DNA of 64,000 nucleotides, taken from contig NC_035166.2 of NCBI RefSeq assembly GCF_001659605.2, forward strand, positions 17,317,003 through 17,381,002, written 5' to 3'. Both the position numbers and the translations under genes were made by a program. This DNA comes from Manihot esculenta (lineage: Eukaryota; Streptophyta; Magnoliopsida; Malpighiales; Euphorbiaceae). How positions within the stretch are numbered: position 1 is the stretch's first letter; each line of letters starts with the position of its first letter. The notes beneath the pieces are model-generated. The model did not search any database and was not told the DNA's origin. It saw only the letters and a list, made by a program, of their open reading frames with translations. Below, piece after piece: positions 1-64,000 of this stretch.

Positions 1-202
1 CAACTAATGTGATTAGAAACATAGATAATCAAGCAAAGGTTGCTCTGCTACACCCCTAACCAACCAATGTGATTAGAAACATAGATAATCAAGCGATTCC
101 ATCTTCGAGATTGCCACAAGAAATTCTTGATAAGTTAACTAAGCATGGAGGAGATCCATATTAGAACCCCACAAGGTTAATCCTTGATAAGTTGCTAAAT
201 AA
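1..202 (-). repeat. W-family LTR fragment
   Basis: Reverse-strand match to the middle and U5 side of the W LTR defined at 62510-63340. It includes the tandem unit built on GGTTAGGGGTGTGGTAGAGC. It begins before the window and stops at 202, where a W LTR in the opposite orientation starts. Confidence 0.75.
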
Positions 203-757
203 TGATACGAGCAAAGAAATAATACGATGCTTTAAGGATTTAAAATGGGAAACTCCAAATCATGACAAATCAAGTTACTATCACTCAATTCAAGGCTTAC
301 GAGATGAGAAATATATTTGGAAAGTATGGGAGAATAAGGAAACAAGCCACGCTCTCTTCAAAACATGTGAACGTGCAGCACAATTTCAGATCGCGTAATG
401 CATGTATGGCCAAATTGCATTTAGGGTTTAACCTTGTGGCGTTCTAATATGGATCTCCTTCATGCTTAGTTAACTTATCAAGAATTAATTGTGGCGTTCT
501 TGAAGCTGGAATCGCTTGATTATCTATGTTTCTAATCATATTGGTTGGTTACAGGTGTGTAGAGCAACCTTCACTTGATTATCTATGTTTCTAATCATAT
601 TGGTTGGTTAGGGGTGTGGTAGAGCAACCTTCGCTCCATCATCTGTGTTTCTAATCACATTTGTTGGTTAGGTGTGTAGTATAGCCTTCTGGAAGATATC
701 TTTGTCTTGTTCTTTATCAAGCTGGGTGATAGAATTTTTGATCACATGTTGATCCTC
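203..757 (+). repeat. W-family LTR, internally deleted and 3'-truncated
   Basis: It begins with the W U3 end (TGATACGAGC variant) and reads the U3-encoded tail seen in other W copies. Near 426 it jumps from U3 to the region after the promoter, so the TATA box present in intact copies is missing. It keeps two or three 60-odd-bp tandem units and ends just before the expected CCGCATCA terminus. Confidence 0.75.
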
Positions 758-804
758 CATTCCCCATAAAGAAAGAAGGAAGCGCGCAGAAACTAAAAAG
801 AAGA
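758..804. other. Short linker with X-leader fragment
   Basis: About 45 bases between two LTRs. The part with GGAAGCGCGC and AACTAAAAAGAAGA matches the reverse strand of the X leader (compare 4190-4215). Nothing else is seen here. Confidence 0.5.
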
Positions 805-2358
805 TGATGTAAGCACAACCAACAACACCAAAAATGATGAGCTAGCATTACCTCAAGGACCAATTACAAGGTTGAGATCCAAGAGGTTGAAGGAAGCACT
901 TCAAGGATTCATGAAGGGATATGTTGAAGCTTTGCAAGTTCATTTTGAAGTTGAAGAACAATCTAGCCATTCTAAGTCAATTAAGCCAAATGTGTACTTA
1001 TTGGCTCTTCAAAATTTTGTATTTGCATTAACAGATTCTCCATCACTAATTCAGTAGTTGGTAGTTATTTAGCAGTTGATAGTTAACCAGTAGTGGGTAA
1101 TTATCCAGTAGTGCATAGTAGCATAGATCATGGGTCCATGCATAATAGTGAGAAGTGGCAAAAATCATGGGTCTTTATTTAGGTTATATAAAGCATCTTT
1201 TTTTCCATATTGTACACATATTATCAATTATATAAATACAATTGCTTTACGCAATTTTTCTTTGAGAGCTTAAGAGAGATCTTGGTTCTTGACACTGCAT
1301 CACGAATAAGGTTTGATACTAACTTTTATGATTCTTATTCTTGCTGTTCTTAAAATCAATCAGTTATAAGTGTAGTTAATTGCATGTTAATTAAGGGTGC
1401 TTTAGATTGGGGAATTATTTTCTGAACTAAGTTTTTTTTACTAGGGTATGTGTCGTTTCAGTCTCTAATAGGCTGGGGTTCCGCATCTCTATATTGTAAT
1501 TACACCTTCCTACAATAGGATTAGGGTTTTGAAGGCTATAAAAACACCCTTAAGGTAACAGCCTCAATGAGCCAATTAATAAAAGATGATGTTATAAACA
1601 ATATTTTGGTTATTCTCCATTATTTAGCAACTTATCAAGGTTTAACCTTGTGGCGTTCTAATATGGATCTCCTCCATCTTTAGTTAACTTATCAAGAATT
1701 TCTTGTGGTGTTCTCGAAGATAAAATTGCATGATCATCTATGTTTCTAATCACATTGGTTTGTTAGGGGTGTGGTAGAGCAACCTTCACTTGATTATCCA
1801 TGTTTCTAATTGCATTGGTTGGTTAGGGGTGTGGTAGAGCAACCTTCGCTCCATTATCTATTTTTCTAATCACATTCGTTGGTTAGGGGTGTAGTAAAGC
1901 AACCTTCTGGAAGATATCTTTGTCTTGTTGTTTGTCAAGTTGTGTGACGGGGTTTTTGATAACATGTTGGTCCTGGGTTCCGCATCACTTACCCCACAAT
2001 ACTTTCCAAACATATGGGCCAAAATTGCACAAAGGGAAGCCTAAAGTGAATATCAAGAAAGGCCATTGTGAAGATTCAGCTTTGTCATGGATCTTTATTT
2101 AAGTTATATAAAGCATATCTTTTTCCATATTCTAAACAGATTATCAATTATTCAATATAATTACTTTATGCCATTATGAATAAGGTTTGATACTAACTTG
2201 TATGATTCTTATTCTTGCTGCTCTTAAAATCAATCAGTTATAAGTGTTCTTAATTGCATGTTAATTAAGGGTGCTTTAGATTGGGGAATTATTTTCTGAA
2301 CTAAGTTCTTTTACCCTATGTGTCGTTTCAGTCTCTAATAGGCTGGGGTTCAGCATCA
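805..2358 (+). repeat. Mosaic LTR, copy 1 (Y/W/D-integrase/X/Y), used as a 5' LTR
   Basis: It starts as a Y LTR (TGATGTAAGC at 805) to 1487. It continues as the 3' part of a W LTR (1488-1987). It then has about 22 bases of reversed D integrase (1988-2010, compare 45834-45857), about 80 bases of X U3 (2011-2090) and the end of a Y LTR (2091-2358). A PBS and the Y leader follow at 2359, so the whole mosaic sits where a 5' LTR should be. The same internal joins recur in reverse at 36791-38777. Confidence 0.8.
1195..1202 (+). promoter_or_regulatory. TATA box of Y LTR
   Basis: TATATAAA lies about 390 bases into the Y LTR, after the U3-encoded tail and the short tandem repeats. The same motif is at the same place in other Y LTRs. 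This is a motif call only. Confidence 0.45.
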
Positions 2359-2413
2359 ATTGGTATCAGAGCTAGGCTTAGTAATAATTTCTTAACTATC
2401 CTTTGTATCTTTG
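2359..2413 (+). other. PBS and start of Y-element leader
   Basis: After the CAGCATCA end of the mosaic LTR and a 2-base spacer comes TGGTATCAGAGC (2361-2372), complementary to the 3' end of initiator tRNA-Met. The leader is interrupted at 2413 by a solo LTR and resumes at 10982, where it matches the B#1 leader (reverse strand around 31820-31990). Confidence 0.8.
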
Positions 2414-2669
2414 TGACGCGGAACCCTATGGCACAAGCCTCAAACCCACACGCACAAGTAGATATGAAATCCAAAGATTTGATAAACCCACCTCCTATGG
2501 CACCCCACACTTAGAGAAGCTGAAACACCAGTGATCGAAGGATTTAGATGAGAATCCGACAAACGCCACAATGAATAGTTGATAAGTTAGCCAAGATTCC
2601 TGGTGCAATTAATGAAAGCAAATCCTCACTCTCACTCAAAGCAATACACGCCAAAGGCATGAAAAGAAT

Positions 2670-3467
2670 TGATACGGATCCAATAGGGCAAATTTCTAAC
2701 AATAGTGTGGAGCAAACTTATGTCATTCAAATGGATCTAAAAGGAGTTCAAAATCATATTCATATGATCCATATACATTTGGGGTGTGCTTCAACTCATA
2801 TGGGACAGATTTGGTGCAACACTTGCAATCATAGGCTTAGGGAGCCTAATCAAACCTATGGGCTAAAACTACACAAAGGGAAGCCTAAAGTGAAGATCAA
2901 GTAAGGCCTTTGTGAAGATTCAGCTTTGTTATGATGGGCTTGCTAGGTTTTATTATTTGAACACTTATTTTATTTTAGCTTTTTTTAGGCTTGTATTTTG
3001 GCCATGTTTTATCTTTTAAGTTTTAGAGTGTTGGGCCATGTATTTGGGCTTATGTTTTAATACTTATGTGTTTATTGTGTGATTGGGCTTGGGCCTTATA
3101 TTTGTTTCGGCCAGGCCTAAGAAGAGTGTCTTAGGGTTTTATTTGTTTTATCCTTACTATATAAGGATAAGAAACACTTGTAAGAGGCAGCTTTTAATCA
3201 AACTTTTCAGAATTTCTTTCATGCCTTTGGCGTGTATTGCTTTGAGTGAGAGTGAGGATTTGCTTTCATCAATTGCACCAGGAATCTTGGCTAACTTATC
3301 AACTATTCGTTGTGGCGTTTGTCGGATTCTCATCTAAATCCTTCGATCATTGGTGTTTCAGCTTCTCTAAGTTTGGGGTGCCATAGGAGGTGGGTTTATC
3401 AAATCTTTGGATTTCGTATCTACTTTTGCGTGTGGGTTTGAGGCTTGTGCCATAGGGTTCCGCGTCA
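2670..3467 (+). repeat. X#1 5' LTR
   Basis: 798 bases, TGATACGG to CCGCGTCA. Bases up to about 2904 encode the same tail that closes the X ORF. TATATAAGG at 3158-3166 is a likely promoter box. The reconstituted 3' LTR is also 798 bases. Confidence 0.9.
3158..3166 (+). promoter_or_regulatory. TATA box of X LTR
   Basis: TATATAAGG sits about 490 bases into the LTR and is kept in nearly all X and D LTR copies in the window. It is the most likely core promoter. This is a motif-based call. Confidence 0.5.
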
Positions 3468-3469
3468 GT

Positions 3470-3481
3470 TGGTATCAGAGC
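3470..3481 (+). other. Primer-binding site of X#1
   Basis: TGGTATCAGAGC follows the LTR end after a GT spacer and matches initiator tRNA-Met. The GT spacer matters because the same two bases are retained after the 3' LTR at 10228-10229. Confidence 0.85.
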
Positions 3482-4386
3482 CAAAGTGAGGTAAATTCTG
3501 ATTTATCTTAGGATCTAGGGGTTTTGAGTTTTCCTTTTCTTCCTTGTTCTTTTCGGTGAAAGCTTGTGTGTCCATGGCTGCACCTTATTGATTATTAGTT
3601 ATAAAAAAAAAATCAAAAATCAAAAATCGCCTTTACCTTATTTATCTTGATCTGGCCGAAATTGTGGTATGTTTCCTTTTTCGTCCATATTGCCTTACCT
3701 ATCTCAATTGATTGCTGTAATTTATGGGAATCAATTTTGAATTTTGAATTTGGTTGAATCCAGATTAGGAGATAAAAGAATTTCTGCCTATTTCCTAAAG
3801 TGCACATTTAAGGAAATTGCATCTAAATTGATTTGATGTCAAATCCTTCTTTTAACACCAGAATTTTCGTCCATGTTTCTGATCTGAGTGAAATTTACAT
3901 TTTTCTTTTCTGATTCTATTTGTGGGGTTTTGATACTTTCTTTTTTGGATAGATTTATATAGATCCATATTTATTTTTCTTTGAAGTGAATTAAATTCAA
4001 ACATTTATTCAGGTTCGTTTTTTTTATTTGCATTCTAAGTTTCTTTTTTTGGTTTAAGCTTGCTTTTACTTCCTTGACATTGCTGGAGTATTATTTGCTT
4101 GTGTTTATACTCTAGGTGATATTTTTTCAAGTAGCACAAAACCTGGTTCTTGTGTTACTTTCCAAATTGTCAGTGTCCTCTTTCTAGTTTTTGCGCGCTT
4201 CCTTCTTTCTTTAGGTTTTCTTCTTTGTTTCATTAAACGCACCTTGTGGTTGGTTGGTTGACCTTAGTTTCTGAAGTGCAATTGAAGAATCAGCAAAAGA
4301 ATGGTAAGAGTGCAAAAACTTGAGTACTTTCTTTTTTTAACACAATATTTGCTAGTTCTTTTTGTTCTTTGTTGATTTAAGGTAGG
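3482..4386 (+). other. X#1 leader
   Basis: Untranslated region of about 900 bases between PBS and ORF, with an A-rich run near 3603-3627. It has no credible ORF. Related leaders occur at 7994-8919, at 36043-36790 plus 38783-38942, and as fragments at 11182-11618 and 49801-50215. Confidence 0.7.
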
Positions 4387-5937
4387 ATGAGTAAAAACAA
4401 GAATGTGCTGGATCGTACTGATGGAAGTGAATCGAACATGAGTAACGATTACAAGCTCTTTAAGAAGTCAGTCAGTGGTGAGATACAAAGGCTCAATAAG
4501 ACTCTTGAGAGGTTGACTGAAACTATGGAGAGTTTGAATGTCTCACAAGCTTCCACTTCTACAAGACTACCTCAAAGAACTCTTAATTGCAATAATGACT
4601 GTGACGATTCGGATGTGTTGGTTAATAATGTGTTGCTTGCTGCACATTGTGAAATGCTTGTTGCTAGGTATGCTCTGAATATGCAGGTTAAGGAAGAAAG
4701 CCTAGAACAACGGGAAAACATATTTCACACTAGGTGTTTGGTTAATGGAAAAGTGTGTACTCTCATTATTGATGGAGGTAGTTGCACAAATGTGGCTAGT
4801 GTGTATATGGTGCAGAAATTGGGCTTGACTTCTATTAAACACCCTAAGCCATACAGATTGCAATGGTTGAATGATTGTGGTGAGGTTAGAGTTACACGTC
4901 AGGTGGTTATACCATTTTCTATTGGTAGGTACAAGGATGAGATATTGTGTGATGTGGTACCTATGCAGGCAAACCATATGTTGTTGGGTAGGCCGTGGCA
5001 ACATGATAGAAATGTGCAACATGATGGGTTCAATAACAAGTACTCCTTCACTCATGAAGGACAGAAGGTTATATTCGCTCCTTTATCACCTCAAGAGGTA
5101 TACGTTGATCAAATAAAGATGCTGGAGAGGGAGAGGGAGGCTTCGGCCTTGGCCACAAAGGGGAGTGAGAGCTTGAATTCTGCGGAAAAGATGAGAGGAA
5201 AGAGTGAGTTTGAGGGTAAAGAGGCTGGAAAAGAATCAACGCTAGTTCAAGGAGGGAAGGTGGAGAAAGAAAAGGAGAATGAAGAGGCTAAAGCTTTAAT
5301 CTCAGTTTCCATAGAGATTGAAATTGAACAGGAAGTTGTAATGCATGAATCTGATGTAGTTGTTGAAAATTCCATTAATGAGCTTATGGAAGAGGTTGTG
5401 AATGATGGTGGACATGGGGAGCACGTGATTGATGAGGTGGAGGAGGCGAATGAGACTGTTTTGGAAGTTGTAGAGGAGAATGGGTCACATCCGCAGGATC
5501 TTTCTATGACTAATATTTTTATGCCTAGTTCATTTGTTCTTTATGTGCAGGTTGTTGATGAAAACATTCATTACAAAAGTTTTATCCTATTTCCACCTAT
5601 TCAAAAGGAGGTTTTTGAAGATACATGGGTTCCTAAAGCTTCCCTTTTTGACATAAATATCAGCAAGATTCGAGGACGAATCTTTTCTAAAGAAGGAGAG
5701 AATGATATGGATCTAATAGGGCAAATTTCTAACAATAGTGTGGAGCAAACTTATGTCATTCAAATGGATCTAAAAGGAGTTCAAAATCATATTCATATGA
5801 TCCATATACATTTGGGGTGTGCTTCAACTCATATGGGACAGATTTGGTGCAACACTTGCAATCATAGGCTTAGGGAGCCTAATCAAACCTATGGGCTAAA
5901 ACTACACAAAGGGAAGCCTAAAGTGAAGATCAAGTAA
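4387..5937 (+). CDS. X#1 gag-start/protease polyprotein reading into the 3' LTR
   Basis: 516 residues. Residues 1-60 are a gag-like start (MSKNKN...) with a likely coiled coil at about 20-55. The gag core and CCHC knuckle found in D are missing. Residues about 95-250 are a retropepsin-type domain with IIDGGSC (DGG instead of the usual D-S/T-G) and LLGRPWQ. Residues about 250-430 are acidic and low in complexity. The last 78 residues are encoded by the U3 of the 3' LTR and include a WCNTCNHRLREPN stretch. There is no RT or integrase, so the product cannot transpose itself. Either a structural/protease role or a passenger ORF is possible. The ORF is intact. Confidence 0.8.
   Translation: MSKNKNVLDRTDGSESNMSNDYKLFKKSVSGEIQRLNKTLERLTETMESLNVSQASTSTRLPQRTLNCNNDCDDSDVLVNNVLLAAHCEMLVARYALNMQVKEESLEQRENIFHTRCLVNGKVCTLIIDGGSCTNVASVYMVQKLGLTSIKHPKPYRLQWLNDCGEVRVTRQVVIPFSIGRYKDEILCDVVPMQANHMLLGRPWQHDRNVQHDGFNNKYSFTHEGQKVIFAPLSPQEVYVDQIKMLEREREASALATKGSESLNSAEKMRGKSEFEGKEAGKESTLVQGGKVEKEKENEEAKALISVSIEIEIEQEVVMHESDVVVENSINELMEEVVNDGGHGEHVIDEVEEANETVLEVVEENGSHPQDLSMTNIFMPSSFVLYVQVVDENIHYKSFILFPPIQKEVFEDTWVPKASLFDINISKIRGRIFSKEGENDMDLIGQISNNSVEQTYVIQMDLKGVQNHIHMIHIHLGCASTHMGQIWCNTCNHRLREPNQTYGLKLHKGKPKVKIK
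5665..5684 (+). promoter_or_regulatory. Pre-PPT stem-loop of X#1
   Basis: AAGATTCG-AGGA-CGAATCTT forms a perfect 8-bp stem with an AGGA loop, ending 4 bases before the PPT. The same structure precedes the PPT in X#2, B, W and D. D keeps the pairing with a changed base pair. Confidence 0.65.
5689..5702 (+). other. Polypurine tract of X#1
   Basis: AAAGAAGGAGAGAA lies immediately before the 3' LTR start at 5703, as expected for the plus-strand primer. It lies inside the ORF. Confidence 0.8.
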
Positions 5938-6010
5938 GGCCTTTGTGAAGATTCAGCTTTGTTATGATGGGCTTGCTATGTTTTATTATTTGAACTCTTA
6001 TTTTATTTTA

Positions 6011-6809
6011 TGACGCGGAACCCTATGGCACAAGCCTCAAACCCACACGCACAAGTAGATACGGAATCCAAAGATCTGATAAACCCACCTCCTATGGCAC
6101 CCCAAACTTAGAGAAGCTGAAACACCAATGATCGAAGGATTTAGATGAGAATCCGACAAACGCCACAACGAATAGTTGATAAGTTAGCCAAGATTCCTGG
6201 TGCAATTGATGAAAGCAAATCCTCACTCTCACTCAAAGCAATACACGCCAAAGGCATGAGAAGAATTCTGAAATTTTGATTAAAAGCTGCCTCTTACAAT
6301 TGTTTCTTATCCTTATATAGTAAGGAGAAAAACAAATAAAACCCTAAGACACTCTTCTTGGGCCTGACTTAAACACATAAGGCCCAAGCCCAATCACACA
6401 CTAAAATAACACATAAGTATTAAAACATAAGCCCAAAACATGGCCCAACACTCTAAAACTTAAAAGATAAAATATGGCCAGAATACAAGCCCAAACAAAG
6501 CTAAAATAAAATAAGTGTTCAAATAATAAAACATAGCAAGCCCATCATAACAAAGCTGAATCTTCACAAAAACCTTACTTGATCTTCACTTTAGGCTTCC
6601 CTTTGTGTAGTCTTAGCCCATAGGTTTGATTAGGCTCCCTAAGCCTATGATTGCAAGTGTTGCACCAAATCTGTCCCATATGAGTTGAAGCTCGCCCCAA
6701 ATATATATGGATCATATGAATATGATTTTGAACCCCTTTTAGATCCATTTGAATGACATAAGTTTGCTCCACACCATTGTTAGAAATTTGCCCTATTGGA
6801 TCCGTATCA
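6011..6809 (-). repeat. X#2 3' LTR
   Basis: Reverse-strand LTR, 799 bases, almost identical to 8934-9732. Its U3 part encodes the last residues of the X#2 ORF (stop at 6575). Confidence 0.92.
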
Positions 6810-7993
6810 TTCTCTCCTTCTTTAAAAAAGATTCGTCCTCGAATCTTGTTGATATTTATGTCAAAAAGGGAAGCTTTAGGAACCCATTTATCTTCAAAGA
6901 CCTCCTTTTGAATGGGTGGAAATAGGATAAAACTTTCGTCATGAATGTTTTCATCAACAACCTGCACATCAAGAACAAATGAACTAGACATAAAAATATT
7001 AGTCATAGAAAGATCTTGTGGATGTGACCCATTCTCTTCTACAACTTCCAAAACAGTCTTATTCACCTCCTCCACCTCATCAATCATGTGCTCCCCATGT
7101 CCACCATCATTCACAACCTCTTCTATAAGCTCATTAATGGAATTTTCAAGAACAACTACATTAGATGCATGCATTACCACTTCCTCTTTAATTTCAATCT
7201 CTATGGAAGTTGACATTGAAACGTTAGCCTCTTCTTTCTCCTTTTCTTTCTCCATCTTCCCTCCTTGAACTAGTCTTGATTCTTTTCCAGCCTCGTTACC
7301 CTCAAACTCACTCTTTTCTCTCATTTTTTCCGCAGAACTCAAGCTCTCACTCTCCTTTGTAGCCAAGGCCAAAGCCTCCCTCTCCCTCTCCAGCATTTTT
7401 ATGTGATCGGCATATACCTCTTGAGGTGATAAAGGAGCGAGTATAAGCTTCTGTCCTTCATGAGTGAATGAGTATTTATTATTGAGCCCATCATGTTGCA
7501 CCTTTCTATCATATTGCCACGGCCTACCCAACAATATATGGCTTGCCTGCATAGGTACCACATCGCACAAGATCTCATCCTTATACCTACCAATAGAAAA
7601 TGGTATAACCACCTGGCGTGTAACTCTGACCTCACCACATTCGTTCAACCATTGCAATCTGTATGGCTTAGGGTGTTTAATAGAAGCCAAGCCCAATTTC
7701 TCCACCATATACACACTAGCCACATTTGCACAACTACCTCCATCAATAATGACAGTACACACTTTTCCATTAACCAAACACCTAGTGTGAAATATGTTTT
7801 CCCGTTGTTCCAGGCTTTCTTCCTTAACCTGCATATTCAGAGCACGCCTAGCAACAAGCATCTCACAATGTGCAGCAAGCAACACATTATTAACAGACAC
7901 ATCCAAATCATCACAGTCATTATTGCAATTATGAGTTCTTTGAGGTATTCTTGTAGAAGTGGACGCTGGTGAGATATTCTGATCTTTACTCAT
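6575..7993 (-). CDS. X#2 gag-start/protease polyprotein
   Basis: The start at 7993 (MSKDQN...) is chosen because it matches the start of X#1 and X#3; upstream in-frame residues are leader. Compared with X#1 the coiled-coil gag start is almost wholly deleted (MSKDQNI runs straight into ASTSTR). The retropepsin-like domain (IIDGGSC, LLGRPWQ), the acidic region and the U3-encoded tail are intact. This young copy inserted without the coiled coil. So either that region is dispensable for a copy moved in trans or the ORF product is not needed by its own RNA. Cellular role is not known. Confidence 0.8.
   Translation of the reverse strand: MSKDQNISPASTSTRIPQRTHNCNNDCDDLDVSVNNVLLAAHCEMLVARRALNMQVKEESLEQRENIFHTRCLVNGKVCTVIIDGGSCANVASVYMVEKLGLASIKHPKPYRLQWLNECGEVRVTRQVVIPFSIGRYKDEILCDVVPMQASHILLGRPWQYDRKVQHDGLNNKYSFTHEGQKLILAPLSPQEVYADHIKMLEREREALALATKESESLSSAEKMREKSEFEGNEAGKESRLVQGGKMEKEKEKEEANVSMSTSIEIEIKEEVVMHASNVVVLENSINELIEEVVNDGGHGEHMIDEVEEVNKTVLEVVEENGSHPQDLSMTNIFMSSSFVLDVQVVDENIHDESFILFPPIQKEVFEDKWVPKASLFDININKIRGRIFFKEGENDTDPIGQISNNGVEQTYVIQMDLKGVQNHIHMIHIYLGRASTHMGQIWCNTCNHRLREPNQTYGLRLHKGKPKVKIK
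6828..6847 (-). promoter_or_regulatory. Pre-PPT stem-loop of X#2
   Basis: An 8-bp stem with AGGA loop on the reverse strand, the same as in X#1. The PPT follows at about 6810-6823. Confidence 0.65.
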
Positions 7994-8919
7994 CCTACCT
8001 TGAATCAACAAAGAACAAAGAGAACTAGCAAATATTGTGTTAGAAAGGAAAGCACTCAAGTGTCTGCACACTTACCACTTTTTTGCTGATTCTTCAATTG
8101 CACTTCAGAAACTAAGGTCAACCAACCAACCACAAGGTGCGTTTAATGAAACAAAAAAAAAGAAAACCTAAAGAAAGAACGAAGCGCGCAAAAACTAGAA
8201 AGAAGACACTGACAATTTGAAAAGTAACACATGAACTAGGTTTTGTGCTACTTGAAAAATATTACCTAGAGTATAGCCACAAGCAAACAATACTCCAGCA
8301 ATGTCAAGGAAGTAAAAGCAAGCTTAAACCAAAAAGAAACTTTGAATTGAAATAAAGACAAATCTGGACAAAAGTTTGAATTTAATTCACTTAAATGCAA
8401 ATTAAATATGGATCTATTTAAATCTACCCAAAAAAGGCAAGTATCAAAAACACCACAAATAGAATAAAAAAATATATATATATAAATTTCTCTCAGATCA
8501 TAAATATGGACGAAAATGGGCATTAAAAAAAAGGATTTGACACCAAATCGATTTAGATCCAATTGCCTTAAATGTGCACTTTAGGAAATAGGCAGAAATT
8601 CTTTTATCTCCTAATCTGGATTCAACCAAATTCAAAATTCAAAATTGATTCCCACAAATTACAGCAATCAATTGAGATAGGTAAGGCAATATGGACGAAA
8701 AAGGAAGTATATCACAATTTCGGCCAGATCAAGGTAAATAAGGCAAAGGCGATTTTTTTTTTTTTTTTTTTTTGGATTTCAATTTTTTTTTTTTTTTTTA
8801 GATTAATAATCAAGAAGGTGCAGCCATGGATACACAAGCTTTCACCGGAAAGAACAAGGAAGAAAAGGAAAACTCAAAAACCCTAGATCCTAAGATAAAT
8901 CAGAATTTACCTCACTTTG
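7994..8919 (-). other. X#2 leader with long homopolymer runs
   Basis: Untranslated leader. Two T runs on the plus strand (about 8753-8773 and 8785-8799) are A runs in the element RNA. The A run next to TTGAAATCC is the same tract at which the Z insertion switches orientation near 26629. Confidence 0.7.
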
Positions 8920-8931
8920 GCTCTGATACCA
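8920..8931 (-). other. PBS of X#2
   Basis: Reverse complement of TGGTATCAGAGC, two bases from the LTR end; initiator tRNA-Met primer type. Confidence 0.85.
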
Positions 8932-8933
8932 AC

Positions 8934-9732
8934 TGACGCGGAACCCTATGGCACAAGCCTCAAACCCACACGCACAAGTAGATACGGAATCCAAAGATCT
9001 GATAAACCCACCTCCTATGGCACCCCAAACTTAGAGAAGCTGAAACACCAATGATCGAAGGATTTAGATGAGAATCCGACAAATGCCACAACGAATAGTT
9101 GATAAGTTAGCCAAGATTCCTGGTGCAATTGATGAAAGCAAATCCTCACTCTCACTCAAAGCAATACACGCCAAAGGCATGAGAAGAATTCTGAAATTTT
9201 GATTAAAAGCTGCCTCTTACAATTGTTTCTTATCCTTATATAGTAAGGAGAAAAACAAATAAAACCCTAAGACACTCTTCTTGGGCCTGACTTAAACACA
9301 TAAGGCCCAAGCCCAATCACACACTAAAATAACACATAAGTATTAAAACATAAGCCCAAAACATGGCCCAACACTCTAAAACTTAAAAGATAAAATATGG
9401 CCAGAATACAAGCCCAAACAAAGCTAAAATAAAATAAGTGTTCAAATAATAAAACATAGCAAGCCCATCATAACAAAGCTGAATCTTCACAAAAACCTTA
9501 CTTGATCTTCACTTTAGGCTTCCCTTTGTGTAGTCTTAGCCCATAGGTTTGATTAGGCTCCCTAAGCCTATGATTGCAAGTGTTGCACCAAATCTGTCCC
9601 ATATGAGTTGAAGCTCGCCCCAAATATATATGGATCATATGAATATGATTTTGAACCCCTTTTAGATCCATTTGAATGACATAAGTTTGCTCCACACCAT
9701 TGTTAGAAATTTGCCCTATTGGATCCGTATCA
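8934..9732 (-). repeat. X#2 5' LTR
   Basis: 799 bases, TGACGCGG on the plus strand to GGATCCGTATCA. It pairs with 6011-6809. Confidence 0.92.
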
Positions 9733-10229
9733 TTTTAGCTTTTTTTAGGTTTGTATTTTGGCCATATTTTATCTTTTAAGTTTTAGAGTGTTGGGCCATG
9801 TATTTGGGCTTATGTTTTAATACTTATGTGTTTATTGTGTGATTGGGCTTGGGCCTTATATTTGTTTCGGCCAGGCCTAAGAAGAGTGTCTTAGGGTTTT
9901 ATTTATTTTATCCTTATTATATAAGGATAAGAAACACTTGTAAGAGGCAGCTTTTAATCAAACTTTTCAGAATTTCTTTCATGCCTTTAGCGTGTATTGC
10001 TTTGAGTGAGAGTGAGGATTTGCTTTTATCAATTGCACCAGGAATCTTTGCTAACTTATCAACTATTCGTTGTGGCGTTTGTCGGATTCTCATCTAAATC
10101 CTTCGATCATTGGTGTTTCAACTTCTCTAAGTTTGGGGTGCCATACGAGGTGGGTTTATCAAATCTTTGGATTTCGTATCTACTTGTGCGTGTGGGTTTC
10201 AGGCTTGTGCCATAGGGTTCCGCGTCAGT

Positions 10230-10430
10230 AGATTCAGCTCATAGGTTTGATTAGGCTCCCTAAGCCTATGATTGCAAGTGTTGCACCAAATCTGTCCCAT
10301 ATGAGTTGAAGCACGCCCCAAATGTATATGGATCATATGAATATGATTTTGAACTCCTTTTAGATCCATTTGAATGACATAAGTTTGCTCCACACTATTG
10401 TTAGAAATTTGCCCTATTGGATCCGTATCA
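10230..10430 (-). repeat. Inverted X U3 fragment closing X#1
   Basis: About the first 200 bases of the X LTR in reverse, ending GGATCCGTATCA directly against the AGAAT target duplication. The first dozen bases (AGATTCAGCT) do not match the reversed U3 but match a forward U3 stretch. They look like filler at the join. Confidence 0.8.
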
Positions 10431-10981
10431 AGAATTCTGAAATTTTGATTAAAAGCTGCCTCTTACAATTGTTTCTTATCCTTATATAGTAAGGAGAAAA
10501 CAAATAAAACCCTAAGACACTCTTCTTAGGCCTGACTTAAACACATAAGGCCCAAGCCCAATCACACACAAAAATAACACATAAGTATTAAAACATAAGC
10601 CTAAAACATAGCCCAACACTCTAAAATATAAAAGATAAAATATGGCAAGAATACAAGCCCAAACAAAACTAAAATAAAACAAGTGTTTAAATAATAAAAT
10701 ATATAGCAATCCCATCATAACAATACTGAATAAATTAGACAGCGCTATCTCCATTGCACACCTTAAGCTAGGTACTGCTTAGGTGTGTCTTCAAGCTTCA
10801 CGAGAGATGTGCCAAAGGCCAGCTCAGTCAATTCTTGTGTTACTTGTTCTTGAATGTGCAAGTTCATAGCTGCTTCAAGCTTCTTAACTTTACTCCTTGT
10901 CACTGGTCCACTAGGGAGTACCAATGGATCCTTACTTCCTTGATTCTCATGTGATTGTGCTTGCTGGTTCGTATCACTTTG

Positions 10982-11181
10982 TATTGAATTTTGTTCATTT
11001 AGTGTATTTTCTTTGGTTATTTGGTGTATTTTCTTCAAATTTTCGTGATCTTTCCGTTTGGGATACCTATTAGAGCCGAATTCATTGTTTAGTTGCTGTT
11101 CAAATCGAATTTTACCCTAAATTCTTGTTTAGGCGGAATTACTATCTTTAGTGATTTGGTTTGTGCTATTCAAATAGAAAT
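10982..11181 (+). other. Y-element leader, continued
   Basis: Matches the reverse strand of the B#1 leader at about 31800-31990, continuing the leader cut at 2413. It is non-coding and stops where X-like leader sequence begins. Confidence 0.65.
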
Positions 11182-11618
11182 TTACCCTATTTCATTTATA
11201 TTGCCTTAACTATATCAATTGATGGCTGTAATTTACGGCAATGAATTTTGAATTTTAAATTGGGTTGAATCCAAAATACGAGACAAAAGAAATTCTGCCT
11301 ATTTCCTAAAGTACACATTTAAGGCAATTGCATCTAAACTGAGTGAAATTTAATTTATTTTTTCTGTTTCTATTTGTGGGGTTTTGATACTTGCCTTTTT
11401 GGGTAGATTTAAATAGATCCATATTCATTTTGCTTTGAAGTGAATTAAATTCAAACTTTTGTCTAGGTTCGTTTTTATTTGAACTCTAAGTTTCTTTTTT
11501 TGCTTTAAGCTTGCTTTTACTTCCTTGACATTGCTGGGTATTGTTTGCTTGTGTGTATATTCTAGGTGATATTTTTCAAGTAGCACAAAACCTAGTTCGT
11601 GTGTTACTTTTCAAATTG
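11182..11618 (+). repeat. X-like leader fragment
   Basis: Degraded copy of the X leader (compare 3640-4170) with several small deletions. It ends at the same GTGTTACTTTTCAAATTG stretch. Confidence 0.65.
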
Positions 11619-12239
11619 CCACAGCGAATAGTTGATAAGTTAGCTAAGATTCTTGGTGCAATCGATGAAAACAAATCCTCATTGTCACTCAAAGCAATAC
11701 ACGCCAAAGGCGTGAAAAGAATTCTTAAATTTTAGATTCAAAGCTGCCTCTTACAAGTGTTTCTTATCCTTATATAGTAAGGAGAAAACAAATAAAACAC
11801 TAAGACACTCTTCTTAGGTCTGGCCGAACAACACATAAGACTCAAGCCCAATCACATACTAAAATAACACATCAAACTCATAAGTATTAAAACATAAGCC
11901 CAACACTCTAAAACTTAAAAGATAAAATATGGACAGAATACAAGCCAAAACAAAACCAAAATAAAAGAAAGTATTTAAATAATAAAACATAGCAAGCCCA
12001 TCATGACAAAGCTGAATCTTCACAAAGGCCTTTCTTGATCTTCACTTTAGGCTTCCCTTTGTGTAGTTTTGGCCCATATGTTTGATTAGGCTCCCTAAGT
12101 CTATGATTGCAAGTGTTGCACCAAATCTGCCCCAAATGTATACGGATTATATGAATATGATTTTGAACTGCTTTTAGATCCATTTCAATGATATAAGTTT
12201 GCTCCACACTTGTTAGACATTTGCCCTATTGGATCCGTA
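11619..12239 (-). repeat. X LTR fragment
   Basis: Reverse-strand X LTR lacking its last 180-odd bases at the left. It reads through the U3-encoded tail (12001-12207) to GGATCCGTATG at the right. Divergent, hence old. Confidence 0.7.
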
Positions 12240-12325
12240 TGAGGAGTTATGATAGCAACTGCTGATGGAGGTATGGATGTCTTTGTAGATAATGTGTTGC
12301 TTGCTCAACATGGTGAGATGCTTGT
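12240..12325 (+). pseudogene. D/X protease-region fragment
   Basis: About 85 bases matching D around 42938-43095, the segment before the protease (ATAGCAACTGCTGATGG, then the NVLLA region). It ends at GAGATGCTTGT, where B#1 starts. A downstream part of the same gene appears at 32521, on the other side of B#1. B#1 therefore probably landed in a D/X protease region. Confidence 0.6.
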
Positions 12326-13051
12326 TGATGCGGAACCCCAGCCTATTAGAGACTGAAACGACACATACCCTAGTAAAAAGAACTTAATTCAGAAAATAAT
12401 TCCCCAATCTAAAGCACCCTTAATTAACATGCAATTAAGAACACTTATAATGGATTGATTTTAAGAGCAGCAAGAATAAGAAACATACAAGTTAGTATCA
12501 AACCTTATTCGTGATACAATTGTCAAAAACCAAGATCTCTCTTAAGCTCTTAAAGAAGAATCGCATAAAGCAATTGTATTGAATAATTGATAATCTGTGT
12601 CTACAATAGAAAAAGAGATGCTTTATATAGCCTAAATTAAGACCCATGATCTTTGCCACTTCCCACTACTATACATGGACCCATGATCTTTGCCACTTCC
12701 CACAACTATGCATGGACCCATGATCTATGCCACTATCCACTACTAGATAACTATCCACTACTGTTTAACTACCCACTACCAAATAACTATTCACTACTGG
12801 TTAACTACCAACTACTAAATGACTACCCACTATAAATACAAAATTTGAATTGTCAATAAGGACACATTTGGCCTAATTGACTTGGAATGGCCAGATTGTT
12901 CTTCAACTTCAAAATGAACTTGCAAAGCTTCAACATATTCCTTCATGAATCCTTGAAGTGCTTCCTTCAACCTTTGGATCTCAGCCTTGTAATTGGTCCT
13001 TGAGGCAATACTAGCTCATCATTTTTGGTGTTGTTGGTTGTGCTTACATCA
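12326..13051 (-). repeat. B#1 3' LTR (Y)
   Basis: 726 bases, TGATGCGGAACCCC to GTGCTTACATCA on the plus strand. It contains short degenerate tandem repeats based on ACTACCCACTACT and a reversed TATATAAAG. It is the reference Y LTR in this window. Confidence 0.88.
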
Positions 13052-13184
13052 TCCCCTCCCTCTTGAAAAGGATTCGTCCTCGAATCTGTACCAAAATCAA
13101 AAGGAGACAAATCAGAAACATTAAAGGTAGCACTTACACCAAACTCACCTGGCAGATCAATTATGTATGCATTGTCATTGATCC
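12830..13184 (-). pseudogene. B#1 pol C-terminus, running into the 3' LTR
   Basis: Continues the integrase cut by element A at 13184. It reads NDNAY...VSATFNVSDLSPFD, crosses the PPT and stays open in U3 with the QGPITRLRSKR motif until a stop at 12830. The U3-encoded part resembles the tails of D and Z (GP-[ILV]-TR followed by basic residues). In CRM elements this end of integrase is thought to bear a targeting motif; that link is inference here. Confidence 0.75.
13052..13086 (-). promoter_or_regulatory. PPT and pre-PPT stem-loop of B#1
   Basis: The PPT is the purine strand of TCCCCTCCCTCTT (13052-13064). GATTCG-AGGA-CGAATC (reverse strand, 13071-13086) forms a 6-bp stem just upstream. Confidence 0.65.
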
Positions 13185-13984
13185 TGTAATACCCGGCTAG
13201 AATCCGGCACCGGAATTCCTGTTGTCTGGTGAATCCGGGGTGTCGGAATTCTAAAAAGGGTAGGATTTATGTTTTACTAGGTGTTATGATGTGTTTAAAT
13301 GTTTTAAGGTTAAAGGAAGTGAGTTTTGAGTTGAAATGACCTAAGGCAGTTGAGCCAAGTTCGGCCGCCGAAAGTAAGTTCGGCCGCTGAAAGTGTTTGG
13401 CTTCCGAAGGGAAGTTCGGCCCCCGAATGCTGCATGGTGTTGCATGTGATTGGGCAGCCGACGATGAGTTGGCCAGCCAAGCTGAGTCATGGCTTTTGAC
13501 AGATGTTGGCCTCAGATTCTTGCCATGAATTAGCCACGTCTTCTATGACTCATCTGCAAGTGTTTTGAGCAGCTCATGCAGGAGTTTGCTCATTCACCAA
13601 GTTTTGAAGGGTTTGAAGCAAAAAGTGAGTTTGAGAGAGTTTGAGAGTGTGAGAAGAGGTGATCCGTTTTCCCTTGTTCAGAGTGTCTAGCTTCTTGCTA
13701 CAGGAGGTAAGTGATGCACTTAAACATGTGTATATGTTTCTGAGTTTATGGGGATAAAGGAAGGAGATGCATGCTTAGGGTATTAATGGTAGTTTTAAAG
13801 AATTATGCATGGCTACATGTTTATATGTATGTTTGTTTTGTTGTTTGGGGTTATTAGCTAGTCTTGGACCCCTGTGATCATATACATGAGTATATGTATG
13901 TTGAGGAGGTGAAGTTTGCATGGTTTGAGAAGTTGAAGGAAAGAAGGAGATGGTTTGTCGTTGAAACTGAGTTCTGGATGAACT

Positions 13985-14175
13985 CAGGTTCGGCAGCCGA
14001 AAGTTCATTCGGCCGCCGAACCTCTTGCATGGTAGCTTAGGCTGCCACAGCTTGCCCCCGAGTGTTTTTGCATTTTCGGCTCTGTTTGGGGGATTCGGCC
14101 GCCGAAGGTGCCGCCGAAGGTGCTTGAGTTTCGTCTCTGGAGAGGACATTCGGCCACCGAACCTGCCGCCGAAAG
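13985..14175 (+). promoter_or_regulatory. Cluster of TTCGGCCGCCGAA-like motifs in the A LTR
   Basis: Repeated short palindromes of the form TTCGGC-N-GCCGAA, several containing GCCGCC, the core of the plant GCC box bound by ERF factors. The unrelated-length LTR at 40239-41822 keeps a similar cluster. A regulatory role is inference. Confidence 0.4.
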
Positions 14176-14561
14176 TGTTCTGTCCAGCTTTTCTTTTGCA
14201 TGCTTTGCATGATTAGTTAAGTGAGTTTCAGGGGATTCTTGGGGAGTTTAATAGAGGTAGTGATAAGTTAGTTTGGTCCCTCATTTGAGTCCATCTGTAT
14301 AGGTACAGACCAGAGGAACCAGAGAGAGCAGCAGTGAGTACTGCTCCAGAGGTGAGCCTGCAGAGTCAGTCAGTCCAGATAGCCAGAGGTGAGTGGAACT
14401 AAACTTATGACTTTTAATTGAATCACAAACTGCTTTTAGCATATCTCATGCATCATGTTTATGCCATAGGTTGATTGCATTAGTATACACGAAGATGTTG
14501 CATTGCATTGTTATTTGGTGATGTGAGTGAATGCTGAATGATCCAATAGTCACAGACAGGA

Positions 14562-14672
14562 AGATCAGGAGCCTTTGACTACGCCCTGGCACGTATAGCA
14601 AAGACCAGGAGCCTTTGACTACGCCCTGGCAGGTATAGCAAAGTCCAGGAGCCTTTGACTACGCCCTGGCAA
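14562..14672 (+). repeat. Tandem repeat of about 40 bp in the A LTR
   Basis: Nearly three copies of a unit with GACCAGGAGCCTTTGACTAC followed by GCCCTGGCA. The 3' LTR has the same array at 21978-22088, and a degenerate related unit follows at 14715-14747. The C/E LTR has a related array (41060-41190). Confidence 0.85.
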
Positions 14673-15361
14673 TGGTAAGTTCACAGGTGTTATATACACA
14701 TATACATATATGACAGGAAGACCAGGTGCTCGATTCTACGCCCTGGCACAGAGTTACTGGGACTATGTGGTGACAGGTTTACTCTTGATGTGGCTTGTCT
14801 GTGATATGGTGCATTCCATGAGATCATATTTTACTGCGATGTTTTACTGTTCTACTCACTGGGCTATAGAGCTCATCCCACTCCCTTAACCCCAGTTTTG
14901 CAGGTTCAGTATTCAGTGTACAGTGTACAGGGACAGTCCAGCAGAGTACAAGAAAAGTAAAGAGATCTGTAATAGCTTAGAGTGGACATGTAATATTAAA
15001 GAGATGTAATAGTTGTTGCTTGACCTAGACCTAGTGATGTATGTTTTATACATGATCTGTATATGTATATATGTTTTCCTGTATGTGAAAACCAGGCTTA
15101 ACAGGTATGAATGAACCCATCTAGAGCAAGCTCTAGTCAAGGATACAGAGTACAGAGTACATGAGTACAGAGTACAGAGATAGTGCATGCACAGGTTGAG
15201 CCTTGGTTCAGAAAAGAGTTTTATTTTCACATAAAATGTATGATCATGTATGAGGTTTACAGGTACACAGAGAGTATAGCAGGCTTGCTACGGGTTCTGG
15301 CAGCCTTAAGCCGACCTGAATCCTAGCGCCGGTGACGGTCCATTTTGGGGTCGTTACAGAT

Positions 15362-15373
15362 TGGTATCAGAGC
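15362..15373 (+). other. PBS of A
   Basis: TGGTATCAGAGC three bases after the LTR end; initiator tRNA-Met type. Confidence 0.85.
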
Positions 15374-15579
15374 CCTAGGTTCACATGATCGGACCTATAG
15401 AGACAGTGTTGGGCTCAGACAGGCTAGAAGTGGTCAAGCACAATAGGAAATCATGTCCACTAGGATAGGGTCTTGAGTCCTATCTGCTATGATATGCCAT
15501 GAGTGTTGCATGTGTATGAGTGATATGTGATGTTTATGTGCTAAAATGGTATGTTATATGTTGTGTTTTCAGAGTAAAG

Positions 15580-18500
15580 ATGCGAGGAACTCGTCGATCA
15601 GCTCGATTGACTGGAGTCCCACCAGAGAATGAGAGACCAGCTGCTCGTCCTCCTGCATTGCCAAGGGCAAGGTCTCAGAGATCTAGCAGGGAAGGTACGT
15701 CAATAGACCCAAGAAGGTCTGTCGACGAGAGCAGAAGAGGAACAGTTAGGGGAGGAAGATCAGAGGAAAGGAGGGAAGCTATGGAGATTGATCCGTCTAG
15801 AGATGACAGCATGGGTATAGGCAGTTTTGAGGAAGGTATGGGAGAGTCGCAGGGAGGTGCTCAGGCCTCAGGTTTTGGCTATCCATCCTTGTTTCAGGAG
15901 CCAGAGTATCCGATGGAGGGGATGTCGGAGTACTCTCGATTTGACCCATATCCTACATACATGCCATATATGCCATATCCTCACTATTACCCATCATATC
16001 CACCATATCCTATGTATCCATCTTCCCCTATACATCTAAGTGCAGCACACCTAGAGCCAAATGAACCAAATGAACCAGTACTACCACCAGAACCAGTAGC
16101 CCCTGTTGTTGACAGACATGAACCTAGCTCATCTGGAGGTAAAGTCCAAATGACGGAGTATTTGAAATTGGATGCTCCTAAATACAACACAGGAGATGAT
16201 CCATTTGATTACCTCAGAGCAGTTAGGATGATAACCAGTGAATTGGGAGCAGATGATAGGAGAGCCATTGAGATGGCAGGTTTCACATTAAAGTGTAGGA
16301 AAGCCAGAGAATGGTTTAAGAATTATGTGGAGCCTAGAATGGACTGTATGTCATGGGGAGAGTTCGCCAATGAGTTTGCAGGGTGGGCTTTTCCTGACAG
16401 TTCGAGGGAGATGAAAGTAATTGAATTTGAACAGTTAAGACAGACAGACGAGATGAGTGTTGATGAATTCACAGATAAGTTTCTGGATCTGCTTCAGTAC
16501 GTGGGTCAAGCCTATGATACTGATCAGAAGAAAGCAAGGAGATATACCATGCGACTTCATCCCAGGTATTCTTCTTTGATCCTTCCAGCAGAAAAGGAGA
16601 GTTTTCACTCTATTATAGATGCAGCCAGGAAAATGGAAGCTAGTGCCAATAGTCAAAAACAGTCAAAGGCACAAGCTTCGGGTTCTAAGGCCCCCAGTTT
16701 AGGTTCTACAGGCAGTAAGAGATGGGATAGAGCGAGAGGAACAAGGAAAGGGTTCTGGAATAAAGTCAAGTCAGGTCTGGGAATAGGTAGTGGCTCAAGC
16801 TCTGGCACAGCTCCAGTCTGCAGACGATGCGGAAAACCACATGGAGGAATTTGTCGGTTGGGATCTACAGCTTGTTTTCGATGTGGACAGGAAGGGCATA
16901 TTGCTCGGGATTGTCCGCAGATGACTTTTGCACCATCCCAGCAGATGAGTTCAGGCAGTGTGGTTCAGCCAGTTGTACGGCCAGCAGCTCCAGTCATGCC
17001 TCAGACTAGTGGCAGAGGCAGAGGTAGAGGGGTAGCCTTTACTTCAGCAGCAGGTTCCCGAGGTGGAAATCCGGTAGCCCCAGCACGGATTTTCACAGTG
17101 ACACAGGAGGAGGCTAACATGTCGAACACAGTGGTGTCAGGTAATCTCATCATTGGGTGTTCTGATGTGTATGCTTTGATGGACCCCGGTGCTTCTCATT
17201 CCTTTATTGCTTCGAGAGCCATAGAGCGATTGGGTTTGATCAGTTCTGAGTTAGAGTATCCTCTCTGGGTCAGTGGACCTAGATTTGACCCATCAGTGGC
17301 AGTGTCAGTCTGTCGTTTCAGTCCAGTATTCATAGAGGGTAGATGCCTTCCAGCTGACCTTGTGGTTCTAGACTTGACAGATTTTGATGTCATTCTAGGG
17401 ATGGATTGGCTATCTGCATATAGTGCTACGTTGGACTGTCGAGAGAAGCTAGTGAGTCTCAGAGACCAGGATGGGTCAGAGTGTGTCTTCAGAGGAGACA
17501 GGAGAGGTACACCCAGAGGTATGATTTCAGCCCTTCAGGCTCGTCGTTTGCTTAGGAGGGGTTGTCAGGGGTTTCTAGCTCATGTGAGAGAGCTAGATAG
17601 TCAGGTGAGGGAACCAGCCACAGTACCAGTAGTCCGAGAGTTTCTCGATGTGTTCCCAGACGATTTGCCAGGACTACCACCTGATAGGGAGATAGGGTTT
17701 GACATTGAATTACTGCCAGGTACCAGACCTATCTCTATTCCTCCCTACAGGATGGCGCCAGCTGAGTTAACAGAGTTAAAAGAACAGTTGCAGGACTTGG
17801 TAGATAAGGGTTTCATCCGTCCTAGTACCTCACCTTGGGGTGCTCCAGTGCTCTTTGTCAGAAAGAAGGATGGATCCCTCAGACTTTGTATCGACTACAG
17901 ACAGTTGAACAAGGTCACTATCAAGAATAGGTATCCTTTACCTAGGATTGATGATCTATTTGATCAGCTAGCTGGAGCAGGTTGTTTCTCGAAAATAGAT
18001 CTGAGATCTGGGTATCATCAGTTGAGAGTCAGAGAGGCAGATGTGCCTAAGACAGCTTTCCGGACCAGATATGGGCATTATGAGTTCTTAGTGATGCCGT
18101 TCGGGTTGACTAACGCCCCTGCAGCATTTATGGATCTCATGAACAGGGTATTCAGTGAATTTCTGGATCACTTTGTCATTGTGTTTATCGATGATATCTT
18201 AGTGTATTCCAGAGATGCAGAGGAGCATGCCCAGCATCTGAGGATTGTTTTGCAGACACTGAGAGAGCATGGTTTATATGCCAAGTTCTCGAAATGTGAG
18301 TTTTGGTTACGGAGCATTGCCTTCTTGGGACATGTGGTATCAGCAGAGGGTATTGAGGTAGATCCCAAGAAGATAGAGGCTGTAGCTAACTGGCCCAGAC
18401 CCACGACAGTGACTGAGATTAAAAGCTTTCTGGGACTGGCAGGTTACTATAGGAGGTTCGTTCAGAACTTCTCAAAGATAGCAGCTCCTATGACCAAATT

Positions 18501-20526
18501 GACTCAGAAGAACCAGAAGTTTATCTGGTCAGACCAGTGTGAAGAGAGCTTTGAAGAGCTCAAGAGAAGATTGACAACAGCACCAGTGTTAGCTCTGCCT
18601 GTCAGTAATGAGGACTTCACAGTGTTCTGTGATGCATCTCGAGTGGGATTGGGTTGTGTATTGATGCAGAGTGATAGAGTAATAGCTTATGCTTCTAGAC
18701 AGTTGAAGAAGCACGAGTTGACTTACCCTACCCATGACCTAGAGATGGCAGCAGTTATCTTTGCACTTAAGATGTGGCGGCATTACCTCTACGGGGTTAA
18801 ATGCGAGATCTTCACTGATCACAAGAGTTTACAGTACATCTTAAGTCAGAGAGAGCTGAATTTGCGGCAGAGAAGGTGGGTCGAATTGCTCAGTGATTAT
18901 GATTGTAAGATCCAGTATCATCCGGGTAAGGCGAATGTTGTCGCAGACGCCCTAAGCCGGAAGTCACTAGGCAGTTTATCCCATATAGCAGCAGAGCGGA
19001 GACCGGTTGTGATGGAGCTTTATAAGCTCTTTGACGAGGGATTACAGCTAGAGTTGTCTGGTACAGGTGCGTTGATAGCACAGATGAGAGTGACACCTGT
19101 GTTTCTGGAGCAGATAGCTCAGAGACAGCATGAGGACCCTGAGTTGATGAAAATTGCCAGGACTGTTCAGTCAGGCAATAGTGCAGAGTTCAGATTTGAC
19201 AGTAAAGGGATCCTACGCTATGGGAGTCAACTTTGTGTACCAGATAGGGGCAGTGTGAAGGAAGACATTATGAGGGAAGCTCATAATGCGAGGTATAGTG
19301 TTCACCCAGGAGCTACCAAGATGTATCAGGATCTGAAAAGGGTCTATTGGTGGCCAGCCATGAAGAAGGAAGTGGCGCAGTTCGTGACAGCCTGTGAGGT
19401 TTGTCAAAGGGTGAAATTAGAGCATCAGAAACCAGCAGGAATGCTTAACCCATTACCGATTCCAGAGTGGAAATGGGAAAACATAGCCATGGATTTTGTA
19501 GTGGGTTTACCAGTAGCGTCCAACAGGATAGACTTGATATGGGTGATTGTGGACAGACTCACGAAATCTGCTCATTTTCTTCCAGTACGGAGTAACTATT
19601 CTGTGGATAAGTTGGCACAGGTCTATCTGGATGAGATAGTGAGATTACATGGAGTTCCAGTGTCTATAGTTTCAAACAGAGGACCTCAGTTTACTTCTCG
19701 CTTTTGGCGGAGTCTGCAAAGTGCGATGGGCACGAGATTAGATTTTAGTACTGCTTTCCACCCACAGACTGATGGACAGTCAGAAAGGACCATCCAGACC
19801 ATAGAGGATATGCTTCGACTATGTGTGTTAGACTTTGGCGGTTCTTGGCTGCAGCATCTACCTTTGGTGGAGTTTGCCTACAATAACAGTCATCATGCTA
19901 GCATTGGGATGGCTCCTTATGAAGCATTATATGGGAGGAAATGCAGATCCCCTGTTTGCTGGGAAGAGGTAGGAGAGAAGGCTCTTGCAGGGCCAGAGTT
20001 AGTTGACATTACCAGTAGAATGGTGCCCATGATCAGAGAGAGAATCAGAACAGCTCAAAGTAGACAGAAAAGTTATGCAGACGTTCGCAGAAAGCAGTTA
20101 GAATTCCAGGAGAGTAATTGGGTATTGCTGAAAGTGTCTCCAATGAAAGGAGTGGTTCGTTTTGGGAAGAAAGGTAAATTAGCTCCACGGTACATTGGAC
20201 CCTTTGAGGTGTTGCAGAGGATCGGAAATGTGTCGTATAAGCTGGATTTACCTGCTTCTATGGAGAGAATTCACCCGGTATTTCATGTTTCTATGCTACG
20301 ACAGTTTGTGTCAGATCCGAATCAGGTTCTGAGTGAGCCTGAGGTGGAGATTCATACAGATCTCACCTATATAGAGCAGCCAGTGCGGATTCTGGACACG
20401 CAGATCAGACAGCTAAGGAACAAGGAGATTCCGATGGTGAAAGTTTTATGGAACCACCATAATCTAGAAGAGTGCACCTGGGAGACGCGAGAGTCGATGC
20501 TCCAGCAGTATCCCTATTTGTTTTGA
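15580..20526 (+). CDS. A gag-pol polyprotein (Tekay chromovirus) with substituted integrase aspartate
   Basis: 1648 residues from [10 protein letters not shown]; this start is preferred to the in-frame ATG at 15520 because element C starts the same way. Gag core from about residue 190. CCHC knuckle [14 protein letters not shown] at about 431-444. Protease DPGASHSF at about 535. RT with LCIDYRQLN and [10 protein letters not shown] (FIDD at about 869). RNase H starts near CDAS at about 1018. Integrase has an HHCC finger (about 1241-1275), D at 1305 (MDF) and E at 1402 (QSERT). The last 60 residues form a chromodomain ([16 protein letters not shown]). Residue 1366, the second catalytic aspartate (normally S-D-R), is Asn (AAC at 19675). 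The frame is fully open, but this integrase is predicted inactive. Confidence 0.93.
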
Positions 20527-20567
20527 GGTTAGTTTCCTCCTTGTGTTTTATTTTGTGTTTTAGGAAC

Positions 20568-20600
20568 ATCCGAGGACGAATACTCTTAAGGAGGGGAGAA
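20568..20600 (+). other. Pre-PPT motif and PPT of A
   Basis: ATCCG-AGGA-CGAAT (20568-20581) is the family-wide pre-PPT motif with one mismatch in the stem, here outside any ORF. AAGGAGGGGAGAA (20588-20600) is the PPT directly before the 3' LTR. Confidence 0.75.
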
Positions 20601-22774
20601 TGTAATACCCGGCTAGAATCCGGCACCGGAATTCCTGTTGTCTGGTGAATCCGGGGTGTCGGAATTCTAAAAAGGGTAGGATTTATGTTTTACTAGGTGT
20701 TATGATGTGTTTAAATGTTTTAAGGTTAAGGGAAGTGAGTTTTGAGTTGAAATGACCTAAGGCAGTTGAGCCAAGTTCGGCCGCCGAAAGTAAGTTCGGC
20801 CGCCGAAAGTGTTTGGCTTCCGAAGGGAAGTTCGGCCCCCGAATGCTGCATGGTGTTGCATGTGATTGGGCAGCCGACGATGAGTTGGCCAGCCAAGCTG
20901 AGTCATGGCTTTTGACAGATGTTGGCCTCAGATTCTTGCCATGAATTAGCCACGTCTTCTATGACTCATCTGCAAGTGTTTTGAGCAGCTCATGCAGGAG
21001 TTTGCTCATTCACCAAGTTTTGAAGGGTTTGAAGCAAAAAGTGAGTTTGAGAGAGTTTGAGAGTGTGAGAAGAGGTGATCCGTTTTCCCTTGTTCAGAGT
21101 GTCTAGCTTCTTGCTACAGGAGGTAAGTGATGCACTTAAACATGTGTATATGTTTCTGAGTTTATGGGGATAAAGGAAGGAGATGCATGCTTAGGGTATT
21201 AATGGTAGTTTCAAAGAATTATGCATGGCTACATGTTTATATGTATGTTTGTTTTGTTGTTTGGGGTTATTAGCTAGTCTTGGACCCCTGTGATCATATA
21301 CATGAGTATATGTATGTTGAGGAGGTGAAGTTTGCATGGTTTGAGAAGTTGAAGGAAAGAAGGAGATGGTTTGTCGTTGAAACTGAGTTCTGGATGAACT
21401 CAGGTTCGGCAGCCGAAAGTTCATTCGGCCGCCGAACCTCTTGCATGGTAGCTTAGGCTGCCACAGCTTGCCCCCGAGTGTTTTTGCATGTTCGGCTCTG
21501 TTTGGGGGATTCGGCCGCCGAAGGTGCCGCCGAAGGTGCTTGAGTTTCGTCTCTGAAGAGGACATTCGGCCGCCGAACCTGCCGCCGAAAGTGTTCTGTC
21601 CAGCTTTTCTTTTGCATGCTTTGCATGATTAGTTAAGTGAGTTTCAGGGGATTCTTGGGGAGTTTAATAGAGGTAGTGATAAGTTAGTTTGGTCCCTCAT
21701 TTGAGTCCATCTGTATAGGTACAGACCAGAGGAACCAGAGAGAGCAGCAGTGAGTACTGCTCCAGAGGTGAGCCTGCAGAGTCAGTCAGTCCAGATAGCC
21801 AGAGGTGAGTGGAATTAAACTTATGACTTTTAATTGAATCACAAACTGCTTTTAGCATATCTCATGCATCATGTTTATGCCATAGGTTGATTGCATTAGT
21901 ATACACGAAGATGTTGCATTGCATTGTTATTTGGTGATGTGAGTGAATGCTGAATGATCCAATAGTCACAGACAGGAAGACCAGGAGCCTTTGACTACGC
22001 CCTGGCACGTATAGCAAAGACCAGGAGCCTTTGACTACGCCCTGGCAGGTATAGCAAAGTCCAGGAGCCTTTGACTACGCCCTGGCAATGGTAAGTTCAC
22101 AGGTGTTATATACACATATACATATATGACAGGAAGACCAGGTGCTCGATTCTACGCCCTGGCACAGAGTTACTGGGACTATGTGGTGACAGGTTTACTC
22201 TTGATGTGGCTTGTCTGTGATATGGTGCATTCCATGAGATCATATTTTACTGCGATGTTTTACTGTTCTACTCACTGGGCTATAGAGCTCATCCCACTCC
22301 CTTAACCCCAGTTTTGCAGGTTCAGTATTCAGTGTACAGTGTACAGGGACAGTCCAGCAGAGTACAAGAAAAGTAAAGAGATCTGTAATAGCTTAGAGTG
22401 GACATGTAATATTAAAGAGATGTAATAGTTGTTGCTTGACCTAGACCTAGTGATGTATGTTTTATACATGATCTGTATATGTATATATGTTTTCCTGTAT
22501 GTGAAAACCAGGCTTAACAGGTATGAATGAACCCATCTAGAGCAAGCTCTAGTCAGGGATACAGAGTACAGAGTACATGAGTACAGAGTACAGAGATAGT
22601 GCATGCACAGGTTGAGCCTTGGTTCAGAAAAGAGTTTTATTTTCACATAAAATGTATGATCATGTATGAGGTTTACAGGTACACAGAGAGTATAGCAGGC
22701 TTGCTACGGGTTCTGGCGGCCTTAAGCCGACCTGAATCCTAGCGCCGGTGACGGTCCATTTTGGGGTCGTTACA
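20601..22774 (+). repeat. A 3' LTR
   Basis: 2174 bases, the same length as the 5' LTR, with about ten substitutions and no indel seen by eye. Confidence 0.95.
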
Positions 22775-25599
22775 GATCCGTTTCAGCACTTGATATGGTC
22801 CATCCCCTCGTGCATCGAGTTTTGATTTCCTTTGAGTTGGAAACCTTTCCTTTCGCATATGGATCCAAACCCAATCACCTGGTTTGAATACAACTTTCTT
22901 GCGACCCTTATTGGTCTGTTTCTCATATATGCTGTTACGCTTCTCAATATGCTCACGCGCTTTCACGTGTATTGATTTAACCATTTCAGCCTTCGCTTTT
23001 CCATCTAATGGATTAAAACCATACACAACCTCAAAAGGTGAATAACCAGTAGAAGAATGGACTGCTCGATTATAAGCAAATTCAACATATGGCAAACATT
23101 CTTCCCAAGTTTTCAAGTTCCTACCCACAATAGCACGAAGCATAGTTCCTAAAGTCCTATTAACAACTTCAGTTTGGCCATCTGTTTGTGGATGACAAGT
23201 AGTAGAAAATAAAAGTTTAGTACCCAATTTCTCCCACAAAACACGCCAGAAATGACTAAGGAACTTAGAATCTCTATCAGAAACAATAGTCCTAGGTATA
23301 CCATGCAAACAGACTACTTCCCTGAAAAACAAATCAGCTATGTTCGTTGCATCATCAGTTTTATGACATGGAATAAAATGTGCCATCTTGCTAAAGCGAT
23401 CTACAACAACAAACACTGAATCTGTACCTCTTTTTGTCCTAGGTAAACCTATCACAAAATCCATAGATATATCAGTCCAAGGTTCAGTAGGTACAGGCAA
23501 AGGAGTATACAACCCATGTGGCAAGGACTTAGATTTAGCATGTTTACATGCAAAGCATTGAGCACAAATTTTCTTTACATATTTTCGCATGTTAGGCCAA
23601 TAAAAGTGTTCATTCAACATGTCTAAAGTCTTTTGCACACCAAAATGTCCCATTAATCCTCCTGAATGTGATTCTCTAACAAGTAACTCACACACTGAAC
23701 AATTAGGTATGCATATTTGTTTCCCCCTAAAAAGAAACCCATCATGCAAATAAAACTTTTTAAATGCCCCATGTTCACATGCCTTAAATACATCAGAAAA
23801 ATCAGTATCATTCTCATACATATCTTTCAAATGCTCAAATCCTAACAATTTAGAACTAAGCATGGAAGTCAATGCATAACGTCTAGATAATGCATCGGCA
23901 ATCGCATTCTCTTTACCTTGCTTGTATTTAATCACATAAGGAAAGATTTCGAGATATTCAACCCACTTACCATGCCGCTTGTTCAACTTCCCTTGTCCCT
24001 TCAAGTGTTTGAGAGACTGATGGTCGGTATGAATCACAAACTCATTAGGCAGCAAGTAGTGTTCCCAAACTTCAAGAGCCCTAATCAGTGCATAGAACTC
24101 TTTGTCATAGGTGGAATAGTTCAATTGTGCGCCACCTAACTTCTCACTAAAATATGCTATGGGTCGGCCTTCCTGCATAAGAACAGCACCAATACCAATC
24201 CCAGAAGCATCACATTCAATTTCAAAGGTTTTAGAAAAATCAGGTAACCTGAAAACAGGAGCGGTAGTAAGTTTTTCTTTCAATGTGTTAAATGCAAGTT
24301 CCTGTTCTTTACCCCACTTAAAACCAACAGCCTTTTTAATAATCTCATTTAGAGGTGCAACAATAGTGCTGAAATCTCTAACAAACCTCCTATAGAAGCT
24401 TGCTAATCCATGAAAAGATCTCACCTCATTAGCATTCTTAGGTGTAGGCCATTCTTGGATAGCCTTAACCTTTTCAGTATCTACCTCAACTCCACGTGAA
24501 CTAATAATAAATCCTAGGAATATGACACTATTAGTACAAAATGTGCATTTCTTAAGATTAGCATACAGTTCATGTTCACGCAACTTCTGTAAAACAAGTT
24601 CAACATGCCTAATGTGGTCATCCATGTTTCGGCTATAAATCAATATATCATCAAAATACACAACCACAAACTTACCTAGGTAATCACGCAAAACATGGTT
24701 CATCAATCTCATAAATGTGCTAGGTGCATTAGTTAAGCCAAAAGGCATGACTAACCATTCATATAAACCATATTTTGTCTTAAAGGCAGTTTTCCTCTCA
24801 TCACCTAACTTCATCCTAATTTGATGTTAACCGCTTTTCAAATCAATTTTTGTAAAGAAAACAGCACCACATAATTCTTCAAGCATATCATCTAATCTAG
24901 GAATAGGATGGCGATACTTTACAGTGATTTTGTTGATCGCACGACAATCAACACACATGCGCATTGTTCCATCTTTCTTTGGAACCAACAAAATAGGTAC
25001 TGCGCATGGACTAAGGCTCTCCCTGATATGTCCCTTAGCTAGCAACTCATCAACTTGCTTTTGCAATTCCTTCGTCTCCTCAGGATTGCTACGGTAAGCT
25101 GGACGGTTTGGAATCTGAGCTCCAGGAACAAAATCGATTTGATGTTCTATTCCCCTAATGGGTGGCAACCCAGATGGCACCTCCTCAAGAAATACATCCT
25201 CAAACTCCTGCAATAACATAGAAAAAGAACTAGGCAATTCAACAGTAGGGTTAGTCTCAATCATAAAATTGGAACTAAAACGCAATATAATCAAAGCTCT
25301 CTTCCCTAAGTATGGTTTCTTCAGCTCTCTCTCTTTACAATAAAAGGAAGACTTGCTGAATTCTTCACTCTTCTCACTCAGCTCTCCTTTTACCTCCACA
25401 CTCACTAACGTTTTCTCTCCTGCACATCTCTCATTTTTATCCTTTCCCGTGCAGTCACTCTCCTTTGGGCCATGCGAAACTTTCATTTTACTGCTGGCCT
25501 CTTTTCCCTCATTCTTTTTACTTGTCTCACCTCCCTTACCCAATTTAGCAGATTGTTGTAATTTCACTTGATCTGCATATACATCTTTAGGAGATAATG
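22775..25599 (-). pseudogene. B#1 RT, RNase H and integrase (CRM type)
   Basis: Reverse-strand pol. From the right: linker after protease, RT ([19 protein letters not shown] near 24636-24665), RNase H (IECDASGIG), the HHCC finger (about 23545-23680) and a D-D-E core with the canonical SDRDSKF. It then has [13 protein letters not shown], after which it is cut by A at 22775 and continues at 13184. One nonsense change is seen: the Tyr of GYHQIR is TAA at about 24827. An in-frame loss of about 16 residues after GFNPL (near 23015) is seen by comparison with B#2. Otherwise open, so only mildly decayed. Confidence 0.85.
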
Positions 25600-25603
25600 T
25601 GAT

Positions 25604-25831
25604 GTGAACCAGCATGGGAAGCAAGGCAAGGATCCCTTGGAGCTACAACAAGGACCATTGACAAGGAATAAAGCAAGGAAGTACGGCGTTACTCTTGGAT
25701 TGCATATTCAAGAATTTATTACAAGAGAGATGACTGAAATTGCTAGGGATAAGTGCGAGAAGGAACTTGAAGGTCATTCGAAGCTGATTACGTTGCTGGG
25801 TGTATGCATGGATGAAGCAGAAGCAAATTGA
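25604..25831 (+). CDS. U3-encoded polyprotein tail of Z (in LTR)
   Basis: About 75 codons without a required ATG. In a full element this would be the C-terminal end of pol read into the 3' LTR. It shares the QGP-x-TR-basic motif and the LHIQE, EMTE-like region with the D tail (46490-46726). It occurs again in reverse at 26878-27106. It is not expected to be expressed alone. Confidence 0.5.
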   Translation: MNQHGKQGKDPLELQQGPLTRNKARKYGVTLGLHIQEFITREMTEIARDKCEKELEGHSKLITLLGVCMDEAEAN

Positions 25832-26147
25832 AGATTTGTAGCGCTCACTACCATTATCAAAGTCGCGCTCGCGACATTCAGTTAGCCGAAGATACTTTTG
25901 TGTTTTGTGGAAGTTAATTTTGGAGCACATCATGGAGGAAGATAGTGGAGAATCAGCCCGAACCATAAGCAGGTTGTGGTTTCGTCCCTGAGGTTGTGGT
26001 TTCTGCTGGAACTATTGAGGCATACGAGAATGTGGTTGGTTTTTAAAGACTTGGCAGTTATTTTTTTTTTGTTTCCCTGTTGGGATAGGAATTCTGACTT
26101 AGTATTTGTTTTCCTTTTCCAACTAGGTTTAGGTTTTTGCCTTACAC

Positions 26148-26156
26148 TATAAATAA
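26148..26156 (+). promoter_or_regulatory. TATA box of Z LTR
   Basis: TATAAATAA in the Z LTR; also present in reverse in the copy at 27352-27999. It lies outside the inverted arms, so the palindrome keeps only one promoter. Confidence 0.45.
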
Positions 26157-26470
26157 GGCCTTAAATTCTTATATCAGACACTTCTTTTGTTTTTTTGACA
26201 AATTTAATTCAGATTTGCTTTATGCAAATTTCGGCCTTCTTTGAGAGAGTGAGAGTTTGCTTCTTTCATTGATTGCATCACGAATCAGACCAACTTATCA
26301 ATTTCGATTGTGGCGTTCTTCTGATCCGTTCTACAAAATCCTTCCGTTATTAGTGTTCTAGCTTCGCTAAGCTTAGGGTGCTATAGAGGGTGGTTTATCC
26401 ACGTTCTTGGAATCTATATCAGAGGTGCGACGGGGTTTGAGGATTAAGTGCCATAGGGTTCCGCGTCATT

Positions 26471-26650
26471 TGGTATCAGAGCCAAAGTGAGGTAAATTCT
26501 GATTTATCTTAGGATCTAGGGTTTTTGAGTTTTCCTTTTCTTCCTTGTTCTTTCCGGTGAAAGCTTGTGTATCCATGGCTGCACCTTCTTGATTATCAAT
26601 CTAAAAAAAAAAAAAAAAATTGAAATCCAAAAAAAAAAAAAAAAAAAATA
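26471..26650 (+). other. PBS and partial leader of the Z insertion
   Basis: PBS TGGTATCAGAGC at 26471-26482, then a leader closely similar to that of X, including the CCATGGCTGCACCTTCTTGATT region and two A runs separated by TTGAAATCC. It ends in the A run that forms the turn. Confidence 0.8.
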
Positions 26651-27109
26651 ACTGCCAAGTCTTTAAAAACCAACCACATTCTCGTATGCCTCAATAGTTC
26701 CAGCAGAAACCACAACCTCAGGGACGAAACCACAACCTGCTTATGGTTCGGGCTGATTCTCCACTATCTTCCTCCATGATGTGCTCCAAAATTAACTTCC
26801 ACAAAACACAAAAGTATCTTCGGCTAACTGAATGTCGCGAGCGCGACTTTGATAATGGTAGTGAGCGCTACAAATCTTCAATTTGCTTCTGCTTCATCCA
26901 TGCATACACCCAGCAACGTAATCAGCTTCGAATGACCTTCAAGTTCCTTCTCGCACTTATCCCTAGCAATTTCAGTCATCTCTCTTGTAATAAATTCTTG
27001 AATATGCAATCCAAGAGTAACGCCGTACTTCCTTGCTTTATTCCTTGTCAATGGTCCTTGTTGTAGCTCCAAGGGATCCTTGCCTTGCTTCCCATGCTGG
27101 TTCACATCA

Positions 27110-27351
27110 TAATGGTACAAGTATATGTTTTACACCGAGGAACGTAAAAGAAAACCTATTACTATACCCATCATGAATGACACGCCTATCAAATTGCCAT
27201 GGTCTACCTAACAAAATATGTCCAGCCTGCATGGGTACAATATCACAAGTAACCTCATCTACATATTTGCCAATAGAAAATGACACTTTACATTGCTTGG
27301 TTACCTTTGCCTCGCCGCTATCATTCAACCACTAAAGTCTGTAAGGATTAG
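27110..27351 (-). pseudogene. B#1 protease, C-terminal part
   Basis: Reverse-strand reading has NDSGEAKVTKQ, HILLGRPWQFDRR and YSNRFSF, the retropepsin-domain end of B. It joins across the Z insertion to the linker at 25594. One TGG to TAG change (plus strand CCACTAAAG near 27330) gives a stop. Confidence 0.75.
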
Positions 27352-27999
27352 TGACGCGGAACCCTATGGCACTTAGTCCTCAAACCCCGTCGCACCTCTG
27401 ATATAGATTCCAAGAACGTGGATAAACCACCCTCTATAGCACCCTAAGCTTAGCGAAGCTAGAACACTAATAACGGAAGGATTTTGTAGAACGGATCAGA
27501 AGAACGCCACAATCGAAATTGATAAGTTGGTCTGATTCGTGATGCAATCAATGAAAGAAGCAAACTCTCACTCTCTCAAAGAAGGCCGAAATTTGCATAA
27601 AGCAAATCTGAATTAAATTTGTCAAAAAAACGAAAGAAAGTGTCTGATATAAGAATTTAAGGCCTTATTTATAGTGTAAGGCAAAAACCTAAACCTAGTT
27701 GGAAAAGGAAAACAAATACTAAGTCAGAAATCCTATCCCAACAGGGAAACAAGCTAAAATAACAAAAATAACTGCCAAGTCTTTAAAAACCAACCACATT
27801 CTCGTATGCCTCAATAGTTCCAGCAGAAACCACAACCTCAGGGACGAAACCACAACCTGCTTATGGTTCAGGCTGATTCTCCACTATCTTCCTCCATGAT
27901 GTGCCCCAAAATTAACTTCCACAAAACACAAAAGTATCTTCGGCTAACTGAATGTCGCGAGCGCGACTTTGATAATGGTAGCGAGCGCTACAAATCTTC
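27352..27999 (-). repeat. Z LTR lacking its U3 start
   Basis: Reverse-strand Z LTR beginning TGACGCGG at 27352. The first 240-odd bases of U3 are missing at the right, along with about 50 bases of adjoining B sequence. The join is filled by CTTCTATCTCTACA (27996-28009), also found at 28170-28183. It probably arose by repair of a deletion. Confidence 0.8.
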
Positions 28000-28007
28000 T
28001 ATCTCTA

Positions 28008-28295
28008 CACAATTAACTTGACTACCCGAATCTATTATCATGCTACAGACTTTACCACCTACCAAACAACGAGTGTGAAAGATGTTTTCACGCTGTTCAA
28101 GTCCCTCTTCGTTAATAGAAACATTTAAAGTACGCAATATCACTAAGGACTCTCCTTGAACTGGATACTCTTCTATCTCTACATCAGAACAATCTTCTAA
28201 AGGTGGTACTTCATCAGAATCAGAATCACTTTCGGAGACTATCTCATCTCCACTCACTATCATAGCACGTTTATTAGCACACTCATTGGCATAAT
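28008..28295 (-). pseudogene. B#1 protease N-terminal part and gag end
   Basis: Reading leftwards: end of the gag zinc-knuckle region, an acidic linker (SESDSDSDEVPPLEDCSD), EGLEQRENIFHTRC and the protease active site MIIDSGSQVNC. The protease is cut after NC by the Z deletion. The active site is the usual DSG, unlike the DGG of X and the NGG of D. Confidence 0.8.
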
Positions 28296-29125
28296 TGATA
28301 CGGATAAGGAAATAATACGATACTTCAAAGATTTAAAAAGGGAAACTCCAAATCATGACAAATCAAGTTACCATCGCTTAATTCAAGGCTTACGAGATGA
28401 GAACTATATTTGGGAAGCATGGGAGAATAAGGAAACAAATCAGACTCTCTTCAACACATGTGGACGCACAACACAATTTCAGATCGCGTAATGCATGTAT
28501 GGCCAAATTGCATTTAGGCCAGTTTTATTATTTTGGTATTTTAGTATTTTGTGGGATTTGTTTTAAATTAATTTGGCCTATATTAGAAGCCAAATTCGTG
28601 CAGCCCATTTAGGAAGGAGATTTCTCCAAGATAATTTAGGAAAATGATCTTTAATGTAATCCAGATTTGACTATTTGACTAGATACCCTTCCTATATTGT
28701 AATTACACCATCCTACAATAGAATTAGGGTTTGAAGGCTATAAAAACACCCTTAAGGTGGCAGCCACAAGAAAGCAGTTAATAAAAATGATTTTATGAAC
28801 AATATTTGGTCTTCTCCATTATTTCGTAACTTATCAAGGTTTAACCTTGTGGCGTTCTGATATGGATTTCCTCCATGCTTAGTTAACTTATCAAGAATTT
28901 CTTGTGGCGTTCTCGAAGCTGGAATCGCTTGATTATCTATGTTTCTAATCACATGGTTGGTTAGGGGTGTGGTAGAGCAACCTTCGCTTGATTATCCATG
29001 TTTCTAATCACATTCGTTGGTTAGGGGTGTGGTAGAGCAACCTTCTGGAAGATATCTTTGTGTCGTTCTTTATCAAGTTGTGTGATGGGGTTTTTGATCA
29101 CATGTTGATCCTGGGTTCCGCATCA
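28296..29125 (+). repeat. W LTR, complete
   Basis: 830 bases, TGATACGGATAAGG to CCGCATCA. A U3-encoded tail (DKEIIRYFKDLKRETPN...) runs to about 28492. TATAAAAA is near 28739-28746. Two 60-odd-bp tandem units follow near 28920-29045. Confidence 0.88.
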
Positions 29126-29278
29126 GTTGGTATCAGAGAGTTGATTTGTTTCCTTATTCTCCCATGCTTCCCAAATATAGTTCTCATCTCGTAAGCCTTG
29201 AATTAAGCGATGGTAACTTGATTTGGAGTTTCCCTTTTTAAATCTTTGAAGTATCGTATTATTTCCTTATCCGTATCA
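28296..29278. mobile_element. W insertion with two LTR starts facing inward
   Basis: 983 bases flanked by ATAAT (28291-28295 and 29279-29283). The empty site is visible in B#2 near 56698. It comprises a full W LTR (+, 28296-29125), GT plus 11 bases of PBS, then about 143 bases of W U3 in reverse ending TTATCCGTATCA. The join falls in a shared AGAG. The forward part equals plus-strand strong-stop DNA (U3-R-U5-PBS). Confidence 0.9.
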
Positions 29279-29436
29279 ATAATGCCCATGCCCTTTACAT
29301 TTAAAGCACTGAATATCTCTAGTTCTATTTGATTTAGGGGCTGATTCATTTTTACCATGAGAGTTGGATGTTTCTTTGGAAGGTAACATGCCTTTTTGAG
29401 TTGAAGACTTATCAAACCTTTTAGGATCAGGCTTGG
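29279..29436 (-). pseudogene. B#1 gag zinc-knuckle segment
   Basis: Continues B#1 gag after the W insertion: IQCFKCKGHGHY and the Ser/Lys-rich stretch before it. It stops at GGCTTGG, where the X/Y piece begins; about 400 bases of gag found in B#2 are missing here. Confidence 0.75.
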
Positions 29437-30575
29437 TGTCGCGGAACCCTATGGCACAAGCCTCAAACCCACACGCACAAGTAGATATGGAATCCAAAGA
29501 TTTGATAAACCCACCTCCTATGGCACCCCACACTTAGAGAAGCTGAAACACCAATAATCGAAGGATTTAGATTAGAATCTGACAAACGCCACAACGAATA
29601 GTTGATAAGTAAGCCAAGATTCCTGGTGCAATTGATGAAAGCAAATCCTCACTCTCACTCAAAGCAATACACGCCAAAGGCATGAAAGAAATTCTGAAAA
29701 GTTTGATTAAAAGCTCCTCTTACAATTGTTTCTTATCCTTATATAGTAAGGAGAAAAACAATTAAAACCCTAAGACACTCTTCTTGGTCCTGACTTAAAC
29801 ACATAAGGCCCAAGCCCAATCACACACTAAAATAACACATAAGTATTAAAACATAAGCCCAAAACATGGCCCAACACTCTAAAACTTAAAAGATAAAGTA
29901 TGGCCAGAATACAAGCCCAAACAAAGCTAAAATAAAACAAGTGTTAAATAATAAAAATATAGCAAGCCCAGCATAAGAAAGCTGAATCTTCATAAAAGCC
30001 TTACTTGATCTTCACTTTAGGCTTCCCTTTGTGTAGTTTTAGCCCATAGGTTTGATTAGGCTCCCTAAGCCTATGATTACAAGTGTTGCACCAAACCTGT
30101 CCCATATGAGTTGAAGCACGCCCCAAATATATATGGATCATATGAATATGATTTTGAACTCCTTTTAGATCCATTTGAATGACATAAGTTTGCTCCACAC
30201 CATTGTTAGAAATTTGCCCTATTGAATCCGTATCATTCTCTCCTTCTTTAGAAAAGATTCGTCCTCCAATCTTGCTGATATTTATATCAAAAAGGGAAGC
30301 TTTAGGAACCCATGTATCTTCAAAGACCTCCTTTTGAATAGGTGGAAATAGGATAAAACTTTCGTCATGAATGTTTTCATCAACAACCTGCACATCAAGA
30401 ACAAATGAACTAGGCATAAAAATATTAGTCATAGAAATGAACTTGCAAAGCTTCAACATATTCCTTCATGAATCCTTGAAGTGCTTCCTTCAACCTCTTG
30501 GATCTCAGCCTTGTAATTGGTCCTTGAGGCAATGCTAGCTCATCATTTTTGGTGTTGTTGTTCGTGCTTACATCA
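29437..30575 (-). mobile_element. Chimeric X/Y LTR piece
   Basis: On the reverse strand it starts as the first 139 bases of a Y LTR (30575 to 30437). It switches to the X ORF (about 200 bases, to the PPT) and ends as a complete 799-base X LTR (29437-30235; terminus CCGCGACA). No target duplication is seen, and about 400 bases of B gag are lost across the site. The X stem-loop here has a mismatch. Confidence 0.7.
30001..30435 (-). pseudogene. Partial X ORF, C-terminal end
   Basis: Reading has SMTNIFMPSSF...IQKEVFEDTWVPKASLFDINISKI and the full U3-encoded tail ending KVKIK. The protease part is absent. The ORF is open but truncated at its 5' side by the Y join at 30436. Confidence 0.7.
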
Positions 30576-31040
30576 TAACTCTCCATTCTTTCTCCTAGAT
30601 TTCACAAGCTCATCCCACCATATTAGTGCATAATCTGAAAAATCAAGAGCAGCAAGTTTTACCTTTTTATCGTCGGAATAGTTTTGACTGTTAAAAACCA
30701 TCTCCACTTTACGCTCCCACTCTAAATAGGCATCAACATCAGCCTTACCATTGAAGCTTGGAATCTTCATCTTTATGGAGTTCATACTGTTATCTACATA
30801 TGGTACACGATCATTGAACCTTCTGGCTCGGACAGTGGCTGATTGTGCCTCATTTTCCTCTTCATAGGATGGATCGTGTGTATCATCATCCCTCTGAATG
30901 GACTTGCCCTTTGAAGATCTAAGGTTGTCCTCAAGGTTATCCATTCTCGAATTTAGCTTCTGAAAGCTATCCATGAAAGCTTTATATATATCTTTAAGAT
31001 CAAATGTAGGGTCAGAAGTATCACCAGTACGCCCAGACAT
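30576..31040 (-). pseudogene. B#1 gag, N-terminal part
   Basis: Starts at MSGRTGDTSDPTFD (ATG at 31040). It has a coiled-coil-like SFQKLNSRMDNLEDNL stretch, then SMNSIKMKIPSFNG and YLEWERKVEMVF, the gag core also seen in B#2 and D. It is open for about 155 residues and then broken by the X/Y piece at 30575. Confidence 0.8.
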
Positions 31041-31994
31041 TATAGAAAAAAATTTCACAATTCTCTCAACTCACGTGTTTAATTTTCAAGCACTCACTTG
31101 GTATCTCAAAAGTGCACTTCAGAATAAAGACTCAATAAGTCAAGCTTGTATGATTCAAATAATAAGGAAAGCAAGGAAAGACCTAAGAAGAAAAGATAGG
31201 AAACAACACTAGATGCAAACTGACCAAAATGAACAAATAGATTGATTTAGCACACAAAAGTTAAATTTCGTGTACTAAGTGTAATTAGATGTTCAACAAT
31301 GTGCAATTTGTCAAACTAAATGTAAGGAACCAACAGACAGAAAGACACCAAATTGACAAACTAAGAATCAAAAATTGACAAGACGGATGTGCTTAACACG
31401 AAGTTTTCCCTAAGCATACAATCCTAGGTTAACTGATATTAATATTGACTCAACAAAATTAATTCAAAGCAAGCAAACAAAATAGACACTTAAAACAGCA
31501 AGTATTAAGTACAACTATTTTGTGAAAATACTACCTAAATTTGTCCTAAACCTACCCCAAACATGTATTTCGAATTCCAAGCCCAGAAATATGTTCAAGG
31601 TATATGAAATATGATTTATATCAGTAGATATCAATCAGAATGAAGTTTGAACAAATGAAGCAAAGTGGCAGAAATTTTTTTTTCCTTTTTTTTTTCTTCT
31701 TGTTTTGATTTTTTTTTTTATAGGGATAGAAGTAAAACACTGGAAATACTATTCTAAGAGTATTAGAATAACAGCATATGAATTAGGGCAGAAAGCATAA
31801 ACCAAATCACTAAAGATAGTAATTCAGCCTAAACAAGAATTTAGGGTAAAATTTGATTTGAACAACAACCAAACAATGTATTCGGCTCTAATAGGTATCC
31901 CAAACCAGATTTCCAAAGTGATATATTCAGCCAATAATGGACAAAATTGAATGCAAAGATGCAAAGGATAGTTAAGAAATTATTACTAAGCCTA
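31041..31994 (-). other. B#1 leader
   Basis: Untranslated leader, about 950 bases, with a T/A-rich low-complexity stretch (31673-31720). Pieces of the same leader occur at 2373-2413, 10982-11181 and in the loop at 51536-51767. No ORF is supported. Confidence 0.7.
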
Positions 31995-32006
31995 GCTCTG
32001 ATACCA
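31995..32006 (-). other. PBS of B#1
   Basis: Reverse complement of TGGTATCAGAGC, with an AT spacer before the LTR. Confidence 0.85.
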
Positions 32007-32008
32007 AT

Positions 32009-32520
32009 TGATGCGGAACCCCAGCCTATTAGAGACTGAAATGACACATACCCTAGTAAAAAGAACTTAATTCAGAAAATAATTCCCCAATCTAAAGCAC
32101 CCTTAATTAACATGCAATTAAGAACACTTATAATGGATTGATTTTAAGAGCAGCAAGAATAAGAAACATACAAGTTAGTATCAAACCTTATTCGTGATGC
32201 AATTGTCAAAAACCAAGATCTCTCTTAAGCTCTTAAAGAAGAATCGCATAAAGCAATTGTATTAAATAATTGATAATCTGTGTCTACAATAGAAAAAGAG
32301 ATGCTTTATATAGCTTAAATTAAGACCCATGATCTTTGCCACTTCCCACTACTATACATGGACCCATGATCTTTGCCACTTCCCACAACTATGCATGGAT
32401 CCATGATCTATGCCACTATCCACTACTAGATAACTACCCACTACTGTTTAACTACCCACTACCAAATAACTACCAACTACTGGTTAACTACCAACTACAA
32501 AATGACTACCCACTACTAAA
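32009..32520 (-). repeat. B#1 5' LTR (Y), U3 end lost
   Basis: Starts TGATGCGGAACCCC next to the PBS. It is very similar to 12326-12830 and stops within the ACTACCCACTACT repeats, losing about 215 bases of U3. Confidence 0.8.
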
Positions 32521-32608
32521 TTACACAAATGTGGCTAGTGTATGTATGGTGGAGAAATTGGGATTGGCTTCTATTAAACACCCTAAGCCATATAGATTGC
32601 AATGGTTG
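32521..32608 (+). pseudogene. D/X protease fragment
   Basis: Encodes TNVASVCMVEKLGLASIKHPKPYRLQWL, downstream of the piece at 12240-12325. It is probably the other side of the B#1 target, with about 120 bases deleted. Confidence 0.6.
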
Positions 32609-32634
32609 TGATACGGAACCACTAGGGCACCAAC
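32609..32634. other. LTR-end remnant
   Basis: TGATACGGAACCACTAGGGC resembles a reversed LTR terminus of these families. It is too short to assign. Confidence 0.3.
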
Positions 32635-33463
32635 TGATGCGGAACCCAAGACCAACTTGTGATAAAAAATACCATACACAACTTGACAAAGAACAAGACA
32701 AAGATATCTTCCAAAAGGTTGCTCTACTACACCCCTAACCAACCAATGTGATTAGAAACATAGATAATGGAGCAAAGGTTGCTCTACCACACCCCTAACC
32801 AACCAATGTGATTAGAAACGTAGATAGTCAAACGATTCCAGCTTCAAGAACGCCACAAGCAATTCTTGATAAGTTAACTAAGCATGGAGGAGATCCATAT
32901 TAGAACGCCACAAGGTTAAACCTTGATAAGCTGCTAAATAATGGAGAAGAACTAAATATTGTTCATAACATCATCTGTATTCATTGGCTTCTTGTGGCTG
33001 CCACCTTAAGGGTGTTTTTATAGCCTTCAAATCCTAAATCTATTGTAGGAAGGTGTAATTATAATATAGAAAGGGTATCTAGTCAAACAGTCAAACCTAG
33101 ATTACATTAAGATCATTTTCCTAAATTATCTTAGAGAAATCTCCTTCCTAAATGGGCTGCACAAATTTGGCTTCTAATATAAGCCAAATTAATTTAAAAC
33201 AAATCGCATAAAATACTAAAGTACCAAAATAACAAAATTGGAATAAATGCAATTCGGTCATACATGCATTATGTGATCTGAAATTTTGTTGCGCGTCTAC
33301 ATGTATTGAAGTGTGTTTTGCTTATTTCTTTTTTCTCCCATGCTTCCTAAATATAGTTCTTATCTCGTAAACCTTGAATTAAACGACGGCAGCCTGATCT
33401 GTCATGATTTGATGTTTCCCATTTTAAATCTTTGAAGCATTGTGCCATTTTCTTGCTCATATA
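32635..33463 (-). repeat. W LTR, near complete
   Basis: Reverse strand, from TGATGCGGAACCC to the U3 start at CTTGCTCATAT. More divergent than the copies at 28296 and 62510. It also has the tandem units. Confidence 0.75.
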
Positions 33464-33836
33464 AAATGTGATTAAGAACATAGATAATTAAGCGAAGGTT
33501 GCTCTACCACACCCCCTAACAAACCAATGTAATTAGAAACATATATATTCAGGCGAATGTTGCTCTGCTACACCCCTAACCATCCAATGTGATTAGAAAC
33601 ATAGATAATCAAGCGATTCCATCTTCACGAATGCCACAAGAAATTCTTGATAAGTTAACTAGGCATGGAGGAGATCCATATTAGAACGCCACAAAGTTAA
33701 ATTCTTGATAAGTTAACTAAGTATGGAGAAGATCCATATTAGAACACCAAAAGGTTAAACCTTGATAAGTTGCTAAATAATGGAGAAGAACCAAATATTA
33801 TTCATAACATCATCTTTTATTCCTTGGCTTCTTGTG
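33464..33836 (-). repeat. W LTR fragment
   Basis: A second reverse-strand W piece with the tandem units and a local duplication of the AAGTTAACTAAG region (33650-33765). Confidence 0.65.
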
Positions 33837-33918
33837 TGATGTAATACCTATGCAGGCAAGCCATATGTTATTGGGTAGGCCGTGGCAATATGATAGAAAG
33901 GTTCAACATGATGGGTTC
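33837..33918 (+). pseudogene. X/D protease fragment
   Basis: Encodes the VIPMQASHMLLGRPWQYDRKVQ region. It ends where X#3 begins. Confidence 0.6.
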
Positions 33919-34723
33919 TGACGCAGAACCCTGTGGCACAAGCCTCAAATCCACACGCACAAGTAGATATGAAATCTAAAGATTTGATAAACCCACCTCC
34001 TATGGCACCCCACGCTTAGAGAAGCTGAAACACCAATGATTAAAGGATTTAGATGAGAATACAACAAACGCCACAACAAATAGTTGATAAGTTAGCCAAG
34101 ATTCTTGGTGCAATTGATGAAAGCAGATCCTCATCCTCACTCAAAGCAATACATGCCAAAGGCATGAAAAAAATTCTGAAAATTTAGATTCAAAGCTACC
34201 TCTTACAAGTGTTTCTTATCCTTATATAGTAAGGAGAAAAAATAAAACCATAAGACACTCTTTTTCGGGCTGGCTGAGCCACACACTAGACTCAAGCCCA
34301 ATTACACACTAAAATAATACATTAAACACATAAGTATTAAAACATAAGCCCAAAATATGGCCCAACACTCTAAAACTTAAAAGATAAAATATGGCCAGAA
34401 TACAAGCCCAAACAAAGCTAAAATAAAATAAGTGTTCAAATAATAAAAATATAGCAAGCCCATCATAACAAAGCTGAATCTTCACAAAAGCCTTGATCTT
34501 CACTTTAGGCTTTCCTTTGTGTAGTTTTAGCCCATTGGTTTGATTAGGCTCCCTAAGCCTATGATTGCAAGTGTTGCACCAAATCTGTCTCATATGAGTT
34601 GAAACTTGCCCCAAATATATATGGATCATATGAATATGATTTTGAACTCCTTTTAGATCCATTTGAATGACATAAGTTTGCTCCACACCATTGTCAGAAA
34701 CTTGCCCTAATGGATCCGTATCA
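33919..34723 (-). repeat. X#3 3' LTR
   Basis: About 805 bases. It shares with the 5' LTR of X#3 a 4-base loss at the normal stop of the tail (near 34496), so the change predates insertion. Confidence 0.85.
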
Positions 34724-36042
34724 TTCTCTCCTTCTTTAGAAAAGATTCGTCCTAGAATCATGCTGATATTTATGTCAAAAAGGAAAGCTTTCGGAACCCA
34801 TGTATCTTCAAAGACCTCCTTTTCAATAGGTGGAAATAGGATAAAACTCTCGTCATGAATGTTTTCATTAACAACCTGCACATCAAGAACAAATGAACTA
34901 GGCATACAAATATTAGTCATAGAAACATCCTGTGGATGTAACCCATTCTCATCTATAACTTCCAAAACAGTCTCATTCGCCTCCTCCACCTCATCAATCA
35001 CGTGCTCCCCATGTCCCTCATCATTCACAACCTCTTCTATAAGTTCATTGATGGAATTCTCAACAACAACTACATTAGATTCATGCATTACAACTTCCTC
35101 TTCAATTTCAATCTCTATGGAAGTTGAGATTGAAACTTTAGCATCTTCTTTCTCCTTTTCTTTCTCCACCTTCCCTCCTTGAACTAGTCTTGATTCTTTT
35201 CCAGCCTCTTTACCCTCAAACTCTCTCTTTTCTCTCATCTTTTCCACAAAATTCAAGCTCTCACTCCCCTTTGTGGCCAAGGCCGAAGCCTCCCTCTCCC
35301 TCTCCAGCATCTTTATTTGATCAACATATACCTCTTGAGGTGATAAAGGAGCGAGTATAACCTTCTGTCCTTCATGAGTGAAGGAGTACTTGTTATTGAA
35401 CCCATCATGTTGCACCTTTCTATCATGTTGCCACGGCCTACCCAACAGCATATGGCTTGCCTGCATAGGTACCACATCACACAATATCTCATCCTTGTAC
35501 CTACCAATAGAAAATGGTATAACCACCTGGCGTGTAACCCTAACCTCACCACAATCATTCAACCATTGCAATCTGTATGGCTTATGGTGTTCAATAGAAG
35601 CCAAGCCCAATTTCTCCACCATATACACACTAGCCACATTTGTGCAACTACCTCCATCAATAATGAGAGTACAGACTTTTCCATTAACCAAACACCTAGT
35701 GTGAAATATGTTTTCCCATTGCTCTAGGCTTTCTTTCTTAACCTGCATATTCAGAGCACGCCTAACAACAAACATCTCATAATGTGCAGCAAGCAACACA
35801 TTATTAACCAACACATCCGAATCATCACAGTTATTATTGCAATTAGGAGTTTTTTGAGGTATTCTTGTAGAAGTGGAAGCTTGTGAGACATTCAAACTCT
35901 CCATAGTTTCAGTCAACCTCTCAAGAGTCTTATTGAGCCTTTGTAACTCACCACTGACCGATTTCTTAAAGAGCTTATAATCGTTACCCATATTTGATTC
36001 ACTTCCATCAGTACGATCCACCACATTCTTGTCTTTACTCAT
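34309..36042 (-). CDS. X#3 gag-start/protease polyprotein with extended hydrophobic tail
   Basis: 577 residues, MSKDKNVVDRTDGSES start at 36042. It includes the coiled-coil gag start, a retropepsin-like domain (IIDGGSC), the acidic region and the U3-encoded tail. A 4-base deletion at the usual stop after KVKIK shifts the frame. It adds about 60 residues (AFVKIQLCYDGLAIFLL...), strongly hydrophobic and membrane-segment-like. The extension reads LTR sequence that is normally untranslated, so it is likely accidental. The frame is open throughout. Confidence 0.78.
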   Translation of the reverse strand: MSKDKNVVDRTDGSESNMGNDYKLFKKSVSGELQRLNKTLERLTETMESLNVSQASTSTRIPQKTPNCNNNCDDSDVLVNNVLLAAHYEMFVVRRALNMQVKKESLEQWENIFHTRCLVNGKVCTLIIDGGSCTNVASVYMVEKLGLASIEHHKPYRLQWLNDCGEVRVTRQVVIPFSIGRYKDEILCDVVPMQASHMLLGRPWQHDRKVQHDGFNNKYSFTHEGQKVILAPLSPQEVYVDQIKMLEREREASALATKGSESLNFVEKMREKREFEGKEAGKESRLVQGGKVEKEKEKEDAKVSISTSIEIEIEEEVVMHESNVVVVENSINELIEEVVNDEGHGEHVIDEVEEANETVLEVIDENGLHPQDVSMTNICMPSSFVLDVQVVNENIHDESFILFPPIEKEVFEDTWVPKAFLFDINISMILGRIFSKEGENDTDPLGQVSDNGVEQTYVIQMDLKGVQNHIHMIHIYLGQVSTHMRQIWCNTCNHRLREPNQTNGLKLHKGKPKVKIKAFVKIQLCYDGLAIFLLFEHLFYFSFVWACILAIFYLLSFRVLGHILGLCFNTYVFNVLF

Positions 36043-36790
36043 CCTACCTTAAATCAACAAAGAACAAAAAGAACTAGCAAATATTGTGTTAAAGAAATAC
36101 TCAAGTGTTTGCACTCTTACCATTCTTTTGCTGATTCTTCAATTGCACTTCAGAAACTAAGGTCAACCAACCAACCACAAGATGCGTTTAATGAAACAAA
36201 GAAGAAATCCTAAACAAAGAGGAAAGCGCGCAAAAACTAGAAAGAAGACACTGACAATTTGGAAAGTAACACATGAACTAGGTTTTGTGCTACTTGAAAA
36301 ATATCACCTAGAGTATAGACACAAGCAAACAATACACCAGCAATGTAAAGGAAGCAAAAGCAACTTTAAACCAAAAAAGAAACTTAGAAATCAAATAAAA
36401 ACGAACCTGGACAAAAAATATTGCATTTAATTCACTTCAACGCAAATTAAATATGGATCTACTTAAATCTACCCAAAAAGGAAAGTATCAAAACCCCACA
36501 AATAGAATCAGAAAAGAAAAATGCAAATTTCTCTCAGATCAGAAACATGGACGAAAATTCTGGCGTTAAAAGCAGGATTTGACATCAAATCAATTTAGAT
36601 GCAATTGCCTTAAATGTGCACTTTAGGAATTAGGCAGAATTTCTTTTATCTCCTAATCTGGATTCGACAAAATTCAAAATTCAAATTGATTCCCATAAAT
36701 TACTGCAATTAATTGAGATAGGTAAGGCAATATAGATGAAAAAGGAAGCATATCACAATTTCGGCCAGATCAACGTAAATAAGGCAAAGG
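36043..36790 (-). other. X#3 leader, proximal part
   Basis: Non-coding, similar to the leaders of X#1 and X#2. It is interrupted at 36790 and resumes at 38783. Confidence 0.7.
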
Positions 36791-38777
36791 TGATGCGGAA
36801 CCCCAGCCTATTAGAGACTGAAACGACACATACCCTAGTAAAAAGAACTTAATTCAGAAAATAATTCCCCAATCTAAAGCACCCTTAATTAACATGCAAT
36901 TAAGAACACTTATAATGGATTGATTTCAAGAGCAGCAAGAATAAGAAACATACAAGTTAGTATCAAACCTTATTCGTGATGCAATGTCAAGAACCAAGAT
37001 CTCTCTTAAACTCTCAAAGAAGAATCGCATAAAGCAATTGTATTGAATAATTGATAATCTGTGTCTACAATAGAAAAATGGATGCTTTATATAGCCTAAA
37101 TTAAGACCCATGATCTTTGCCACTTCCCACTACTATACATGGACCCATGATCTTTGCCACTACCCACAACTATGCATGGACCCATGATCTATGCCACTAT
37201 CCACTACTAGGTAACCACCCACTACTGTTTAACTACCCACTACCAAATAACTACCCACTACTGGTTAACTACCAACTACTAAATGACTACCCACTATAGG
37301 GTAAAGGAACTTAGTTCAGAAAATAATTCCCCAATCTAAAGCACCCTTAATTAACATGCAATTAAGAACACTTATAACTGATTGATTTTAAGAGCAGCAA
37401 GAATAAGAATCATACAAGTTAGTATCAAACCTTATTCATAATGGCATAAAGTAATTATATTGAATAATTGATAATCTGTTTAGAATATGGAAAAAGATAT
37501 GCTTTATATAACTTAAATAAAGATCCATGACAAAGCTGAATCTTCACAATGGCCTTTCTTGATATTCACTTTAGGCTTCCCTTTGTGCAATTTTGGCCCA
37601 TATGTTTGGAAAGTATTGTGGGGTAAGTGATGCGGAACCCAGGACCAACATGTTATCAAAAACCCCGTCACACAACTTGACAAACAACAAGACAAAGATA
37701 TCTTCCAGAAGGTTGCTTTACTACACCCCTAACCAACGAATGTGATTAGAAAAATAGATAATGGAGCGAAGGTTGCTCTACCACACCCCTAACCAACCAA
37801 TGCAATTAGAAACATGGATAATCAAGTGAAGGTTGCTCTACCACACCCCTAACAAACCAATGTGATTAGAAACATAGATGATCATGCAATTTTATCTTCG
37901 AGAACACCACAAGAAATTCTTGATAAGTTAACTAAAGATGGAGGAGATCCATATTAGAACGCCACAAGGTTAAACCTTGATAAGTTGCTAAATAATGGAG
38001 AATAACCAAAATATTGTTTATAACATCATCTTTTATTAATTGGCTCATTGAGGCTGTTACCTTAAGGGTGTTTTTATAGCCCTAATCCTATTGTAGGAAG
38101 GTGTAATTACAATATAGAGATGCGGAACCCCAGCCTATTAGAGACTGAAACGACACATACCCTAGTAAAAAAAACTTAGTTCAGAAAATAATTCCCCAAT
38201 CTAAAGCACCCTTAATTAACATGCAATTAACTACACTTATAACTGATTGATTTTAAGAACAGCAAGAATAAGAATCATAAAAGTTAGTATCAAACCTTAT
38301 TCGTGATGCAGTGTCAAGAACCAAGATCTCTCTTAAACTCTCAAAGAAAAATTGCGTAAAGCAATTGTACAATATGGAAAAAAAGATGCTTTATATAACC
38401 TAAATAAAGACCCATGATTTTTGCCACTTCTCACTATTATGCATGGACCCATGATCTATGCTACTATGCACTACTGGATAACTACCCACTACTGGTTAAC
38501 TATCAACTGCTAAATAACTACCAACTACTGAATTAGTGATGGAGAATCTGTTAATGCAAATACAAAATTTTGAAGAGCCAATAAGTACACATTTGGCCTA
38601 ATTGACTTGGAATGGCCAGATTGTTCTTCAACTTCAAAATGAACTTGCAAAGCTTCAACATATTCCTTCATGAATCCTTGAAGTGCTTCCTTCAACCTCT
38701 TGGATCTCAGCCTTGTAATTGGTCCTTGAGGCAATGCTAGCTCATCATTTTTGGTGTTGTTGGTCGTGCTTACATCA
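36791..38777 (-). mobile_element. Mosaic LTR, copy 2, a solo insertion
   Basis: 1987 bases with TGATGCGG at the left and CTTACATCA at the right. AAAGG is duplicated at 36786-36790 and 38778-38782. On the reverse strand: Y LTR (38777-38120), W LTR part (38119-37628), D integrase about 23 bases (37627-37605), X U3 (37604-37531), Y LTR middle (37530-37299), Y LTR rest (37298-36791). Four internal joins are shared with 805-2358. No PBS or coding interior. Confidence 0.85.
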
Positions 38778-38782
38778 AAAGG

Positions 38783-38942
38783 CGATTTTTTTTTTTTGGA
38801 TTTAGAATTTGTTTTTTTTTTATGATTAATAATCAAGAAGGTGCAGCCATGGACACACAAGCTTTCACCGAAAACAACAAGGAAGAAAATGAAAACTCAA
38901 AAACCCTAGATCCTAAGATAAATAAGAATTTACCTCACTTTG
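38783..38942 (-). other. X#3 leader, distal part
   Basis: Continues the leader after the mosaic LTR, with T runs (plus strand) near 38786-38821. PBS follows at 38943-38954. Confidence 0.7.
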
Positions 38943-38956
38943 GCTCTGATACCAAC

Positions 38957-40238
38957 TGACGTGGAACCCTATGGCACAAGCCTCAAACCCACATGCACAA
39001 GTAGATACGGAATCCAAAGATCTGATAAACCCACCTCCTATGGCACCCCAAACTTAGAGAAGTTGAAACACCAATTGATACGGATCCAATAGGACAAATT
39101 TCTAACAATGGTGTGGAACAAACTTATATCATTCCAATGGATCCAAGAGTAGTTCAAAATCATATTCATATAATCCATATATATTTGGGGCGTGCTTTAA
39201 CTCATATGGGACAGATTTGGTGCAACACTTGCAATCATAGGCTGAGGGAGCCTAATCAAACCTATGGGCTAAAACTACATAAAGGAAAGCCTAAAGTGAA
39301 GATCAAGTAAGGCTTTTGTGAAGATTCAACTTTGTTATGATGGGTTTGCTAGTTTTATTATTTAAACACTTGTTTTATTTTAGTTTTGTTTGGGCTTGTA
39401 TTCTGGCCATATTTTATCTTTTAAGTTTTAGAGTGTTGGGCCATGTTGTGGGCTTATATTTTAATACTTATGTGTTATTTTAGTGTGTGATTGGGCTTGG
39501 GCCTTAGGTGTTTAAGTCAGACCCAAGAAGAGTGTTAAGGGTTTTATTTGTTTTTATCACCAATGATCGAAGGATTTAGATGAGAATCCGACAAACGCCA
39601 CAACGAATAGTTGATAAGTTAGCCAAGATTCCTGGTGCAATTGATGAAAGCAAATCCTCACTCTCACTCAAAGCAATACACGCCAAAGGCATGAAAGACA
39701 TTCTGAAAAGTTTGATTAAAAGCTACCTCTTACAATTGTTTCTTATCCTTATATAGTAAGGAGAAAAATGAATAAAACCCTAAGACACTCTTCTTGGGCC
39801 TGAGTTAAACACATAAGGCCCAAGCCCAATCACACACTAAAATAACACAAGTATTAAAACATAAGCCCAAAATATGGCCCAACACTCTAAAACTTAAAAG
39901 ATAAAATATGGCCAGAATACAAGCCCAAACAAAGCTAAAATAAAATAAGTGTTCAAATAATAAAAATATAGCAAGCCCATCATAACAAAGCTGAATCTTC
40001 ACAAAAGCCTTGATCTTCACTTTAGGCTTCCCTTTGTGTAGTTTTAGCCCATTGGTTTGATTAGGCTCCCTAAGCCTATGATTGCAAGTGTTGCACCAAA
40101 TCTGTCCCATATGAGTTGAAGCTTGCCCCAAATATATATGGATCATATGAATATGATTTTGAAATCCTTTTAGATCCATTTGAATGACATAAGTTTGCTC
40201 CCATATGAGTTGAAGCTTGCCCTAATGGATCTGTATCA
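38957..40238 (-). repeat. X#3 5' LTR, split
   Basis: 38957-39075 plus 39565-40238, about 793 bases. Near 40199-40223 a block with CATATGAGTTGAAGC replaces the expected sequence. It is a second copy of 40108-40132. Confidence 0.8.
39076..39559 (+). mobile_element. Short X insertion ending in TATCA
   Basis: 484 bases flanked by CCAAT (39071-39075 and 39560-39564). It begins with the X U3 (TGATACGG), runs through the U3-encoded tail to GTTTTATTTGTTTTT and then ends ATCA. The rest of the LTR (R end and U5) is absent. The last five bases TATCA mirror the first five TGATA, so it may be a minimal U3-U3 insertion. Its tail frame (39113-39310) is open. Confidence 0.75.
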
Positions 40239-41822
40239 GTGTTGATGTGTTGTAGATGGGGTTTATGATAGTTTAAAGCCCCTAGGAGCTGATGTATGTA
40301 TCTATGCATGTTTTGGATGAGTTGTATGCATGTTTGAAAGGTTTGGGAGGCTATTGTGCATGAAGAGCCGAGTTTCTGCCCTTTTAGCAGAAACCAGGTT
40401 CGGCAGCCGAAGGACTTTCGGCCGCCGAACCTGCCTGAGAGGCACGCCTTTCGGCTGCCGAACCCTGCACCCGAAAGAGGACTTTCGTCTCTGGAGGGCA
40501 GTTTCGGCCTCCGAAAGTGCCGCCGAACATGCATGAGTTTCGTCTCTGTCTGGGACTTTCGGCCGCTGAAGGTGCCGCCGAATCTGCCTGACTTTCGGCT
40601 CTCGAGGGACTTTCAGCCGCCGAACCTGCCGCCGAAAGTGCCCTGTCCAGCCTTCCTTTGCATGTTTTTCTATGATTTTTTCATAATGTTCTAGGGGGTT
40701 TTTGGGGAGTAGTTTAGAGTTATGTTCATGTATGTTTGGTCTCTCATTTGAGTCCACCTGTGTAGGTTCGGACCAGAGGAACCGAGGACCCCAGCAGTGA
40801 GTCAGCTGCTTCAGTGTCTAGTCAGAGCTATCCAGAGGTGAGTGGAATACTTATTACGTTTTTAAGGCAAATAAATGGACATTTCAGCATGATTCACGCA
40901 TCATTAATGCCATGAGATATACTAGGTTGTTGCATTAGAACTCACGAATATGTTGCATTGCATATTCCACTGTTGTTGTTGTGGATGAACGTTGAATGAT
41001 CCATAGCCCTCGATCTATGATGTGACGATGTGATATGTACGGTACGGAATGTAAGATCAGTGGGACCCATTCTACGTTCGCTGGCACTATGTAAGAGAAA
41101 GACCAGGACCCATTCTACGTTCTGGCACATTGAAATGTTATGTTATGGCACGTAAGAGAAAGACCAGGACCCATTCTACGTTCTGGCACAGTTGGACTAT
41201 GTAGAGGACTACTGGTGACAACTTCATCCTTGATGTGATTAGCTGTGATGTGATGCTTTCCATGTTATCATGTGTTTTAAATGTTTTTTTATTCTGCTCA
41301 CCGGGCTCTAGTAGCTCACCCCTCTCCCTAATCCCCCAGGTTTGCAGGTACAGGGTAGACCAGAAGGTCAGCAAGAGTAATGAAGTCATATGTATGCAAT
41401 AGATAGAATGTGGACATGATAAATTGTAAAATGATGTAAAGTTATGAATAGTTGTGTAATGTAATGATATTGAGGATTAGAGGTTGTGCTTGACTTATGT
41501 GTAAGGTATCCCTTTTAATACATGATCCTAGATCTTTTATGATGTTTATGTAAACCGACTCAATGCAGGTTATGCCACCCTTAGGGGTACTGATGAGATC
41601 CCACAGAGGGGTCGATGTTTATGATTATGTTATGTATAGTGCATGCACAGGTTGAGTTTGGTGTTCAGATGAAAGGAAAAGTTTTATACTTTTATGTATG
41701 TTGATGATCATGTATGGGATTAAACAGGTTCACAGGATGTATGTTAGGCTTGCTACGGGTCCCGGCGGCCTTAAGCCGACCTGGATCCAGCGCCGGTAGC
41801 GGTCCGATTTTCGGGTCGTTAC
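40239..41822 (+). repeat. Tekay LTR fragment (C/E family)
   Basis: Ends TTTCGGGTCGTTACA and matches the reversed LTR end of element C (62423-62509). It lacks its first several hundred bases. It carries a GCCGCC/TTCGGC motif cluster (40398-40640) and an AGACCAGGACCCATTCTACG tandem array (41060-41190), both analogous to those of A. Reverse-frame ORFs inside are not genes. Confidence 0.75.
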
Positions 41823-42808
41823 AAGAATGTGGTGGATAGTACCGGTGAAAGTGAATCGGACATGGGTAACGATTATGAGATCTTTAAGAAATCAGTCAGT
41901 GGTGAGTTACAAAGGCTCAGTAGGGCTCTTGAGAGGATGACCGTAAGTATGGAGAGTTTGAAAGTCTCACAGGCTTCCACTTCTATAAGAATGGCCCATC
42001 GAATTCTTAACCCTGATAGACCACAAGTCCGAGAACCTCATGTTCGAGGTGAAGTTGATGATACAGAAGATATTGTCGGACAAGGAAGGGGGAGAGGAGA
42101 AGTTCATGGAGGTAATAGAGCTGGCGTAGGGTGGAATAGAGGTGGAGATACTAGACTTGGCAGAAATGATGATGACACCGAGACATACCAAACCAACACA
42201 ATTGATGGTAATAGAGCTCCATAAAGATGAAAGTTCCTGAATTTAAAGGGAATAACAATGCTGAAGAATACATTGAATGGGAGAGAAAAACTGAGCAAAT
42301 ATTTGAGTGTCATAATTATACCGAGAAGAAGTCTCATATCGCCACCGTTGAGTTCACGGGTTATGCCTCTTTCTGGTGGGATCAATTGAAATCCACTAGG
42401 AGGAATAAGGGCTTAAGGGCAGTTCCACCATGGGACTACTTGAAAGAGTTGATGCGCCAAAGATTTATTCCTTCGCACTATTATAGGGATTTGTACAACA
42501 GGTTGGCAAGACTGGTGCAAGGAGGAAAAAGTGTGGAAGAATACCACAAGGAGATGGAGATGATGATGGCTAGGGCTCATATTGAGGAGGATGAGCAAAT
42601 GTTGATGTCCAGATTTCTAGGTGGTCTTAACCGCTACATTGCTGAAGAACTTGACATGTACCAATACAATACCATGGAGGATATGGTAGATAAAGCAATG
42701 AAAATAGAAAGGCGACACAAGGGCAGAAATAATCTTAAACTCACATACAAGTCCTCAAATAGTGGTGGTGGATTTCCAGGCTATAGAAGTGGAGAAAAGA
42801 AAGATTAA
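41823..42808 (+). pseudogene. D gag
   Basis: Coiled-coil start (NDYEIFKKSVSGELQRLSRALERM), Arg/Gly-rich linker, then a core from MKVPEFKGNNNAEEYIEWERK to EYHKEMEMM. A frameshift lies before 42227, since the first frame stops at 42222-42224. A TAA at 42806 precedes the zinc knuckle. It is the segment deleted from X elements. Confidence 0.8.
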
Positions 42809-43780
42809 AAAAGCCCAATCCAAGGGGGCAAAGATTCGGTCCCCACTAACTCTTCTAACCCTAATAGAGAGATAAAATGTTTTAAATGTTTGGGAAAAGG
42901 ACATATTGCATCTCAATGTCCTAATAAAAGAGTTAAGATAGCAACTGCTGATGGGGGTGTAGTGTCTGATTCTGATCATAGTAATGATGAGATATATGCT
43001 AATATGACTGAATTGATTAATGCTCATAATGACTGTGATGATTCGGATGTGTTTGTTGATAATGTGTTGCTTGCTGAACGTGGTGAGATGCTTGTTGCTA
43101 GGCGTGCTTTGAATATCCAGGTTAGGGAAGAAAGCCTAGAACAACGGGAAAACATATTTCACACTAGGTGTTTGGTTAATGAAAAAGTGTGTACTCTCAT
43201 TATTAATGGGGGTAGTTGCACAAATGTGGCTAGTGTGTATATGGTGGAGAAATTGGGTTTGGCTTCTATTAAACACCCTAACCCATACAGATTGCAATGG
43301 TTGAATGATTGTGGTGAGGTTAGGGTTATACGCCAAGTGCTTATACCATTTTCTATTGGTAGGTACAAGGATGAGATCTTGTGTGATGTGGTACCTATGC
43401 AGGCAAGCCATATGTTGTTGGGTAGGCCGTGGCAATATGATAGAAAGGTGCAACATGATGGGTTCAATAACAAGTACTCCTTTACTTATGAAGGACAGAA
43501 GGTTATACTCGCTCCTTTATCACCTCAAGAGGTATATGCTGATCAAATAAAAATGCTGGAGAGGGAGAGGGAGGCTTCGGCCTTGGCTACAAAGGAGAGT
43601 GAGAGCTTGAGTTCTGCGGTAAAAATGAGAGAAAAGTGTGAGTCTCTTAGTAAAGAGACTGGAAAAGAATCAAGACCAATAAATGGCCCATTGGTGAGAG
43701 AAAAGATGCAAGAGGGGAAGGCAAAACAGACATTTTATGCGAGAGCGAGAGAGGCTAAGAGTGCTATATCTTTAGGGTAG
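42809..43780 (+). pseudogene. D zinc knuckle and protease
   Basis: CFKCLGKGHIASQC knuckle (about 42878-42920), EESLEQRENIFHTRC, then the protease with IINGGSC where X has IIDGGSC. The catalytic Asp is Asn near 43205. LLGRPWQYDRK follows. In-frame TAG at 43778-43780 separates it from RT. Confidence 0.8.
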
Positions 43781-43783
43781 CCC

Positions 43784-46264
43784 ATGTTGCTTATAAGATA
43801 TAAGGAGATTTTATTTGTTGACACTGATATTAACCTTTCTTCTTTGCCTTCTAGTTTTAAGTCTATGATGCAGGAATTCAGTGATGTCTTTCCAGATGAG
43901 CAACCTAGTGGATTGCCACCGTTGAGGGGGATTGAGCATCAGATAGATTTCATACCTGGTTCTAGCATTCCAAATAGACCAGCTTACCGAAGCAATCCAA
44001 TGGAAACAAAGGAAATGCAAAGGCAAATTGACGAGCTTATGGAGAAGGGATTGGTGAGAGAGAGTTTAAGTCCATGCGCTGTTCCTGTGCTGCTTGTTCC
44101 AAAGAAGGATGGCACTTGGCGAATGTGTGTTGATTGTAGAGCAGTTAACAAAATCACAATGAAGTACAGGCATCCTATACCTCGGCTAGATGACATATTG
44201 GATGAGCTTCATGGTGCCAGGTACTTTACAAAAAATGATCTTATGAGTGGATATCATCAGATTAGGATGAAACCTGGTGATGAATGGAAAATTGCATTTA
44301 AGACAAAGTATGGTTTGTATGAATGGTTAGTTATGCCTTTTGGTTTGTCAAATGCACCTAGTACGTTTATGAGGCTAATGAATCATGTGTTGCGTGCATA
44401 CTTAGGAAAATTTGTAGTTGTTTACTTTGATGATATCTTGATCTATAGCAGGTCTCTCGACGAACATATTGAGCATGTTAGGTTGGTTCTACAGGTTTTG
44501 AGGCAAGAGAGCTTGTATGCTAAACTTAAGAAGTGCACATTTTGTATAGATAGACTTGTTTTCCTTGATTTTGTTGTGAGTGCACAGGGAATTGAGGTAG
44601 ATGAAGAGAAGGTGAAAGCTATAAAGGACTGGCCTATTCCTAAATCTATTTCAGATGTGAGGAGGTTTCATGGCCTTGCAAGCTTTTACAGGAGGTTTGT
44701 GCGCGATTTCTCTACGATTGCAGTACCACTCACAGGAATTATTAAGAAGGAAGTTGGGTTCAAATGGGGAGAGGAGCAACAGAAAGCTTTTGACTGCTTA
44801 AAAGGGAAGTTAATATCCGCTCCTATATTATCTTTACCTAACTTTGATAAAACTTTTGAAATTGAGTGTGATGCTTCTGGTGTAGGTATTGGGGCTGTGT
44901 TGATGCAAGAGAAGAAACCAATAGCCTATTTCAGCGAGAAGTTGAACGGAGCACATCTTAATTATTCAACCTATGAAAAGGAGTTGTATGCCTTAGTGAG
45001 AGCACTGGACGTGTGGCAACACTATCTCCTGCTCAAGGAGTTTGTGATACATACGGATCATGAGTCCTTAAAACACTTGAAGGGACAAGGCAAGTTGAAT
45101 AAAAGGCATGGTAAGTGGGTTGAGTTTATTGAACAATTTCCATATGTGATTAAGTATAAGCATGGGAAAGACAATGTGGTTGCAGATGCTTTGTCTAGGA
45201 GGTGTGCTTTAATTAATGCTATGAGTTCTAAATTGCTTGGTTTTGCGCATGTTAAAGACTTGTACATTAATGATGTTGATTTCGGCAATGTGTTTGTGGC
45301 TTGTGAGCATGGAGCTTTTAACTCTTTTTATAGGCATGATAGTTACTTGTTTAAGGGTAAGAAATTGTGTGTACCTAGATGCTCTATGCGTGATTTGCTT
45401 GTGCTTGAATCTCATTGCGGTGGTTTGATGGGGCATTTTGGAGTACATAAGACTTATGACACCTTATTTGAGCATTTTTATTGGCCTTCTATGCGCAAAG
45501 ACGTTGAGAAATTGTGTGCTTCTTGTATTGCATGTAGACAGGCAAAGTCTAAGTCTATGCCTCATGGTCTTTATATGCCTTTACCTGTTCCTAGTTCACC
45601 TTGGATGGATATTTCTATGGACTTTGTGCTTGGCTTACCTAGGACTAGGCGTGGTAGAGATAGCATATTTGTTGTTGTCGACAGGTTTAGCAAGATGGCT
45701 CACTTCATTCCTTGCCATAAAACTGATGACGCCATCAATGTCGCTGACTTGTTCTTCCTGGAAGTGGTTCGACTTCATGGAGTGCCAAGGACAATTGTGT
45801 CAGATAGAGATACAAAGTACCTTTCGCATTTTTGGAAAGTATTGTGGGGTAAGTTGGGTACTAAACTCTTATATTCTACTACTTGTCATCCACAGACAGA
45901 TGGCCAAACAGAGGTGGTGAATAGAACTCTTGGTAACTTACTCAGAGCTATAGTGGGTAAGAATTTGAACACTTGGGAAGATTGCTTGCCTTTCATTGAG
46001 TTTGCATATAACCGTAGCATATATTCTTCTACGGGGTTTTCTCCATTTGAGCTTGTTTATGGTTTTAACCCACTAACTGTACTTGATCTTGTTCCTTTAC
46101 CTTTACATGAGCTTGCTAGTTTAGATGGTGCTAAAAAGGAAGAATTGGTGAAGTCCTTACATGAGAAGGCTAGGTCCAACATAGAGAAGAGGAACAAGGT
46201 GTATGCTGACAGGGCAAATAGGAGACGGAAGAAAGTGGTGTTTGTTCCTGGTGATTGGGTTTAG
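43784..46264 (+). pseudogene. D RT, RNase H and integrase (CRM type)
   Basis: The 826-codon frame encodes RT ([19 protein letters not shown] near 44422-44440), RNase H ([11 protein letters not shown]) and integrase. Integrase has an HHCC finger and a D-D-E core with SDRDTKY. A TAG replaces the second Trp of GDWVW at 46262-46264. [12 protein letters not shown] has Asn in place of the Ile usual in KIDL. Apart from the stop codons it looks recently functional. Confidence 0.88.
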
Positions 46265-46726
46265 GTGCACTTCCGAAAGGAACGATTTCCAAATCAGAGG
46301 AAGAATAAGCTGGATGCTCGTGGTGATGGTCCATTTCAAGTCTTAGAGCGAATCAATGACAATGCTTATAAAATAGACTTGCCAGGTGAGTATGGGGTTA
46401 GTGCTACCTTTAATGTGTCTGACTTGTCTCCTTTTGACCATGTTCCAGATTTGAGGACAAATCTTTTCGAGGAAGGAGGGAATGATACGAACCAGCAAAC
46501 CCAATCACATGAGAATCAAGGAAGCAAGGATCTATTGGTGCTCCCTAGTGGACCACTGACAAGGAGCAAAGCTAAGAAGCTTGAAGTAGCTATGAACTTA
46601 CACATTCAAGAACAAATAACACAAGAATTGACTGAGCTTGCCTTTGGCAAATGTCTCGTGAAGCTTGAACACACACCTAAGCTACTCACCTTGCTTAAGG
46701 TGTGTAATGGAGATAGTGCTGTCTAA
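46265..46726 (+). pseudogene. D integrase C-terminus running into the 3' LTR
   Basis: Continues in frame after the [33 protein letters not shown], then across the PPT into U3 with SGPLTRSKAKK, ending at 46726. The U3-encoded tail resembles those of Y and Z and is unrelated to those of X and W. Confidence 0.75.
46447..46482 (+). promoter_or_regulatory. Pre-PPT stem-loop and PPT of D
   Basis: AGATTTG-AGGA-CAAATCT (46447-46464), a 7-bp stem. Relative to the other families a C-G pair is replaced by T-A on both sides. The PPT GAGGAAGGAGGGAA (46469-46482) follows. Confidence 0.65.
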
Positions 46727-47281
46727 TTTATTCAGCATTGATATGATGGGCTTGCTATATTTTTATGATTTAACACTTGTTTTATTTTAGCTTTGCTTGG
46801 ACTTGTATTCTGGCCATATTTTATCTTTTAAGTTTTAGAGTGTTGGGCCATGTTTTGGGCTTATGTTTTAATACTTATGCGTTATTTTAGTGTGTGATTG
46901 GGCTTGGGCCTTAGGTGCTTAAGTCAGACCCAAGAAGAGTGTCTTAGGGTTTTATTTGTTTTTCTCCTTACTATATAAGGATTAAAAACAATTGTAAGAG
47001 GCAGCTTTTAATCAAACTTTTCAGAATTTCTTTCATGCCTTTGGCGTGTATTGCTTTGAGTGAGAGTGAGGATTTGCTTTCATCAAGTGCACCAGAAATC
47101 TTGGCTAACTTATCAACTATTCGTTGTGGCGTTTATCGGATTCTCATCTAAATCCTTCGATCATTGGTGTTTCAGCTTCTCTAAGTTTGGGGTGCCATAG
47201 GAGGTGGGTTTATCAAATCTTTGGATTCCGTATCTACTTGTGCGTGTGGGTTTGAGGCTTGTGCCATAGGGTTCTGCGTCA
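46483..47281 (+). repeat. D 3' LTR
   Basis: 799 bases, TGATACGAACC to CTGCGTCA. After about 250 bases it follows the X LTR closely, including TATATAAGG near 46972. The U3 start differs from that of X. Confidence 0.88.
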
Positions 47282-47685
47282 TAAGCTAACACACCTAAGC
47301 TATGCACTTGCACATTCAAGAACAAGTAACACAAGAATTGACTGAGGTTGCCATTGGCAAATGTCTCGCGAAGCTTGAAGACACACCTAAGCTAACTCAC
47401 CTTGCTTGAGGTCTGTAATGGCGATAGCGCTGCCTAATTTATTCGGCATTGTTCTGATGGCTTGCTATGTTTCATTATTTAAACACTTGTTATATTTTGG
47501 CTTTGCTTGGGCTTGTATTCTGGCTATATTTTATCTGGCCTTGTATTCTCATCTAAATCCTTTGATCATTAGTGTTTCCGCTTCTCTATGTGTGGGTGCC
47601 ATAGGAGGTGGGGGTATCAAGTCTTTGGATTCCATATCTACTTGTGCGTGTTGGTTTGAGCCTTGTGCCATAGGGTTCCATGTCA
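47282..47685 (+). repeat. D-type LTR fragment with internal deletion
   Basis: From about 47305 it repeats D U3 (HIQEQVTQELTE region), skips the promoter segment and ends GGGTTCCATGTCA. Old and decayed. Confidence 0.65.
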
Positions 47686-48881
47686 CTTTCCCTCCTTGGC
47701 TAGAGCCATATAGCTACGCTAAAGAGTCCTGCTGCAGCCCTTGCTTGATCCTCTCCCACAGATCACTAGTGGGCTGAATAATATCTGCCAGCTCACCCTT
47801 GCGAGTCAAGGCATCGGCAATAGGGTTTGCCTTGCCTGGCTTATACTCCGTGACATTGTCAAACTCAACAAGAAAGTCTTGCCATCGGGCCAGTTTTGGA
47901 GAGAGCTTCCACTGCGTTAGAAAGTAGCTGGTGGCCACATTGTCGGTCTTGACCACAAATTTGCTCCAAAGCAAGTACTGACGCCAAGTGCGGAGACAAT
48001 GCACAACGGCAGTCATCTCCCTGTCTTTCACCATATATATCTTTTCGGTGTCATTGAGCTTTCTACTTTCAAATGTAGCACAATGACACTCTTGCATAAG
48101 AGCCCCACCGACAGCAAAGTCAGAAGCATCGGCATGAACTTCGAAAGGCTTGGCACAATCAGGCAGGAATAGCACCGTTTGCTCCACAATTGCCTACTCT
48201 AGCCTTTTGAAGGCTTGCTGACACTTGCTGGACTAGTCCAAGCCTTGCCCTTTCTTCAGCAAATCAATGAGAGGGGCTGCGATGGAGGAGTATCCCTTGA
48301 TAAACCTGCTATAATAGTTGCTAAGACTAAGGAAAGACCTCAATTTAGTAAATTTGGTGGGTGGTTCCCATTCTTGAATAGCTTGCACCTTGGAAGGATC
48401 CATGCGCAGCTTGCCATCACCAATTATGTGCCCTAGGAAAGCCACCTCCTTTTGGGCAAATGAGCACTTCTCCCTTTTGACATAGAGCTGGTTTTCACAC
48501 AAAGTTTTAAACACTTGCCTCAAGTGTTCCAAATGCTCCCCTCAAGTATTACTATGGATAACAATATCATCAAGGTACACAACAACGAATTTGTCAAGGA
48601 ATGGAGCAAGTAGCTTGTTCATTAATGTGCAGAATGTAGGCGGTGCATTGGTGAGACCGAAAGGCATGACCAAGAATTCGTATGCTCCATAGCGAGTAAC
48701 ACAAGTTGTCTTGCCTTCGTCTCCATCGGCTATGTGGACTTGATAGTACGCTGATTTTGGATCCAGCTTTGAGAATATCCTCGCCTTGCCTAGCTGGTCA
48801 AACAAGTCTGCTATGAGCAGAATAGGGTACTTGATGGTGATCTTGTTTAAAGTCCTATAGTCAATGCATAGCCGAAGTTCA
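47686..48881 (-). pseudogene. RT/RNase H of another chromovirus (possibly Galadriel)
   Basis: Reverse-strand RT ([23 protein letters not shown]) and RNase H (VHADASDFAVGGALMQ; FVVKTDNVATSYF). The frame is broken at least twice (near 48188-48232 and 48540). KTDNVATSYF is typical of the Galadriel lineage as I recall it; the lineage call is weak. No LTR of this element is seen. Confidence 0.65.
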
Positions 48882-49687
48882 CGTGGAACCCTATGGCACA
48901 AGCCTGAAACCCACACGCACAAGTAGATATGGAATCCAAAGATTTGATAAACCCTCCTCCTATGGCACCCCACACTTAGAGAAGCTGAAACACCAATGAT
49001 CGAAGGATTTAGATGAGAATCTGACAAACGCAACAACAAATAGTTGATAAGTTAGCCAAGATTCTTGGTGCAATTGATGAAAGCAAATCCGCACTCTCAC
49101 TCAAAGCAATACACACCAAAGGCATGAAAAGAATTCTGAAGTTTTGATTAAAACCTGCCTCTTACAAGTGCTTGTTATCCTTATATAGTAAGGAGAAAAC
49201 AAATAAAACCCTAAGACACTCTACTTAGGCCTGGTCGAAACACATATAAGGCCCAAGCCCAATCACACACTAAAATAACACATTAAACACATAAGTATTA
49301 AAACATAAGCCCAAAACATGGCCCAACACTCTAAAACTTAAAAAGATAAAGTATGGCCAGAATACAAGCCCAAACAAAACTAAAATAAAATAAGTGTTTA
49401 AATAATAAAATATAGCAAGCCCATCATAACAAAGCTGAATCTTCAGAAAAGCCTTTCTTGATCTTCACTTTAGGCTTCCCTTTGTGTAGTTTTGGCCCAT
49501 AGGTTTGATTAGGCTTCCTAAGCCTATGGTTGCAAGTGTTGCACCAAATTTGCCCCATATGAGTTGAAACACGCCTCAAATGCATATGGATGATATGGAT
49601 ATGATTTTGAACTCCTTTTATATCCATTTGAATGATATAAGTTTGCTCCACACTATTGTTAGAAATCTGCCCTATTGGATCCATATG
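48882..49687 (-). repeat. X LTR inserted in the third chromovirus
   Basis: About 806 bases, reverse strand, with decayed termini (TCACGTGG, GGATCCATATG). It separates two parts of one RT domain; about 45 bases of host are lost, so there is no target duplication. Confidence 0.75.
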
Positions 49688-49800
49688 GTGCTTTGGAGGG
49701 CCTTATATAACCAGCATCCAGCAACTCCTTCAGCTGCCTCATCAATTCTTCTAGCTCAGGAGGCCCCTAGTTCCAGTTCAATGGCGTGGTCATCTTAATG
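49688..49800 (-). pseudogene. RT N-terminal fragment of the third chromovirus
   Basis: Reverse reading ELEELMRQLKELLDAGYIRPSKA, directly upstream of the RT at 48881. It includes a stop near its start. Confidence 0.6.
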
Positions 49801-50277
49801 TGGCCGAAATTGTGATATGCTTCCTATTTCATTTATATTGCCTTACCTATTTCAATTGATGGATGTAATTTATGGGAATCAATTTTGAATTATGAATTGG
49901 CTAGAACCAGATTAGGAGACAAAAGAAATTTTGCCTATTTCTAAATTGATTTGATATCAAATCCCTCTTTTAAGATCAGAACATTCGTCATAATGCTGAA
50001 GATGAGTGAAATTTAATTTTTTTTTTAATTCTATTTGTGGAATTTTGATACTTACCTTTTTGGGTAGATTTAAAAAGATCCATATTTAATTTGTCCAGAT
50101 TCGTTGTCATTTGGATTCCAAATTTCAGTCTTTCGGTTGAAGTTTGCTTCTGCTTCCTTGACATTGCTGGAGTATTGTTTGCTTGTGTCTATACTGTAGG
50201 TGATATTTTCATGTAGCACGTGATTGATGAGGTGGAGGAGACTAATGAGGCTGTTTTGGAAGTTGTAGAGGAGAATG
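49801..50277 (+). repeat. X leader and ORF fragments
   Basis: 49801-50215 is a degraded X leader. 50216-50277 matches the acidic part of the X ORF (HVIDEVEE...NE..LEVVEEN). The join shows a large internal deletion. Confidence 0.6.
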
Positions 50278-50526
50278 TGATTCCTAAATTCCCATTTGGA
50301 ATTTAAAATGGGAAATTCCAAATGATGGCAAATCAAGTTACCATCGATTAATTCAAGACTTACGAGATGAGAACTATATTTGGGAAGCATGAGAGAATAA
50401 GGAAAAAAGCTACACTCTCTTCAACACATGTGGACGCACAACACAATTTTAGATTGCATAATGCATGTATGGCCAAATTACATTTAGGCCAGTTTTATTA
50501 TTTTGTGGAATTTGTTTTAAATTAAT
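50278..50526 (+). repeat. W LTR U3 fragment
   Basis: W U3 tail region, from AAAATGGGAAATTCC to TTTGTTTTAAATTAA. Both ends are broken. Confidence 0.6.
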
Positions 50527-51066
50527 CCACTTAAGGGCATAATGCCCATGCCCTTTACATTTAAAGCAGAGTGACTGCACAGGAAAGGATAAAAATGAGA
50601 GATATGCATGAGAGAAAACGTTAGTCGGTGTGGAGGTGCCATCTGGGTTGCCACCCATTAGGGGAATAGAACATTAGATTGATTTTGTTCCTCGAGCTCA
50701 GATTCCAAACCGTCCAGCTTACCGGAGTAATCTTGAAGAGACGAAGGAATTGCAAAAGCAAGTTGATGAGTTGCTAGCTAAGGGGCATATCAGGGAGAGC
50801 CTTAGTCCATGTGCAGTACCTGTTTTGTTGGTTCCAAAGAAAGACGGAGCAATACGCATGTGTGTTGATTGTCATGCGATCAACAGAATCACTGTAAAGT
50901 ATTTTTGAGATTAACTAATGCACCTAGCATATTTATGTGGTGCTGTTTTCTTTACCAAAATTGATTTGAAAAGCGGTTATCATCAAATTAGGATGAAGCG
51001 GTTTATGTGAATGGTTAGTGATGCCTTTTGGCTTAACTAATGCACCTAGCATATTTATGAGATTAA
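50527..51066 (+). pseudogene. Scrambled B-type gag/RT fragments
   Basis: A zinc-knuckle piece in reverse (50536-50568), a post-protease linker piece (50569-50636), then RT pieces (LPPIRGIEH...NRPAYRS...MCVDCHAIN) in forward orientation. The RT part is shuffled: the stretch GCACCTAGCATATTTATG occurs at about 50919 and again at 51041. No function is possible. Confidence 0.7.
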
Positions 51067-52339
51067 TGATGTAAGCACGACCAACAACACCAAAAATGAT
51101 GAGCTAGCATTGCCTCAAGGACCAATTACAAGGTTGAGATCCAAGAGATTGAAGGAAGCACTTCAAGGATTCATGAAGGAATATGTTAAAGCTTTGCAAG
51201 TTCATTTTGAAGTTGAAAAACAATCTGGCCATTCCAAGTCAATTAGGCCAAATGAGTCCTTATTGACAATTCAAATTTTGTATTTATAGTGGGAAGTTAT
51301 TTAGTAGTGGGTAGTTATCCAGTAGTGGATAGTGGCATAGATAATGGATCGATGCAGAGTAGTGGGTAGTGGCATAGATCATGGGTCCATGCATAGTAGT
51401 GGGAAGTGGCAAAGGTCATGGATCTTTATTTATGTTATATAAAGCATCTCTTTTTCCATATTGTGGACAGATTATCAATTATTCAATACAATTGCTTTAT
51501 GCGATTCTTCTTTGAGAGCTTAAGAGAGATCTTGGATAGTGTTTTTACAAAACCAGTTGTACTTAATACTTGCTGTTTTAAGTGTCTATTTTGTTTGCTT
51601 GCTTTGAATTGTTTTTGTTGAGTCAATATTAAGATAAGTTAACCTAGGATTGCATGCTTAGGGATAACTTCGTGCTAAGCACATCCGTCTTGTTAATTTT
51701 TAATTCTTAGTTTGTCAATTTGGTGTCTTTCGGTCTGTTGGTTCCATACACTTAGTTTGACAAATTGCACTTAAAACAGCAAGTATTAAGTACAACTGGT
51801 TTTGTAAAAACACTATCCAAGATCTCTCTTAAGCTCTCAAAGAAGAATCGCATAAAGCAATTGTATTGAATAATTGATAATCTGTGTCTACAATAGAAAA
51901 ATGGATGCTTTATATAGCCTAAATTAAGACCCATGATCTTTGCCACTTCCCACTACTATACATGGACCCATGATCTTTGCCACTACCCACAACTATGCAT
52001 GGACCCATGATCTATGCCACTATCCACTACTAGGTAACCACCCACTACTGTTTAACTACCCACTACCAAATAACTACCCACTACTGGTTAACTACCAACT
52101 ACTAAATGACTACCCACTATAAATACAGAATTTGAATTGTCAATAAGGACACATTTGGCCTAATTGACTTGGAATGGCCAGATTGTTCTTCAACTTCAAA
52201 ATGAACTTGCAAAGCTTCAACATATTCCTTCATGAATCCTTGAAGTGCTTCCTTCAACCTCTTGGATCTCAGCCTTGTAATTGGTCCTTGAGGCAATGCT
52301 AGCTCATCATTTTTGGTGTTGTTGGTCGTGCTTACATCA
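51067..52339. repeat. Palindrome of Y U3 and leader, joined to B#2
   Basis: The left arm starts TGATGTAAGC (51067) and the right arm ends GCTTACATCA (52339). Each arm is the first part of a Y LTR to GATCTTGG, then Y leader from ATAGTG to GTTTTAAGTG. Both arms share the same deletion between LTR and leader. The loop (51585-51767) is further leader. The turn lies at a shared CAC. Arms differ by a small indel of about 54 bases in the tandem-repeat zone. The right end meets the B#2 PPT exactly. Confidence 0.8.
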
Positions 52340-53889
52340 TCCCCTCCCTCTTGAAAAGGATTCGTCCTCGAATCTGTACCAAAATCAAAAGGAGACAAAT
52401 CAGAAACATTAAAGGTAGCACTTACACCAAACTCACCTGGCAGATCAATTATGTATGCATTGTCATTGATCCGTTTCAGCACTTGATATGGTCCATCCCC
52501 TCGTGCATCGAGTTTTGATTTCCTTTGAGTTGGAAACCTTTCCTTTCGCATATGGATCCAAACCCAATCACCTGGTTTGAATACAACTTATTGGCCTGTT
52601 TCTCATATATGCTGTTACGCTTCTCAATATGCTCACGCGCTTTCACGTGTATTGATTTAACCATTTCAGCCTTCGCTTTTCCATCTAAATTAGACAACTC
52701 GTTCAAAGGTAAAGGCATTAAATCTAGTACAGTTAATGGATTAAAACCATACACAACCTCAAAAGGTGAATAACCAGTAGAAGAATGGACTGCTCGATTA
52801 TAAGCAAATTCAACATATGGCAAACATTCTTCCCAAGTTTTCAAGTTCCTACCCACAATAGCACGAAGCATAGTTCCTAAAGTCCTATTAACAACTTCAG
52901 TTTGGCCATCTGTTTGTGGATGACAAGTAGTAGAAAATAAAAGTTTAGTACCCAATTTCCCCCACAAAACACGCCAGAAATGACTAAGGAACTTAGAATC
53001 TCTATCAGAAACAATAGTCCTAGGTATACCATGCAAACGGACTACTTCCCTGAAAAACAAATGAGCTATGTTCGTTGCATCATCAATTTTATGACATGGA
53101 ATAAAATGTGCCATCTTGCTAAAGCGATCTACAACAACAAACACTGAATCTCTACCTCTTTTTGTCCTAGGTAAACCTATCACAAAATCCATAGATATAT
53201 CAGTCCAAGGTTCAGTAGGTACAGGCAAAGGAGTATACAACCCATGTGGCAAGGACTTAGATTTAGCCTGTTTACATGCAAAGCATTGAGCACAAATTTT
53301 CTCTACATATTTTCGCATGTTAGGCCAATAAAAGTGTTCATTCAACATGTCTAAAGTCTTTTGCACACCAAAATGTCCCATTAATCCTCCTGAATGTGAT
53401 TCTCTAACAAGCAACACACGCACTGAACAATTAGGTATGCATATTTGTTTCCCCCTAAAAAGAAACCCATCATGCAAATAAAACGTTTTAAATGCCCCAT
53501 GTTCACATGCCTTAAATACATCAGAAAAATCAGTATCATTCTCATACATATCTTTCAAATGCTCAAATCCTAACAACTTAGAACTAAGCATGGAAGTCAA
53601 TGCATAACGTCTAGATAATGCATCGGCAATCACATTCTATTTACCTTGCTTGTATTTAATCACATAAGGAAAGATTTCGAGATATTCAACCCACTTACCA
53701 TGCCGCTTGTTCAACTTCCCTTGTCCCTTCAAGTGTTTGAGAGACTGATGGTCGGTATGAATCACAAACTCATTAGGCAGCAAGTAGTGTTCCCAAACTT
53801 CAAGAGCCCTAATCAGTGCATAGAACTCTTTGTCATAGGTGGAATAGTTCAATTGTGCGCCACCTAACTTCTCACTAAAATATGCTATG
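52340..53889 (-). pseudogene. B#2 RNase H end and integrase
   Basis: Reverse strand: [23 protein letters not shown], a TAG near 53637, then HHCC finger (about 53270-53400), MDFVIGL, SDRDSKF, QTEVVNR. A loss of about 11 bases near 52590 shifts the frame before the DWVWI segment. The C-terminus then continues past stem-loop (52359-52374) and PPT (52340-52353) into U3, stopping at 52117. Confidence 0.82.
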
Positions 53890-54689
53890 TGACGCGGAAC
53901 CCTATGGCACAAGCCTCAATATCACACGCACAAGTAGATACGGAATCCAAAGATCTGATAAACCCACCTCCTATGGCACCCCAAACTTAGAGAAGCTGAA
54001 ACACCAATGATCGAAGGATTTAGATGAGAATCCGACAAACGCCACAACGAATAGTTGATAAGTTAGCCAAGATTCCTGGTGCAATTGATGAAAGCAAATC
54101 CTCACTCTCACTCAAAGCAATACACGCCAAAGGCATGAAAGAAATTCTGAAAAGTTTGATTAAAAGCTACCTCTTACAATTGTTTCTTATCCTTATATAG
54201 TAAGGAGAAAAATAAATAAAACCCTAAGACACTCTTCTTGGGCCTGACTTAAACACATAAGGCCCAAGCCCAATCACACACTAAAATAACACATAAGTAT
54301 TAAAACATAAGCCCAAAACATGGCCCAACACTCTAAAACTTAAAAGATAAAATATGGCCAGAATACAAGCCCAAACAAAGCTAAAATAAAATAAGTGTTC
54401 AAATAATAAAACATAGCAAGCCCATCATAACAAAGCTGAATCTTCACAAAAACCTTACTTGATCTTCACTTTAGGCTTTCCTTTATGTAGTTTTAGCCCA
54501 TAGGTTTGATTAGGCTCCCTCAGCCTATGATTGCAAGTGTTGCACCAAATCTGTCCCATATGAATTAAAGCACGCCCCAAATATATATGGATTATATGAA
54601 TATGATTTTGAACTACTCTTGGATTCATTGGAATGATATAAGTTTGCTCCACACCATTGTTAGAAATTTGTCCTATTGGATCCGTATCA
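53890..54689 (-). mobile_element. Solo X LTR in B#2 RNase H
   Basis: 800 bases, TGACGCGG to GGATCCGTATCA, with CTATG duplicated at 53885-53889 and 54690-54694. Removing it joins the RNase H reading exactly. Confidence 0.93.
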
Positions 54690-54694
54690 CTATG

Positions 54695-57547
54695 GGTCGG
54701 CCTTCCTGCATAAGAACAGCACCAATACCAATCCCAGAAGCATCACATTCAATTTCAAAGGTTTTAGAAAAATCAGGTAACCTTAAAACAAGAGCAGCAG
54801 TAAGTTTTTCCTTTAATGTGTTAAATGCAAGTTCCTGTTCTTTACCTCATTTAAACCCAACAGCCTTTTTAATAATCTCATTTAGAGGTGCAGCAATAGT
54901 GCTGAAATCTCTAACAAACCTCCTATAGAAGCTTGCCAATCCATGAAAGGATCTCACCTCATTAGCATTCTTAGATGTAGGCCATTCTTGGATAGCCTTA
55001 ACCTTTTCAGTATCTACCTCAACTCCACGTGAACTAATAATAAATCCTAGGAATATGACACTATCAGTACAAAATGTGCATTTCTTAAGATTAGCATACA
55101 GTTCATGTTCACGCAACTTCTGTAAAACAAGTTCAACATGCCTAATGTGGTCATCCATGTTTCGGCTATAAATCAATATATCATCAAAATACACAACCAC
55201 AAACTTACCTAGGTAATCACGCAAAACATGGTTCATCAATCTCATAAATGTGCTAGGTGCATTAGTTAAGCCAAAAGGCATGACTAACCATTCATATAAA
55301 CCATATTTTTTCTTAAAGGCAGTTTTCCACTCATCACCTAACTTCATCCTAATTTGATGATAACCGCTTTTCAAATCAATTTTTGTAAAGAAAACAGCAC
55401 CACATAATTCTTCAAGCATATCATCTAATCTAGGAATAGGATGGCGATACTTTACAGTGATTTTGTTGATCGCACGACAATCAACACACATGCGCATTGT
55501 TCCATCTTTCTTTGGAACCAACAAAACAGGTACTGCGCATGGACTAAGGCTCTCCCTGATATGTCCCTTAGCCAGCAACTCATCAACTTGCTTTTGCAAT
55601 TCCTTCGTCTCCTCAGGATTGCTACGGTAAGCTGGACGGTTTGGAATCTGAGCTCCAGGAAAAAAATCGATTTGATGTTCTATTCCCCTAATGGGTGGCA
55701 ACCCAGATGGCACCTCCTCAGGAAATACATCCGCAAACTCCTGCAATAACTTAGAAAAAGAACTAGGCAATTCAACAGTAGGGTTAGTCTCAATCATAAA
55801 ATTGGAACTAAAACGCAATATAATCAAAGCTCTCTTCCCTAAGTATGCTTTCTTCAGCTCTCTCTCTTTACAATAAAAGGAAGACTTGCTGAATTCTTCA
55901 CTCTTCTCACTCAGCTCTCCTTTTACCTCCACACTCACTAACGTTTTCTCTCCTGCACATCTCTCATTTTTATCCTTTCCCGTGCAGTCACTCTCCTTTG
56001 GGCCATTCGAAACATTCATTTTACTACTGGCCTCTTTTCCCTCATTCTTTTTACTTGTCTCACCTCCCTTACCCAATTTAGCAGATTGTTGTAATTTCAC
56101 TTGATCTGCATATACATCTTTAGGAGATAATGGTACAAGTATATGTTTTACACCGAGGAACGTAAAAGAAAACCTATTACTATACCCATCATGAATGACA
56201 CGCCTATCAAATTGCCATGGTCTACCTAACAAAATGTGTCCAGCCTGCATGGGTACAATATCACAAGTAACCTCATCTACATATTTGCCAATAGAAAATG
56301 ACACTTTACATTGCTTGGTTACCTTTGCCTCGCCGCTATCATTCAACCACTGAAGTCTGTAAGGATTAGGGTGTTTAATAGTTTCTAGTCCTAATTTATC
56401 AACTAAAATAGTACTAGCACAATTAACTTGACTACCCGAATCTATTATCATGCTACAGACTTTACCACCAACCAAACAACGAGTGTGAAAGATGTTTTCA
56501 CGCTGTTCAAGTCCCTCTTCTTTAATAGAAACATTTAAAGTACGCAATATCACTAAGGACTCTCCTTGAACAGGATACTCTTCTATCTCTACATCAGAAC
56601 AATCTTCTAAAGGTGGTACTTCATCAGAATCAGAATCACTTTCGGAGACTATCTCATCTCCCCTCACTACCATGGCACGTTTATTAGCACACTCATTGGC
56701 ATAATGCCCACGCCCTTTACATTTAAAGCACTGAATATCTCTAGTTCTATTTGATTTAGGGGCTGATTCATTTTTACCATGAGAGTTGGATGTTTCTTTG
56801 GAAGGTAACATGCCTTTTTGAGTTGAAGACTTTTCAAACCTTTTAGGATCAGACTTGGTGTTCCATTTGGAACCCCATTTGCTGTTGGAGTTTTGAGCAG
56901 CCCTGTTGCTCCCCCATCTATTTCGGCCTCTTTGTCTTTCCACCTTAATTGCAATGTTCACCAAGTCTTCCAAATCAACATATGGTTGCAAATCAACCAC
57001 ATCAGCAATCTCCTTGTTTAGACCACCAAAGAAACGAGCCATAGTCTGGTCTTCCTCCTCCACTATGTTTGCTTTGATCAGGAGCAACTCCATCTCCTTA
57101 TGATACTCATCAACAGACTTTGATCCCTGAGTTAATCTTTGCAATTGATGATGGAGATCTCTATGGTAATAAGTAGGCACATATTTCTTCCTCATGATTC
57201 GCTTCATCTCATCCCAACTAGCAATGGGTAACTCTCCATTCCTTCTCCTAGATTTCACAAGCTCATCCCACCATATTAGTGCATAATCTGAAAACTCAAG
57301 GGCAGCAAGTTTTACCTTTTTATCATCGGAATAGTTTTGACAGTTAAAAACCATCTCCACTTTACGCTCCCACTCTAAATAGGCATCAACATCAGCCTTA
57401 CCATTGAAGCTTGGAATCTTCATCTTTATGGAGTTCATACTGTTATCTACATATGGTACACGATCATTGAACCTTCTGGCTCGGACAGGGGCTGATTGTG
57501 CCTCATTTTCCTCATCATAGGATGGATCGTGTGTATCATCATCCCTC
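54695..57547 (-). pseudogene. B#2 gag, protease, RT and RNase H start
   Basis: Open for about 900 codons. Gag core SMNSIKMKIPSFNG...YHKEMELLL; knuckle CFKCKGRGHYANEC (near 56690-56740); protease MIIDSGSQVNCAS (near 56415-56455) with HILLGRPWQ; RT MCVDCRAIN and YFDDILIYS (near 55166-55195). RNase H begins [11 protein letters not shown] at about 54725. A TGG to TGA change near 54847 stops the frame after VGFK. The first 50-odd residues of gag are missing. Confidence 0.85.
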
Positions 57548-58313
57548 TGATGTAAGCACAACCAACAAACACAAAAATGATGAGCTAGCATTGGCTCAAG
57601 GACCAATTACAAGGTTGAGATCCAAGAGGTTGAAGGAAGCACTTCAAGGATTCATGAAGGGATATGTTGAACCTTTGCAAGTTGATTTTGAAGTTGAAGA
57701 ACAATCTGGCTATTCCAAGTCCATTAGGCCGAATGTGTCCTTATTGACGATTCAAAATTTTGTATTTGCATTAACAGATTCCCCATCAATAATTCAGTAG
57801 TGGATAGTTAACCAATAGTGCGTAGTTATTCAGAAGTGGATAGTGGCATAGTTCATGGGTTCATGCATAGTAGTGGGTAGTGGCATAGATCATGGGTTCA
57901 TGCATAGTAGTGAGTACTGGCATAGATCATGGGTCCATGCATAGTAGTGGGGAGTGGCAAACATCATTGGTCTTTATTTAGGTTTTTACTTTTTGTTTTT
58001 TTTTAGTTAGGCTAGGCTGGCTTAGGGTATGTAAAGCATCTCTTTTTTCATATTGTACACAAAGATTATCAATTATTCAATATAATTGCTATATATGATT
58101 CTTCTTTGAGAGCTTAAGAGAGATTTTGGTTCTTAACATTGCATCACGAATAAAGTTTGATACTAACTTGTATGGTTCTTATTCTTGCTGCTCTTGAAAT
58201 CAATAAGTTATAAGTGTTCTTAATTGCATGTTAATTAAGGGTGCTTTAGATTGGGGAATTATTTTTCAGAACTAAGTTCTTTTTACTAGGGTATGTGTCG
58301 TTTCAGTCTCTAA
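57548..58313 (+). repeat. Y LTR, 3'-truncated, opposite to B#2
   Basis: Starts TGATGTAAGC directly against broken B#2 gag and ends in CAGTCTCTAA, lacking the last 20-odd bases. It has an inserted T/G-rich stretch near 57986-58030. Its orientation is opposite to B#2, so it is not the B#2 5' LTR. Confidence 0.75.
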
Positions 58314-58742
58314 CACGGGACGCCTAGAAGCATGTGTAGGGTAATTCAACTTATGCTTCTTCAGCTGCCTAGAAGCATAAGCAATCACCCTTTCATTCTG
58401 CATCAGTACACAACCCAGTCCCACACGGGACGCATCACAATAGACTGAGAAGTCTTCATTACTAGATGGCAGAGCTAACACTGGTGCTGAAGTCAACCTC
58501 TTCTTTAGCTCCTCAAAGCTCTCCTCACACTGGTCGGTCCACACAAACCTCTGGTTCTTCTTAGTTAGTCTGGTCATGGGAGCTGCAATCTTAAAGAAGT
58601 CCTGAACGAACCTCCTGTAGTAACCTGCTAGACCCAAGAAGCTCTTGATCTCTGTCACTGTAGTGGGTCTAGGCCAGTTTGCTACAGCTTCCACTTTCTT
58701 GGGGTCTACCTCGATTCCATTTTCTGACACCACATGCCCCAA
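58314..58742 (-). pseudogene. C RT end and RNase H start
   Basis: [59 protein letters not shown], then nonsense. The last bases (CACGGGACGC, CTAGAAGCAT) are copies of sequence 60-120 bases inside C (58432, 58368), consistent with templated filler. Confidence 0.75.
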
Positions 58743-58760
58743 GAATGAAATGCTCCTCAG

Positions 58761-59567
58761 TCAGAACTCACATTGACTGAAAACTCTGTTCATGAGGTCC
58801 ATGAATGCTGCAGAGGCATTAGTTAACCCGAACGGCATCACAAGGAACTCATAGTGCCCATATCTGGTCCTGAAGGTTGTTTTCGACACATCCTCTTCTC
58901 TTATCCTCAGCTGATGATACCCCGATCTCAGATCTATTTTGGAGAAACAACATGCTCCTGCTAGCTGGTCGAATAGATCGTCGATCCTTAGCAACGGGTA
59001 CCTATTCTTGGTAGTGACCTTGTTCAACTGCCGGTAGTCGATACAAAGTCTGAGGGATTCATCCTTCTTTTTCACAAATAGCACTGGAGCACCCCAAGGT
59101 GAGGTACTCGGTCGGATGAAGCCCTTATCTACCAACTCTTGCAACTGCTCTTTAAGCTCTTTCAATTCTGCGGGTGCCATCCTGTAGGGAGGGATGGAGA
59201 TCGGTCTGGTTCCAGGCATCAACTCAATTTCGAACTCTATCTCCCTAGCAGGTGGTAAATCGGGCACTGAGGCGGGCTCTCTGACATGACTATCCAGCTC
59301 TCTCACATGAGCTAGAAAACCCTGACAACCCCTCCTGAGGAGCCTACGAGCCTGTAGAGCTGATATCATACCTCTAGGTGTACTCCCCCTATCTCCTCTG
59401 AAGACAACCTCTGACCCATCTTGACATCTGAACTTGACTACCTTGTCTCTGCAGTCCAAGGTAGCTCCATGGGTAGATAGCCAATCCATCCCTAGAATGA
59501 CGTCAAAATCTGTCAAATCTAGAACCACCAGGTCGGCGGAAAGGCATCTGACTCTGGACTATACTGG
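58761..59567 (-). pseudogene. C protease end and RT
   Basis: [17 protein letters not shown], then RT ([20 protein letters not shown]) to MDLMNRVFS. There it jumps to QCEF, losing about 65 residues including the catalytic FIDD box. About 15 residues before LPPAREIEF are also missing relative to A. Confidence 0.8.
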
Positions 59568-59572
59568 CAGAC

Positions 59573-60371
59573 TGATACGGATCCAATAGGACAAATTTCT
59601 AACAATGGTGTGGAGCAAACTTATATCATTCCAATGGATCCAAGAGTAGTTCAAAATCATATTCATATAATCCATATATATTTGGGGCGTGCTTCAATTC
59701 ATATGGGACAGATTTGGTGCAACGCTTGCAATCATAGGCTGAGGGAGCCTAATCAAACCTATGGGCTAAAACTACATAAAGGAAAGCCCAAAGTGAAGAT
59801 CAAGTAAGGCTTTTGTGAAGATTCAACTTTGTTATGATGGGCTTGCTAGTTTTATTATTTAAACACTTGTTTTATTTTAGTTTTGTTTGGGCTTGTATTC
59901 TGGCCATATTTTATCTTTTAAGTTTTAGAGTGTTGGGCCATGTTGTGGGCTTATATTTTAATACCTATGTGTTATTTTAGTGTGTGATTAGGCTTGGGTC
60001 TTATGTGTTTAAGTCAGGCCCAAGAAGAGTGTCTTAGGGTTTTATTTGTTTTTCTCCTTACTATATAAGGATAAGAATTAATTGTAAGAGCCAGCTTTTA
60101 ATCAAACTTTTCAGAATTTCTTTCATGCCTTTGGCGTGTATTGCTTTGAGTGAGAGTGAGGATTTGCTTTCATCAATTGCACCAGGAATCTTGGCTAACT
60201 TATCAACTATTCGTTGTGGCGTTTGTCGGATTCTCATCTAAATCCTTCGATCATTGGTGTTTCAGCTTCTCTAAGTTTGGGGTGCCATAGGAGGTGGGTT
60301 TATCAGATCTTTGGATTCCGTATCTACTTGTGCGTGTGGGTTTGAGGCTTGTGCCATAGGGTTCCGCGTCA
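59573..60371 (+). mobile_element. Solo X LTR in element C
   Basis: 799 bases, TGATACGGATCC to CCGCGTCA, with CAGAC duplicated at 59568-59572 and 60372-60376. The cleanest definition of the X LTR ends. Confidence 0.95.
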
Positions 60372-60376
60372 CAGAC

Positions 60377-61600
60377 TGACTCTGCCACTGACGGGTCACA
60401 CTTGGGTCCACTGACCCATAAGGGACACTCTAACCCAGAGACCATCAATCTCAACCTCTCGATGGCCCTCGGAGCAATGAAAGAATGAGATGCACCAGGG
60501 TCCATTAATGCATACACATCAGAACAACCAATGATGAGATTACCTGACACCACGATGTTGGATGTGTTTGCCTTCTGCTGAGTCATGGTGAAGATCCGTG
60601 CTGGAGCTGATGGACCTTCACCTCTGAAACTTGCTGAAGAAGAGGCTGCCCCTCTCCCTCTGCCTCTGCCACTAGCCTGAGTCGCGGCTGGAGCTACTGG
60701 TTGAGCCACACTGCCAAAGGCTGTCTGCTGAGACTGCGCCATAAAAGCTTCTCTAGGACACTCCCGAGCCATGTGTCCCTCCTGCCCACATCTGAAGCAG
60801 GCTGTTGTCCCAACCAGACATACACCCTTGTGCGGCTTCCCACACTTCCTGCATATTGCATTATCTGCACCCGAGCTCGAGTCACTTCCTAATCCCAGAC
60901 CAGACTTGATCTTATTCCAGAACTTGTTCTTCTTTGACTTCTTGGGGCCTCTGTCCCACTTCTTACTGCCTGAACTCAGAGAAGAAGGGTCTAACCTTCC
61001 CCCACCTGGGGCCTTGGAACCAGAAGGCTGTGACACTGACTGCTTGACTTTCCCTTCGATGATAGCACTAGCCTCCATCCTCCGAGCCATATCCACTATG
61101 GCATGGAAACTCTCCCTCTCTGCTGACTGAATCAAGGAGGAATACCTGGAATGGAGCCTCATGATATACCTCCTTGACGTCCTCTGATCTGTGTCTAGAT
61201 TCTGCCCAGCAAACGGCAACAGCTCCAAGAATCTGTCTGTATACTCATCCACGCTCATCTCCTCTGTCTGCCTCAACTGTTCAAATTCAATCATTTTCAG
61301 CTCCCTGGAACTGTCAGGGAAAGCCCATCCTGCAAACTCATTGGCAAACTCCTCCCAGGATAGACTATCCAACCTCGGGTTCACATAATTCTTAAACCAC
61401 TCTCGGGCCTTTTTGCATTTTAGTGTGAACCCAGCCATCTGAATGGCTCTACTGTCATCAGCTCCTATCTCATCTGTAATCGTTCTGACCCTCTCAAGGT
61501 ACACAAACGGGTCATCACCGATTTCAAACTGGGGAGCACCTAGCTTCATGTAATCGGTCATCTTGACCTTGCTCCCTCCAGATGAGCTAGGTTTAGTCAT
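60377..61600 (-). pseudogene. C gag core, zinc knuckle and protease start
   Basis: MTDYMKLGAPQFEIGDDPF..., [15 protein letters not shown] and the protease motif [12 protein letters not shown], same order and motifs as A. Open from 61600 down to the X LTR. A frameshift near 61600 separates it from the gag start. Confidence 0.82.
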
Positions 61601-62148
61601 ATGAGTTTCTGGGACCGTAGGTGCTGCTGGTGGTGGAGGAGGTGCAGCATCCCCGGGGTAGGGTTTGCTGTACCTGGGTAGAATGATGGGAGTGGGTACA
61701 TAGGGTACTGTGGGTATGGTGGGTAGAAAGGTGGGTATGGCATGTGAGAGTGATAAGGGTTATAGCTAGCGTAATTCAATGTACCTCCCATCGAATACCC
61801 GGGATTTTGAGAAAAGGGTGGGTACTGGGGTGGCTGAACAAATCTCGAGGCCTGAGTGCCTCCTTGGGACTCTCCCACATCCTCTTCCGACATACTCACT
61901 CCAAGACTGCCATCCCTCCTCTGATCTACATCCATCTGATCCCCCACATCCTCTGACATACCACCCTGAACTGTTCCTCTCACTGATCTGCTTCTTCCCA
62001 GATCCAAAGACCTTCTAAGGTCTCTTACAGTTCTTTCTCTGCTGGACCTACTAGACATTGCCCTAGGCAATGCTGGAGGACGGGCATCCGTGCCCTTGTC
62101 CTGGGGTGGTACTCTAGTCAATCGTGCAGATCGACGAGTTCCTCTCAT
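61597..62148 (-). pseudogene. C gag, N-terminal part
   Basis: Starts [15 protein letters not shown] at 62148, matching the start of A. It is followed by a Pro/Tyr-rich stretch like that of A, then a frameshift into the gag core. Confidence 0.78.
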
Positions 62149-62422
62149 CCTGTTTACTAAAAAACAACACACATCACATAAACATCAGCATCAAATGGTT
62201 CATGCGCAAACACATGAACCCTCATCATATACATCACATACATAGCATATCATCAATGCACATGTATACAATCATGGCATTTCACATTATCAATCAAGAC
62301 AGGACACTACATCCTATCCTAGTGGACATGATCTTCCTATTGTGCTTGACCTTCTATAACATCTATGAGCCCGACACTTTCTATAGGTCCGATCATATGA
62401 ACCTAGGGCTCTGATACCAATC
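62149..62422 (-). other. C leader and PBS
   Basis: Short non-coding leader with CA-rich repeats. PBS (reverse of TGGTATCAGAGC) at 62408-62419, three bases from the LTR. Confidence 0.75.
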
Positions 62423-62509
62423 TGTAATGACCCGGAAACCGGACCGCCACCGGTACTAGGATCCAGATCGGCTTAAGGCCGCCGGGACCCGTAGCAAGCC
62501 TAACATACA
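62423..62509 (-). repeat. C 5' LTR end
   Basis: TGTAATGACCCGG to AACATACA, cut by the W element. It matches the end of the LTR fragment at 41740-41822. Confidence 0.8.
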
Positions 62510-63340
62510 TGATACGGATAAGGAAATAATACGATACTTCAAAGATTTAAAAAGGGAAACTCCAAATCATGACAAATCAAGTTACAATCGCTTAATTCAA
62601 GGCTTACGAGATGAGAACTATATTTGGGAAGCATGGGAGAATAAGGAAACAAATCAGACTCTCTTCAACACATGTGGACGCACAACACAATTTCAGATCG
62701 CGTAATGCATGTGTGGCCAAATTGCATTTAGGCCAGTTTTATTATTTTGGTATTTTAGTATTTTGTGGGATTTGTTTTAAATTAATTTGGCCTATATTAG
62801 AAGCCAAATTCGTGCAGCCCATTTAGGAAGGAGATTTCTCCAAGATAATTTAGGAAAATGATCTTTAATGTAATCCAGATTTGACTATTTGACTAGATAC
62901 CCTTCCTATATTGTAATTACACCATCCTACAATAGAATTAGGGTTTGAAGGCTATAAAAACACCCTTAAGGTGGCAGCCACGAGAAGACAGTGAATAAAA
63001 ATGATTTTTTGAACAATATTTGGTTCTTCTCCATTATTTGGTAACTTATCAAGGTTTAACCTTGTGGCGTTCTGATATGGATTTCCTCCATGCTTAGTTA
63101 ACTTATCAAAAATTTCTTGTGGCGTTCTCGAAGCTGGAATCGCTTGATTATCTATGTTTCTAATCACATGGTTGGTTAGGGGTGTGGTAGAGCAACCTTC
63201 GCTTGATTATCCATGTTTCTAATCACATTCGTTGGTTAGGGGTGTGGTAGAGCAACCTTCTGGAAGATATCTTTGTCTTGTTCTCTATCAAGTTGTGTGA
63301 CGGGGTTTTTGATCACAAGTTGGTCCTGGGTTCCGCATCA
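62510..63340 (+). repeat. W 5' LTR
   Basis: 831 bases, TGATACGG to CCGCATCA. TATAAAAA at 62953-62960. Tandem units near 63130-63260. Confidence 0.9.
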
Positions 63341-63342
63341 GT

Positions 63343-63354
63343 TGGTATCAGAGC
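63343..63354 (+). other. PBS of the W element
   Basis: TGGTATCAGAGC after a GT spacer. Confidence 0.85.
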
Positions 63355-63629
63355 ACGGTGATAGATAAATTTCTATTTATCTATATTTATTTATTTCGTA
63401 AGTTTTTTTTTATTTTTTCATTATTTTTTTATTTCGGTTTATCTTATAATTTCTCTCAACAAAAAAAGGAAAAAAAAAAGAGAATTTATTTTTTATTTTA
63501 GTGTGAGATTTTTTCTTTAAAAAAAAAGTGAGAGATAAGAAAAAAAAAAAAAAAGAAGAGTAAAGAAAAAAAAATTATTTCAATTGTTTGATTTCAAAAA
63601 GAGAAAAAAAAAAGAAAAAACGAGGAGAG
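63355..63629 (+). other. W leader, low complexity
   Basis: Very A/T-rich with A runs near 63465-63478, 63539-63554 and 63605-63618. No coding signal. Confidence 0.7.
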
Positions 63630-63953
63630 ATGTCAAAATTTAGTGTTTTATTAATGAAATATCATACTGCATTCAAGGAGAATCCCATGTCGATCGATTC
63701 TTTTCTTATCATTATGGTTGAAGATTCGAGGACGAATCTTTTTGAAGAAGCAGAGAATGCTACGGATAAGGAAATAATACGATACTTCAAAGATTTAAAA
63801 AGGGAAACTCCAAATCATGACAAATCAAGTTACAATCGCTTAATTCAAGGCTTACGAGATGAGAACTATATTTGGGAAGCATGGGAGAATAAGGAAACAA
63901 ATCAGACTCTCTTCAACACATGTGGACGCACAACACAATTTCAGATCGCGTAA
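63630..63953 (+). CDS. W minimal ORF (pol-end remnant plus U3 tail)
   Basis: From MSKFSVLLMKYH, about 107 residues. VEDSRTNLFEEAEN matches the end of CRM pol before the PPT (DSRTNPFQEGG in B). The frame then runs through PPT and U3 and ends at TTQFQIA. Nothing enzymatic is left. It may be read by chance, but the U3 part is also nearly intact in other W copies (203-398, 28296-28492). Confidence 0.5.
   Translation: MSKFSVLLMKYHTAFKENPMSIDSFLIIMVEDSRTNLFEEAENATDKEIIRYFKDLKRETPNHDKSSYNRLIQGLRDENYIWEAWENKETNQTLFNTCGRTTQFQIA
63721..63757 (+). promoter_or_regulatory. Pre-PPT stem-loop and PPT of W
   Basis: AAGATTCG-AGGA-CGAATCTT at 63721-63740, a perfect 8-bp stem. GAAGAAGCAGAGAA at 63744-63757 is the PPT, unusual in containing a C. 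Confidence 0.65.
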
Positions 63954-64000
63954 TGCATGTGTGGCCAAATTGCATTTAGGCCAGTTTTATTATTTTGGTA
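63758..64000 (+). repeat. W 3' LTR, cut by window end
   Basis: 243 bases, one difference from the 5' LTR. Confidence 0.88.

Follow-up and report, generated by a model that had tools for sequence, protein, structure and literature searches.

Long terminal repeat insertions with a U3 terminus at both ends: a recurrent form of aberrant cDNA integration in Manihot esculenta

Known integration forms and the analysed window

At the junctions of retroviral 2-LTR circles, unprocessed LTR ends with PBS- or tRNA-derived bases are joined to another LTR end. In normal integration, two bases beyond the CA are removed. DIRS elements use a tyrosine recombinase and are not known to generate a target-site duplication (TSD). 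For LTR retrotransposons of Triticeae, rice and maize, complex insertions flanked by a TSD were described as products of template switching (Sabot and Schulman 2007, PMC1950507), and a word search of the main text of that paper gave no occurrence of invert, palindrom or opposite. Head-to-head or tail-to-tail LTRs were proposed to form LTR hairpins in a paper on Arabidopsis EVD (PMC11624286). No report of U3-U3 integration was found among the titles and abstract openings of the literature on inverted, palindromic or tail-to-tail LTR insertions, with most subscription journals lying outside this search.

The window analysed here is a stretch of 64,000 nucleotides (C6:17317003-17381002), and the genome searched was its own assembly (640 Mb, 86 contigs). 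The window consists of nested Ty3/gypsy-type LTR elements, as indicated by Pfam matches of its ORFs and by the PBS TGGTATCAGAGC following the LTRs. The domains RVT_1, RNase H, Integrase_H2C2 and rve were found in this order, which is that of Ty3/gypsy elements. There were no matches in Rfam or in the collections of viral contigs and genome contigs that were searched. The LTR families were named X (798 bases), Y (869), Z (726 and longer forms), W (~831), XY (799) and V (~2.2 kb); these letters are our own, and Y and Z appear to correspond to Z and Y, respectively, in the initial annotation of this DNA. LTR chimeras and target deletions (27352-28002 and 29437-30575) are also present in the window.

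Insertions of the window with U3 at both ends

Three insertions, belonging to three LTR families, were found in the window with a U3 terminus at each end and an exact 5-bp TSD (AGAAT in X, TAATG in Y and ATAAT in W). In the pair test, identical abutting 5-mers were observed in 3 of the 13 same-family U3(+)..U3(-) pairs of the window, compared with 0 matches in 377 when the flanks were shifted by 1-29 bases, in agreement with the initial annotation, which had attributed one such insertion to each of these families. None of the five U5..U5 pairs in the window had identical abutting 5-mers, and the ordinary TSD-flanked insertions of the window numbered six, namely five from the pair test and a V insertion (13185-22774).

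The X insertion (2670-10430, + strand; TSD copies at 2665-2669 and 10431-10435) sits within an older solo LTR (2414-10976, TSD CTTTG). It consists of a 5' LTR (2670-3467, +) with the PBS TGGTATCAGAGC next to it at 3470, an internal region (3468-5702, +), a 3' LTR in two parts (5703-6010 and 9738-10227, +) and an inverted U3 arm (10228-10430, -) running from LTR position 203 to 1. The 3' LTR is split by an ordinary nested X element (6011-9732, -; TSD TTTTA, with one copy at 9733-9737), the LTRs of which are identical at 798 of 799 positions. The insertion's own internal ORFs gave no Pfam match. The best match of the inverted arm was the 5' LTR of the same element (199/203), and the element's 5' and 3' LTRs match each other at 783 of 798 positions.

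The Y insertion (25600-27109, +; TSD copies at 25595-25599 and 27110-27114) contains an LTR (25600-26468, +), the PBS at 26471 followed by ~165 bases of leader, and an inverted U3 arm (26635-27109, -) running from LTR position 475 to 1 and identical to the LTR at 474 of 475 positions. The W insertion (28296-29278, +; TSD copies at 28291-28295 and 29279-29283) contains an LTR (28296-29125, +), then GT and 11 PBS bases (29126-29138), and an inverted U3 arm (29135-29278, -), which across 144 matched columns is free of substitutions relative to its own LTR, the only gaps being one of 10 bases and one of 1 base. These arm identities, together with those of X, indicate that the arms are as old as the insertions. 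Related copies in the window also provide the empty sites: for Y (56128-56133), the joined flanks with one TSD copy match another copy at 80 of 80 bases; for W (56701-56706), they match another copy with 3 differences; and for X, the joined flanks match a related LTR, with differences adjoining the site.

As had been proposed, the turns were found at short shared sequences, an A run in Y, AGAG in W and CAC in the Z palindrome described below, to which GT in X can be added. They lie 2 bases (X), 13 bases (W) and about 165-170 bases (Y) downstream of U5, and further downstream in Z. The inverted arms of the three insertions stop upstream of the TATA box, with lengths of 203 (X), 475 (Y) and ~155 bases (W) against TATA positions of 488, 549 and 444.

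Two further structures of the window were considered as U3-U3 insertions and not accepted. The minimal X case (39076-39559, +; TSD CCAAT), which had been counted as a fourth insertion, comprises LTR positions 1 to ~486 and lies inside an X LTR in the minus orientation (38957-40238). Its right end consists only of TATC plus one base, and a deletion of LTR positions 487-796 through the 2-base TC explains this end equally well; a U3 end is needed to account for a single base, so that the case is ambiguous. The Z palindrome (51067-52339, no strand assigned) has arms at 51067-51584 and 51768-52339 and turns within leader sequence. That it is a real palindrome was confirmed, and its standing as an insertion with two U3 ends was not: the sequence that follows from 52340 is a PPT with internal sequence, sharing 98% identity with the internal sequence at 12530-13184. 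Position 52339 therefore marks where a 3' LTR meets the interior of its element and is not an outer end, and the flanking 5-mers do not match (ATTAA at 51067, TCCCC at 52339). ATTAA was found beside none of the 6 U3(-) termini of these families probed from 52339 to the far limit of the 200 kb adjoining the window. The Z palindrome thus belongs to a larger element, of which it forms the 3' end. All 25 substitutions between its arms are confined to the stretch up to position 399, with positions 401-518 free of them and a TATA at 370; this step in identity fits two U3s from different RNAs with a strand transfer at R. A spliced intron was also considered for the arm joint (LTR 522 to leader 475), where GT and AG lie within one base of the joint; this is suggestive only and was not adopted.

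Recurrence in the genome and structure of the joints

Seven more TSD-flanked U3-U3 cases were found, all on contigs other than that of the window, which supports the reading of such insertions as single events that occur in several families and recur across the genome. They are L010 (family X, TSD CTAGA), found among 44 places of which four were fetched; L034 (W, TAAGG), with one substitution between its arms; L035 (W, TTAAC), the right end of which lies beyond the partner in the terminus list and which has ~920 bases of no recognised origin between its arms; L040 (AAGCC), with arms identical at 798 of 799 positions; L041 (GTAGG), an X-W heterodimer; L042 (ATTTC), an 8.2-kb tail-to-tail dimer of X with X; and L043 (TGAAG). 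On recheck, both U3 ends and the TSD were kept in 7/7, and in five of them (L010, L034, L040, L042 and L043) a related copy contains the joined flanks without interruption (the empty site). The right ends of L035, L041 and L042 were obtained only after the left 5-mer was known, and the 5-mers matched. L040, L041, L042 and L035 were read in separate pieces, which cover parts of the first three and all but a little of L035.

In L041, an X element is paired with a W-internal element that has an X 5' LTR, and this LTR agrees with the left X LTR in 510 of 511 columns. The LTRs at the joint of L042 differ in 35 of 801 columns, showing that the partners are not always sister copies. Among the other loci, L003 on C18 is a candidate with an X LTR, leader (688), a turn and an inverted U3 from 249 to 1, with its left end behind a V-like insertion; L009 is an element with more than one turn; and no U3-U3 case was seen at L011 or L012.

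A genome-wide search for the U5|U5 tail-to-tail pattern returned six loci, four of them TSD-flanked (L040, L041, L042 and L043), together with L033, a W pair arranged tail to tail that has no TSD (GTTCT/GCATG), and L039, where the same 5-mer GTAGC occurs three times and which was rejected as two ordinary insertions. At the five loci other than L039, the joint consists of the U5 spacer plus 0-12 PBS nucleotides, one joint having a mismatch. The joints GTTGATACCAAC, GTTGGTATAAC, GTTAC and GTTGGTATCAGAGCAAC of L033, L040, L042 and L043 are made up wholly of U5 spacer and PBS bases of the partners (4+10, 8+3, 3+2 and 14+4 bases, with overlaps of 2, 0, 0 and 1). The joint CCAAT of L041 fits spacer + TGG only with one spacer base changed (strict match 0). 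At L034, AAC, the reverse complement of GTT, adjoins the U5 end, and the joint of L010 is without the last U5 bases and has ~12 extra bases. Since normal processing takes away the spacer bases that are kept at these joints, the joined ends were unprocessed, and the presence of up to 12 PBS bases suggests that the tRNA primer had been copied. The head-to-head U3|U3 pattern, searched with X and W ends only, gave 2 loci, where the ends are separated by 15 and 19 bases; these are fewer than the 5 U5|U5 loci of X/W ends, a suggestive asymmetry that is weak because the pattern lengths differ.

Frequency was gauged in W only, which is one small family. The 76 exact W U3 termini of the genome form 50-55 clusters. 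Among all 76, five left termini have an outward partner within 12 kb, giving 6 pairs. Of these five termini, three belong to TSD-verified cases (the window's W insertion, L034 and L035), one belongs to L033 and one is no outer end; the rate is therefore 3 TSD-verified cases against 50-55 clusters of exact termini. A scan for inverted U3 copies within 12 kb, suggested beforehand as a check, thus added L034 and L035 to the window's case in W, and brought nothing new in Y or Z among the termini listed or tested. In Y, the only outward pair among 100 of 228 termini listed was the window's own; in Z, six pairs within 12 kb were seen by eye among 100 of 332 termini listed, and 0 of the 4 tested had a TSD. 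The pair at C6 17402804/17412788 and the inner pair of L034 were likewise rejected, being 3' LTRs with no duplication.

In 264 kb (the window and the next 200 kb), 3 of 47 U3-U3 pairs had a TSD versus 0.07 expected from the shifted control, along with 0 of 26 U5-U5 pairs and 9 of 147 ordinary pairs. The adjoining 200 kb contained no U3-U3 pair with a TSD, all three lying in the window. This absence and the modest rates in W, Y and Z indicate that the window is unusually rich in U3-U3 cases.

Origin of the insertions and comparison with known systems

The U3-U3 insertions are probably palindromic cDNA dimers that formed by tail-to-tail joining and then integrated. One cDNA would have kept its U5 end unprocessed, ending in the LTR and two spacer bases and often in further bases copied from the tRNA primer, and a second cDNA, whole or in part, would be attached to it in the opposite orientation. 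This would use up the U5 end and leave a linear product with U3 on each side, and integrase would insert both ends into the target, with a 5-bp stagger as usual. The joining may take place before integration, in or near the particle, by end joining or by a jump of reverse transcriptase on the plus strand. The partial arms of the window's X, Y and W insertions would come from truncated plus strands, and forms with one LTR may have lost their interior later through LTR-LTR recombination. The evidence for dimers comprises the two U3 ends, the exact TSDs, the empty sites, the near-identical arms and the joints of spacer and PBS bases. In L041, the near-identity of the X LTRs implies that both templates were in one reaction, and the heteromeric cases support a common particle. 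The symmetric U5|U5 joints favour end joining, and the turns in the leader at short shared words favour a reverse-transcriptase jump. Points against the dimer account are the missing TSD of L033, the mismatch in L041, the extra bases in L010, the ~920-base centre of L035 and the 35/801 differences in L042; in addition, the Y and Z turns, ~170 or more bases past U5, are not predicted by plain U5 end joining.

An inversion arising purely during reverse transcription, in which a nascent plus strand started at the PPT (U3) changes template near the PBS and there takes the place of the tRNA as primer of the minus strand, is quite possible without being the account that we favour. It would accommodate the graded turn distances from X to Z, the short shared words at the turns, the end of the X, Y and W inverted arms upstream of the TATA box and the Z identity step at the predicted start site, but the symmetric U5|U5 joints between two complete LTRs (L033, L040, L042 and L043), with an overlap of 0-2 bases, are more simply explained by end-to-end joining. 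A U3-U3 structure can also be mimicked by two ordinary insertions into one site or by nesting, as at L039, where Z was followed by Y and GTAGC stands at the left, middle and right; several outward pairs are likewise 3' LTRs beside a PPT (the C6 pair, and Z pairs on C2, C3 and C5). For the ten accepted cases this origin is improbable, since the joints read, the centre of L035 apart, are without the outer 5-mer and partial arms cannot be complete insertions.

A rearrangement after integration (inversion, gene conversion or break repair) that exchanged a U5 end for a U3 end could be set beside the LTR chimeras and target deletions of the window, but it would need an exact stop at the duplication ten times, and the arms show the same degree of similarity as the two LTRs of one element, which makes it very improbable. 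We give just as little credence to an assembly or foldback-read artefact: palindromes are prone to such errors and the assembly is the sole source of the cases, but an artefact would not produce boundaries at U3 termini, matching 5-mers and empty sites across seven or more contigs.

Read as integrated cDNA dimers, the U3-U3 insertions look like uncommon one-off side-products and not a new class of transposon. The mobile class envisaged in the initial annotation was not borne out, because the turns read differ from each other and the proposed mechanism would offer no copying route. Tentatively, a regular rescue route may be considered, in which U5 ends with tRNA bases that cannot be processed pair tail to tail, also between families, and integrate through two U3 ends, and the palindromes, transcribed as hairpins, feed silencing of the families they come from. 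Inverted LTR pairs are candidate silencing triggers, here made by one insertion step, and the U3-U3 insertions are a natural source of hairpin-shaped repeats. Their occurrence means that two U3 ends can serve a Ty3/gypsy integrase in nature and that fusion before integration can unite cDNAs, including those of two families, with the joined ends recorded in the genome. Software expecting direct LTRs would miss or misclassify such loci.

Compared with known systems, the 5-bp TSD typical of Ty3/gypsy elements was found in the 10 U3-U3 cases as well as in the 6 ordinary insertions of the window, whereas the usual one U3 and one U5 end was replaced by U3 at both ends in the 10 cases. In DNA transposons with TIRs, a transposase-encoding or mobilised unit would be present in many identical copies; the turns read here differ from one another. 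DIRS-type elements (PMC5633606) share the presence of inverted terminal repeats in a retroelement; rve integrase domains of Ty3/gypsy type and 5-bp TSDs separate the present cases from them. Like the cases described here, retroviral 2-LTR circles retain primer bases, but they are circular, joined U5 to U3 and not integrated. In end-joining capture at breaks, bases present only at cDNA ends likewise enter the genome, but without the integrase duplications. The composites described in PMC1950507 are flanked by TSDs and have near-identical LTRs, taken there as one integration after abnormal reverse transcription, and the U3-U3 cases show both features, a TSD enclosing the whole insertion and outer LTRs that are highly similar. 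Those composites, as described there, consist of direct repeats with a shared third LTR and normal U3 and U5 ends, whereas the parts of the present insertions are inverted. The U3-U3 insertion is a real, recurrent and mechanistically informative form of known aberrant cDNA integration.

Further X loci with turns and the centre of a W insertion

Outside the window, in the same genome, an X element at L009 3572-5821 turns into an inverted arm at more than one point, and one of these turns passes through 40 bases of the leader, the internal sequence downstream of the PBS. At L003 1282-2705, an X LTR is followed by 688 bases of leader, a turn and inverted U3 249-1, making this locus a further candidate for an LTR insertion with U3 at both ends, the left end being concealed by a V-like insertion. 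In the W insertion of this type at L035, the arms are separated by about 920 bases (L035 870-1793), for which sequence comparison gave no match in the window and the next 200 kb, and Pfam gave no hit in the five frames tested. This centre is possibly captured sequence.

Truncated, fused and chimeric LTRs

At window 29437-30575, an X LTR on the minus strand with a PPT-side internal piece is fused to Z U3 141-1; no TSD surrounds this fusion, and about 367 target bases are absent, judged against window 56862-57228. A truncated Y LTR (869-228; window 27352-28002) is accompanied by a target deletion of 48 bases.

Two copies of a chimeric LTR (window 805-2359 and 36791-38777) share 97% identity, and one of them is a solo LTR with the TSD AAAGG. 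The order of parts is Z LTR, 3' part of a W LTR, X piece and 3' part of another Z LTR.

Shared target site, tandem array and palindrome arm joint

Elsewhere in the assembly, a Z and a Y element occupy one 5-bp site (L039, C1:15183196-15202112), with GTAGC present to the left, in the middle and to the right of them. On another contig, five W U3 termini lie on the same strand at a spacing of 1244-1246 bases (C8:22846480-22851482), and this run is a tandem W array.

In the arms of the Z palindrome (window 51067-52339), LTR position 522 is joined to leader position 475, with GT and AG at most one base away (window 51535-51537; 31534). Judged from the sequence, the joint looks as if it were copied from a spliced RNA, a resemblance that is suggestive only.
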